64,000 bases of DNA, from positions 58,804,547 to 58,868,546 of the forward strand of contig CM060194.1 in the NCBI GenBank assembly GCA_030549335.1, given 5' to 3'. Shown piece by piece: positions 1 through 64,000 of the stretch (positions are counted from its first letter, which is position 1; the number at the start of each line of letters is the position of its first letter). Under the pieces are notes generated by a model, which saw only the letters and a list, made by a program, of their open reading frames with translations, was not told the DNA's origin and did no database searches. The stretch comes from Pontederia crassipes. Lineage: Eukaryota > Streptophyta > Magnoliopsida > Commelinales > Pontederiaceae. A program made the translations under genes and the position numbers.

Positions 1-1535
1 TATATCCAGAGGATTAAATTAGCTGTGATTAGATCCTCAATAATACTTGCAACAACTAATTGTCAGAAATAAAAATTAAAAAAAATACAAAATAAAAAAA
101 ATATACAAATGTAATACATGCAGATAAAGATTCGCAATTAATCAATAAAGATTTCACTTGTTGGCGATGATTATTTTCGAGATACAAAATGAGTCGAAAA
201 TATGAAAAATTTCAATATGAATCGTTCGATTAAATTGTAAGTAGATAAAAAAATATCGTATTAAATTCTAGCCAAAATTCAACAAAAAGATATAACTTCA
301 ATGAATCCAAGAATAATAAATAACATCGAAATCTTTTAAATAATTTAATCACAAGTTATCTGCCCAAACATTTCATAAAACCATCCAACAAATTTTCCAA
401 ACGATCGAGTCGTCAAACCACATCCGAAAATAATTATATTCAATTTCTTAACTGACAGATATAAAATTCGATAAGACGTCAAAATAAAATTCTATAAACG
501 ATTGGGGCCAAACCGAAGCCCGAAATTAAAACAGCGAAAAATATTAATGATGAATCATTACGGCCGAAAGAGAATTAAACCGACACTTGGGCGCAAAAAT
601 TAATCAACTCCACTCTCTAGGCGTAAAGAACCAAAATGAAGTCGATAACCTGATTCAGTTGGCCGCAAAACAGAAAAGTATCAAGGTTTCAGCCGAAATA
701 GAAATCGAACGAAACTTGAGAATCATGTATTACACCAACTCTTACGTCGACAAATGAATCATTACGGCCGAGAAAGAATAAATTCATACCGGGCATAAAT
801 CGGACATTAATCAATGAAAATTAAGTCGAAATGTGATCCAAATAGGGGTAAAACATAACCTCATATAAACCGGCCGAAACAATGTCAAATCAATATGGTG
901 ACATAAAAACAAAGGTTCAAAAAATGTCGGCCGCAAAACAGATTAAGAGATCAATTCTCGGCCGCTAAAACCATGAGCTAATGTTAAATTATCGGCCGCA
1001 AGCTTAATCAATCATAGCACAAGAGAAAGAATAAATTTGATCATATGGATAAAGTGAAATTTCGGCTGTAAAACTTAGATAAAGTTTGTCGGATAAACAG
1101 TCTTTTGCGGGCGTAAAAGATTTTTCGGAACCGAAACGAGGTCAAATCAAACAAGATTAAAATTTTTCGGCCGCAAAAAATTTAGAATTCAGAATCGATA
1201 CTTTGCGAGGCCGTAAACTAGTAAAGCAGAAAAAATTAGATCTGGATCGAAAAATCCCTAAGTCGTAATCAGAAAAATCCAATTAATCAAAAAAATCCAC
1301 TCGGTGTCAAAATGTTAAAATAGAGGAGAATATTGGCCGTAGGTCAGCAAATTTAATCCAAAATCAACTTATAATCCCGTGACTTTTATCTGCAAGAAGT
1401 TTTATCTGCAAAAAGAAAGATGTTAGTTTATTCACAAATAGTACATATTTACAATTTATTTACATCTCCTAATAATATATAAAAATTAGAAATTTAATTA
1501 ATAAAATATTCCCCGATAACGGCGTAAAAAACTGG
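1..1535 (-). mobile_element. Probable Ty3 (Tat/Athila-like) retrotransposon fossil, 5' internal part
   Basis: Near 1510-1532 the + strand reads CCCCGATAACGGCGTAAAAA. This resembles the reverse complement of the TGGCGCCGTTGCCGGGGA-type primer-binding site used by plant Tat/Athila Ty3 elements. On that reading the element is on the - strand and 1-1508 is its untranslated leader. The leader carries an irregular motif close to CGGCCGCAAAA many times between about 490 and 1330. No coding domain is visible. It is broken and probably old. The family call rests mainly on the PBS-like stretch. Confidence 0.35.
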
Positions 1536-1541
1536 GAAATT

Positions 1542-1866
1542 TGATGCATGCAAAATATTTTAGTTAATTTTTCTGTAATTTGATCATGGCATGCATCATT
1601 TTAGATCATTTTTAGTCATAATTTTGAATTTATCGATCTCAATTATGAATTCTTTGAATATTTAAATTAAAATTTAATTTAAATATTCAATTAAATTAAA
1701 ATTTATTAAATTAAATTTTAATTTAAATATTCAAAGAATTCATAATTGAGATCAATAAATCCAAAATTATGACTAAAAATGATCTAAAATGATGCATGCC
1801 ATGATCAAATTATAGAAAAATTAACTAAAATAATAATATAAAATATGTTATATTTTGCATGCATCA
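1542..1866. mobile_element. Palindromic MITE
   Basis: An almost perfect inverted repeat with arms of about 150 bp begins TGATGCATGCAAAATA and ends with its exact reverse complement. The AT-rich centre (about 1655-1735) is itself palindromic. No coding capacity and no clear target duplication. The structure is a foldback MITE able to form one long hairpin; the superfamily cannot be assigned. Confidence 0.7.
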
Positions 1867-2431
1867 CTAAGTATTCATGGCCGAGTAAATTACACAAATC
1901 ATTCTCTTAACTTTAGGTGTAGTAATTATCTAGTTGTCTAACTTCAGTTTGTAACTAGATTATTCTCGAAATTTAGAATTTTTGCATGCCTTATCATCGT
2001 GACTATCGATATTAGGGAAGCGATGCTAACGTGCCACAACAAACAATAATAAACTAATATAAACACATTGCCGCCTTCGAGGGACAATGACCCCCCACCC
2101 ACCTCCCCACCCCCCAACCAACCAACCCCCTCTCGCCCCTATGTTGGTGATGGTGTCTCCTCACCAACATCGAACAATCGTTCCTCACCACCCCATCACC
2201 CGACGTGTTCCCCTTTCCTGCGTCTGCGATGGCATCCCCCTTCCCCACTCGCATCAATCCTTCCTCGTCGCCCCATTGCCCGATGTCTCCCAACGAAGAG
2301 GTTGCTAGGAGCTGAGGTTTTCTCTATTTGTTTTATTATATTTTAAATTTTTTATATTATTTTTATATCATTTTTTATTTTTTGTTGTGCCACCTTCACA
2401 TTATAACTAGAAAATTATTATTTTATAGGAA
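1867..2431. other. Intergenic spacer with a C-rich patch
   Basis: AT-rich sequence containing a C-rich patch at about 2085-2300. That patch opens overlapping short frames on both strands purely through composition. I see no gene. The stretch at about 1890-1970 (repeated 'ctaactt' phrases) looks like degraded repeat sequence. Confidence 0.4.
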
Positions 2432-2483
2432 ATAATAAGGGTTTAACACTAATCCAACGGTCCAAATGAAATCCTATGATCTT

Positions 2484-2680
2484 AATTGAACGGTCATTGT
2501 TTCACCCCATCACGAGCGCCATCCTTCCCATCGTGGTTTCACCGCATCGCGAGCGCCGTCCTCCCAATGCTGACCAGGTGCGAGCACCGGCGCCATCCTC
2601 CCAGTGCTGACCTGGTGCGAGCGTCGGCGCCATCCTCCCCATTGCCAATGCTGGGCAGGAGCGCGAGTGCTGACGCAGTC
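2484..2680. repeat. 37-bp GC-rich minisatellite
   Basis: The phrase ATCCTCCC and its variants recur at 2521, 2558, 2595 and 2632, exactly 37 bp apart, with a weaker unit before them. Units share 'gctgacc.ggtgcgagc..cggcg'. Short open frames here are by-products of the repeat. Confidence 0.7.
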
Positions 2681-2705
2681 TTCCCCATCGTGAACGGTGG
2701 ACAGG

Positions 2706-4380
2706 AATACTAAAAGAATTTTGCCAATTACTCATGGATTTTTTCGTCGCAAAACTCATTATATCTATCGGAAAAACACGTTTCTAACGGATTTTTTCGA
2801 TGGTTTGGTACCAATGTTATAAGACTAGACCCGGTCATCGACCCAAATTAATCAACGGGTCAGGTTGGTCAAACCCGCTCGGCCGGCCGATTGAATTCGG
2901 TTTTTGACTGGGTCAAAGTTGGTCAAACCCTTTCTCGAGGTTCAACCGACCCGCGGGCCATTTTAAGCCCCAAACACTCGTATGGTCCGACCTAACCACA
3001 TTGTTTGGTACCCCTTCGAAAGCTGCTCGTTGCTAACGACTTACCGGTGGAACGGAAGCATTGTCGGTATATTCGACAACTTTGGACAATTTTTACGTTG
3101 AAACTTTCGAAGGGGAAAAGCCCCTCGAAACTTCCAACGGAAATAACCTGTCAAAAGTTTCAAGGGTACATCTCCACTCAAAATTTCCGATGGATTTGAC
3201 TCGTCAGAAGTTTCTAGGGGAGGTGGACTCCCGAAACTTTCGACGGTCGAAACCCATTGAACATTTCAACGGAAGAGTTCCCATCGACTATTCTAACATC
3301 TTTCCGACAGGAACTCCTGTCACAAATCTTATTTAAAATACAAAAAATGGAATGCCAACAACCAAATCCGACGGTCAGATCCGACCACCGACCGATTTTG
3401 TTCAGAGAGATATCTTACGATCGCAATCGAGAGAGAGGGAGGAGAGAAGGGGAGATCAACCGGAGCTAGGATCGCCGGTATCGTGGGAGGTCACTAGAGC
3501 CGAAAGAGAGAGACACAAAGTGGGAGACAGGGGTGAGAGGGACGCGACAGGGGGCAGGTCCCAATTTGCAGGCGTCCGCGGGGGCTGGATTTGGATGCCT
3601 ATGGGCCGGGGTGGCTGCGGGCACAAGATCTGACACCCTTCAAACCGGGACCAGCCTTAAGCGCCGAATCTGGGCGCCTGTGAGTCAGAATCGACCACGG
3701 GCGCCAAATTCGAGCGCCTGCGAGCCGGGACCGATAGTGGGCGCCGGATCCGATAGCCTATAGGCCAGTTCTGGCTGCCTGCATCCAATCCGGTCTGAGA
3801 GTAGTCGGATTCGATTGTCGACGTGTGGCCGGAGTCGACAGATGGAGTGGGAGATGGAGAGGGAGGCCGAAGCAGGAGTCGCAGACTAAAGACAGCCGGC
3901 AAACGGTGGTCGTCAGAACCGTGGGACTGCCAGACTTAGGCAGGAGAGGACAGAGGGAGAGATGGAATTTCAAAGTCAGGGAGAGGCCAAGAGAGAGAGG
4001 AAATGTTTGGCGGGAGGCATGAGCGGGAGAGAAATAAACGTACTGATGGGTATTTTCCTTCACAATTACCGACGAATTCATATCCGTTGATAATTTTGAA
4101 GGATAAACTCGTCAAAAATTAAAATAATATTATTTATTATCAATATTTATATATAATCCATTATCATTAAACATTAATAGTATTATATGTATTAGTAATA
4201 ATTTATATGTATAATAAACATTAATAACATTATATTATAAATAACAGAACATAGTATGTATTATATTATAAATAATATTATTTTAATTATTAATGGAAGA
4301 ATAAATATCCATCGATAATTTCAAAGGATATACCCATCGGTAATTAAAATAATATTATTTATTATGAATGTTTATAATGC
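2706..4380 (-). mobile_element. Degenerate non-autonomous CACTA copy, reverse orientation
   Basis: The order is: a degenerate end (AATACTAAAAGAATTTT), many scattered CGACGG/CCGTCG-type subterminal motifs (2740-3320), a GC-rich middle (3490-3880), a purine-rich stretch (3830-4030), then AT-rich sequence with 'ccgacgaattc' and 'catcggtaatt'. This is the mirror image of the cleaner copies at 25638 and 29656. The far end is not recognisable, so the boundary near 4380 is approximate. Older than the other two copies. Confidence 0.5.
2812..3003. mobile_element. hAT MITE with 8-bp target duplication
   Basis: Starts CAATGTTATAAGACTAGACC and ends CCTAACCACATTG. It is flanked by a perfect 8-bp repeat TTTGGTAC (2804-2811 and 3004-3011). 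The interior is full of 'gggtca' and 'ggtcaaaccc' phrases. Same end type as the elements at 8291 and 11237. It sits inside the old CACTA copy, so it is younger than that insertion. Confidence 0.82.
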
Positions 4381-5067
4381 ATATCTATATTTCTACATTC
4401 ACTTATATTCTTTTCTTAATGCACTAATAAATAATATGATTAAATAAGTTATGATTATTTTTTATTTTCTCATAAAACATCTTTATTTTTTTTATCTTTT
4501 CACTCATTTTACTTTTAATATATTTATAGATATAGAATATAGATTATAATTAAATACAGAATATAAAATAGATAAATTTTAATATGCACTAAAATTTTAA
4601 CATTTCCTGTTATAAGATAATAAAGATTAAATTGGCATTTCACAATTAATAAGTAAAGTAACTTAATATATTAAATTTATAACTATTTTTTAAAAATAAT
4701 GATGAACTTTTTTATAAATCACAAATGACCCTTTAAAAGTATAGGAAATGACATATTATAAAAGACACATGCATCTTAATATTATATATATCTTAATTTC
4801 ATAATGTTAATGTATATATAGTACTAATGTTAATCAATATGTGTACATACTATCCATATTACATATCTTAATAATAGCATTACATATAATTAGATAAAGA
4901 ATAAATGAATTGTTAGAACTTAGAATGCTTATCATTCAAAATTTTTAAATGTAATTTTTAAAATATTTTTTATGGGTAAGAGGTAATCTATAAATTTATA
5001 CTTATGATTAAAACTAATACATATTATGATTAAAATTAGTAAAACCCACACGACGAAGATCATCATG
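4381..5067. other. AT-rich spacer
   Basis: Very AT-rich sequence with no open frame or recognisable element. It lies between the old CACTA copy and the 67-bp minisatellite. Confidence 0.5.
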
Positions 5068-5282
5068 CGATGGCCGGAAGGTCGAAGTCCTCCCAGTCAT
5101 CGCGAACGCCATCGAACCATGGCTGGTGGCCAAGAGGGGACATCGGGCAGCCCTTGGTTCGACGATGGCAGCTCAAAGAGGAACCACGGCTGGTGGGTCG
5201 AGAGGGGAGGTCGGGCAGCAGCCCTGGGGTTGAAGACAGCGGCGCAAGGACGGGAGGAGGGAGACCGAGCAGCCCTAATGTG
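5068..5282. repeat. GC-rich imperfect tandem repeat, about 67-bp unit
   Basis: AACCATGGCTGG at about 5115 recurs as AACCACGGCTGG at about 5182, with matching 'agaggggac.tcgggcagc' downstream. A third, more diverged unit follows. The short open frames here encode no recognisable protein. Confidence 0.5.
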
Positions 5283-5566
5283 ACGATCTAATCTGGACCA
5301 CTCATTGAACCGAATAGTTCAGATTTATGCGTTATACATTATTTCACCTAAGTTAAACCCCCATTATATATTATGGTCACCTTATTGGTTTTAAGCACTT
5401 GTTCTTGTATTATGCTTTTAAAACTTGTTTTGATGCAAGTGCATTAAGAATGGGCAATGTATTTATTTCTTTTAATGATATTGAAAGAAAATTATTTATG
5501 ATATATTAATTATTCAATTTATCTGGGACTCAAGATTGTCAATTTTTTATTTGGATCTTAAGATTT

Positions 5567-6706
5567 TATAATCTTATTATCCATCATCAATTTTGATGTT
5601 ATCTTAAGGATCTTATATGCAAAATCGTAATAGGATATTAATTTTGGTCACATAACTTAATGAAATGTAAGTTAAGACTCGGCTGTGACGGACTTTTTAA
5701 AGTAGATATTTATCTTTTAAATATAATTCTAATAAGCAATTATTTTTTTTCATTTTGATCCCAATGTCACTTCCCATTGGACTAACATCACCTATTTGAT
5801 ATTGTCAGGAGGGCCAATATATATATTTTTATAACTTTATAATCTTAAAACATACACCAAGTCGTACAATCTCAAAATGTTGAGAGGAGAACCAGGTGAC
5901 CATCTTACTATAATTACATTTGCTCCTTTATACGACAAACCGACAGACAATATATTCCGGACCCGTCAACGTCCTCACCCTAGATCCTCATGTGAACCTC
6001 AAACTCTATAAAGTAACTAATGTTTATTAAAAAAAGGTAATCAAATAATGTCTAAATAAATTAATAAACTTATATATAATATACACATTGAATCACTAAA
6101 ATATAATTATTAAATAATTTTTACATAATATAATTATATCACTAAACTTATATATAATATAATTTTACATAATTTTTAATAATTATATTTTAGTGATTCA
6201 ATGTGTATATTATATATAAGTTTATTAATTTATTTAGACATTATTTGATTACCTTTTTTTAATAAACATTAGTTACTTTATAGAGTTTGAGGTTCACATG
6301 AGGATCTAGGGTGAGGACGTTGACGGGTCCGGAATATATATTCTGTCGGCCTGTCCTGTAAAGGAGCAGATGTAATTATAGTAAGATTGTCAAGATCAAA
6401 ATTTTATGAAAAAGATTTGCTTATTAAAATTATATTTTAAAGATAAATATCTATTTTAAAAAGTCTGTCACAGCCGAGTCTTAACTTACATTTCATTAAG
6501 TCATAGTATATTCTTTAAGCTAAATTACTTCCAAATATAATAAGAATGCGAAAAGATATGTTATCAAGATTAATTATTATTTTAAATATATTATCATTTA
6601 AATAATTATATTAAGATCATGTGATCAAAATTGATATCCTATTACGATTTGCACATCAAATCCTTAAGATAACATCAAAATTAATGATGGATAGTAAGAT
6701 TATAAA
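5567..6706. mobile_element. Long foldback (inverted-repeat) element
   Basis: Sequence on the left ('acttaatgaaatgtaag', 'actcggctgtgacgg', 'ggacccgtcaacgtcc') returns in reverse complement on the right. The inner part around 6085-6207 is a near-perfect hairpin. The left arm carries about 135 bp (roughly 5770-5905) that the right arm lacks. No coding sequence. Related phrases ('gattgtcaat', 'gatcttatatgcaaaatc') recur near 47570-47690, so it belongs to a repeat family in this genome. Confidence 0.8.
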
Positions 6707-7694
6707 ATTTTTTGCGTCAAAGTCATCGTCCCAAAATTCCCCAGGAAAGAAAATATTTCTGACGTAGAACTAATTTTTCGTTGAAGGCTGCTTTTAATAT
6801 TTCTGACTTAGATCATCAAGTTACTTTTAAGAGGTTGCCCCTTCCCCTCCCATAAAATAAGATTTAAATGACTCCATAATTTTTATCTAATGTATATAAT
6901 ATTACTATTTCAAGGATTAAATAGGAGCTTGATCCTCCTAAATTAAGTTACAAATTACTAAATTAGATATTATTTATTTATTTTAATAGTAATTGCTGAT
7001 TTTTTATTTTTAAATTATTTTTTGTCATTAAAAAATTGGGTCCTCGATCTTAAATGAAACATATTTCTGGTACGGAGGTTAAACTTCTTTGCTTAATTGA
7101 AATAAAAAAAAACACCCAAATAGCTGTGTCAACATTGACAACTAAAATGGGTGATTCATACAATAACGGTTTAGAATATGTGTACATGAGAGAGAATAAA
7201 CTAAAAAGTACAATTAAAATAAGAAAAAAAATATATGCACAAGTGGAAGCAAATGGGTTTATATAGATGTGCTCTTAAACGAAATAATTAATTAACTGTG
7301 GAAGCGTAATAAATGCGGCAACAAAATACTTAAAATTTATGCAAGACGAATTCAACACCGGCTGTCAAGAAACAGAAGGAAGAATCGATTTCCGAACACT
7401 GTCTGATCAATAAGGCAAAAAAGATCATGTAAGCAATAAAAATATTGTGTGCAAACTCGGTCTTCGATTCATATAAACAAAAGAAATTATATATGCATGT
7501 GCTGAGAAATATATTCTTTTTGGTTAAAAGCATTTTTACACTATGCATCTGATCCTTCACAACAAATAAAATTGGCAATTGTACCTAAAACATAAGCAGA
7601 TGCCAAAATTAAATTTCTATCATATGTTGAAAAGATTTACGTTTTTACGTAAATGATTCCCTGAAATGGTTTTTTTTTAAATGATGAAAATATA
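6707..7694. other. Spacer without recognisable gene
   Basis: AT-rich. The frames present (for example about 7054-7266) are lysine- and isoleucine-rich and show no domain. I see no gene or repeat with clear ends. Confidence 0.45.
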
Positions 7695-8105
7695 TTAGGT
7701 AGTTAAAGAGATTGCATCCATGTACAATATACGAAGGAGTCCCGGGGGATCACCTTCCCAAAAAAGATCGCCTTGCGATCGTCGGGCAATGCCGGTCAAA
7801 AAATGAGCCGCACCATTGGCATTGCGACTAAGATACTTACAAGAAAAATAAGCAAAAGATTGGATGATAGTCCAGATATCCGAAATCATAGTACGAATTT
7901 TCTAATGTGTTGTCCTCGTTTTATTAATATGGCAGTCAGGAGCTTCGAATCTCAGCTTGAACATTAGTGAAGTTTTTCTCAGCACAGTAGCTAATGCGAA
8001 CAATCTTCTCAGTATCAATTGACACTTTATCATTGGCGCAACAAGAAAGGAAATACATTTGTCAGGCTAACGCTGCTTGTAAGAATTAATACATTGGGTA
8101 AGGCG
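7695..8105 (-). mobile_element. LINE 3' fragment, RNase H-like domain
   Basis: The - strand product at 7889-7695 contains RNANGAAHFLTG followed by 'FWEGDPPGLL'. This matches the end of the RNase H-like (RVT_3) domain in plant L1-type LINEs, where the usual form is H..REAN..AD.LA...FW...PP. Sequence upstream on the same strand, to about 8105, is weakly consistent with the rest of the domain. Only the 3' end of ORF2 is present. A host RVT_3 gene is unlikely because nothing else of a gene remains. Confidence 0.6.
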
Positions 8106-8290
8106 GATACAACTCTGACCCTTGGTGAGTATTTTATGGCTCGTTCTATTTTGAAGTTTTGATTGACTTATTCAGTAGGATTGAATTTAATTTTTTTTAT
8201 TTTTTTAATCAAGATAGGTTTACTTTGTTGGCGTTAGTCTATCCTGTAATTTATAAGATCCGCTATACATCAAATGTGCATTATAAATAT

Positions 8291-8906
8291 CAATATTTTC
8301 GTAATCGGACCGGTGACCGGATCGGACTCATCATCGGATCACGGTAATTGAACCAAATTTTATTAAAATAATATTATTTATACTTATTATAAATATACAG
8401 TATAAGTTATATGATATAGTATATGAATATTATACTAATGACTTATTAAAAATACTAAAAAAATAATATAACATAAATTTTATTAATTAAAAGTTTTATA
8501 ATAATAATATAAATAGATTATTAATAATTTAATATCTACTATTTCTTTTTTGTTTAACACTTTCCTTTTTATTTCCTTTATTTTATGCCTTTAATAAGTT
8601 TCTACTCTAATATTATTCAATTTCAAATACTTACCTTTTTTTATTTTAATTCCTATTTAATTGTATACATATGATATTCCCTCCTCTTTAAATTTTCTTA
8701 TATTTCTTTCTTTTTTTCTCATTTAACTTTCCTATTTTTATCATTTTTTAATTTTTTTCAAAAACTGCAATCGGTTCAACCAGTCCGGTTCAACCGGTTT
8801 TACCCGGTTCAATGCCAAAACGGTTTTAGAAGTCTAACCGGACCGGATCACCGGCCGGTTCGTGGTTGAACTGGTTGAACCGGCCGGTCCGATTTTAATA
8901 ACATTG
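8291..8906. mobile_element. hAT MITE, 616 bp, 8-bp target duplication
   Basis: Begins CAATATTTTCGTAATCGGAC and ends GTCCGATTTTAATAACATTG, giving imperfect terminal inverted repeats. Flanked by perfect 8-bp duplications ATAAATAT (8283-8290, 8907-8914). ACCGG/CCGGT-rich blocks lie at both ends around an AT-rich centre. No transposase. Confidence 0.86.
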
Positions 8907-8914
8907 ATAAATAT

Positions 8915-9607
8915 AACTTCAAATACATGTTTCAATATTTATATTATATTATATTTTTAAAATATCGCATGATGAAAGGTTAATTTGCACTCAATGCATT
9001 ATTTATAAGTCTGATAATATTCAATAAACTATCTAGCTGGCACTAAATATCATTCAGGAAATGTCGATCCAGACTTCTTCTAGTCGTCTTGGATCTGGAA
9101 AAAAAAATGTCCACGTTCTAGTCAACACGAGGCTCTGTGTACTGCAAATTAATGCTGTGTGCTATTAGAAGTTTTTGTTTGTTTGTTTTTTTTTTTTTAT
9201 AAAATTTCTTGCATCAAGGGATAGAATTCAACGTGAAGCTTTGGCCTATTCGTGAACTGGACTCGAAGCTCCACATATAAATAGACACGATTCGGATGTC
9301 ATCGGTACCCAAACGGTACAAGTAGTACAGCCACACAACATAAGACTGCATGATCTCTTTCGCTGCTTATTCTGCCCACTTCCCTTGTCGATCGTTATAA
9401 TATCGCCACAATTTCTAGCTTGTTTATGTATATTAGTCAGTCGGTGCCTCAACTCATGCATGCATTACATGTACATAGCTGAGAAAGCTAGTCATCATTA
9501 GTCATAATTTGAATACTTCAAAGTCCCACGCAAAAATATCATCCTTTTTCTCCCTTTTCTTTACTTGAGTTCGCCACGTTTCTTCTGGATATACTGATAT
9601 ACTGATC
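8915..9607 (+). other. Upstream region of aspartic-protease gene 1
   Basis: Non-coding. It holds a T-rich run near 9180-9200, a canonical TATA box at 9276-9283 and, just before the ATG, a short direct repeat 'gatatact' (about 9587-9604). No repeat with clear ends was seen. Confidence 0.5.
9276..9283 (+). promoter_or_regulatory. Candidate TATA box for gene 1
   Basis: TATAAATA, in a GC-richer neighbourhood, about 330 bp upstream of the ATG at 9608. That distance implies a leader of about 300 nt, long but possible. No better TATA lies closer. Confidence 0.45.
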
Positions 9608-10972
9608 ATGGAGCTATTATTACTACCCATGTTCTATCTGTTCCTTCTCCTGCATTCCCCTATGGTTGCTGCCAATCCAGTCATCTTTGGTTCATTGGTT
9701 CACATCGCTTTAAGGCAAGTCATAAAAGAAGGGTTGAAGCATTGCGGGAAAAAGTTGATTCACGCCGTCACTCACGTCAACCAAGAAGAGAGCAGCTCTC
9801 AGAGTTCCGCTTCTGGGCTGCAAGCTCGGCTGCGTTGGAACAATGATGATCTGCAATACGTGGCGGAACTCGCCGTAGGCACCCCTCCGCGCAATGTCTG
9901 GCTCACAGTTGACACCATGGGTAGCTTCGTTTGGATCGATTCCGGGTCCTGCATCGGATGCTTCCCGAAGAGGTCTACTCCTCCAGCTTACAACTCAGAC
10001 CAGTCCACCACCTTCATCACCCTACCTTGCAACAGTCCGCAGTGCCAGAAAATAAACAACAAGGCGTGCACCCCACTGTGCCAATACAAAACCTCATACA
10101 TCCAAGGTATTCTCTCCAACGACAAATTCAGATTCCAAGGCAGCGCTGATCATCCGTCCACCATAACTTTTGGACGTAACGAGGTGGACCAGTTCAATCT
10201 CTCGAGCTCTTTTGGTTTCGCAGGGCTCGGACGAGGACCCTTGTCTCTCATCTCTCAACTGGCCTACTCCAAATTTTCATATTGCTTCTCTGAGGCGTTT
10301 AACGACTCTACGTCCGGCTACATGTTCTTCGGTTCATACGCAGACTTAGGAGATGCTAAAGATGTCAATACGACCTCGTTTTTTCAGAATTTGAACTACT
10401 ACTACCTCGATTTACAAGGCATCTCAGTTGGTGAAACCCCCTTGACTATCCCTCCGGCAACTTTCAGATATGCAGAAAATAATCGGAGTGGAACAATAAT
10501 CGATTCCAAGAGCCCATTCACTTATTTGGTGCGTCAGGCTTACGACGTCCTCAGGAATGAAGTCATTACTCAATTAGATGGTCTAAGTGAGCACAAGCAG
10601 TCCACGGATGACTACGGGTTCGATCTGTGCTTCGACGTCGTCCCAGCCAATGCCACCACTTCGCTGCCTACTATGAAGTTCCACTTCGCTGACGCAAGTA
10701 TGACCCTGCCCGCTCGAAATATCTTAATATCCAACGATGATGGCTCTGTGATTTGCTTAACAATAATGCCGAGCGAAGATAACTTTTCGATCTTGGGCAA
10801 TTTCCAGCAACAGAACATTCAGTTCACATATGATCTGCAGTATGAGAAGTTGTCCTTCAGGCCCTTGCAGTGCAATCAACTTGAACCTCATAAGAGTAGC
10901 GCCATCAAGTTCCATTGGGGTGCCACTGCCTTCTTTGCTCTTCTTGTTTATTGCTTCGTGCTTCTGCTTTAG
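9608..10972 (+). CDS. Nepenthesin-like aspartic-protease homologue 1 (probably inactive, GPI-tailed)
   Basis: Intronless gene of 454 codons in peptidase family A1, nepenthesin (A1B) type. Residues 1-22 form a signal peptide (Leu-rich core ending AAN). Residues 23-75 are a short propeptide-like stretch. The two lobes follow, with the cysteine-rich NAP insert (C115, C118, C141, C146, C154, C158), GFAGLGRGPLSL at 203-214 and the C-terminal LGNFQQQNIQFTYDL. Catalytic sites are altered: VDTMGS at 101-106 instead of DTGS, and DSKS at 299-302 instead of DSGT. Both aspartates remain but the essential glycines do not. The flap normally reading YGDGS.T.G is shortened to SYIQG (163-167), with no flap Tyr-Gly-Asp. 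FGC is FGR here (R190), so one conserved cysteine is lost. At least six N-glycosylation sequons suggest passage through the ER. The C-terminus (SSA, spacer, 17-residue hydrophobic tail) resembles a GPI-anchor signal. Family placement is firm; loss of activity is inferred from motif damage. Confidence 0.93.
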   Translation: MELLLLPMFYLFLLLHSPMVAANPVIFGSLVHIALRQVIKEGLKHCGKKLIHAVTHVNQEESSSQSSASGLQARLRWNNDDLQYVAELAVGTPPRNVWLTVDTMGSFVWIDSGSCIGCFPKRSTPPAYNSDQSTTFITLPCNSPQCQKINNKACTPLCQYKTSYIQGILSNDKFRFQGSADHPSTITFGRNEVDQFNLSSSFGFAGLGRGPLSLISQLAYSKFSYCFSEAFNDSTSGYMFFGSYADLGDAKDVNTTSFFQNLNYYYLDLQGISVGETPLTIPPATFRYAENNRSGTIIDSKSPFTYLVRQAYDVLRNEVITQLDGLSEHKQSTDDYGFDLCFDVVPANATTSLPTMKFHFADASMTLPARNILISNDDGSVICLTIMPSEDNFSILGNFQQQNIQFTYDLQYEKLSFRPLQCNQLEPHKSSAIKFHWGATAFFALLVYCFVLLL

Positions 10973-11236
10973 TTGATCAAGAATTGGAAAAAGATAATTT
11001 GTGATACGTACTTATCTACGCATTTCGTTGTTTGGTTTCCTTGGTCATTCTTTTCATCGTACATTAATGATGAGTTGTGACTTCGTGAGCAATTTGGGGT
11101 TAGTTTGTATTACTACATATGTTTGCTTGTATGATGAAATGCATGGAAAAAATTCATATATTTTGTCTACATCACAGAGAGATTTGTCATTCTATTGATT
11201 GAAACGCCAATCATGGATAGTACTACTGATGAAGAT

Positions 11237-11278
11237 CAATGTCACGGCATTTGATTCAATTCGGTTCACGGGACTGAA

Positions 11279-11374
<96 letters not shown>

Positions 11375-11577
11375 AAATAATACTATGCAAAATTATAAAA
11401 AAAATAAGTACAGTAAATTTTAATCAATATTGAACGTTAATAAAAATTTTATGTTACTTTATAACTTATTCTTATAATGTTATTTGTATTTAACTCATTT
11501 CGGACTGAACTTTTAATCCGGTTTTAAAGAATAAACCAAACTAGATATGGGTTTCGATTAAACCGGTCTAAACATTG
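11237..11577. mobile_element. hAT MITE containing a GAT microsatellite
   Basis: Starts CAATGTCACGG and ends CCGGTCTAAACATTG, flanked by a perfect 8-bp duplication ATGAAGAT (11229-11236, 11578-11585). Same end type as the copies at 2812 and 8291. The (GAT)n tract makes up over a quarter of its length. It lies 265 bp past the stop of gene 1, possibly in or near the 3' UTR. Confidence 0.86.
11279..11374. repeat. (GAT)32 microsatellite
   Basis: About 96 bp of uninterrupted GAT. The open frame giving a polymethionine run is an artefact of this tract. The length and purity suggest a highly polymorphic locus. Confidence 0.95.
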
Positions 11578-11597
11578 ATGAAGATATAATAATTTAG

Positions 11598-12161
11598 TGT
11601 TGGGCCTTTGGAGGAGTTAATTAAACCTAATTAATTAGTTAAGATTTTCTCTCTCCCGCTAGTAACGGCTGCCGAGACATTTTGTTGAAGCCACCGAGCT
11701 CTCTCTTTAGGTTGTTGCAGCCGAGAATTAAAAAAAAAGATGCTTTCTTGCTTTTGTGCGGATGAGAGTTGATTGGAAAAAGAAGAAGGGGATTTTTTGT
11801 CAACCGATATAAAGAAGAGGAGAGAAAAAAGAGAAGAGCTTGAAGAGCAAAGAATTGATATCTAAAGAATTATAATATTCATGTTACAATATTTATACTA
11901 TTATTTCAGTATTTTTTAGTGAAACATTATTTATCTTTGTGAATTATTATTCATATTCGGGTGAAATATGAAAGATAGTGTATTCTATTCTTTAAATAGT
12001 GATGCTGCTATGTGATTGTTTCGTAACTTTTTTCCCTTCTTATTATTGAAAGTTTTTTCACGTAAATTTAACGTCTCATTTGACCATTATTATTTTTTAT
12101 GCATCGTATTTAGCTTATATTATTTAATTCACACATAAGAAGAAAAATTAAATTCTTAACA
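11598..12161 (+). repeat. 5' LTR of the copia fossil
   Basis: TG...CA ends, 564 bp, directly followed by a PBS-like stretch. No partner LTR remains in the window, so age cannot be read from LTR divergence. Confidence 0.6.
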
Positions 12162-13048
12162 AGTGATATTCAAGCGAGGTTAATTGGGGATTTCTTTTGT
12201 GTGAATTAAATGGAGGAAGTCTATTTTAACAAAATGATCAAAGTGGCATGAATATTGTTCAGTTTGAAAAGCCAAGATGAAGGTCTTTCTTTACTACAAT
12301 GATTTGTTAGCAAGGAAATTGATAAAGTTGGAGAAAGATGATCATATTATTGGGATGATTAGGTAATTTATCGATGTTAGTGTTTTTCAACATGTTGGTC
12401 AAGTGACAATGCACAAGTTTTGTGGATAAAGTTGCGAGACTTATATGAATACAACTAAGAATAAAGCTTTCATGACAAAAGAATTGATGAACTTGAAGTT
12501 TAAAGATGAAAATTCTATTGTTAAGAATTTGAGTAAATTTTATGAAATAGTAAATTAGTTGGGAGCAATGAAAATAATTTTTTATGATAAAATGTAAGGA
12601 TTAATGTTCCTAAGTTCTTTGCCAAATTTATTGAAAATCTTGATGATAACACTTAGTAATTCTATTTCTAATAATGTTGTATCACTCTCCATGGTCAATG
12701 GAAGAGCATGGGCACATATAATAGACATATTCTTATTACAATATATATTATCATTATGTCAAGGTAGTACATATCAAGATAAATTGTAGAGATTGGAAGA
12801 ATAAACCAAATGATTAATTGAACTTAATGCACACCAAATTTATGTCACAAAATACTTGGACACATAAGTGAGAAAAAAATGCAAGTTCTTATGAAGAATC
12901 CCAACATCATTGTTACCAAAGGAAAATTTATGAATACTTGTAATGATTGTCTTTTTTATAAGCAGTGCAAAGTGTCATTTGTGTCCAATTATAAGAAGAA
13001 GGATAATAAATTAGATTTGGTGTATTCTAATGTGTGTGATTCCATTGA

Positions 13049-13600
13049 TAGAGGTGAAAGTAGTTCGGGTCGGGTTTTCGGTCTAAAAAATAAATGTTAC
13101 TTTTTGGGTCGGTTTTTAAAATTAAAAAACCACCCTAATATCATTTTGAAAAAATAAAAACCACCCTTTAGCGGATCAATTTTTTCGGATAATTTTTTTG
13201 ATACCCTACTTTTATATAATTATATTTTAAAAATATATTTAATAACTTAAAATTAATATAAAAATATTTAATTTTATATTAAATATAAAATACACTACTA
13301 AAATTTTAAAGTTATTAAATTAGAGTTTGATAATGTGATAGAAAAGTATAAAATTTTATACAAAAAATATTATATCTATAATAAAAGAATTAATAGAACA
13401 TGAATTAATTATATAAATAAAAAATCATAAATAAAAAACAAACTCCACAGGCCCTACGATTTTTTTGAGTGGGATATTAATTTTAGCGAGCGGATTTTAA
13501 TTTATTAAAAACTATCTTAAATCAAATTCAGACCCCTAATTTTCAGTTTTTTCGGGTTGGATGGGTTTTTCGGGTTGGTTGGATTTTTTTTACACCCCTA
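13049..13600. mobile_element. hAT MITE nested in the copia fossil
   Basis: Ends TAGAGGTGAAAG and (reverse complement) TAGGGGTGTAAAA, a classic hAT terminal sequence. Flanked by TCCATTGA / TCCATTGT, an 8-bp duplication with one mismatch. The interior has 'tcgggtcgggttttcgg' near one end and 'tcgggttggatggg' near the other, with AT-rich sequence between. Its insertion postdates the copia element. Confidence 0.8.
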
Positions 13601-13919
13601 TCCATTGTGGTAAATTTTTTAGTGACAATGGATATTTTGTAAATTTTATTGATGATGTTTTATGAAAATTATGGATTTCTTTTAGGAAGACAAAAATCAA
13701 GTATTTTAGTTTTTAAAAATATAGTAAATCATCAGAAGGATAATAAATAATGTTCGGTATGCACAAGGTAGAAAGGCGAGGGAGGAGCATGATGTGCAGT
13801 TGATAGGTGTCGTCTACGTCCTCCGCCATATTCTTTGGTGACGATGAGTGTGAGCGAGGCAGAAAGGTGAGGGAGGAGCGTGATATGCAGCTTATGGTTT
13901 CTCCCTTATTCTCTCCTGT

Positions 13920-14215
13920 AATGTCATTTTATGACAACTTCCTTTGATTATCAATTCTTTTATTTTCAACATATTAATTTTAAATTAGTATTTATCTAGT
14001 TCTAATATTTAGTTCAAATTGAGTCTACCCATAAGTCAATGGGCAATTGTGTGAACCCGCCCAGCCATATATAATTTCTCCTATGGAATTTGATTTGTGA
14101 TGTAGAATTTCTGTTCTCTTCCTAGAATTTTCAAAGGAGGCAACATCCGCCATGAGCGACACATTTGTTTCGGGCCTCTTACACTAGATGTTTACGCAAG
14201 GTTTGTGTGAAAAGA
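13920..14215 (+). repeat. Dispersed repeat, copy A
   Basis: About 300 bp that recurs at 29090-29392. Shared phrases: 'tctacccataagtcaat', 'tttgatttgtgatgtagaatt', 'gttctcttcctag', 'caacatccgcca' and 'acactagatgtttacg'. No domain recognised. Together the copies bracket about 15 kb of transposon-rich DNA in the gene 1-gene 2 spacer. Confidence 0.7.
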
Positions 14216-14519
14216 AACTAATAGGAAGAAAATGTAAAATTATAAAACTTTGGAGTCAGTCCTCCAAGGTCAAGGATTGAATACGTTGATGTCGAATGTC
14301 AGGAACGACAATGACGGCGATAACAATTTAAGATAAAAACTTCTATATTATTTTGTTATGATGTATTATATCATTTTGTTATCTTATTAGCTCTTTTGTG
14401 TTGGTTATTAGTACTTTTCTTTATTATTATTGTCATCAATGTGAAGAATGCATTATATATGCATTGTATAATTTGTAGGATGTGGAAAGGAAATAAAACT
14501 ACTGAAATTTGACAAAAAT

Positions 14520-14960
14520 ATTAGGATTTAGCGTCGTAATGTGATTGTATGCTATTTGAAATATATCACAAGTGGCATCACATTAGCGTCCCTTTAGCAT
14601 CGCATGATTTGACATCATGTTAGCGTCTCAATAGAGATGCAATACAACATCACATTAATGTCACATTGGAGTCTAAGTAATATCACAGTAAGCACAACTT
14701 TAATACCACCTTCAGTGCCAACTTAGCGTCAAGTTAGTGACGCTCATAAACTCCTCACAAAGACATTTTTGCGTCATCATAACGTCACAATAACATCAAC
14801 ATGTGACGTTAGTAACGTCGCGTTTGTCCTCGACGCCATAATGTATTTATTTTGATCACATTTTAATGTCGCCTTAGCCACATGCGTCTATCACAAATCG
14901 ACAAATTTGTTTTAGTGTCACCTAACTACAAGATAATATTGTCGTCATAACAAGAAGGAT
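14520..14960. repeat. TAGCGTC/GACGC motif array, CACTA-like subterminal region
   Basis: Many short TTAGCGTC, GCGTCA and GTGACG motifs in both orientations, as in CACTA subterminal regions. The same motifs precede the CACTA end at 27973. A weak CACTA-type end (AACTACAAGATAA) occurs near 14930. No complete element can be drawn. Confidence 0.4.
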
Positions 14961-16397
14961 AATGTTGTCGTTGTGCACTTGAAGTTGAACCCCTGGCAAC
15001 ACGAAATTACCTGGGGAATCCGTTAGATGCTACTAGGTCTTTTAATTTGACAAGGACATATTTTGATCTTAAACATCCTTTTTTTTTGTTATTTTATCAT
15101 TTAAAGGGCTGTTGATAATGCCTTCTTCAATACGCAGGTCACACAAACACTGAGCAGCGTTCGTCTTGTCGTCTAGTCAAAGTCTTCCGTCCGTGTAATC
15201 CAAGTCAACGCAAATAGACGGTGAGTCGATGACTTTCATTGTCTAAATTAGTTTTATTATCTTTATTTTATAAAGTGGGGTTCGAGGGCTAGGTATATAG
15301 AAGGATGAACAAAAAAAAGAGCCGCAAAATTTCACCCTTCACGTATTATAGACGAATTAATGCCAAAATTTAATTAATTAGAATAATACAAAATGGTCTC
15401 GACAAGATCACCTTAATTTTATTTATCAGATATTAATAAATTTAATTAACGCAATCAATTAATAAGATCGTGCATAAATAATACAGAATTAGAATTAGTT
15501 GGTAGGCAAACGGAATATTTTTTTAAAAAAAAAGATAACGTCAAAAATGAACCTTGTGTCGCCCACTACATATCAAATCAAAATGAATGGACAAAATATA
15601 TCTTTTTTTAAGTGTCGGCTCGATTCTACTGAAGGTCTCCGATGTTTGAGGTTATTAGCACTCGACTAATCCGAAGTCGGAAAGATAAAACAATAAAGAC
15701 TTATTCCCTGAATAAGATGACGACTCCGAAATTTGAACCTGAGATTACTAACACTCAACGAGCGCTTAGAACTCAATCTTACTACCAATTGAGTCAACCA
15801 TCCTTGGCTATCTATTCTTGCCGATTATAATGTCTTTTTTTCTTATACATTTCTTTTACAAATTGAATACAAGTGTTTCACGACAAAAAAATGAATACAA
15901 GAAAAGACCGGCAGTCCATAATATATGGTCAATCGCTGCTGTCATTTTTTTTCTCGTTAACATTTTTGCTATCTAGCTAGGTTCTTTTTTTTCTTAAAAA
16001 AAGGAAATGATCCATTAATATTACTCAAAAGAGGTCATACAGTCAATATATAGAAAATCGAGAATTCCGAAGGGAAACATCCTCTTACAATTGATCGGTA
16101 AGTTTAGAAATATGTCTACATTTAATTTGTGCTAAGCCGGGTGATAAAAATCACTTATAATGTTCATTATACGTCAGGAATAGGGGGAATAGGGGGGATA
16201 GGGGGATTTGTTATTTAGGATGTCCACAGTAAGTTTAGAATTCGACTCCGATATGATTTGCTTAATACCCCGCGAGCAGCAATCTAGCACACTGCAGCGT
16301 ATACGCCAAATTTTCGCTTCTAAAGTCGAGTGAAAATGTTGAAAAGTGACTCATGCACATATAAATTTAGTGTTAGAAAATCTAAGAAAAAAATATA
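14961..16397. other. Spacer with one probable short repeat
   Basis: No gene. The stretch about 15600-15832 ends 'taccaattgagtcaacca', a phrase type common at the ends of short plant interspersed repeats. Its 62-codon frame is not convincing as a gene. A run of AGGGGGGATAGGGGG-like purines sits near 16185-16208. Confidence 0.4.
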
Positions 16398-16810
16398 TCA
16401 GATGCCCTCTAATTTTAATATTTGCTCAGTGATTTCTTCCAACTTCATTTTGTAACACAAATGTTCTCAATCTTTTAACTTATTTCACCCGATGTCATCT
16501 TTACCTGGGACATGTGTTCTCCTAATTTTCTATCGATGTGACACCCACGTGGTCATCCCATCTCTCCTCCACGCAAATAATCGTCCGATGTGACACTTAA
16601 AATTATACCAAATATCCTCCAACTTTAATATTTGCTCAGCGATATCCTCTAACTTCACTTTGTAACACGAAGACCCTCCATTTTTTAATTCGTTTCACCC
16701 GATGTCATCTTTACTTGAAATAAGAGATCTCTCGATTTTCCGTCGACGTGACATCCACGTGGTCATCTGCTCTCTCCTGCACGCAAATAGCCGTTCGACG
16801 TGGCATGCTC
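16398..16810 (+). repeat. Two tandem copies of a ~210-bp repeat (left flank of copia insertion)
   Basis: Two direct units begin near 16398 and 16612. They share 'tttaatatttgctcag.gat', 'ttcactttgtaacac', 'ttcacccgatgtcatcttt' and 'gacgtgacatccacgtggtcatc'. A third copy in reverse orientation lies at 21700-21905, across the copia insertion. This is a pre-existing repeat that the copia element split. Confidence 0.7.
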
Positions 16811-16991
16811 CGACGTGGCATCACATATTAAACCCTCTTACTTATCATAAGTTGACCCACCCATTGTCAAATTATTTCCTTATTTCTCCCTTTGTCGTCG
16901 TTCGCTTGAAACCTCCTTCGTCGTTCGCTATCCTTCGTCATTCGCCACTTTCATCGTTTGCCGGCTGTCGTCTTCGCCCAAGCATCATTGT

Positions 16992-18167
16992 TGTAGGAGC
17001 CCAAAGGGCACCAAGAGGGGGGTGAATTGGTGTTAAATTCAAAAATATAGATTTCATAAAAACTGTAGCGGAAACTTAAAATCGATTCTTAAATCTTTTA
17101 CAATTTAGATCATAAATTTAATATTAGAGAGAGAGAGAAAATCAAATGCAAACACACGATGGTTGTTGACAAGGTTCAGCCACATCTTGGCCTACGTCCC
17201 CGCTCTGACTTCTCGACCTCGAGACCGTCGAAAATTTCACTAAAACTCTTCCTTAATTCTAAATGGGGCAAAGAAGAACACCCTTTGCATCAACCATCTT
17301 TTCTCCACTTCGAGATGCAAGGCAACCTCTCCTCCTAAGAAGCTAATATTTTTTTTCGCTCAAGAGATAAGATTTTGAACCTCTTTTACACAGGAGCTCT
17401 CTTAGTATTTTTCTAAATAGAATATTTCTCTCTTTTACAAAGCTTAGCTCACAAGAGAAAAAGAGAGAAAAAAGAGAAAACTAAGAATGAAAACTTCAAG
17501 AAGAATGTCTTCTTTTAATAATTTGAAATTTTTCTTCAAGGTTTGAATGAGTGCACTCCTTTTATAGGCTTCTGCAAGTGAAAAAGTCGTCAAAAAATTA
17601 TTCCACAATTTTCTCCTTTAAATTTGACCGTTACTATTCATTTGACTCGGAGGCCGGTCGATCGCACATATGGACCGTCGATCAGTACACTTTCTTTTAT
17701 GAAAAATATGACTGTTGACTAATTCTGCAGTGTCCGAGCGACCTGTGTCTTGGACCGGTCGACCGCACCTCAACCGGTACAGTCTCGACATTTTGCTGGT
17801 TGAAATTGGAAATTTTCTGCACTAACCAGTCGACTTGTGTTTTGGACCGATCGACCGATATTCTGGACCAGTCGACCTATTTTTCACTTGGCAGCTCGAC
17901 CGTCCTGCACTATTTTAAGCATAACTTTTTGCACAGTTATCCAAATGAGATGATATTTTATTTTATGGAAAGCTAACAGAATTCTCTACAACTTTGATAT
18001 TTATAACTAATCCAAAATCGAACAGGATCATAGTTAATTATTTAATCAAAGTGTAGTGCATAAAGTTATCCATTTTTTAAAAATTTTTTCAGCATTTTAA
18101 CTTTAATCTTTCGAGGTTTGTATCATCAAAATATAATTTTATATATCTATAAAACTTAGATCCAACA
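16992..18167 (-). repeat. 3' LTR of copia copy 1
   Basis: 1176 bp with TG...CA ends, the partner of 20434-21635. Contains CGGTCGACC-type palindromes and a CT-rich block. Confidence 0.85.
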
Positions 18168-20419
18168 ATCTCTCCCTTTTTAATGAAGACAAATCGAGAA
18201 ATATGAAAAAATTAAAAGTTGCGAAAAAGTTAAAAAGTAAGTTGTAAAATCAATTTTACTCCCCCTAACACTCAACTTTTCTTACAATGATAGATATTCA
18301 CATAAGTATAAATTGTAAGAACTCTTCATAAATGTGATATTCAAATAATATTTCTCTTATATTTCTCCCACTTTTGTTTCATCAAAAAGAATAATTTGTG
18401 TATGAAGCATATAGAAAATCATATGGAACTCCCCCTTAATCATGCCATCTTTTAAAAAAAAATTATTTTCCCCATTTTTCATATTAGAAATATGTAAAAT
18501 ATTGCATCATAAAGAGTTAGTATATAAGAAATAACTCTCCCTAAATTTATGATTATTTTATAATCACGAAATGAAAATAATTTGATGAAGGCCAAAATTA
18601 TTTATATATATATTAATAATCAAAATATAACATAAAACTTTGATACAACAATGATATTCATGATATGTCAAAATAAAGTTTAGTATGCTCCCTCTATCAC
18701 TATTACCAATTTTAGATGTTCTCTCTTTTCAAAGAAATAGTAATTTTAAATTTTTGATTAAAAAAATAGATGATACTTTTACCATAACCTTTGTGCCTTC
18801 ACATTTCCAATTTCATATGTTCTTTGCATGTGAGACATATCTGAAAAATAATCAAGTAACTTTTGGTACCCAAACGTCTTTGGGTCTGATTTTGTTAGAT
18901 AACATTCCTTTTCGAACCCATAGCAATTCATGTTATGAAGATTTTCTTATTTTGCATTGGTATGTATAATGATCATAAAATCCATATGTAAAACATTTGA
19001 GATGTGATTTTCTACCATATAGATGATTGAATTTCAAATATGAATTTTTATGTCCAAAATAATTCCTAAGATTATTTGTCGTTACATAAGAAATATTTTG
19101 TGAGTTTTTCAAAAGGTCATTTTCCTTCTTTACTTTTTCTAAAGAACATGCTAGTTTTACAATTTCACATGCATGTGTAATTTTCAAAGCTTAAATTTCA
19201 TTTTTGAGTTTTTCAATCTCATGTAGTAATTTTTTCATTTTTTACTTTAGTTGAAAAATATCTTTTTTATGAGAGAGGAGGGTTCTTCATTTACATCTAA
19301 AGAAACATTTTGTTCGAAAAATTTCGATGAGTCATTATTTAAAATTGAAGAGTTTGAAGTTACCTCATCGTTGTATACCATTAGGCACAAGTATGCATTC
19401 TCACTAAAAGAACTTGATGAGTCGTTTGATTCATCCTCACTTGGCTCTTTATATTTCTTCTTCTTCTCCTTTTGAGATGTCTTCTTTTTGTCTTTTGAGT
19501 GATGTTTACATAATCCTCTTTTCGGCTTCTCACTCTTTTCTTTAGATTTCACCAATTTGAGTTATTTGTCAAGTTTTCTTTTATAGCGAACGAGTTTCTT
19601 TTCATTCACTTCTTCTTCACTTGAGTTATCTTCATTTTTGCTTGCTTTCAAAGTCAATGTCTTCTTTTTTAGAGCATTGAATTCTTCTTCTTCTTGAATT
19701 CCGATATCATATGTTAGAAGGGAGCTAATTAGATCATCAAAATCTAATTTGTTCAGATTATTTTCTTCGATCATCGTTCTTTTTGTATGTCATTGGGAGG
19801 AGAAAGACCTGAGAATCTTTTTCACTTTTTGTGGGTTAGTTCTAGACTCGCCCAAAGAGGCTAAGTCATTCACAATATCATTAAATCGAGCAACCATATC
19901 ATTTATATATTCATTTTCATGCATCTTGAAGGAAACATATTGATGATTCAAAATATTTAATTTAGATTCTTTAACTTTATCTGTTCCTTCATAAGTAGTA
20001 ATGAGTTTCTTCCAAATTTTAGTTGCACTTTCACAATTAGAAATCCGTTAAATCTAAAGCACAATAAAAAATATTCTTTACTTTCCAATCTAATTTCGGA
20101 AAAATTTTCTATCTTTCGTCATATTCAGTAGGTAATTTTTCATGAAGATAATAACATTTTTCAATGATATCCCACATGTTAATATCAATAGAACAAATGT
20201 ATGCTTGAATCCTAATTTTTCAATATTGAAAATTTGATGCATTTAAAAGGGGAGGACGGCTAATTGATTGTCCTTCGGCGAAAATAAATCAACTTGATGC
20301 CATAGCTCTTTAAGATGGTTAAATCTTAAAACAAGATAATTGAATCTTAAAAGGATTAGATCTAAAAACAATTAGATCTTAAAATAAGATGATTCAAAAA
20401 ATTAAAACGAGAGCAACTC

Positions 20420-20431
20420 GCTCTGATACCA
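20420..20431 (-). other. Primer-binding site of copia copy 1
   Basis: Reads TGGTATCAGAGC on the - strand, two bases from the LTR. It complements the 3' end of initiator tRNA-Met, as usual for plant copia elements. Confidence 0.85.
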
Positions 20432-20433
20432 AT

Positions 20434-21635
20434 TGTAGGATCCCAAAGGGTACTAAGAGAGGAGGGTGAATTGGTGTTCAATTCGAAAATGTCGATTTCA
20501 CAAAATCGATTCTTAAATCTTTTACAATTCAGATCATAAATTCAATATTAGAGGGAGAGAGAGAAAATCAAATGCAAACACACGGTGGTTGTTGACGAAT
20601 TTTGGTCACACCTTGGCCTATGTCCCCGCTCTGACTTCTCGACCTCGAGACCGTCGGAGATTCCACTAAAACTCTTCCATAATTTCAAATGGGGCAAGGA
20701 AGAATGCCTTTTACATCAACCATCTTTTCTCCGCTTTGAGAGGCAAGACAACCTCTCCTCCTAGGAAGCTAATCTTTTCTCTCGTTCAAGATATAAAATT
20801 TTGAACTTCTTTTACATAAGAGCTATCTCAGTATTTTTCTAAATAAAATGTTTCTCTCTTTTACAAAGCTAAGCTCACAAGAGAAGAAGAGAGAAAGAAG
20901 AGAAAACTAAAAATAAAAACTTCAAGAAGAATGTCTTCTTTTAATAACTTGAAGTTTTTCTTCAAGGATTGGATGAGTGCACTTCCTTCTGACTTTGACA
21001 TTCCTTTTATAGGCTTCTGCAAGTGAGAAAGTCATCCAAAAATCATTCCACAATTTTCTCCTTCAAATTTGACCGTTACTGTTCATTTGACTCGGAGGCC
21101 GGTCAATCGCACATATGGACCGGTCGACTGGTACACTTTCTTTTATGAAAAATGTGACCATTGGCAAATTCTGCACTGTCCGGTCGACCTGTGTCTTGGA
21201 ACGGTCGACCGGTACCTCGACCGGTATAGTCTCGACATTTTGCTAGTTTAAATTTGACATTTTTTGCACTGACCAGTCGACTTGTGTTCTGAACCGATCG
21301 ACCGATATTCTGGACCGGTCGACCTGTGTTCTTGACTGGTCGACCTATTTTCCACCCGGCAGCTCGATCGCCCTGCACTATTTTAAGCACAACTTTTGCA
21401 CAGTTATCCGAATAAGATGATTTTTTATTCTATGGAAAGCTAACAGAATTCTCTATAACTTTAATATTTATGACTAATCCAAAATCTAATAGGATCATAG
21501 TTAATTATTTAATCAAATTATAGTGCATAAAGTTATCCCTTTTTCTTTAAACTTTTTTAGCATTTTAACTTTAATCTTTCGATGTTCATATCATCAAAAT
21601 ATAATTTTATATATCTCTAAAACTTAGATCCAACA
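20434..21635 (-). repeat. 5' LTR of copia copy 1
   Basis: 1202 bp, adjoining the PBS, which fixes the orientation of the element. Same family as the LTRs at 34297 and 37702. Confidence 0.85.
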
Positions 21636-21699
21636 GTTGTTTGTTCACGTTTGTCTTCGCCCAAGGATCCATTGCGCGAGGGCTGTCGAAACATGAGAG

Positions 21700-21905
21700 G
21701 GAGAAGACGAAACGCCACGAGGAAGAGAGGAGATGATCACGTAAATGTCACGTCGACGGAAAATCGGGAGACCGTCTGTCCCAGGTAAAGAGAGCATCGG
21801 GTGAAACGAGATGGAGGACATTGGTGTTACAAAGTGAAATTGGAGGGTATCGCTGAGCAAACCTTAAAGTTGGAAGGCATTTAATATAATTTTAAAGTTG
21901 GAAAG
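21700..21905 (-). repeat. Inverted third copy of the ~210-bp repeat
   Basis: The reverse complement matches the unit at 16612-16808 ('tttgctcagcgatac', 'tttcacccgatg', 'ttttccgtcgacgtgac'). It lies on the far side of the copia insertion. With the left copies it suggests a larger split element with inverted ends. Confidence 0.7.
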
Positions 21906-23937
21906 CATCCGTGGACTGCTTTTTACATACGATTAATCGTTTCCCGATTGCCCCAGGACATGACGTCCATGCGGTTATTTTCTTTCTCCTCCACGTGACA
22001 ACTTAACATTCTCTCTCCTCCACGTGATCTCCTCCATGTGATTTCCTCTCTCTCTCTCCCTCTCCTCGACTGTGTCGCTGGTGCGAGCTCACCGTGACGC
22101 CGGAGCTCTCCGATGAAAGGGGAGGGGGAGGGGGCTGGTGGGCGAGAGGGCAAGCAATCCCACCCCCTCACCTACATGCGCCAGCTTCACATCCGGAGCC
22201 CCCCTTGCCCCTTTGGTTGCGTGCATTGACGACGCACGTAGGTCGGGTGTCCCCCTAGCTTTGACGATAGCTCATAGGGGGTGACCCCCCTTTGCCTATG
22301 TGTGTCGTCAGCGGACACAGGCGAGAGACGAGGAAGGGGGGTCGCCCTCCGCGAGCTCTTGCCGGAGGCAAGGGGGGCGATGCATGCAGGCAGGGGTCTC
22401 CCCCCCTCCCCCCGCCTCCTCTGGCAAGATGCGGAGCTCGTGTGATGGGATCATTTTTCGCTCGACCAATCCATGTGGCGTCTATACGTGTCTAACATTA
22501 AGACAAGCTCTTTTGAGTGGTTTGCGGAAGCTTTCTTATGCCGCTTTCTCAATGTCAAAGTATTGGGATGCTTGGTCTCAAGGGAATGCTTCAGTGAAGG
22601 CTTTTGTGAACAAACAGACACTTAGGCGGAACGCTTGATTGCTTGGGATGCTTTGAGATGCCTTGTGAATTGCCACACCATGCAAATGCTAGATTTGGGA
22701 AGCTTTGAAATCATTGTTGAGTACATATAATGATTACAAAGGGCTTCAGGGAAGCACCTTGTCATGGGGTCACTCTCGGACAGTAGACCTCGTGCGGCAA
22801 CTAGGCGAAGGGACACCTAGCCAAGTGTATTTTGAGGTTGCAGCGGAAGATTTATGGTCGAGACGACTATATCGAGAGTCGCTCCTATAGGTATTCAACC
22901 ATGAACATGACTAGAGTATTGGACTACTCGCATGGTTCTAAAGTATTAGCGCGTTGAGACACTAATGCAGGCGCTTGGATGCTTAAAATTCGAAGGAGCG
23001 GCCGAGGTACCACGAGATATCGAGAAGGGTCACCGATGTGGGTTACCACCCTACACCCAAGGCCATACACTATAATTAATAAAGCTTTATTGTATTAAAT
23101 ATGATGAAACATAATATACATCTGGGTCAGGAAGGCACTAGTGAACTCTTCTCTAACTTACCGTAGGTAGAGGGGTCTTGTTACAAAATGAAAAATGTAA
23201 AAGACGTACCCTACGGGTAACGTAAATCAACTTGGCCATTCATAAGGATGACCTTATAAAATAAATGCCCTAAGGGCAGTTAGCTTACTCCGCAATATTA
23301 CGCAGTGCGAGGAGGTTCCATAATTTGGCGCTGAGCGGTCGAGAGCTTTAAGTTGAGCAGTATTGGTGCCGTAAGGCTTCGCATCTTGGGAAAACGTCTC
23401 GTGACATTCTCTCCCACCAAAGTCGGTGACACTTCCGACGTTGTTGTCACCTCCGACGTCATTGTCCGACCTTCTTTGGGGTCTTCATTTCAGTCTTAAC
23501 TTTACATGTCTAGTTGGATTCTATCTTCTTTGTCTTAACTTCTACTTCACCAGCATCACGTAGCGCCAGGAATGTTCGTGCCATTCCGGGACTTGCTAGG
23601 ACTCCTCCCTCAGGCTTGCTTCGCTTACTAATTCTTCATCCAATCCGGGGCCATCACTTGTGCAGTGCTAGTGGAGTCCGCCATCTGTGCGGTCTGACTT
23701 CATCAAACAACTATCCATCCATCAAGTTTCTGTTGACTTCAGCTTCTCTAGACTTACGCAGTGTAACTTGTTTCGATTGGCTCCTTGGGGTGAAACAACT
23801 CTTGAATGACTTTATGAATAGCTAAGAGGAAGAGTTGCTTCCGGATCTTTGGTAGAACACGTTGAGAGTCTTGTCCTTTGACAAGCAGGATTTGATTCTC
23901 TGCCCCCCCCCCCCCCCACCCATGTTGGACATTGAGT
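21906..23937. other. GC-variable spacer without supported gene
   Basis: Contains CT-rich (22030-22075) and GC-rich (22060-22450) patches and a C15 run at 23903-23917. Frames here (for example about 22300-22638) look like chance openings in GC-rich DNA. No domain, promoter or clear element end seen. It may be interior of the CACTA element that ends at 27973. Confidence 0.4.
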
Positions 23938-24570
23938 CTTCCTTCCATCGAATGCAGTGTGTGGGATCATCTCATCCTTGATGGTCATTTTGGGATTTCG
24001 ACGATTTAAGGCATCACCAAGTTCTTTGATTGGGATTATTTGTAACTTGTCTCCTTTGAGTGCTTCGGGTTGCTGTTGTGAGTGACAAGAGTCTCCCCAT
24101 GAATGTTGTGGACTTCACTCACTGCCTCTATGTTGCAGATGATTGTAGATGATTGCAACGTAAAGTTATCCATCTGTCGATTGTAGAGCATTGGACCACC
24201 TCATCCTTGATGATCATTGAAAATATCAACGATTTGAAGTAGAGCAAAGTTCTTTGATTTGTCACGCTATACCTTATCTGCTTCGAGTCTCTACCATTGG
24301 AGACAAGAGTTTTCCCACGTTCGTTGTGGTTCCACTCAATGTCTTTATGTTACGGATGGCTGCAACGTAGAGTCATCCATCCACCGAATGAAGAGCATAT
24401 GACCACCTCACCCTTAGTGGACATTTGATGTTTTGACGGTCTGAAGTGGCACAAGGTTCCTTGATATAGTACTTCATATCTTGTCTACTTCGAATCGCTA
24501 TAGTGAGCGACGGGAGTCTTCCACATCTGCTGTGGCTCAACTCATTCCTCCTGGTTCGATGGGCTTTGCC
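23938..24570. repeat. Three diverged tandem units of ~205-230 bp
   Basis: Units start near 23938, 24169 and 24373, each with an 'atccatc.....gaat' phrase. They share 'accacctca.cctt..tg', 'aaagttctttgat', 'ttgtct.ctt.gagt', 'gacaagagt.t.ccca' and 'tgttgtgg.ttcactca'. Diverged, no coding signal. Probably interior of a non-autonomous transposon. Confidence 0.6.
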
Positions 24571-25637
24571 TCTATCTTGATATTGTGACTTGTTCCTTGT
24601 GACTTGAGCTTCTCTCTCCAACCATTGCCCTTGCCCAAGAGCTTTGGTGGCATGGCACTTGTCTTGGCACTAATGATTTGGCAACGGCGACTAAATAGCG
24701 GAGGTTGGACAATCTCATTGTCCCAACTCCATCCTAGTCCAAGGCTTCAATCCCTTTGACGAAGACTATCACCGTTGTGTCTTCATTCATATGGGAACAC
24801 TGTAGGTGGAGCTCGATGATATCTTTCACGTCCTCCTTCAACATGATCTCCTAGTTAATACTAAATAATGTAATCTTGACCTCCAGTCTCGACTTGTCAG
24901 GCCATGTATATTTGATACACTACCGTCTGTCACCGTCCCATGTCTCAATGAGATCCATGTTTGCCACATTCCATATTGTCGCGATGGTCTCGCCATTATC
25001 ATAAGTTTGCCACATCTTGTAGGATTTCTGGAATATGTCTTCTTCCAATTCTGGGACTTCTTTTGAAGCTTCGGCAACACCTTCGCACATGAACATGGAG
25101 ATATCATTGTGCTCTGACAAGGATGATGCACCTTTGATACTCGTCCCTCTGCAATTCGGATAACATAATTCTATTGTGCCTGTCGACAAATATCATGCAC
25201 CCTTGATATACTTGTTTACCGGGCGCTGACTCTGATGAGAGAGTAGACGTTCTGGGACTTCTCTAATCCATTGGATGCTCGTGAAGATGCTCCACTTGGG
25301 CGAACGGATTGTTGTTGGAGAACTCATGGCAAGAGTTCCCAACATCATCTCCATCTCCGTTCGAAGCGATGCATCGTCAGTGTATCCTTCGAACCTTTGG
25401 ATTTCGATCTTTGGAGGTCTTCCTTCGGTTGGTGGCAGAACGCTTTGTCAGCAGTATGCCAAGGTTCGTCAAATGCTCAACGCTCAGACTAATTGCCAAA
25501 TTGGTCATTGGGGTTTGTCGATTTACGTTGGCATGTAGCAAGTTCGTCCCAACTCTTGATGGGTGACATTACGTCGCTTGCAGAACGATACCTGACAAGG
25601 CAAACAAGACTGACATCTTGTCCACAACTGTTTGCAA
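24571..25637. other. Unassigned sequence left of CACTA element
   Basis: Several short overlapping frames on both strands (roughly 24838-25726) without a recognisable domain. Composition is similar to the tandem-repeat block before it. Possibly interior of the CACTA element that ends at 27973 and was interrupted at 25638. Confidence 0.35.
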
Positions 25638-27333
25638 CACTACAAGAAAATCGCGATTTTTCGACGGACAATTTCCGACGGTTTGAAATCCGTCGCAATT
25701 TGCGACGGATTTTTCAACGGTTATGATCGTCAGAAATGATTTATATTATTATTTAATTTTTTGACGACTAGGAACGTCGATATTTCCAACGGATATTCAT
25801 CCGTCGCAATTTTCGATGAATTTTTCGACGATCATGAACGTCGAAAATGAAAAAAATAAATTATGTAATTTATTATATTATTATTTATTTTTTCCGATGG
25901 ATTTTCTGACAGTTACGACCGTCGGAAATGAAAAAATTAAATTATGTAATTTTTTATATTATTATTTAATTTATTTGACGATTAGGAACGTCGATATTTT
26001 CGACAGATATCCATCCGTCGCAAAATACACCGCAATTTCCGACGGTCGTAACCGTCGATAAATATATAATAACATCGTATGAGGGATATTTTATTAATAT
26101 AATTAGCGACGGTCCATCCCGTCACTATTTTCGACGGTTATGACCGTCGATAATATTTAGCGATGGTTCAAAACGTCAGTAAAATAAATAATAAATATTA
26201 TATATAATTAAATATAATATTTTATTTTTGTGATGGTCACAACCGTCGGTAACTTCAAAAATAATTAATATATGCATTTCCGACGGTCAGAACATTTGAT
26301 AATTAAAATTTCATTATCCCACTTTTTTTTCATTTTTCCGCTTTCTCGTCGTTCGAAATCCAATATATACCCTCTCCTCTCACCCTCCTCTCCTCTCTCT
26401 CTCTCCCTCCTCTTCTCTCTCCCGGCCACTCTCCTTTCTCTCCTCTCTCTCTCTCTGCCTCTCCATCTCCCGGCCGGCGAGTCTCACCGGACGTCTGATC
26501 CAGCCCGAAGCGGCCGAATTGACCGCCCGGCCCCAGCGGTCCGGATTGGGCGTCGGCGGCCCGGATCCAGCCCTAGCGACCCGATCCAACCCCCAACGGC
26601 TTGGATCTGGTCCCAGCGACCCGGATCCGGCCCCCAACGGCTCGGATCCGGCGCCGGCGGCTCGGATCCGACGCCGGCGGCCCGGATCCGGCGCCGGCGG
26701 CTCGGATCCGGCGTCGGCGGCCCGGATCCGGCGCCAGGCGCCGGATCCGGCCCTAGCAGCCGGATCGACCATCTGGCGGCCAGATCCGGCGCCGGCGGCC
26801 CGGATCCGACGCTGGCGATCGGATCTGGCGCCAGGTGCCGGATCCGGCCCGCAACGGCCGAATCGGCCGCTTGGCGGCCGGTTCGGGCCCAGCGTCCCGA
26901 ATCTGGCGCCGGAGGTCGGATCTGGCGCCTAGCCGTTGGATCTGGCAGCCAACGGCCGGATTTGGCCACTAATTTTTTTTATTTTTAAAAAATTCTTTGC
27001 GACTGTTGCGACGGCCGGATTCGACCGTCGGTCGGCTATTTTTTTATATTATAAAAATTCTTTGCGACGTTTTTGACCGTCGAAACTTCGACGGTCGGGC
27101 GAGGATCGCCAAAAGTTTCGCCAGTAGCAATTGTCGATGGTTTCGTCGAGCGGCGGTCGTGACCGTCGATATTTGCGGCATTTCTTTCCCAACCGTCGGA
27201 AAAGATTTGCGACGAGCGATTTTCGGACGTTTCCACTTCCGTCGAAAGAATCGTCGGAAACACTATTTCCAATGGTTTTAGGGGAAATTATAGACGGTTA
27301 CGACCGTCTGTAATCCCCGAATTTCTTGTAGTG
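25638..27333 (+). mobile_element. Non-autonomous CACTA element, 1.7 kb
   Basis: Starts CACTACAAGAAAATCGCG and ends AATTTCTTGTAGTG, flanked by the 3-bp duplication CAA (25635-25637, 27334-27336). Subterminal regions are packed with palindromes of the form GACGGTTACGACCGTC. Order: AT-rich subterminal repeats, pyrimidine-rich tract (26370-26470), GC-rich minisatellite, further GACGG repeats. No transposase, so it must have been moved by a related autonomous element. It lies inside the remains of another CACTA ending at 27973. Confidence 0.9.
26530..26960. repeat. 20-bp GC-rich minisatellite inside the CACTA element
   Basis: Units close to GGATCCGGCGCCGGCGGCTC recur, cleanest at about 26640-26740. 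Because 20 is not a multiple of 3, each unit shifts frame and all frames stay open. That explains the long Arg/Gly/Pro/Ser-rich frames on both strands (up to 238 codons), which are not genes. Confidence 0.85.
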
Positions 27334-27336
27334 CAA

Positions 27337-27973
27337 GTAATCAACGCTTTGTTCTCGTCTCTAGTGGAAGTCATTTTGGTGTGGCAGGCATGCTGGCGGC
27401 ATGACAAGATGCTTATGAATGATGCTTGGTAACCGAAAGGGATCATGATTCTTGGCCAACTTCTCCCGTGGAACGATTGCATGCTTCACGTTGCATGACT
27501 GGGCATGCGATGCGACGTCACAAAATATCGAGCAGTGCCAAATTGTCATGATAGTGCATGACGACAGTCCCTGAATGTGACATGTGTACTTTGAGTTACA
27601 TGATGACTGTGTAATGCGATCTCATGATATGGGCAATGCAAGACCAACATGACTCAACATGAGGACACCCTTCGTGACGCAAAGTGCGACACTAGGTTTG
27701 CGTCAAAAGCTGACGATGCAAGAATAGTGCTAGGTTATCCCGCGCACTTTCGCTTCATGTTGTGCAATAATAGATGGCGTCACTATGGCGCCTTCGTTAA
27801 CGTCTATTTTTTGAAACACTAAGAAAACATTGATGAGACGTAATTGAGAGGCAAGTAGCGTCTCCTACTTGGGACTCAAATGGGACACCATAACGGCTCT
27901 AGTGGCGTCGATTTAGCGTCACTATGTTTCGAGATGTTATTTTACGTCACTAATCGTCAGTTTTCTTGTAGTG
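27337..27973 (+). mobile_element. Right end of an outer CACTA element
   Basis: Ends ...CAGTTTTCTTGTAGTG at 27973. It is preceded by GCGTC/GACGC subterminal motifs (27655-27960) of a different family from the nested copy's GACGG motifs. The matching left end was not found. The region before 25638 is presumably its interior. Confidence 0.65.
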
Positions 27974-29089
27974 TTCTGTGGATGAGAGTGGTGGTGTCTT
28001 AGATGGTGATTACAATGAGAATGAAATTTCTTTTGTTGAAGTTGTTGGTCTAATAATTCTTATGGTTCTCATTAATTTAGGAATCAACATCCAAACATAT
28101 TCTCCAAGCCCTAGTATCCATTACTTCTATCAACCACCCGATTCTCATATGCTTGTTTATTTTTCATTTCTCATTTTCTAAAACTAAGCTTAAAAACCTA
28201 TAAATTTCAAAGTAACATTTACTTTATGCACTTTCATACTTTAGTAACCTGATTTACTCTTTATAAATTCTTAGATTAGCTTCTCGCACAAAGTAATTTT
28301 GATCATATGTATAACCTAGTGCACTTTCTCGGTGGATTGACGACCAAGTACTATATTAATAGTTGTGCTCTTGCAACATTAATTTGCACGTTGAAAATTA
28401 TAAATTTTTAAATTTAATCTCGAGTTTTTGCTTGACTAGGTCATTTCTCGACCTGAGGCCACGTTGTATTTTGGGAGCACTTCGCTGAGCCTTATCTATG
28501 TTTAGCTCATTTTGCTTTCATGCCCTAACTTGCATGATTTCACTAACATTTCAGACATTCAAACCACAATCTCAAGTCAGATAGGTAATGAGAATGAGAA
28601 CAAGGATGACAATATGATAATTTGTTTTTTGACTTTCATTGTGGTTCAATGTGGTACACCCCATATTTAAATTATAATACTTGGACTTTTAACTCCGTTG
28701 ATCTTAACATTTGTTGGCCTTAGAAGATTTCTTATTTAATTAGGACATGTCGAATAAACAATGGTCGATTAAAACGATTACAAGTATCTTCTTTTATGGA
28801 AGGATTGTATTTTTTTATGGATCTCTTCTAATTGCACGGGTATGAGCAATAGGAACATTGTGAAAGGTGTTTTGACTTTATTGCTAATTATCCTTCTCAT
28901 TTTAGGACTTGCGTCCTATTAACTTTATTGACAATTACTTGCACATAACAATTTTCAATTTTTGACTTTTATCTGATTAGACTATTTTTTTTATTTTTAA
29001 GCTTCAATTTAATGGTGAATAATAGAAACGACAAAATGGTACTCATCAATTATAAAATTTTGATTGTATTGTTTCCTACAGTATTGTGG
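27974..29089. other. Spacer, no supported gene
   Basis: A 67-codon frame at 27978-28181 begins with an acidic stretch, but no domain or gene structure follows. The remainder is AT-rich with no clear repeat ends. Confidence 0.4.
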
Positions 29090-29392
29090 TGTGACGATAA
29101 CTTCCTCTTTTTGTTAATTCTTTTATTATTTAATATATTATTTTAAAGTTATTAATCCTCTCGTTCTAATATTTCATTTAAATTGGGTCTACCCACAAGT
29201 CAATCAACCGCAAAGAGGCAGTTTAAGAAAAAAAAAGTTGTGGTGAAAACCTGCACAGCGATCTTCCTTTTGTGAAATTTGATTTGCGATGTAGAATTTG
29301 TGTTCTCTTCCTAGAGTTTGCAAAGCAGGCAACGTCCGCCAAGTGCGACATTTTTGTTCCAGGCCTATTACACTAGATCTTTACGTAAACAA
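29090..29392 (+). repeat. Dispersed repeat, copy B
   Basis: Partner of 13920-14215, same orientation, with shared phrases such as 'gatgtagaattt', 'gttctcttcctag', 'gcaacgtccgcca' and 'acactagat'. Confidence 0.7.
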
Positions 29393-29655
29393 CAACAACA
29401 ATAATGAAAGTAGAATGGTTAGTTTCCTTCCTTTCAATTTCAATAATTAATGTTCAATACATGTTTCTCTATGATGTAGTTGTACTAATTTATGACCTCT
29501 CTTTTATTTAAAAGAAAATAATAATGTTATCGTTTATCCTGTCATGCCATCCGAATATATTTGTATTTTAGAGTGAAGACTTACCTCAAGATAAGCTATT
29601 TTCTTCTATTTATACCTTAATTATATCATATCCGACAGTCGATACCTCATACATC
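29393..29655. other. Short spacer before CACTA copy 2
   Basis: AT-rich. Before the CACTA insertion this was probably the sequence directly upstream of gene 2, so any original promoter of gene 2 would lie here. Confidence 0.4.
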
Positions 29656-31281
29656 CACTACAAGAAAATTATCATTTTTCGACGGGCAATTTCCGACGGT
29701 TTGAAATCCGTCGCAATTTGAGACGGATTTTGTGACGGTTCATTTTGCGACAGATTTTTCGACGGTTACGATCGTCGGAAATGAAAATAATAAATTATAT
29801 AATTTGTTATAATATTATTTTATTTTTTGACGGTTAAGAACGTTGATATATCCAACGGATACCCATCCGTCGCAATTTGCGACGAATTTTTTGACGGTTA
29901 CGACCGTCGGAAATAAAAATAATAAATTATATAATTTATTATATTATTATTTTATTTTTCGACGATTAGAAACATCGATATTTCCGACGGATACCCATCC
30001 GTCGCAATTTGCGATGGATTTTTCGACGGTTACGACCGTCGGAAATAAAAATAATAAATTATATAATTTATTATATTATTATTTTATTTTTCGACGGTTA
30101 GGAACGTCGATATTTCCGACGGATACCAATTCATCGCAATTTACGACGGATTACAACCGTCGGAAAGTAAAATAATAAATTATATAATTTGTTATATTAT
30201 TATTTTATTTTTCGACGATTAGGAACGTCGATATTTCTGATGGATATCCATCCGTCGCAAAATCCGCCGCAATTTCTGACAGTCGTAACCGTCGGTAAAT
30301 GTATAATAATATCATATATGAGTATTTTATTAATATAACTATCAACGGCCCAAACCGTCGCAATTACGGACGGTCGAAACCGTCGGTAATTATTACAGTC
30401 GATAAAATAAAAAATAAATATTATATATAACTAAATATATTTTCGACGGTCACAATCGTCGGTAACTTTAAAAATAATTAATATTTACATTTTCGATGGC
30501 CGGAACCGTCGGTAATTAAAATTTTGTTATCCCTCTTTTTTTTCCTTTTCTTGCTTTCTCCTTCCCCTTATATAATTCCTCTCTCCCTCCCCTCTCTCAC
30601 TCTCCCTCCTCTCCTCTCTCTTTCTCCCTCTCCCTCTCCCGCCCAGCACCGGAAGATCTCCCGCACCGCACCGGACGCCGACGTCTCTCTCTCTTTCTCT
30701 CTTCGACAGGAGGCCGCTGGTGGCCGGATCGCCAGGCGGCCGATCCGGCCTCTGGGGCCGGATCCGGCCCATCCTGCCGAGGGCGGTCGGATTTGGCCGC
30801 GGCCGGAGCTGGCCGCGGCCCGATCCGACCGCTAATTTTTTTCATATTTAAAAAATTCTTTGCGACGGTTGCGACGTCGAAAGATCGACGGTTGCGACGT
30901 CGAAAGATCGACGGTTGCGACGACCGTCGAAAGTTTTGACAGCTGCGGCCGTCGAAAACTTTCGACGGTTCGAACCGTCGGCCTTTCCGGCAGTTGCAAC
31001 CATCGGAAACTTTGACGGTTCGAACCGCCGGCATTTTCCGGCAGTTGCAACCGTCGGAAACTTTCAGACGGTTCGAACCGCCGATCTTTTTCGACGGTTG
31101 CAACCGTCAGAAACTTTCGGTTCTGACCGTCGATTTTTTCGGCGGATTTTTTTTCGACCGTCGTAAATCGATTTGCGACGAGCGTTTTTCCGACGGATCG
31201 ATTCCGACTGAAAAACCGTCGGTAATTACGTTACCGATGATTTTCGGGCGACCGTCAGGAATCAGCATTTTTCTAGTAGGG
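29656..31281 (+). mobile_element. Non-autonomous CACTA element upstream of gene 2
   Basis: Begins CACTACAAGAAAATTATC and ends TTTTTCTAGTAGGG (a decayed TTCTTGTAGTG), flanked by the 3-bp duplication ATC (29653-29655, 31282-31284). Same family and layout as 25638-27333: GACGG palindromes, 'aataataaattatata' spacers, pyrimidine tract, GC-rich middle (30640-30830) without the 20-bp expansion, then GACGG repeats. No transposase. It ends 55 bp before the gene 2 ATG. Confidence 0.88.
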
Positions 31282-31336
31282 ATCCTAGTAATTGTTCGCT
31301 ACTGCCACACCTTACGTAGGTGAAAGGACCAAAATC

Positions 31337-32694
31337 ATGGCGCAATTATTGTTGCCCGCGTTGTTTCTGTTCTTGCTCCTGCATTCCCTACTGATGCTGC
31401 CAATCCACTTGCTGCGTTGAATAGCGTGGCTCAAAAGCTAATCATACGAAAAGGCACAAAAAATGCCGAACGAAAGGCCATCAAAGAGATCGTGTCCAAC
31501 AACAACCAAGATAGCGGTTCAGCTTCCGGCCTGCAAGCTCGGCTGCGATGGAGCAACGATGATCTCGAGTACGTGGCGGCGTTCGCCATCGGCAATCCTG
31601 CACGCAATGTCCCGCTAACCATTGACACCACTGATAGCTTCGTTTCGATCGATTGCGAGTTTTGCACTGGATGCTTCCAGCAGAGGTCCACTCCTCTAGC
31701 TTACTATTCAAGCCAGTCCTCCACCTTCGTCACTTTACCCTGCGACAGCACGCAGTGCCAACAAATAAAAAACTCCGTGACATGCGCCTCGTCGTGCCAG
31801 TATAGCACATCATGGAACCAAGGTCTTCTCGCAAACGACACATTCGGATTCCAAGGCTACAGCACTGATCAGCCGTTCACCATAACTTTCGGATGCAACA
31901 TGGTGGACAATTTCGTTCTCTCGGCCTCCTCAGGTTTTGCAGGGCTCGGACGAGGAGCCTTATCCCTCATCTCTCAACTGCCCTACTCCAAGTTTTCCTA
32001 TTGCTTCTCTAACGCGTTTGACGACTCTATGTCCAGCTACATGTTCTTTGGTTCCTACGCAAACTTAGACGGCAGCACGGCCGTCAATGCAACCTCGTTC
32101 GTTCAAAATTCCGACTACTACTACCTGGATTTACGCGGCATCTCAGTTGCTGAAACCCTCTTGCAGATCAGTCCGGCGGCATTTGATTACTTAGAAACTA
32201 CTGGAACTGGGGGAACAATAATCGACACGACAAGCCCGCTCACTTTTTTGGTGCCGGAGGCTTACAAGGCCCTCAAGAAAGAATTCATTTCCCAATTAAC
32301 TGATTTATCTGTGCAGGAGCAATCCATGGAAGTCTACGGGCTCGACCTGTGCTTCGATGTCCCAGGTAGTCTTTCCGATACTCCGTTGCCCAATATGACG
32401 TTCCACTTTGCTGGCGCAGATATGACTTTGCCCGTTCGAAATTTTTTTATAAGTAATGAAGATGCTACTGTGATTTGCTTAACAATGATGCCAACCAGCG
32501 CGACCTTTTCGACCTTGGGCAATCTACAGCAGCAGAACTTGCAGTTCATCTATGATCTGCAGACTGAGAGGCTGTCCTTCAGGAGCGTTCAGTGCGATCA
32601 GCTTCAACCTCACAGGAGCAACGCCGTCAAATTCTATTTGAATCCCACTCCTTTCTTTGCCCTTCTTGCTTATATCTATATGTTTTTGGTTTAA
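31337..32694 (+). pseudogene. Nepenthesin-like aspartic-protease homologue 2, frameshifted
   Basis: Paralogue of genes 1 and 3. The ATG at 31337 gives MAQLLLPALFLFLLLHS, a clear signal peptide. The frame then closes after 27 codons, because one base fewer than in gene 1 is present around 31387-31397. The long body frame (425 codons from about 31417) has no in-frame ATG until its residue 162, so no complete secreted protein can be read as the sequence stands. The body keeps the NAP cysteines, GLGRGALSL, ITFGC and QQQNLQFIYDL. First site is DTTDS (body residues 70-74), second DTTS (270-273): aspartates kept, glycines lost. The flap is shortened to SWNQG. The C-terminus ends in a hydrophobic GPI-like tail (PFFALLAYIYMFLV). 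With a CACTA element 55 bp upstream, pseudogenisation is likely. A sequencing error at the frameshift is the main alternative, since the rest of the frame is clean. Confidence 0.8.
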
Positions 32695-32867
32695 TAAATC
32701 ACCAGTCTCATATACAAGGAAATATGCGTTGTTTATTTGGATTTCAAATTAGTCAAATACTAATAGTAAGCATTTGGACTTATGGGACATATCCCCATGG
32801 TTGGTTATATGATCCACCATGCATGCTTGTGTACCTCGTAGATAAGTTCGTAGTACTGCGTGTATAA

Positions 32868-33003
32868 GTTTGCTTGTGTGAAGAGATGCATGAAGAATAT
32901 TAAGTATTGCTTGTTTGCTTATATGAAGAGATGCATGAAGAATATTACGTATTGTTTGTTTGCTTATATGAAGAAATGCATGAAGAATATTATGTATTTC
33001 TCT
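32868..33003 (+). repeat. 45-bp minisatellite, three units, 3' of gene 2
   Basis: TGCTTGTGTGAAGAGATGCA and its variants start at 32871, 32916 and 32961. Gene 1 has one related copy at about 11122 (TGCTTGTATGATGAAATGCA) in the same position after its stop. So this is ancestral 3' flank expanded in gene 2. Confidence 0.85.
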
Positions 33004-33388
33004 TATTCTACTGCATTTTTTAGGCGACAAAAAAGGTCCATGAATCCATTGAAATAAATTAAAGATTAAAGAATCAGTGGGAAATGAATTCAAGATCAAT
33101 TAATTCAGATTGAATAAGCAGAGAAGAAACATCTTTATTTCTTTTCATGTCACTTAATTATTCAAAATTTTATGACTGATAACTCTCCCTGGAAGGTCTG
33201 CTTGAGCAACCTAATTATTCAAAAGTTTATATCACCCAATTATTCAAAAGTTTAGGACCGATAAGTCATAAGTCCCCTTGGATATAAGAAGCCAACTGCA
33301 ACTTGACATCAACCTGTATATTGGTTCAATGATTATTGCACTTCCCTTTGATTATAGTTCCAACTTTGATCTAGTTCAAAATATAAAG

Positions 33389-33449
33389 TGAAGATATTTT
33401 TAAAAAATAAGAGCTCAGAGCCTCTTATTTTTTAAAAGATAATCTTCAC
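33389..33449. repeat. Short perfect-looking hairpin
   Basis: GTGAAGATATTTTTAAAAAA on the left pairs with TTTTTTAAAAGATAATCTTC on the right around AGCTCAGAGCCT, a stem of about 27 bp. Could be a relic of a tiny foldback element. Nothing indicates a functional RNA. Confidence 0.6.
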
Positions 33450-34296
33450 TTGAGCTCTTTTTTGTTTAAGAGGTCTTCCCCAATTGACTAGAAAAGGCGC
33501 TTCCACGCACATTTTTAGGTATCCCTCGTTTCTCATTTGTTTAACAATTATTACGATATTTTGATAGCGCTTCTTTACATAAAATAAAAATAAATATATA
33601 TTGCGCATCGTACAATAACGGATTTTTTGCATTGTCAATGCACATCAAATGTCCCACCTTTTGTATTTTTGCCAATTGTCACCATGCTATTGCGAAAAAA
33701 ATTCAGAATTATCTCCTTGATTAATTTATATATATGTATCCCGGATGACACCTATCATTAATCTGCATATATATGATTGTCTACTTTCTGGAAGAACAGT
33801 TGTTTCCGAATTGGGCTCAGTGTTGAACGATACAAATAGAGCCCAAGCCCATTGAGACAAACACATATCGGGTTGAGTTGGGCTTTACGAATGGACCTGG
33901 CCATATGCAGATTTTAGCAATATTTTCTGAAAACAAAATTATCGCACCTAATTAAAAAAAGATTAATCTTACCTAATTCCTATGCTTATGAGGTATCTAT
34001 AAAATTTGGGGTCTGCATTGATAGAATTTAAATGTCTTCATTGAATTTTATTTGTCGTCGACGACTTTGTTCAAATCGATTCTCATCCTTGCATAAAATG
34101 CTCGCCCCGGAGTTTTGCCTATTACTACTCGACTTGTAGAAATAAGATAAAACCTCAAAGTTTCAAGATAGAATATAGGATAACATCCTATTTATTATAA
34201 AAAGATGGTTTTTATGAGATGGAGAATGTTTCATAAATTTTTTTTGCACTCAAATATTAAATTACACTTCATTTTCTTTGTCAGTTATAAGAGAAA
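33450..34296. other. Spacer before copia copy 2
   Basis: AT-rich, no gene or clear repeat recognised. Confidence 0.45.
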
Positions 34297-35447
34297 TGTT
34301 GAAGTAAAGTTTTAATGACATATAAAATTATATTTTAATGATACAAATTTCAAAAAATTATAGTTAAATGCTAAAAAAGTTTATAGAAAAGGGTCAACTT
34401 TATGCACTATATTTTGATTAAATAATTGACTATGACCTTATTAGATTATGGATTAATGATGAGTTGTAGAAAATCATGATAGCTATCCATAGAATTTAAG
34501 ATTATTTAATTTGGATAATTGTGCAAAAAATTATCCTCAAAATAGTGCAAATCGGTCAATCTGTTGATCGAAGCAAAGATGGCCGGTCGAGATAATACCG
34601 GTTGACCGAATGGATATGTTGGTCAACCAATCAAAACTGAGTCTGCCCTGGTTGACGCCGAGACAATACCGGTCGACTGACCGATTGATGGTCCGATTGA
34701 TCGATCAAGCATAGAAGTTGAAGAAATCTCACAAAGGTCACATAGACCGGTCGACCGGTCTATATGTGCGATCAACCAACCTCCGGATCAAATGAACAGT
34801 AACAGTCAATTTTGAAGGAAAATTTTGTGAAACAATTTTAAGATGAATTTTTCACATAGTAGAGCCTATAAAAGGAGAGTCAAAGTTAGAAGTAAAGACA
34901 TTCATTCAATACTTGAAGAAAAACTTCAAATTATGAAAAGAAGATATTTTTCTTAAAGTTTTCATTTTAAGTTTTCTCTTATTTCTCTCTTCTCCTTTTG
35001 TGAGCTTACCATTGTAAAATAGAGAAACATTTTATTTAAAAAAATACTGAGAAAGTACATGTGTAAAAGCGGTTCGAAATCTTACCTCTTGAGCAAAAGA
35101 AAAGATTTGTTTCATCGAAGCGGAGAAAAGATGGTGGTGTGAAGGATTTTTCTTCCTTGCTCCATTTGGAATAAAGAAAGAGTTTTAGTAGAATCTTCGG
35201 TTATCTTGAGATCGAGAAATTGGAGTAGAGATGTAGGACAAGGTGTGGTCGAACCTCGTCAACAACCACCGCGTGCATTGTGATTGAATTCTCTCTCTCT
35301 CCCTCTGATATTGTGTGATGTGATTTGTTTTGTGATGATTTAAAAATTGTCGAATCGGTTTTAAGTTTTCGCAATGATTTTCGCAAAATAGATACTTTTA
35401 TTTTAAACACCAATTCATCCTATTTTGATGCCCTTTGGGATCCTACA
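34297..35447 (+). repeat. 5' LTR of copia copy 2
   Basis: 1151 bp, ends TGTTGA...ATCCTACA. It contains GGTCGACC-like palindromes as in copy 1. Confidence 0.88.
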
Positions 35448-37701
35448 ATATAATCATTTTCAAATCTAGTCATTTTAAGATTTAATCATCTTGTTTTAAG
35501 ATTTAATCATCTTAAGAGCTATAACATCAAGTGAATTTAGTTTTGTAAATGACAATCAATTAGTTGTCCTCCCTTTTAAATGCATCAAATTTTGCATATT
35601 GGAAAATTAGAATTCAAGCATATATTTATTCTATTGATATTAACATGTGGGACATCGTTGAAAAATGTTATTATTTACATGAAAAATTACCTACAGATTC
35701 TGCTGAAAGAGATTTTTTTTTTGAAAAACTCAATTGGAAAATCAAAAATATTTTTTATTGTGCTTTGGATTCAACAGAAATTTAATCAGATTTTTAATTG
35801 TGAAAGTGTATCTGAGATTTGGAATAAACTCCTCACTACTTAAGAAGGAATTGATAAAGTTAAAAAATCTAAATTGAATATTTTAAATCATTAATATGAT
35901 TATTTCAAAATGCATGATAATGAATTCATAAATAATATGGTTGCTCGGTTTAATGATATTGTGAATGGCTTAACATCCTTGGGCGAGCCAAGAACTAACC
36001 CCTCAAAAGTGAAAAAGATTCTCGAGTCTCTCTCCTTCAAATGCCATACGAAGGGGACCGTGATTGAAGAAAAAAATTTGAATAAATTGAATTTTGATGG
36101 TCTTATTAGTTCACTCCTAACTTATGAGATCTCAATCCAAAAAAATCAAGAGAAAAAAGCTCCTAAGAAGAAAATATTGACATTGAAAGACAATACAAAA
36201 GAAGTAGACTTAAGTGAAAAGGAAGCGGACGAAGAGAAACTCACACTCTACACAAGAAAATTAGATAAGTAACTCAAGTTGTAAAAAAAAGAGAAGAATG
36301 AGAAGCCAACAAGAAGATCACACAAACAACACAAAGAAGAGACATCTTAGAAAGGGAAAAAGAAAAAAATATGAAGAGTCAAGTGAAACAAGTAAGTCAT
36401 CAAGCTCTTCCAATGACGAAACATACTTATACTTAATGGCACACGACGATGGGTAATTTCAGTCCTTTAAATTTAAATTATGACTCATTGAACTCTTCTG
36501 AAAAGTTATTTAGATGTAAATAAAGAACTTTTGTCTTTTATAAAAAAGATATTTATCACTTAAAGAGAAAAAGGAGAAACTACTTCATGAGATTGAAAAC
36601 TTAAAAGAAGAAAATGATACATGTTTTTTGAAAAATAAAAAACTAAAAAATAAAATTGATATTTTGAAAATTATGCATGCTTGTGAAATTATAAAATTAG
36701 TATGTTCTTTAGAAAAAGTAAAGAAGAAAAATAATTTTTTAAAAAATTCACAAAATAAGACCATTTCTCATGTAAAGAAAAATAATCTTAGAAAATACTT
36801 TGAAAATGAAAATTCTTATTGAAAGCCTAATCATTCATTTAATAAAAAATCACATCTCAAATGTTTTACATGTGGCTTTTATGATCATTACATATCAATG
36901 CAAAATAAAAAAATCAACTCAACAAGACATGATTTGAATTTCGAAAGGAATATTTCCTAATAAAAGAGGACCCAAAAAAATTTGGATGCCAAAGATTACA
37001 TAATTCTCTTTTCAAGTGCGCCTCACATGCAAAGAAAAGGACAAAAGAAATTGAAATTATGAAGGCATGAATGTTATGGTGAAAGTATAATTACCTTTTA
37101 GATTTGACTCAAAATTTTAAAATTACTATCTTTAAAAGAAAAAAAGGAACATATAAAATAGAAAAAGAAAATTGGTCATAATGATAGGGGAGCATGTTAA
37201 AATCTTTCATCTTTATTTTGACATCATTGTTGTATCAAAGTTTTATGCAATATTTTGATTCTTAACAATTTTTTTAAAACCTATGACTTCCATAAACATA
37301 TAAATCAATTTGATTTCATTTTTAAAAATAGTCAGAAATTTAGGGGGAGTTATTTTTTATAACTCTTCATGGTGGAGACACTTTACATATTTATGATAGA
37401 AAGGGGAGAATAATTTTTTTCTAAAAGACAAATGGAGAACTACATATGATTTTCTTATGTCCTTCATATGCAAACCACTTTTTGTTGAAATAAAATGGGA
37501 AAAAAATATAGGAGAAATATAATATGAATATAACTCTATACGAAGAGTACCTTACAATTAATACTTATGTAAACATCTATCATTGTAAGGAAAGAAAAAT
37601 TTTAGGGGAAGTAAAATTGATTTGACAAGAATTTTATAACTTTTTTATGACTTATATATTTTTCATATTTCTCGATTTATCTTCATAAAAAAAGAGGAGA
37701 T

Positions 37702-38850
37702 TGATGGAGCAGAATTTTAATGACATATAAAATTATATTTTGATGATACAAACATCAAAAGATTATAGTTCAATGTTGAAAAAGTTTATAGAAAAAGGGA
37801 CAACTTTATGTACTACACTTTGATTAAATAATTAACTATGACCTTATCAGATTATGGATTAATGATTAATATAAAAGTTATAGAGAATCATGTTAGCTAT
37901 CCATGGAATCCAAGATTAACTGTGCAAAAAGTTATGCTCAAAATAGTACAGGTCGGTCAACCTGTCGGTCAAAGCAAAGAAGGCCGGTCGAGACAATATC
38001 GATTGACGGATCAAAATTGAGCCTGCCCCGACTAACGGTGAGACAATACCGATCAACTAACCAGTTGATGGTCCGGTCGATCGATCAAGCGCAGAAGTTG
38101 AAGAAATCTTGCAACGGTCACATAGACCGGCCGATCGGTTCATATGTGTGGTCGATCGATCTCCGGGTCAAAGGAATAATAACGGTCAATTTTGAAGGAA
38201 AATTTGTGGAATTATTTCTGAACAAAATTTTCACATACTAGAGCCTATAAAAGAAGTGTCAAAGGCAAAAGTAAAGGCATTTATTCAAGCCTTGAAGAAA
38301 AACTTTAAGTTATCAAAAGAAGATATTTTTCTTAAAGTTTTTATTTTAAGTTTTCTCTTATTTCTCTCTTCTCCTTTTGTGAGTTTATCATTCTAAAAGA
38401 GAGAAACATTTTATTTAGAAAAATACTAAGAGAGCTCCTGCGTAAAATAGGTTCGAAATCTTACCTTTTGAACGAGAGAAAAGATTAGCTTCATTGGAGA
38501 AGAGGTCAGTCTTACCTCTCGAAGTGGAGAAAAGGCGGTGGTGTAAAGGCTTTTCTTCCTTGCCCCATTTGAAACAAAGGAAGAGTTCTGGTGGAATCTT
38601 TCACGATCTCGAGGTCGAAAAGTCGAAACGGAGACATAGGCCAAGGTGTGGTCGAACCTCGTCAACAACTATCACGTGCATTGTTATTGAATTCTCTCTC
38701 TCCCTCTGATATTATGTGATGTGATTTGATTTGTGATGATTTAAAGATTGTTGAATCGGTTTTAAGTTTTTGGGACGATTTTCGTGAAATCGATACTTTT
38801 GTTTTATACACCAATTTACCCTCCTTCTTAAGACCCTTTGGGATCCTACA
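37702..38850 (+). repeat. 3' LTR of copia copy 2
   Basis: 1149 bp, ends TGATGG...ATCCTACA, immediately after the PPT. Confidence 0.88.
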
Positions 38851-38881
38851 AGAAAATATATTAAATATATATAACATGAAT

Positions 38882-38882
38882 A

Positions 38883-38913
<31 letters not shown>
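38882..38913. repeat. (ATT)n microsatellite
   Basis: About ten ATT units just outside the copia target duplication. Confidence 0.9.
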
Positions 38914-39200
38914 GACATAGATAAGATCTCGTGTGCAATCTAAATTAAGATCCTATTTATATTTTATACGCAAGACTCTCATACTATAATTGGCAAAGAT
39001 ATTAATATTATAAAGTTATATAATATAAAGATTAATATATAGATCAAGATAACATAACCATGTTCTCAACCCTCCCAATAATATTAATATTATAAAGTAG
39101 TGTCTCTTCGCAATCCTAATGCATCCCACCCTGTCCGTAACACCGCATTTTTCCATGTCAACTTGGCTCAAGCAAGATCTCCGGGATGGACCATGCCAAA

Positions 39201-39825
39201 CTATGTTGAGTTGCCTAGCGAGATGCTATAGCCTAGGCCAAGTTTTGCCATCTTCTTCTTCGACTTATAGAAATTAGGTGCAAGCTTCTCGCCCTCTGGC
39301 AGCATTTCTTTTATCAAGGAAACAATGCGATCATAACACTTCTCACTCATGTTGAACTCTGACTTAATGTTTAATAGACGCGACATTGCAGATAATTTTG
39401 TATGCTTTTCACAACCTTCCCAAAGTAGCTCATCAGCATCATTTAGTAATGAATAAAACTTTGAAGCTTCTAAATTTGGGGGTTCATTTACCAGTAAGTT
39501 GATTGAAATTAGGATATGCAGCATCCATTACCATGCTCATAAAAGAATTAAAATGTTCAACATCATCCATATTAGATGTTATAGATTCAACTTGTTCTCC
39601 ATGAGCATCCCAAATTAAATAGTCCTTTTTGAATCCTTTCATGCAAAAGTGAATGGATATTGTATCCCTATCATGAAATAAAAAATTATTGCACTTTAAA
39701 CAAGGGCATCTAATTTTTTCTTCATAAGAAATTCCAAGTTGAGAAAATGCAAAGTTAATAAAACTTTGCACGCCTACTTTGAATTCATCACTTATATATT
39801 CATTTCTGTCTAATCGATTATGCAT
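39201..39825 (-). pseudogene. CACTA (En/Spm-type) transposase, N-terminal fragment
   Basis: Read leftward from 39825. The first frame (39825-39484) carries the transposase-associated zinc domain: IRCPCLKCNN, then ISIHFCMKGFKKDYLIWDAHGE-type residues (split here as C.C..C ... H ... GF ... W..HG). The second frame (39524-39201) continues with PPNLEASKFYSLLNDADELL and 'LPEGEKLAPNFYKSKKKMAKLGLGY', the segment preceding the catalytic core in CACTA TNP2-type proteins. The two parts are in different frames, with the shift near 39490-39520, and the catalytic core is absent. A dead transposase. Confidence 0.78.
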
Positions 39826-40570
39826 TCAATTACGATCACCTGACATGGTCTGTGATAAAAATTTCATATAAATGATATACATTTCAATATTAGTAATCCA
39901 AATTACTAACAAAAAAATGTGAAAAATAATATCAAACAAAAATTAAATATAATAAACATGATATAAATTCACACAATATTGATAAAAACTCAAATAATAA
40001 ATCATACTACACAAATATTCTTAATCCACGTGTAAAATTAAAAATATTGTTGTCCCATAACAATGCATCATTAATCCAATTCAAATAATTTATTTCATAT
40101 ATATCATTGCAATTTTCCAAGATGACTACAAAAATGCATAATTACATATGTTAGCATGTAACTTTTAAATAATGATATAAACATGAAATATGTGCTAGCA
40201 ATTATTAAACAAATATATAAAGTAATATAAACCACAACATTGTTACTTAGAAATATAAAGAAATATATCATGCAAAAAGTTATTAAACAAATAAAACATA
40301 TATAATAACAAATTATTATTATTGCATTTCCCATTCAAACCATAAATACATTTCAACAAAATTATACAATTTTCAGATAAATTTAAAAAATAATAATTAA
40401 GAGATGATTTATCATTCAAATAAAAGTTTTCTATAATTAAATAAGAAAGAAGAAGTAACACGTATCTATATCGAAATAACACTAAGCTTGAACTCTTTTC
40501 CTGAAAAATATACATTCAAATAAATTAGTTTGCTATTTTTTTATTAAAAATTTATAAGAAAATAAAATAT
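39826..40570. other. AT-rich internal part of the CACTA remnant
   Basis: Very AT-rich with no coding domain. Its position corresponds to the 5' leader or intron sequence between the CACTA terminus and the transposase start. Confidence 0.4.
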
Positions 40571-41200
40571 GAATGCAAATGTCGTTGGCGTCAGGGCAGC
40601 CCTGACGCCAGGCTCCTATGTCAGACGCCACCTGACGCCCGCATGTCGCATAGCATCAGGCGACGCCTGACGCAAGTGCGTCAGGCAGCACCTGACAGCT
40701 GCACGGCAGCCCTGCGTCAGGCGCTGCATGATGCAGGGAGCAGGGGCTGTGTCCTGCGCCTTAGCGTCGACCGTCGGGAGATGAAAAGAGAAAAAAATAC
40801 CTGAGAGGAAAAGTTATTTGCCCTAGATGGCTAGGTAGTTCTTTATTTCTTTTATATAGTAATAAAATGATTTGGTGAATTAAAAGATTTGTGATAATAT
40901 TGTGACCAAAGATAAAATAAATAAAGAAATATGACCATAATGTGACAAATATATTGTGACGATTTTATATTTATCACTTTTGAGTCACTAATATTTTAAT
41001 TAAAATAGTGGTTACAAAAACGTCACAAAAATGTGACGAATTTTTTATGAACGATCTTGTGACAAATATTATCGTCACATATCGGTCACTAAGCTATCAA
41101 ATTCATATCGGTCACAAAATTCTCACAAATTTATTAAATATTGTGATAGAATTATTTCGTCACAAAATATTCGTCACAAAAGGTATGTTTTCTTGTAGTG

Positions 41201-41690
41201 TGGACTCGGCATAAGAAAACACAATTTCTCTCCGAGACTAGCCATTTGCGTTCAAAGACCACGTGCTCTCAGAAGGCTCGAGCATGGCCTGTACAGTAAC
41301 AAATGACGAGACGAGTAAATGGACATAGTCGAGAGGATCAAGATAGCACACCACAACAGAACGAGACGGGCAACAGCCTTATGGCTGTGTTTGTCTAAGA
41401 ACAAAAAGTCAAAACTTGATGAAATTTTGCCAAACATGATGCACAATTCTCATGGCCCCGTCGAGATTTTGGTTCTGATCAAATAATTTTGTTCAGACAA
41501 GTTTATGCAAAAACAGTTTGACCTGAGACTAGAACTTGCAAGTTCTATCTTTCGCACGCCATAATCTATCTTATCAATTACTCAAATTCTACCAGCACCA
41601 GATTTTTATCCAAATAGCTACTCACATCAACTTTTGATGTGGAGTTCTGGGAACTAAAGTTCCCAAGTTCCCATCCAGGAAAACACAACC
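41201..41690. other. Spacer between CACTA end and LINE
   Basis: No gene seen. May include 5' LINE sequence too diverged to recognise. Confidence 0.35.
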
Positions 41691-42710
41691 TATGGGTCGG
41701 TGATCGACATGATAATACGATATGCATGTTGTCAATCAAATGAGGAGCAGTCCACGCAACATATTGACTAGTTACCTGATGGCTTCATGGCATCCCACGA
41801 GGCGTGCTATGTCACTTGGTGGCATGGAGCTAGGGCATCATCGCCAAATAGACCGCGAGCCTCCCCCGCCTTTGAATATCCCTTCGGCTGACCGGCTGCC
41901 CCTTCCTGCCTTAAACATGTCATGGCATGCCTCTTTGGTGGCCCCGGTCACTACGGAGGAGGTCCACTCCACTTTGTAGAGCATGCCCTCCGGCAAGGAT
42001 CCTAAGCAGGTTTTACTATGAAATTTTATCATTCATATTAAGATATTCTGGGATCCAAAATTACCAACTTAATTAAGGAATTCTTTATTCAATCCTCAAT
42101 ACTTGTAGATTGGACTCTTACGTCTATCATCTTCATTCCAAAGTCAGATTCCCTTGTCTCGATTAAGGACTACCGACCTATATCTTTATGCAATGTACTT
42201 TTCAAACTCAGTTAAAATTCTCGCCAACCGATTGAAACCTGCACTCAATGATTTAATCTCAAATGAACAATCCTCTTTTGTCATCGGCCGAAACATCTAG
42301 GATAATATTCTAATAGCTCAAGATTTAGTCCATTCGCCTTGTTTAGGTAGAAGGAAACACATGCTAATTAAAGCTGATATGTAGAAAGTGTTCGACCAAG
42401 TCTCATGGCAGTCTGGTTCCCAAGTTATGACTAAAATGAACTTCCCACCAAGCTTCATTAATTGGATCAGTACTTGCATTCGCTCATCAAGATTTTCATG
42501 TATAATAAACAGTATACCTTCTGATTACTTTGAACCTTTGGGGGCATCTCAAAGGGGGAGCCCATTTCCCCTTACATTGTTGTCATTGTATCACAAGTAA
42601 TATCAATTCTAATGCAGCAACAAATTGATGCAGGCCACATCTCGGCATTTACTCTTAATAATTGCACCCTCAGCTAACTGTTTTATGCTGATGATCTGTT
42701 AGTATGTATT

Positions 42711-45346
42711 TGTAACATTCTGCACGAAAAAAAGAAATAAAGATGAAATTTATTTTTAAAATAGGGGCATTTTGGTCTTTGTGCAGGACTAAACAATAGC
42801 AACAAAAAAAAGTGACATGGAAAGGAGAGAGAAGAGTGGGCGGTCTTCTTTTTTAACCACCTTATCACTATTCATCTCACCTTATGCTACAGTGATCACC
42901 ATTCGACGTCTCCAGCCACCACCCCTTCCAGCCGACGGTACTTCGCCATCCGGCCATCGTTTTTTGCATGTGAAGTGTCTTTTGAAAGAGGACGATGAGA
43001 CGAACATTTTGACATGGGTTAGAAGATGATCGGTCCATTATACGAGACGAGCAAGCTTAGAAAGCGAGGAAGAGGAAAAATTTGCCGATGATAATTTCAG
43101 CTCCGATTTGCACCGATCTTCCTCCTGGTGAGTTGTACATCACTCTCAGGTTGATTAGGATCATTTTGAGGGGTTTTAAATGTGTTCTTATTCCAAATCA
43201 TGTAGGAGAACGAATTGGGGTTTTTCGACAGTCTTTTCTGTCGACTTTTTCCGGCGAACTGACAGGAGCTCTAGCTGAGCTCATCACGATGATTTGGTAA
43301 GTGCACAAATAGATAAATGGTACATATTGTTGTCCGATAAAAAATTAATCGCTAATCCTTTTAGGTTCATAGTTTTCGTACTTTGATCATTCTCCGACAA
43401 CCTTTGCGATGACTCGTTCTCATATCACGATTGGTAAGCGAATGGAAATGCGTATACGATTGGATTTCAGTTTTATGGAAAAATTTAAAGTAACTTTATT
43501 TTATTATTGATGAAGAAGGCGTTCGACGACTTTTTGACGTTTTGGCGGGTGCGGCTGTGATTTTGAGAGCGGTGGCTACAGTGGTTGTGGTATGAATGCT
43601 AGGATAACTATAAGTAAATTTTTATAATGTAGTGAAAGTCTTAATTGGAAGTTGTCTTAAAGATTAATTTGAACTTTTCTTATAGGAGTTGTTAATCGGA
43701 GGCGACGGTTGGGTTGTTGAGATTCGATTAAGCGATTACTAGACGACGAGACCTTCATTTTCTTCATTGTAGTATTGTAGAAAATTCATAATAGGACTTG
43801 ATTTATCATAAGCATGTTGGTTTATCATAAGCACGTTGAATTATTGTGAAGAGTGATTATTAATTAAATTTTTATAATATTAATTTATTAAGTAATGGAT
43901 GTGATAGGTTGTATTTACTTTTGATTGGATTCGGACGAGGGGATAATTTGGGACTCGACGAATCCAAGGTGAGAGAACTTATCTCAATTGATATGAACCA
44001 CTTAACTCCTTAGAGTAATGACATTGTCCCATCCGATGTGGGACCGATTTTCATGATAGTTTTTGCCCATGCAAAAATTATTTTTATTCGTATGCTTCAT
44101 ATATGTGTTATTATATGACTTGTGATGTTTTATTATGAATTTTGGAAGTATTTAATTGATAGAAGTTTCTCATGTCACCTGGAATGAAGGATTTGCTTTT
44201 GAAATGAAATGTTTCTTTAGTATAATGATTTTAAGTTCTAAACTTTTCTTTTGAATTTGCATTCATGCATTATATGCAGAACCCGCATAAAATGGAGTGA
44301 TTTCACCTCGGAAGATTGGCCAACTCCGGGTAGACCGATTTGGGGCTCGGTATGCTTTGTATCAATGGGATACGAAGAGCAGGTTCAACACCTGTGTCAA
44401 TATAATGATACGAAAGGTGGAATTAGAACAATCATCCTATGTCAATGGGATACGATGGATGGAAAGAAGAGATAAGAAGCCTGTGTCAATGGGATACGAA
44501 GGGTAGTTCAATATCTCGTGTCAATGGGATATGAGGGATGGAATTAGAACACCCTGTGTCAATGAAATACGAGGGGTGAGATTGATTCTTCCATTGAGGA
44601 GATTGGATATTCATATTTGACGATGTTTCCTCAAGTTTTATGATGTTATTTTATTACCATGCATGTGCACTCATGACATTAATTCGACATGATTGTTATT
44701 TAAATGAATTTCCTTGGATGAATGAAATGGGTGTGGAGTAAACTCTGAAAATAAAGATATTGGTTTTTCCTTCGCTGTTTTAATATTTGATATAGTCGTT
44801 TTACTCACTGAGCTTCTTAATGCTCACCCCTCTTGTTTATTTTTTCGGGTAATGAATGAAAGCTTGCATAGCATAAAATAAGGAATGTAAACAGACTAGG
44901 AAATGAGCATGTGTGAAAGGCGTGATCACTGAATAGCTAACTTGGTGTTGATTGAGTTTTTCCTATACGGATTTATTACTCGAAGTATGCTTTGAAAGAT
45001 TTTGAAAATGTTGAATTATTGTGTGAAGCGATGGACGCTAATTTTGATTTGAGAGTGAGCTACTCACTATCTTGGGCACGTGTTTCCATTCTTTTAACTA
45101 TTTATTGAACTGCTAGTAATGTCCTTATAACCGCTTGTGATGATTTAAATTTTAAAGTTAATTATTTGTGATGAGATATATATATGAAGTGTTGTACATG
45201 ACGTATGGACGAATTTACGCATACATCATTCCGAATTAGTTGATTTTTGAACGTTGGTTTTTCATTGAATATTTGAATTCGAATTTAAACATTTGATTTT
45301 ACGATTTCACCCCTTATGACACCAAAAGGAGTAGTAGGGCGTCACA
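42711..45346. mobile_element. Solo LTR, Ty3 (chromovirus-like), 2.6 kb
   Basis: Starts TGTAACATTCTGCACG and ends GTAGTAGGGCGTCACA, flanked by a perfect 5-bp duplication GTATT (42706-42710, 45347-45351). No internal retroviral domain lies between, so this is an LTR left after LTR-LTR recombination. The TGTAAC...GTCACA ends, long size and TGTCCCATCCGATGTGGGA phrase fit Tekay/Del-type chromovirus LTRs. Its insertion postdates the LINE. Confidence 0.87.
44360..44580 (+). repeat. Interspersed TGTCAATGGGATACGA repeat in the solo LTR
   Basis: About six variants of TGTCAATGGGATACGAAGGG between 44364 and 44575, spaced about 31-45 bp apart. Confidence 0.75.
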
Positions 45347-45431
45347 GTATTGGAGCTACCAAAAAAAATTGCATCAATCTTAGGTTAGACTTACAAACCA
45401 ACGAGTTAATCCACAAAAGTCTGCCCTCTAT

Positions 45432-45450
45432 CCCCCCCCCCCCCCCCCCC
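45432..45450. repeat. Poly-C tract (19 bp)
   Basis: A run of about 19 C in LINE sequence just right of the solo LTR, where RT coding sequence would be expected. A shorter C15 run occurs at 23903-23917. Confidence 0.9.
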
Positions 45451-47570
45451 ATTGATTGGTCATAGGAAGAATATCCTCAAGTCCCATCTTGGCATTGATA
45501 TCGGCTCATTTCCATTTTCTTACCTTGGAACTCCTATTTCCCGTAAGTTTATTCCTATTCCGGATCAACAATTTATAGTTGACAAGGGTACTTCGTGTCT
45601 AGGAGGATGGAAGAGTAAGCTTCTTAATTTAGCTGGTCGCACTACTTTAATTAAATCAGTTCTTTCTACCATACTTGTCTACTTGCTGGGATCGTTACAC
45701 CTCTCCTTAGGCATTATCGCATCGCGGAGCGTTGCTCTCGGATATTCCTCTAGGTCTGGGCAACGGTCAGCGGGGCTCCCACCAGATTAATTAGGCCATG
45801 GTCCAACTTCCTAGATCAATAGGAGGCCTACGCATCCGAAATCTCAAGACCATTCAGTGTTCTTTGTTTGCTCCTACAGTTACTTAATGACCACGAATGC
45901 CCGTGGGTTAATTTAATCACTAATAAGTATGGCAGATTCTCTCTTTGGTCTCCCAGTCCATTCCTTCATTGGCTTGGTCCCGATGACTCATCATCAATTA
46001 TGTCCATGATCTTCGAGAGGGATTCGCCAAACGGATTAGTAATGGGGCTAGCACTTCTATTCTTTATGACCCGTGGATTCTCTCCACCCCAATATACTAG
46101 ATTCCAAGGTTTGTTAACATGGAAATTGACTTTACTAACTTAATGATTGCTCATACCATTGTTAATGGTTTTTGGGACATTGCTCGGATTCATGTTTATG
46201 TGTCTACTAATGCCTATGATGATGCATGGGTCTGGGTGTTAGATACCCGTGGACTTTCAAATGCTAAATCTATGCACAATTATGTATGTCGTCATGCCTT
46301 GCCGACACCTATGGCTGGAGGTCCGCCGTGGAAAATGATCTGGCGCATTTTCATTCCCCTTAAAGTCCACCACTTTCTCTGGAAGCTCCTCCATTGTTAA
46401 CTTCCTATCCTTGATTATGTATCACAATTCAACATTGATCCTTCCTGCTCCCTCTGCGAGCATGCTTTGGAAACAAATCATCATTTATTTTTTCATTGTA
46501 CCTTCGCACATCAGGTTTAGAACATTTTCCAAGCTAAGTTCCACCTCCTTTCATTTCTTTTTATTCATTCCTGTGATTCTGACTCCTAGGTCCATGAGGG
46601 ATCGGGTATGGATCATTGGTTCAGGGACCTTCTCCTCTCCATATTCTCTTTTTGCTTTTGGGGGTTTTGGAAGTTGTGCAATGATATTTATTTTAACTCC
46701 CGACGTGCAACCGTTGAGATCATATGGGAGTGGGCGCTGGTTGGCTTTCATGAGTACACTTTGGCTCACGCCCCTAAAGCAACTTTCCCTCCAAAAGCCC
46801 CGCCCCCCTCCCCCTCCACGTGAGTCCGGTGGGAGCCCCCGATTCATTGGATCATACTCAATACCGATGACTCCTTCATTGGGGCCTCCGATGAGGGAGG
46901 TAACAGATGCTTACTGAGATCTTATACTAACACTTTTCTTTTTGCGAGAATGACTAGGAGACAGGGTATATCTTTCATGGAGATGGAGGCTTGGAGCATT
47001 TTTCTTGGACTTCGAGAGTGCTCGTGTAGAGGACTAAAAATGATCAAGATCAATTCAGACTCAAAGGTTTTGGTGGTCATTATTATGTAGAAGATGAGGT
47101 GCCCCTGGAGAATCTAGGGCCTCATTTCGGACATTCGTACTTTGATGTTGTCTATCTCATCTTTTACTTTAGACCATTATCCTAGATGTAGTAATCAAGC
47201 TGCGGACTATTTAGCAAGTTTTGATCGCTATAATGGCGATAATTTTTGGGAGGATGTCCCACCTCCGGGCCTTGCCCCTTTTTGTACTTTGACCAATATG
47301 ATCTTCCTTAAATGAATTTTACTATTAAAAAAATACATCGCAAGCCCAAGGTGCACAAAACACATCAACTTCGTGGGGGCGTGTCACTCATGCCGATCAA
47401 TTTCTTTAACCTATGAAAGCCACCATCCATTCCATTCGACAACAAATTCACTAACCATCACACACACTTTCTCTCTCATATTTTAAATTTATTTATTTTC
47501 AAAATTATCAATATCTTGATCTCTCTCATATTTTAGATTATCAATGCTCTCGTTTACTTATTATCGAGAT

Positions 47571-48032
47571 TGTCAATTTCTTGATCTAAATCTTAATATC
47601 TTACTATTTTACTACCCATGTCAATCACGATCTTATCTTCAAAATTTTATGTGTAAGATCCTAATATGATATTAATTTTGGTTACATGATCTTATGATTT
47701 TATCCATCCTATACGAACGTATGATTAATATAATCATTTAAATATTAATTAAAAATACTTCAATGATAATAAGAGTTAATATATATATCAAGTTAATATT
47801 TTTTTTTCATTTTTTATATGTTTTTATTATTTTAGCTTAAGATTCAATTAAAAATGAACTTAATGAATTGTAATTTAAGATTTAAGCGACATAAGTTAAA
47901 TAAAAAAATATATGTTACTTTTAAAAAATACTTTTTATTGATAGGTAGGATCTTATGATTCTCAATTCGATCTCGTGATTTTTTATCTTATGACCATCCG
48001 ATCTTATATAAGATTATGATATTGACAACCTT
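47571..48032. mobile_element. Possible MITE related to the 5567 foldback
   Basis: Left end GATTGTCAATTTCTTGATCT and right end AAGATTATGATATTGACAACC are imperfect inverted copies about 460 bp apart. The interior shares 'ttatgtgtaagatcctaatatgatattaattttgg'-type phrases with the foldback element. No target duplication confirmed. Confidence 0.45.
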
Positions 48033-48654
48033 ACTTATTCTCACATTTTCATTGTCACTTTAAATATTTGTTAAATATAGTTATTTGTGAATTAATATAT
48101 ATCTATTTATATTGGATTATGTTATCTTATAATTAATATGTTTATCATATATTTGTGTTAACTAACAAATGTTTATTTGTTTAGGGTTTAAAATACTTCT
48201 TTCACAAGGGATGAAAAGAATTACTCAAAATATAGTTTTTCTAAAAAAAATTAATTAACTAATATATTAATAATCTACTATACATAAATGCGTATTAAAT
48301 ACATTTATAATATTATATTAATTTTAAATTTCTAATAGAATTTGGACTTTTGAATTGTTATCTTTGCTACAACAATTGATCCATTTCAATCATATGTTGA
48401 TTATCTCGATTATTCACCTTTTGAGCTACTATATCCATATAGTACATCATATATTATAAGTAGTGGTGCTGATTCTATTTTTATTATTTATTTTTTTGCC
48501 TAAAAATGTTGATGAATCATCCTGATATATTGAATGAAATCATCTTGACTATTCAATTTGTCCAACATCCCTAATTTTTATAATCCTTCAATTTCCATAG
48601 GTCCTCAAGAAGGTGGTGCAACATTGACGCTCACAGCCACAAGCTCATTAAGCT

Positions 48655-48860
48655 CATGTGCTATAGTGCAAGGTAGGTAAGTAAAAGAAAAAAAGAACAA
48701 AAACTCACTAGCAAAGTTTGAAATTATTTTAAGAAACTTATTTATAAAAATAATCTAAAAAAAATAGAGTTACATGTAAAATTTGTAAAAGCAACTATGT
48801 TGTCTACTCGTCCTCAAACATTGACAATTTAAAATGACACTTCGAATCACATTATATAAT
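48655..48860 (+). pseudogene. hAT transposase BED zinc-finger scrap
   Basis: From 48766 one frame reads RVTCKICKSNYVVYSSSNI, then DNLK, a stop, HFESHY. This is the C..C ... NLK.H....H pattern of the BED finger at the N-terminus of Ac-like hAT transposases. An in-frame stop interrupts it and no further transposase was seen. Nearby MITEs of hAT type may descend from related sources. Confidence 0.55.
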
Positions 48861-50004
48861 AAGTAGGAAATAAGTTCAAGTAGATCAGTTACCATGAACA
48901 AATTCAACTAGTTATATCTAATCATGGCACTGCCGAGAGCTTTTTACTTTCTTATAATTAAGAACATATATATGAAGATTCAGTAAGATTTCTTATACAT
49001 TTAGAAATGCCATACATTTATTTTACTTTCTTTTGAATTCGATAACTGCAATGAATATATACTGAACGCTTGTATTCGTAATTGTGTCTAAGATTTTAAA
49101 GTTGAGTTTGTCTATGTTTGTTTATCTTATTTTCACACACTACAATATTTGTCATCCCAGGCTAGATAATTGATCTCACACCCTCCTAACACCATACAAG
49201 CCTAGACAACACACATCATTAATCTAAGACAAGATATTTATATCGTGACCATTAATTAAGCCATATATTAAAATTTGAAACCCTAATTTATTAAACCGAG
49301 ATGAAACTGCGAAATAGTCAATTTAATCTGTTTAAACTTGATTACAATATATAACTCTTTCACTGATTTCAACTTTTCCCTTCGAGTCGTATAATCTTTG
49401 TACAACACAACTCCTTTGAGTTGAATTTGATGTGTTCTGTTTCCCTGTATACGTTCTGTAAAGTAAATACAAAAAACTTGGGCAAATCTATATTATAAAG
49501 TTAATCGAATAAACTAATAAAGCAAACATCATATAAGAAGAATTGATTAACTTTAATGTACCTTAAAATATTTGCCCTAAGTTGCTAAGCATGCTATAAG
49601 CAAATCTCGTGGAGGGCAGTCGATAGATATGACAGAAAATGTCATTGTCGTTGAGGTTGAACAGGTCTACAATATCTCCACAGCTCTTCGTCGAAGCAGA
49701 AACTTCGTATAGTTAGCCCGTGGATACGTACATCATCCAGATTCACTCACGACTTCACGAGTTTTAATTTCTACGAGACTTTTGTGTTCTTTTTATTTTT
49801 AAATCTTTGCTTTTTTCGCAAGGTCTATGGGCGCAAGTTGATTAACTAATTAGATGATAATAATCCAAAATCAAATATGTTACATTATTGCTGCTAATCC
49901 TTTTTATATAAAATTTGAAATAGTCAAGTGGAAAAGGTCCTGGCATATTCTTTCTAACCCACGATGGATAGTTATCATCCATGCATGACCACCTGAAAAG
50001 AAAA

Positions 50005-50049
<45 letters not shown>

Positions 50050-50346
50050 TATTTTTACATGGTCATGATTTATTTATAGATGAAGCGGAGCGTCGTAGGT
50101 GACTCCGTTGACATATGTGCATGATAATTTGTTTTAATAGTTTTAGCGTTGTTACTTGTCAATTAGTCTTCAGTCGACATCGTAAACAGCAACACGTAGG
50201 AAGATTGTAGATAGCTATAAACGTAACCTCACTTTAAACACAAATAATTAGATCATCTAAGCTTATACTTAACATCCTCTCAAGAGAAAAGAAAAAAATC
50301 AGCATTTAATTTTGTCATCCTCCTCAGAGCTGTAGGAACAAAAAGG
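48861..50346. other. AT-rich spacer
   Basis: No supported gene. A 40-codon - strand frame around 49560-49700 looked protein-like but could not be assigned. An (AT)n run occupies 50008-50046. Confidence 0.4.
50008..50046. repeat. (AT)n microsatellite
   Basis: About 19 uninterrupted AT units. Confidence 0.95.
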
Positions 50347-50896
50347 CAGGGCCAGCTCTAGAGATCAAAAGGCTTAAAGCGAGATTATAAATTTATTTTG
50401 ACATAAATAAAAAATAATAATAGATTAAGATCTTTATAACTTTTTATATGAAGACCTATAATTTTATCTTTAAAAATAATTAGCTTATGAATATTAAGAA
50501 AAGAAGAAAGAATTTGGGTGTACCTTCTCAATGTAAAATACAAAATTAATGTTAATTGTGAAAAAGTAATAATGAGATTATTTTGTCAATTATGAGAAAA
50601 TTTAATTGAGCTATTATTGATGGTTGACATCGAGTTTAATATGAAATGAATTCATAAATTGAATATAAAGATAAAAAAAATATTTATTGTTATAAGTTAA
50701 TTATGATTTAGGTGAATGATATTAGAAATATAAGATAGTCTACATATTTATTGATAATTAAAATTAATAAATACATTAAATTATTGTCTTAATATTAGAT
50801 TAATATTATTCATATTAATAATGCATTATTAAGGGGCCTTGTGTAGGGTGAGACCTTAAGCAATTACTTTGATGGTCTCCCATTTAGTCGGCCTTG
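50347..50896. mobile_element. hAT-like MITE, 550 bp
   Basis: Ends CAGGGCCAGCTC and (reverse complement) CAAGGCCGACTA form short imperfect inverted repeats of hAT type. 'ggcttaaagcgag' near the left and 'agaccttaagcaatt' near the right are also typical. No clean 8-bp duplication was found. Confidence 0.5.
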
Positions 50897-51559
50897 GAAA
50901 GGAAAAAGACGCATAAACCCCTACACATTGTAAAGAGCAAAAGTTATCAGTTTTTTTTTTCCAACCCATCTAAAAAACGGTATCGATCGTCCAATTCGTT
51001 CGCGCTATAAAGCACATAATTAATAAGTTAAAAAGTCGATCCACCAACTCAACTAATTTAGTGTTCACCTCTAGTCACATGTTTGACGATTGCAGCTCCC
51101 AACAAAAATTCTGTGTGTTCATAATTCTTTGTGTTCATAAGATTATGCTTACCAATCCGTCCCAACTTCCATTAGTAAAAGTTACCAGTCTCTAGTATAA
51201 CAAAGTGATGAATAATGATGAATCGTAACGAACAATTAGACTCATCTTTCCAAACGAAACATAAATAATAATATTTGGTATTTAAATGCATTTACACACT
51301 CGGGATGGGTTTATACGCTGACATTCAATCAAAACCTGAATTCTAAATCTTAAATATTAAATATTTATAAAAAATATCATCCTAATCAATATAAAATTTA
51401 AATTCCTTAGATCGGAAGACAACGTAGGATATGGTTTTTAACTAGGAGTATTACTTATAAAATTATATATATCGAAATTAATATAAATAACTTATTATAT
51501 AATTTTACATCATAGTATAATAAGATATATTCAATGTTATATGTAGAACATCGTTTAAC
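50897..51559. other. AT-rich spacer
   Basis: No gene or repeat with clear ends. Confidence 0.45.
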
Positions 51560-51761
51560 CAGGGACGGCACTACGTGTGACATTTTGATATTATACTACA
51601 AACGTTATATTATATGTATGTTGGCCCTCTCAAACCATCAAATAATAAATGTTAGACTGTTGAGAAGTGTCATCTTTCATAAGTTGGGACGGTGAGGAAT
51701 CAATTCCACCCACAGAAAAATTTTTTTGCCCCCTAATTTTTTTTTCTTTCCTCCGTCCCTG
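51560..51761. mobile_element. hAT MITE, 202 bp, perfect 8-bp duplication
   Basis: Ends CAGGGACGGC and (reverse complement) CAGGGACGGA, flanked by exact 8-bp repeats CGTTTAAC (51552-51559, 51762-51769). It lies 870 bp upstream of gene 3. Confidence 0.88.
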
Positions 51762-51769
51762 CGTTTAAC

Positions 51770-52630
51770 ATTACCATAAGTTTATGCATTTTAGCAAAAG
51801 GAACATACAAGTATTTGTTAGAATAAATTAACTATCAATAAAAAATAAAAAATACTGAAAATTGTCGACGCAAAATAATCGTAAAAAATAACATCTATTT
51901 TAAAAATACCATTTTTCTTGATTATTAAAAAATCGCTCAGTACAACTTCACCCATGCTTTCCAGAGGTGCATTGAATGTCTTATATAGTAACTAATTGAA
52001 TCGGGAATGCAGAGAAATGAAGGTTAACTTTTTTTTCCCAACAATTTTGCTAATAGTTATTTATTGATAAAAAAATTCGGTGCTGCCCGAGCACAAAATA
52101 CTGTAATGCCTCGTCAAAAATATATCGCATGGATCGCATCAAAAGGGTTTGCCTCACCCAATGAATGATTGACAACAGAAAATATTGGATATCTTTGGGT
52201 GTATATTGATTTTTTAATAACAGTCATTGAAGTTCCCTTTGTAATAAAAAAAAATTGGCATCACATATTTACGATTTCTTGAATAAAAAATTGTCACTGT
52301 TATTGCAATTAATATATTAGTCATTTGTAATCCGAATAAAACTTCAAATAGAATAATATACATAAACACTGTCTCCAACCCTCTTAACTTTCGCTAGGCA
52401 GGTTCTCGTTCGGAGTCCAACGATAGTTTCTTTTTTACTAATTGAAAAGGTAGTTTTCTTTATGCTTTTGACAATGCAAACAGCAATAAATGTGAAGCGT
52501 TCGCGTAGTTCAAAAGTCAAAACCACTCAGACTTCTTCCTATGTATACGTTGCAGATAGGGTTGCCCTCTCGTATCCTACTACAAATTAACTGTTTCTTA
52601 ACCTCGAGTGGAGATATCAAAGACATCCAC
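51770..52630 (+). other. Upstream region of gene 3
   Basis: Non-coding except that the gene 3 frame stays open back to an ATG at 52541. I prefer the ATG at 52631 because the peptide from there starts with a signal sequence aligning with genes 1 and 2, and the 30 extra residues have no counterpart. No convincing TATA box. Confidence 0.5.
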
Positions 52631-53869
52631 ATGGCGCAGCTGGTACCGGTGCTCCTATCGTTCGTGCTTTTATTCTCTACAACGGCTGCTGGTTCGGGGT
52701 TCCTATTCAAACTTTCTCGACCCGGAGAGCCGGACTTTACTACCGACAGTCAGTTGGCTAACGCCAGCCCCCGAAAGAGCAGCTCCGGTTCCGGCTTCCA
52801 AGCTCAGCTGCGTTTTAGCGACGATGGAGTATTCGTGGTGAAGCTCGCCGTCGGCACCCCCGCATCCGACGTCTCACTCATAATCAACACCGCGGATAGC
52901 TTCGTTTGGACTGATTGCCAGCCCTGCACGAGGTGCTTCCAACACAGCCCCAAAGCTTCGGCTTACTACTCGAACCAGTCGTCCACCTTTCACACCCTGC
53001 CGTGCAACAGCCCGCAGTGCCAGGTAATAATGGAATCTGCCACGTGCACTCCGCAGTGCCAATACAATAACTCGTTGATACAAGGTATTCTCGCCAACGA
53101 CACGTTCGGACTCGACGGCAGCAGTACCGATCCGTTCACCGTATCTTTCGGGTGTAACAAGGTGGACCTGCTCTATCTCATGGACTCCTCTGGCGCTGCA
53201 GGGCTCGGACGAGGGCCCTTGTCTCTAGTCTCTCAACTGTCCGTCTCAAAATTCTCTTATTGCTTCACTGGCGGGTTTAATACGTCTCTTTCTAGCTACA
53301 TGTTCTTTGGTTCCTACGCCGACTTAGACAGCAGCGTAACAGTCAACACAACCTCGTTCGTCCAAGATTTACACTTTTACTATCTCAATTTTACTGGCAT
53401 ATCAGTCGGCGCAACCCTCTTGCCCATCCCTCCGGAAACCTTCCAATATGTGGCTAATTCGAGTGGAACAATCATAACTACAGGAACCCCGTATACTTTC
53501 TTACCGCAGCAAGCTTATGGCATCCTCAAGAAGGAACTCATTTCTCAGACTGGCCTATCTGTGTACAACAACTCCATAGAAGACATCGGGCTCGACCTGT
53601 GCTTCCATTGGCCATCTGATCCGTCTAAATTGAGCATTCCCATTATAACATTTCACTTTGCAGGTGCAGATATGACTCTGCCGGTTGACAATTTCTTGCC
53701 GAACAATGGTACCTTGGGTTGTTTGACGATGATCCCAACCAAGAGCAACTATTTTTTCTTGGGCAGTGTGCAGCAGCAGAACTTCCAGTTCATATATGAT
53801 TTGTCCACTGAGACGCTATCCTTCAGGAGCTTTCAGTGCGATCAGCTTCCACCTCGCAGAAGAAATTAA
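52631..53869 (+). CDS. Nepenthesin-like aspartic-protease homologue 3 (both catalytic Asp lost)
   Basis: Intronless gene of 412 codons. Start chosen at MAQLVPVLLS, matching MAQLLLPALF of gene 2; an in-frame ATG 90 bp upstream (52541) would add 30 residues. Signal peptide 1-20 ends TTAAG. The mature body has NAP-insert cysteines (C96, C99, C102, C125, C130, C139, C143), FGC (C175), GLGRGPLSL (191-199) and QQQNFQFIYDL. The first catalytic motif is NTADS (86-90), so Asp is Asn. The second is TTGT (283-286), so Asp is Thr. With neither catalytic aspartate, peptide-bond cleavage by the A1 mechanism is excluded. The flap is shortened to SLIQG. Several N-glycosylation sequons are present. It ends at PPRRRN without the hydrophobic tail of genes 1 and 2, so it is predicted soluble and secreted. 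The long intact frame suggests selection for a non-catalytic role. Non-proteolytic A1-fold plant proteins are known (TAXI xylanase inhibitors, EDGP-type inhibitors), but a specific target here is not supported. Confidence 0.93.
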   Translation: MAQLVPVLLSFVLLFSTTAAGSGFLFKLSRPGEPDFTTDSQLANASPRKSSSGSGFQAQLRFSDDGVFVVKLAVGTPASDVSLIINTADSFVWTDCQPCTRCFQHSPKASAYYSNQSSTFHTLPCNSPQCQVIMESATCTPQCQYNNSLIQGILANDTFGLDGSSTDPFTVSFGCNKVDLLYLMDSSGAAGLGRGPLSLVSQLSVSKFSYCFTGGFNTSLSSYMFFGSYADLDSSVTVNTTSFVQDLHFYYLNFTGISVGATLLPIPPETFQYVANSSGTIITTGTPYTFLPQQAYGILKKELISQTGLSVYNNSIEDIGLDLCFHWPSDPSKLSIPIITFHFAGADMTLPVDNFLPNNGTLGCLTMIPTKSNYFFLGSVQQQNFQFIYDLSTETLSFRSFQCDQLPPRRRN

Positions 53870-56800
53870 TATGGTCCGTTCCTCCTTGATCGATAAAGTC
53901 CCCTGAAGGGAAATAGTCTTCTACGTTGACTTTCCTTTCTTTGGTCTGTACTCCTGTTGTCATGGTATGACGTGTGTAAGTAGCTGGAGTATGTCGTGTG
54001 TTTTGTACTTGTTCTTTTCGGTCGAATGTTTGGTAATTGTTTCGTACTTGTTTGAAACATCTATAAGCATTGGTGTACTATGCAAGTTGGTATGATGTTT
54101 GTTTGAGTTTGTTGCCTAATTTTCTCTTGTGTGAATGTTACGATACTGAAATTTAGCATGTAAAAATTTTCTCCTTCATTTTCCTATTTTTCTCACAATT
54201 CCCTAACCCTAAATTAAAAAAAAATTTAGAGGTATATATATTGTATATTTACGTTTCCGATGAAAATTAATTATATGTGTATCCATCATGCCACATAAAT
54301 TTGATACTTCTTTTGAGTTAAATACTGATTAATTTAATTTTGCATCGCGGGGATAATTTGATTGCCGTCCTCAAACTTGTTATTCAATTCATTAATTGAT
54401 TCAAGGGCCACTATTTCGCTTCTTTTATAACTTGTTTAGCGAATAAATATTCAACCATGTACAAGTTCATCTTATAATAAATCTGTGTAGTAAAAAATGA
54501 TGCACTATATCATATTTATCCTTGATCTCCGTTTTCTTGTAAAACAATCCTCAAATAATGTTTTTTTATAACAGAACTTGGATGTACATTTATTTAAGGC
54601 GATCAAAATTAAATAAATCTTCTAATTGCAAATCTTGTGAAAGAATGTGGATTTAAAATTATATATTTTACTTTATACTTTTATAGTTTTGATGTAATAT
54701 AAAAAACATAATTTGATATTATTAATTTGTTACATATGTTAATATTATAAAACTAATGATATTACTTTTTTAATGACTTAAGCATTTAGAAAAATTAGTT
54801 AGATTTTCATATAATGTCAGAGTCAAAATCTTACCTATTAAAAAAAGTGGATATTTTTAATACTAAATACAAGTTAAAGAGAGATTTTGTTAGAAAACTA
54901 AATTGGATGGCAGTTCTAATTAAAATATGTAACGTTGAAGGATAGTTGACAAAGAAAAATGCAGAAATAGAATTGTTAGTAAAAAAATTAACAAATTTTA
55001 GTTAGTTTACTCCATTATTTATAATACATAATATTCCAAACATAGTTAGTATACATTCAGTGGCGGTGGCAGAAATATTTTGAGTGGATTCATATTCATA
55101 TGTCTAATCGAGGAGGTCAACTCCTTTCTTTCGTAAATTTTAAAATTTTTATTTATGTAAGAATCCAAAATTAATTAAAATATTTATATTATGATATTAA
55201 AACATAAATAATATTTTGTAGTATAATTTATATCACTAGAACTAGAAAGAGATATTGTGTACAATTTCACTTGGTAAAAAGTATATTTCATTTTAATTGA
55301 TTTATTAAAAAATAATTTTAACACTTAACAAATAATAATTTTATTAAATATTTAAAATATATTAACAAAACAATATTGCATTATTATTTATGCATATAAA
55401 TTATATATAATAATTATGAATCGAATGAGCATGTCATAGCCACCTAATTATACATTGATTAAAAGTAATATATAATTAAAATATAAAATAGTAAAACATA
55501 ATGTCTAAAGAGAAAGAATGAGTTGATTGGATGAAAATAGAGGTCAAAAATATTATAAAAGATTATAAAATTTGAAAGACCAATTAATAAAATAAGTGGT
55601 AAAAAATTATGAACTTGGACCACTTAATTGAGAAAATTTTGATTAAAGGTAACATATAAATAAAAGCATAAAATATAATGTCTAGAAGAGAGAGAATGAA
55701 TTTATTAGATAAGAAAAATTATTGCAATGAAGTTTCGAACCTGGATACATCAACAGTGAAATTACACTGCTACCCACCAAGCTGATAGTAAACATATGCA
55801 ATTCCAGTGCCTGCAAGTCAGGCATGAAACCCATATAGCTCCGTGTTTGAAGCTCTGCGGACATTGTCATCCTGCACAACTATGCAGTCTATTTGGCTGC
55901 TGCTATTAATTATTCTCTGTATAACTGATGTCTCTGTCAAAACTCAAAAGTATCAGCCGTTAATGCCTACTGCAAAAGCTCTTTCTAAAAGCTGGGGAAA
56001 TCACTTCAGCCGCTCAGCTCAACTTTTTTTCAATGATCTTAGGATTTTTTTACCGGAGATATTAGGCATAGAAGGAAAATAAAAAAAATTAAGATAATGT
56101 AAAATTTTATTATACTAGAAAAAAATTATAATTCAGATTACTTTCTAGTCGGATCTTTTGAGAGTTTAAATAGACAATGCTTTTCTAAATGATAAAAATT
56201 TCATACCGATTAGAATTCTGAATTAATCCCTCAAAATTAGAATACATATTTTATAATAAAAAAATAAATTAATTCTGAATCATATATAAAATATATTATA
56301 AAATTTTGATCCGGGGGTTCCGCATCCCACACCCCTCAGCAGGGGATCTCCCATTGACCTCTCTCAACTTCATTGATTGAGTAAATGAGATCTCCGTAGT
56401 GCAGAAGCCTCTTTACCTCGGAGTGTCTTGAGATCTAGACAAATTTTCAGTGGGAATAAGATTCAAAGAATTATTAACAAATCTTTACGTTGATTTGAAT
56501 CTCCAATATGAAACTACTATCAAATATCAATATTTATCAAATTCAAACAATCTTGAAACCAAAAACTCTTTCTTAAAGTTGGGGCTCAACTTTTTTCAAT
56601 GAAATGAAACAATCAAATCCTAATGACATATGATCAAGTTCATATACTTTAGTGTAGCATTGTATGACTATGCATGCAAAGACGAATACTATATGATTTA
56701 GTTGGAATGACGACTGCATGATAGAAGTTATATACAGCCTAGAAATGCATATGTAATGCCTAACTATTAGTATATGCAAATTGGCCAGTGGAGAAGTTAA

Positions 56801-58574
56801 TGCAAGTAGCCCCAAATTTTCTTTTCTTTCATGCCAGAGCATGGAGCTTATGACCAGACAATGCAACTTCAATTGCAGCTGGTATCATTTGTACGTACTG
56901 TGAATTAACATATAAAATGCAGATCTTCCAAATTTCATAAAAGCAGAGAGAGAAAATGAACAGTGTCGAATACACGCATGCCATGAAGTTTAGCTTTATG
57001 TTTAATTTGCTCATGGTTAATACTCTCTTGAATCTTATCTAAACTAAAAATTCATCTGACTTTTAAGACACTTCGAAATAAAAAACACCTTCACACTACG
57101 GGTGTCGCTTTAAATTTCTCGTACATTTGTTTGCTGCATAATATCTCTTGTAGAGAAATCTTAACACTCATCAACAACATTCACACAGTAAATTAGCTCC
57201 CTGACAAAAGTTTATGATTAATTTGTGCGTGTATGCTATTAGATAATTTAGGCAATATTCTGCTTTCTGCTACAACATAATAATATTTATATTAAAATCA
57301 AAATCAGTTCATGAAAATTTAGAATGAAGGGAGTCGTATGTTGATATATCAATGAAGGAAAAGATGCTCCAATTTTGATGGAGGGTGCAATAACTTATTC
57401 ATTGAAGTGCCTTTGATGGTTCAGCAATGATGTTGCCTCCTTGATTATGACAAGTACACTAGATAGAAAATAATTCCTAACAATAATGCATTTTTTATAA
57501 AAATAATAAAATAGATATTCCTCGAGCAAATGTGCACATACTATTTGCTTAAAAAAATTCATGCTTTTTAAAAGAAAATTAGTCTAAGACAATTTTTTTT
57601 CAAACTCGATCTAGTATTGAAAAGCTCTAGAATAACTTTGGCTTAGCTAGTCAAAACAACGCTAATAAGTTTTACGGTAAGTTAATTTTAAAAGATAAAC
57701 ACATCCTTATTGGATAAACTAGTATATTACCCGCTAATGTTATAAAAATAAAATTTATATTTGTACAAGAAATAAAATTATTCATAATTTATATTTATAT
57801 TCTAATAAAATATCAAATTTGTAAATGAAAATGCAATTTCCTATATAACATGATTACGTATTATGATAACATTATATATTTAACGTGGAAAGAAAGAAAA
57901 CTTCTTCCTACTTAATCGCGACTATAGAAAGAATATATTTAAGTGACCAATGAAAAAAATGGCATTTATTTCATAACCAATAAATGCGATGGAAGAAGCG
58001 TCAATAAGTCAAACCCTAATTTATTTATTTTTTGTTTATTTCGATTATCATTCCGAGCTACACGAAAGAAAAAAAAAGAATGATAATTGCATAAAAGGAT
58101 TTACCTTTTTAGCAACACAAGATATTATAAAATTGAATTTTAAATTCATTCATCAATCCATTTAAATTTCAATTCATTTAACTCATTATTTCTTTTCGTT
58201 TTTAAGTTGTCAATGATTGAAATATGATTACTTAATAAAAATGACAATTATAATAATTATTATAAATAAATGGCATATGAGCAATGGAGAAAGCATTAAG
58301 AAGAACTCAAATCTTTAACTAGTATGTCATCATAATCATACAGCTAATCCTAAACTCCTAAAAAGCATAAGCGAGATCTAATTTGAACCATAATACATAA
58401 AACACATGTGCAACTAATCATACTCTCATTGTCTCAATTTTTTAAATCTTTGAAGCTTTTTCAGTTTCATAAAAAAATATGGAAAAAATTTATTTGGAAA
58501 GAGGATGAAGTTTAGGAAGATCAAACACAAAACTAAAAGTGAAAACATTGACATAATGATAGGAACATCAAAGG
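53870..58574. other. Long AT-rich spacer after gene 3
   Basis: No supported gene. Two repeat-like stretches were noted: about 55067-55800 ('agtggcggtggcag' at the left, 'gaacctggatacatcaac' near the right, phrases common in plant MITEs) and about 55970-56030 ('aaaagctctttctaaaagctgg'). A frame at 55885-56082 has a signal-peptide-like start (MQSIWLLLLIILCITDVSV), then no recognisable domain; it probably arises within repeat sequence. Confidence 0.4.
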
Positions 58575-58912
58575 AAAAATATGACATAAATTGTGAACCT
58601 CGGGATAGCATGGGCAAAGTTGGACATTGTCATTGAAGTAGTAGCAATCAAATTATCATGAATATTTGGTCTCCTTAAGATCGACCTTAACATTTCTTTC
58701 TTTTTTTTTTTTCTCATTCCAGTAGACAATCAAATGATCTTGGACAAAATATGGACATAAATTGTGAACCTCTGGATAGCATGGGCAAAGTTGGACTTTG
58801 ACATTGAAGAAGTAACAATCAAATTATCATGGATATTCGGACTCCTTAACATTTTTTTTCTTTTTTTTCATTCCAGTAGACAATCAAATTATCTTGGATC
58901 TTTGGTTTCTTT
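58575..58912. repeat. Tandem duplication, 169-bp unit
   Basis: Two units begin at 58578 and 58747 (ACATAAATTGTGAACCTC in each), both ending in a T-rich tract followed by 'cattccagtagacaatcaaat'. Few differences between units, so a fairly recent duplication. No coding. Confidence 0.82.
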
Positions 58913-60559
58913 AACTTATTTTATTTGTCCTTAAAAAGAACTTTATGTCTTATTGAATTAAACCAATTGACTTTTCATCTTATGTAGCTTATGTAATATT
59001 AACATATTAACAATTAAGATTATTTCAATATACTAATATTGTTACTCGATAGTTTATAACAAAATAACATTGTATTAGGCTTAAATATATTTTCTAACAT
59101 GTAACATTTCAGCACACACAGCACGAATGCACTCATGCACACCCACACACTTGATTTATAAAATAACAATAGTGCATTAGAATTAAATTTATTTTCTGAT
59201 GGCTAACCTTTCATCGTGTAGAAAGAAGCAACAACTTTTAAATTTTTAACTTCAAAAAGCAAGTGCAAATATGCACACATACACTCAAAAGACAAACAAA
59301 TAAATTATTGATACAAACGAATCAGTTTGAAATAGTTTTGAAAATAGTGAAGACATAATCAAATAGGAAGATAGAAAATTGTCTCCATCATCTTTTTTTC
59401 CGATTACACAAGGTGGCACAAAGTCTAATACATGAAAAGAAAAAAAATAAATTTAAAAATAAATGGTACACATAATTTTCACAGTGGAATTTAAACATGA
59501 GACACTTGATCTATAAGTCTAAGAGTGTGCCACTGCATCACGCTCGTGTTCTCTTTAACATTGTTTCTGTTGCCTTCTTATATTAAATGATAAATTGCCT
59601 TTAATATTCCAACTTGCTACAATTATACAACAGTCATAACTGAAAGGAAGGAATAGATCAAAAAGAGGTATACATTAAAATTTATTAAATAAAATGTATT
59701 AAATGGAGTGAGTAAGACAATCTCCTTTTATCATAAGAGAAGATAGAAAATGTTGGAAAAATGACAAAAATAGATAGAAGAAGTATAACAATTAGATTAT
59801 TGAAACAAGATTGTTGCTTAATGGTTGATAAAAATAATAAACTTGCATTATGAAGTAATGGTTAACCTTTCATCATTTTAGAAAGAAAGTAAAAAATTGA
59901 CACCCTTAAAATATTAAGCACATATGTAAAAAATTATTTTATCATGACCTACATTTCATCATTTTTATCATCAAAGTGACAACAAATCGATAAATTTAGA
60001 AAGAAAAAAATCTCCCAAGAAGTACTTTATATTTTGTGTGCAAATTATTGATATGAAAAAACTAGTTAACAATAGTGTATATATATATTTAAATAGTAAG
60101 GTAAAAAAATATGGAGAAAAGTTTGATGAGGCCAGTACCAAATGGCCAAGAAATGATGTCCAATCATATTTTGTATGAGCGGACAGACTTTATTTCCATC
60201 CCAAACTGCTCATAACAAAATAATATTTTTGTGATGTAAACATCAATGGCAATCACATAAAAACAAAAATTGATCGGTATATTGCCATCTCCTCCATGTT
60301 CGTCTCTTGGGTCATCTCACTCCCCTCTATTTGTTGTGGTCTTTAGGTTTCGTAACACAGCTTTTTAAATCTCATCAATGGAGCTCCCTAACTTCTTCTC
60401 ATACTCCAATCATCTGTTGATTCTTGGAGAACAACTCGGTTGATGTCGGTGCTAGATTTTGGAGTCAATGTAATCAATGTGTTACTCGCTTGAGATTCCT
60501 CAAAGTTTATAAAAGGGGAAATTAGAGTACTATGGTCATGCAAGACGAATAAAATCTGC
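58913..60559. other. AT-rich spacer
   Basis: No gene. 'taacctttcatc..t.tagaaagaa' occurs twice (about 59205 and 59865), suggesting degraded repeat sequence. Confidence 0.4.
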
Positions 60560-63027
60560 CTTGATGTGCATCTTCTAATAACTCCAATTTTTTAATAGGG
60601 GCATTTAAGTCATTTGGAGGAAACCCTAAGAAACCATGAGCTAGACTCTATAAACACCCCCCTCCCCAACCCCCCAAACCCTCCCTCTCCTCTCTTTTCT
60701 TATTTCTCCCACGCGATGGCTGCAACTTAGGATGAGGAAGAAGGAAGAGAACTAGAAAGAAGAAGAGGGCAAAGAGGAAGAGGACATGGACAAAGGAAAG
60801 GGGATTAACATTGAGGAAGAATAAGATCATGGGTACGTAAAGGAGAACCAATCCTTCTCTCCCCTCTCGATGTTTTTTATTTTTGGTTTGAGAGATCTAA
60901 GAAGACCCTAGTCTTTGGTAGGGATTGTGATTGAGGGTCACACATGCATTAGATCCGAAGGTTTCTCATATATGATTCATGTTCTCGAAATCCCATGTTA
61001 AATTCTTATGCTAGGGTTCCATATTGTGAGATTTACGATGAACCATAGATTTTAAAGAATTGATGATTTCGTATGTCTTTCATGTGTTTTGATGCCTATC
61101 AGTATATAGATCAAGCATAGACCCTTTGGGATGCATTGTATTGCATTTTCCTAAAGTTTCATTGAAAAGCATCAAGACGCAAGCTCAATACGGGCTAGAG
61201 GGTGTTAATACGGGCAAGAGGATTTCAATATGGGCTGCTAGTATTTTCTGGTGTGAGGTCAATACAACCTGAAGGCAAAAAATATGACCTAGAAGGGAAA
61301 AATACGACCAGGCCGTATCGAACTCGATGGACAAAAATCGTATCTCATGGCCGTGACACTAATGAGTACGGCCGTGACACTAATGGACACGGCCTTGTCC
61401 AACACTTAAAAGCAAAAATGGACCATTTTATAGCATGGTCACGGGCGTGAAAACTCCATCACGGCCGTGACCGACAAAAAAAAGAATATACGTTATATTC
61501 AAAGTTATTTTCAAAGCATTTATGCTTTGAATTGATGCTTGATGAATGTATATGACACATAAATATACAAAATGTATCTTCAAGCGTAATTAGGCTAAAA
61601 TATGAAGAATGGTTGATGTATTGCAAAACACAATCTACCTAAAGTTGAAGAAGAATATCTCACTCATCAATGTTGAGAAGCAAAGTTCTACATTTATGTA
61701 TGTACTTCAAGGGGATCTAAGCCCGCGAAGTAAAATTCTGCATTTGTATATGTACTTCTCAAGGAACAAAGTCCCTCATCAGAAAGTGTGCATATTTTCT
61801 GGAATAAAATCTCTCACTATGATAGTGTGCATATTCTTCGAAATAAAGTCTCTTACCATTATGATGTGTGTGTTCCAAGATGTGGCCTAAGATGATGTGA
61901 TATGATTCTTTCAACTATGTTAAGATCAAAGATGTTATAAGATAAAGAATGAAAGTGAAGTTAAAGTAACTTATGACAAAAAAAGAATGTTAAGATGATG
62001 ATGATAAAGTAAAGATACACTTATGTATGTACTTCAAGGAGATATAAGCTTAAAAAGTAAAGTCCTGCATCTGCGTATTTACTTTTCAAGGAACAATATT
62101 CCTCATCATAAAGTGTGTGTATTCTTAAAGATGATTAGGAGTAAAGTTTCTCACTATTATGATGAGCATGTTCTTAAGTATGACTTATGATATAGAATGA
62201 AAATCAAGATGTTATTATGAGATAAAATATGAAGGATGAAGATGACACATGAATGATCACATAATAAAGAAAGAAAAGAAGAATGAAAGAAGATCCAAAG
62301 GGTTATAAAGCAACTCAGAGGAGATGTAAAGTATGAAAGAAGTCAAGAAATAAGCATTAAGGATATATGAAGAAACTCCTAAAATGTACATGACAATGAA
62401 AATGAAATGAAGTGATATGTTATGTCATGTATGTGATGAATGATATGAATGCATATTTCTATTGTATGGTACTTGTTGATAATGGACCTGAAGTTAAGTA
62501 GGTATGGCATAATAGTTATGTTTCATGAATATTATATGAAGAATGAATGTAAGTGTTATGTAATGTCATGTAAGGATCATCATATAGTTCATGGCATGCA
62601 TGTTTACATGTTATGTTATTATAATGATAAATGATGCATCGCATATAGTATCATGTGATAGGATATCATGACATGCATGACATTTACATACTCTAACTGT
62701 GAAACCCTGCACTCTGGATCCGTGCAAATAATCAAGATTAAATGATGAATATCAGCTCAAGCTCATGACGAAGTGTTGCACATACTTAGGTCAAATAAGT
62801 TCTAGTTGAACATTGAGATGCTATGTACTGATGTCTTTAGTCATTTGAGGTCCCATGACTTATTAATTGAAAAAGATTTTATATGGTTCAAATAAAGTTT
62901 TATTTATTATGATTTTCAGTAAAATATTAAAGTCTTTCGTTGTTAAAGGATGCATGGAGAACGGGCTAACGGTGCGAAATTTTCCTAAATGACCAAAACT
63001 TTTAGGGTAAATTTTCGGGTCATTACA
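60560..63027 (+). mobile_element. Probable Ty3 chromovirus-type LTR (solo or isolated)
   Basis: The right end reads TTTTCGGGTCATTACA (63012-63027), a Tekay-like LTR end. Near the left is AATAGGGGCATTTAAGTC (about 60595), close to the phrase that lies about 45 bp inside the solo LTR at 42711. A TATA-like TATAAACAC at about 60650 is followed by a C-rich leader, as in U3/R. Multiple ACGGCCGTGAC phrases lie at 61350-61475, and a duplicated segment at 61685-61880 / 62010-62190. Exact left end and target duplication not found. No internal domain. Confidence 0.5.
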
Positions 63028-63049
63028 CATCTTGCATACATGTGGATCT

Positions 63050-64000
63050 TCGTGGGAAGCGATTGTGTCACTGATGCGTGTAGAATTGATAGCAAACGCT
63101 AGCAAATGCATTAATCGCTCAAGTAATAAAGTGAATGAATAGAGTTATTGTTCCCACGAGAATGGTTTATAACTTAGATTTTATTTTAACCTTGTTAATT
63201 GAGAAATTAAGTAAATATAGGAATTAAAAGAAAATAATAAAAATAAAGGAAATGATCACTGAAGAAATAATGATTTGATGATGAAGGCACCTAATTATCA
63301 CCACTAAAATATAATGAATTTTCTCAACTTAAAATTAGTCGAATCAATAACAGAATTTCCAAAATTAGTTAAACAATATTTCAAGTTTTAACTACTATCT
63401 TATGAATAATTAAAATAAATCAATCCTTTCCATTTTTAATTTACTTAATTAAATCATAAGATGCATTAAAATGGAACTAATATTAATGGCTTTCTCAAGT
63501 TACCTTAATAACTACACAAATTAGGTCTCTTTCAATTTTCCAAATTGTGGCATAAAATAAATAAGATCAATCCTAGAAACTATTATAAAAATAATCACTT
63601 CTTCTTAGATAGCAATCAAATCATAAATCATGGAATCAAAGGAAAGCATTAAACATGAAATTGCAATGCTATTAATGACTCAAACTAAATTAATATTAAG
63701 AAGAATCCAATACATAAATAGGGTTCAACTAGGATGACCCTAATGAAAGAATAAATATGAGACTAACAACATCAAATCTAATGTAAAAGATTGGGAAAGA
63801 AAACGAAGAACTTTGCCAGCCGCTGTGCACGTGCTATCGCGACGGCAAAGCTTCACTATTGTTCTCGAACTTCTCCTCTTTGTAGGCTTTAAATCTACGA
63901 TCTTGTGATGCTTTTTCAAGTCCTCTTCTGCCTCCTTTTATAGGTTTTCTCGTCACTCAATAAAAGAAATCGAAAATATATCTAAAAAGTGAATAAAATG
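63050..64000 (-). mobile_element. Probable Ty3 LTR edge continuing beyond the window
   Basis: The phrase 'caagtaataaagtgaatgaatag' with 'ttgttcccacgag' after it (63118-63162) resembles the LTR region next to the PBS in plant Tat-type Ty3 elements. The element would run off the right edge. Nothing else diagnostic is visible; low confidence. Confidence 0.3.

Follow-up and report, generated by a model that had tools for sequence, protein, structure and literature searches.

Several plant A1 proteins related to aspartic proteases have altered catalytic motifs or a membrane anchor. TAXI, 7S globulin and EDGP are described as inactivated by replacement of the C-lobe catalytic Asp, with the motifs LSTRLP, ISTSTP, and ISTINP, and the same source reports that HAP is active with Asp32 replaced and Asp215 retained (PMC11313796). 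Arabidopsis SAP1 and SAP2 carry DLGG/SSVN, yet they are reported to be pepstatin-sensitive and to cleave MucD (PMC9937552). A36 and A39 carry a GPI anchor, and pollen is affected in the double mutant (PMC6591973); they are described as proteases and assigned to group II rather than group III (PMC9937552).

We analyzed a 64,000-nucleotide stretch of Pontederia crassipes DNA (the window; contig C12), which contains three paralogous frames of nepenthesin type (group III, A1B), all on the + strand. Gene 1 (9608..10972) is an intronless frame of 454 aa, the body of gene 2 (31417..32694) has 425 codons, and gene 3 (52631..53869) is intronless with 412 aa counted from the homologous Met at 52631, another in-frame ATG lying at 52541. 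The Pfam domains TAXi_N and TAXi_C matched all three far above the curated cut-offs. The first-pass annotation had credited all three with the fold markers and cysteine pattern of A1B proteins; the domains bear this out throughout, as do the 12 of 12 Cys residues and the nepenthesin insert of genes 2 and 3, but gene 1 has only 10 of 12, with Ser and Arg at the equivalents of Cys112 and Cys190. C115 and C118, the C2–C3 pair, are retained in genes 1–3. The N-termini of genes 1 and 3 are signal-peptide-like. C-terminal tails resembling GPI signals, as judged by hydropathy, are present in gene 1 (10895-10969) and gene 2 (32617-32691) and absent from gene 3. No relatives were confirmed in the prokaryote and viral collections.

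As that annotation had stated, none of the three genes combines DTGS with DSGT. Gene 1 reads DTMGS (9911-9925) and DSKSP (10502-10516), gene 2 DTTDS (31624-31638) and DTTSP (32224-32238), and gene 3 NTADS (52886-52900) and TTGTP (53477-53491). The motifs are degraded in all three, but to different degrees: genes 1 and 2 have lost the Gly from each motif, and also the Ser from the first, and hold both catalytic Asp residues, including that of the C-lobe; only gene 3 lacks both. We also considered DTMGS as DTGS with an inserted Met; this was rejected, as the distance to the following Cys is the same. Each gene has a flap that is about five residues short (CQYKTSYIQG at 10079-10108 in gene 1; 31795-31824 in gene 2; 53057-53086 in gene 3), and a TAXi_N scan of the halves of each window gene left 9-12 profile positions unmatched against 3-6 residues of the gene itself, corresponding to about six missing residues. 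An AlphaFold model of gene 1, computed from the three window rows, had a pLDDT of 31 and was unusable.

The window lies on C12, and the paired contig C11 carries counterparts of all three genes. The gene 2 signal peptide is read from an ATG at 31337 (31337..31420, +; 27 codons and a stop) that does not share the reading frame of the body, the aligned stretch being 74 nt long vs 75 nt in gene 1. Its C11 counterpart, L053, which makes up a single gene with L052, has the same signal peptide in frame. On this evidence gene 2 reads as a pseudogene disabled on both contigs, on C12 through the out-of-frame signal peptide. Upstream of it we found a CACTA-type element of 1626 bp (29656..31281, no strand assigned), flanked by the target-site duplication ATC at 29653-29655 and 31282-31284 and terminating 55 bp before the gene 2 ATG. 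A TATA-like CTATTTATACC is located at 29606, beyond this element as viewed from gene 2. The gene 1 counterpart, L054, is 96.1% identical and frame-broken. The gene 3 partner, L051 (NTWDS/STGI), is intact with 94% amino acid identity.

The three genes do belong to one clade of degenerate A1B proteins, which extends well beyond them: they form the edge of a clade of at least 59 loci, mostly on C11 and C12 of the 1.13-Gb genome. The first-pass annotation mentioned neither this larger array nor the shortened flap. The 59 loci are genes 1–3 and 56 of 88 collected loci, assigned by summed blastp score, the other 32 being classed as canonical; locus totals are lower bounds, the search scoring only the best candidates, and six further fragments were seen outside these counts. 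We delimited the clade by at least three gaps at the flap. A locus was called open when a single frame ran from stop to stop over 400 aa or more, and broken when the stretch fetched contained no such frame. The 31 open frames include the gene 2 body, as well as L020 and L030, for which the stretch fetched shows no convincing start. The 26 canonical rows used for comparison, in which one gene is counted twice (L003 and L086, same place), were picked for holding DTGS, so the presence of that motif in them carries no information.

With motif and flap columns excluded from the alignment, 36 clade rows formed one clade (SH-aLRT 100). This grouping persisted after addition of 19 further A1B genes (20 extra loci less L093, left out for its short length of 286 aa), and the clade joined 10 motif-intact relatives with a support of 98. 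It accordingly falls within a group of A1B genes with intact motifs, some of which, L037 among them, adjoin clade loci. An EDGP-like gene of the same genome, L099, fell apart from the clade in the best tree, a joint clade not being rejected (p-AU 0.071).

Next, we considered whether these genes are maintained. We regard it as unlikely that the family is simply decaying, its open frames being relics that are turning into pseudogenes and its low dN/dS a trace of older selection. Such decay would fit the lack of a 400-aa frame in 28 of the 56 clade loci beyond the window, and turnover is therefore strong; it would also fit gene 2, broken on both contigs, and gene 1, broken on one, with an omega of 0.93 for the gene 1–L054 pair, not different from 1. 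However, dN/dS was 0.32-0.59, each below 1, in 8 of the 9 clade pairs between C11 and C12 (2dlnL 4.1-15.1, uncorrected; the three tests with 4.1, 5.0, and 7.4 would fail correction for the number of tests), and these copies split after the motifs were lost. For gene 3 and L051, omega was 0.324 (2dlnL 15.1), and neutral simulation of the gene 3 branch gave about 22 stops, or about five with neutrality over just a quarter of it, against none seen. The L032–L055 pair had an omega of 1.80 (not significant), L032 being broken. Of the 20 pairs computed, L007–L008 and L085–L088 were left unused as not equivalent copies by dS, and L038–L046 because of what we read as an N-terminal frame break in L046. 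Branch omegas from the three window genes (0.70, 0.46, and 0.38) were dropped in favor of the C11/C12 pairs, because those branches include older time. A count test of eight motif residues was weak, with one of eight invariant (p=0.048).

The purifying selection that would support a retained function is seen in most pairs, that of gene 3 included, whereas the gene 1 pair is near-neutral. As for the frames, gene 3 is intact and gene 1 open, but the start of gene 2 is broken, and of the three supposedly retained copies only gene 3 fully qualifies, the counterpart of gene 1 being broken and gene 2 disabled. From their sequences, gene 3 appears to be maintained and gene 2 dead, while gene 1 is open but not demonstrably constrained. 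That the cluster consists only of stray pseudogenes was rejected on the basis of the single origin, the pair dN/dS values, and the motif counts of the open frames.

Site models of 21 clade genes indicated that some sites, a few per cent, diversify (M7–M8 29.8; M8a–M8 20.5, p=6e-6), a result that gene conversion could inflate. In the numbering of clade member L061, the diversifying sites include 170, 303, 306, 337, 367, and 378. In the model of the full alignment, 12 of 18 sites fell within residues 26-59, a stretch that may be poorly aligned, and the model was therefore rerun on the gap-free mature domain. Diversification was not significant in the 12 intact relatives, a smaller set (M7–M8 4.1; M8a–M8 2.85, p=0.09).

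We then compared the motifs of the 31 open clade frames. Gly34 is found in none, Asp32 in 25 and Asp215 in seven, both catalytic Asp residues being present only in gene 1, gene 2, and L009. The flap is 3-5 residues shorter than in canonical paralogues in all of them. A Pro follows the second motif in 26 of the 31 frames but in none of the 26 canonical rows, at the same place as in TAXI, EDGP, and 7S globulin. Among 22 non-redundant clade members, Asp35 is present in 91% and Asp111 in 100%, whereas 17 canonical genes have Ser (100%) and Gln (94%) at these positions. Genes outside the clade can lack the first-motif Gly as well: among the 19 further A1B genes from the same genome, seven lack DTGS, and five of the 19 have DTS for DTG with DSGT kept.

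These counts also bear on the possibility, which we consider rather unlikely, that the clade consists of unorthodox proteases cutting by means of Asp32 together with the new Asp35 and Asp111 or with help from the substrate, as claimed for SAP1 and SAP2. The frequent retention of Asp32, the constraint on the new acid pair, the DTS genes, and the reported activities of SAP1, SAP2, and HAP are in its favor. However, the C-lobe Asp, whose loss is said to have inactivated the TAXI-type proteins, is missing from 24 of 31 frames, the flap tip is short in all, and the sites of the C-lobe motif are drifting (posterior mean omega about 0.5-1.1).

A GPI-signal-like tail was found in 27 of 31 open clade frames vs 0 of 26 canonical rows, by hydropathy alone. 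The tail is shared with A36 and A39, and such members might act in reproductive recognition on pollen or pistil surfaces rather than against microbes; the diversifying sites are compatible with any partner conflict. A36 and A39 are, however, group II proteins described as proteases, and we consider this reading unlikely.

Compared with described systems, the clade shares TAXi_N/TAXi_C and intronless frames with nepenthesin-type proteins, as well as the 12-Cys layout and insert in genes 2 and 3, but differs in the absence of DTG, the short flap (not the full YGDxS type), the altered second motif, the tail of most members, and the new Asp35 and Asp111. With the group IV-type proteins TAXI, EDGP, basic 7S globulin, and conglutin gamma it has in common the A1B fold, replacement of the C-lobe Asp in most members (gene 3 among the window genes), and the Pro after the second motif, but its first motif is DTxD instead of DLGG/DLNG. 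When a profile of 21 clade proteins was compared with the PDB, this group supplied the top full-length matches, a rank that says little about function because no active nepenthesin-type structure was among the matches listed. Like the clade, SAP1 and SAP2 (group IV) belong to a seed-plant A1 group without canonical sites, and the C2–C3 pair, absent from SAP1 as described but held by genes 1–3, is also absent from the large YSTDP subclade; they differ in their motifs and their activity on MucD, and no such array appears in the cited portion of their description (PMC9937552).

Taken together, the degenerate copies number in the dozens and many of them are still preserved by selection, and therefore they probably bind proteins instead of digesting them. 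We favor, with some reservation, a radiation of putative pseudo-proteases used for extracellular binding. On the sequence evidence, one ancestor within the motif-intact A1B group lost the first-motif Gly and 3-5 flap residues, and its descendants multiplied into two arrays on the paired contigs, mostly with a hydrophobic C-terminal tail. Many frames have stayed open under purifying selection between contigs, with diversification at a few per cent of sites. The proteins would enter the secretory pathway, most being held at the cell surface by a predicted GPI anchor; they would not cut peptides, and their two-lobed pepsin fold may bind other proteins, as in TAXI and EDGP-type inhibitors. The likely setting would be an arms race in which non-self hydrolases are recognized or inhibited. 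Judged from the known relatives, loss of proteolysis with a binding or inhibiting role is plausible. More tentatively, the tens of genes in paired arrays may constitute a rapidly diversifying family of GPI-anchored pseudo-aspartic proteases. In these, the pepsin cleft would have become a surface for recognition that bears a new, conserved group of acidic residues (Asp32-Thr-x-Asp35 and W-x-Asp111-Cys), and the family would serve as a repertoire of cell-surface receptors, traps, or inhibitors.

A filter demanding a complete domain with both catalytic Asp residues would miss such a radiation. In a poplar survey that applied such a filter, 22 of 89 candidates were set aside as partial or without an ASP domain (PMC6591973), whereas a bamboo survey retained such genes, 18 of 129 having one motif and nine having none (PMC7798191). 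If the proteins bind instead of cutting, the clade would offer one inactivated scaffold in tens of naturally occurring variants, the motif-intact relatives alongside would serve as controls, and the change from enzyme to binder would be directly testable in this repertoire.

The plus strand of the window carries three intronless A1B (nepenthesin-type) frames at 9608–10972 (gene 1), 31417–32694 (body of gene 2), and 52631–53869 (gene 3), each matching Pfam TAXi_N and TAXi_C far above the cut-off. Their motifs were DTMGS/DSKS, DTTDS/DTTS, and NTADS/TTGT, respectively, confirming the first-pass annotation that none possesses both DTGS and DSGT. The catalytic damage it had proposed held insofar as all three genes have altered motifs; however, the motifs of genes 1 and 2 retain both catalytic Asp residues and have lost Gly at positions 34 and 217 (pepsin numbering, mapped here). 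In gene 3, Asn and Thr replace the Asp pair. The flap was approximately five residues shorter in all three genes, the gap corresponding to YGDxS or similar in canonical (motif-retaining) paralogues of the same genome. When the proteins were split at the flap and the halves scanned against Pfam, 9–12 TAXi_N positions were unmatched versus 3–6 residues of their own, and therefore approximately six flap residues are missing.

Six-frame searches of the genome (1.13 Gb, 43 contigs) using genes 1, 2, and 3 and one relative as queries yielded 88 loci outside the window, comprising 56 of the flap-shortened clade and 32 canonical A1B loci; the window's three genes bring the clade to at least 59 loci. 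These form one array on contig C12 (~58.09–58.91 Mb), the contig on which the window occupies 58804547–58868546, and a second on C11 (~31.65–32.68 Mb); a few loci lie elsewhere (C12:52.3, C6, C15, and C16). C11 and C12 appear to be homeologous, because their gene blocks match. No open frame of 400 aa was present in 28 of the 56 clade loci outside the window. Three C11 pairs were identical or nearly so (L062/L065, 32247106/32326761; L066/L068, 32347385/32437192; L064/L067, 32285679/32363545), with a spacing of 78–90 kb, and reflect either a block that was duplicated very recently or a duplication introduced by the assembly.

In a tree of 60 rows and 330 columns, from which motif and flap columns were excluded (quick search; SH-aLRT support without bootstrap), the 36 flap-shortened rows formed one clade with a support of 100, and they remained one clade after 19 A1B genes were added. 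The enlarged tree joined this clade, with a support of 98, to motif-intact neighbours at C12 58.98–59.16 Mb and C11 31.42–31.58 Mb and to L081/L082 (C8/C7), and in the re-rooted tree, moving outward, the following two nodes (support 96 and 95) brought in intact genes from C3 and C4. This nesting among motif-intact genes argues that loss of the motif and flap is derived and, most simply, occurred once. To gauge the rarity of motif loss, 20 further A1B genes of this genome were fetched, and the 19 alignable ones read DTGS (12), DTS with DSGT retained (5), QTGS (1), or NLGG/STVD (L099). L099 is EDGP-like, the type to which GIP1 belongs, and forcing it together with the clade cost 14.3 log units, although the AU test did not formally reject such a grouping (p-AU 0.071). 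Since five of these 19 genes read DTS with DSGT, the absence of Gly from the first motif is not by itself diagnostic; what distinguishes the clade is that this loss occurs together with a short flap and, for most members, loss of the C-lobe Asp. The DTS genes (L097, L098, L101, L102, and L103; contigs C5, C6, C10, and C13) are a separate type.

Open frames of 400 aa or longer numbered 31 in the clade. None of these had Gly34, whereas Asp32 was present in 25, Asp35 in 29, and Asp215 in 7, with Tyr at the last position in 21. Only genes 1 and 2 and L009 (3/31) had both catalytic Asp residues. Compared with 26 canonical rows chosen for having DTGS, the clade frames were marked by Pro after the second motif (26/31 versus 0/26) and a hydrophobic tail (27/31 versus 0/26). 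Thr33 and Asp111 were invariant and Asp35 was 91% conserved in 22 non-redundant members, the corresponding residues (33, 111, and 35) in 17 canonical genes being Thr, Gln (94%), and Ser. The nepenthesin insert has been rewired in the large YSTDP subclade (L010–L073): the C2–C3 cysteine pair is lost, Trp occupies C5, and a Cys has been gained beyond C7. Part of this arrangement parallels the description of SAP1. A separate branch within the clade (L015, L055, and L050, with broken L032 outside the tree) mirrors the main subclade, with the first Asp changed to Ser or Ala and the second retained (STAD/DTSEP, ATAN/DSSTA).

Reciprocal-best C11/C12 clade pairs gave dN/dS values of 0.324 (gene 3–L051), 0.416 (L011–L069, the latter a 341-aa fragment), 0.363 (L014–L065), 0.542 (L016–L056; dS 0.31, perhaps non-equivalent copies), 0.443 (L020–L061), 0.587 (L022–L059), 0.508 (L025–L060), and 0.377 (L031–L068), with 2ΔlnL of 4.1–15.1 in these eight pairs below 1, uncorrected for number; L032–L055, with one broken member, gave 1.80 (not significant). 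Intact pairs gave 0.285 (L037–L047), 0.675 (L041–L043; not significant), 0.258 (L074–L077), 0.339 (L075–L076), 0.304 (L081–L082), and 0.09–0.12 (the remainder). The clade is under weaker constraint than most intact genes, yet is not neutral. With L016–L056 set aside, dS in the clade pairs was 0.04–0.11, matching that of intact pairs elsewhere (0.04–0.13), so the array probably predates the C11/C12 split.

Site models were applied to 276 gap-free mature codons of 21 genes of the large subclade, with IQ-TREE branch lengths fixed up to scale. M8 was favoured over M8a by 20.5 (p = 6e-6) under a model without gene conversion, with ~9% of sites at ω 2.1; five of the six sites with posterior ≥0.9 (L061 residues 170, 303, 306, 337, 367, and 378) lie in the C-lobe. 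In a smaller set of 12 intact relatives (eight from neighbouring blocks and four from C3, C4, C7, and C8), the difference was 2.85 (p = 0.09), and the single-ratio ω was 0.22 versus 0.45 in the 21 subclade genes. Posterior mean ω was 0.06–0.21 at Asp32, Thr33, Asp35, and Asp111 versus 0.5–1.1 at C-lobe motif sites, which, with the conservation of Thr33, Asp35, and Asp111, indicates that the N-lobe motif is retained in a new form and the C-lobe motif is loose.

Genes 1 and 3 have complete frames. Gene 1 has a signal-peptide-like start and, by hydropathy, a GPI-signal-like tail. The cysteine pattern described as common to all three genes is incomplete in gene 1, which lacks equivalents of Cys112 and Cys190; by analogy with the Cys135–Cys218 pairing in ASPR1 (mapped here from PMC9937552), these would constitute one disulfide. 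A TGA trinucleotide array of ~33 copies (11275–11374) lies ~300 bp behind gene 1, and near-perfect palindromes resembling fold-back elements occur at 1556–1832 and 5897–6392 (94% and 92% identity to their own reverse complements). Gene 3 is complete from Met 52631 and has no C-terminal tail. Gene 2 appears disabled, because its signal-peptide ATG and body are in different frames. An assembly error is possible; in the C11 copy, divided between L052 and L053, the signal peptide is in frame, which supports reading the shift in the window as a lesion. A CACTA element (1626 bp, ATC duplication) ends 55 bp before this ATG, and a related element with both ends (1696 bp, CAA duplication) occupies 25638–27333. 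A dN/dS near 1 had been named in advance as evidence against a retained role: gene 3 lay well below it, and the values for gene 1 paired with the broken copy on C11 (0.93) and for the gene 2 body paired with L052 (0.73) were indistinguishable from 1.

Individual non-catalytic A1B proteins are already known, as is one seed-plant group without canonical sites; among the matches listed in the open-access literature, none described an A1B clade that combines flap deletion and a GPI-type tail with tandem radiation. In PMC9937552, SAP1 and SAP2 are reported to be active despite non-canonical motifs (DLGG/SSVN). Because of this counter-example, inactivity of the clade is only presumptive, and least secure for gene 1, since it retains both Asp residues. 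The activity of the DTS/DSGT genes would be a useful control. Comparison of the sequences demonstrates the motif and flap losses and a single origin, with many copies maintained and some sites diversifying; the clade proteins may bind partners, either in the apoplast or on the surface of the cell.
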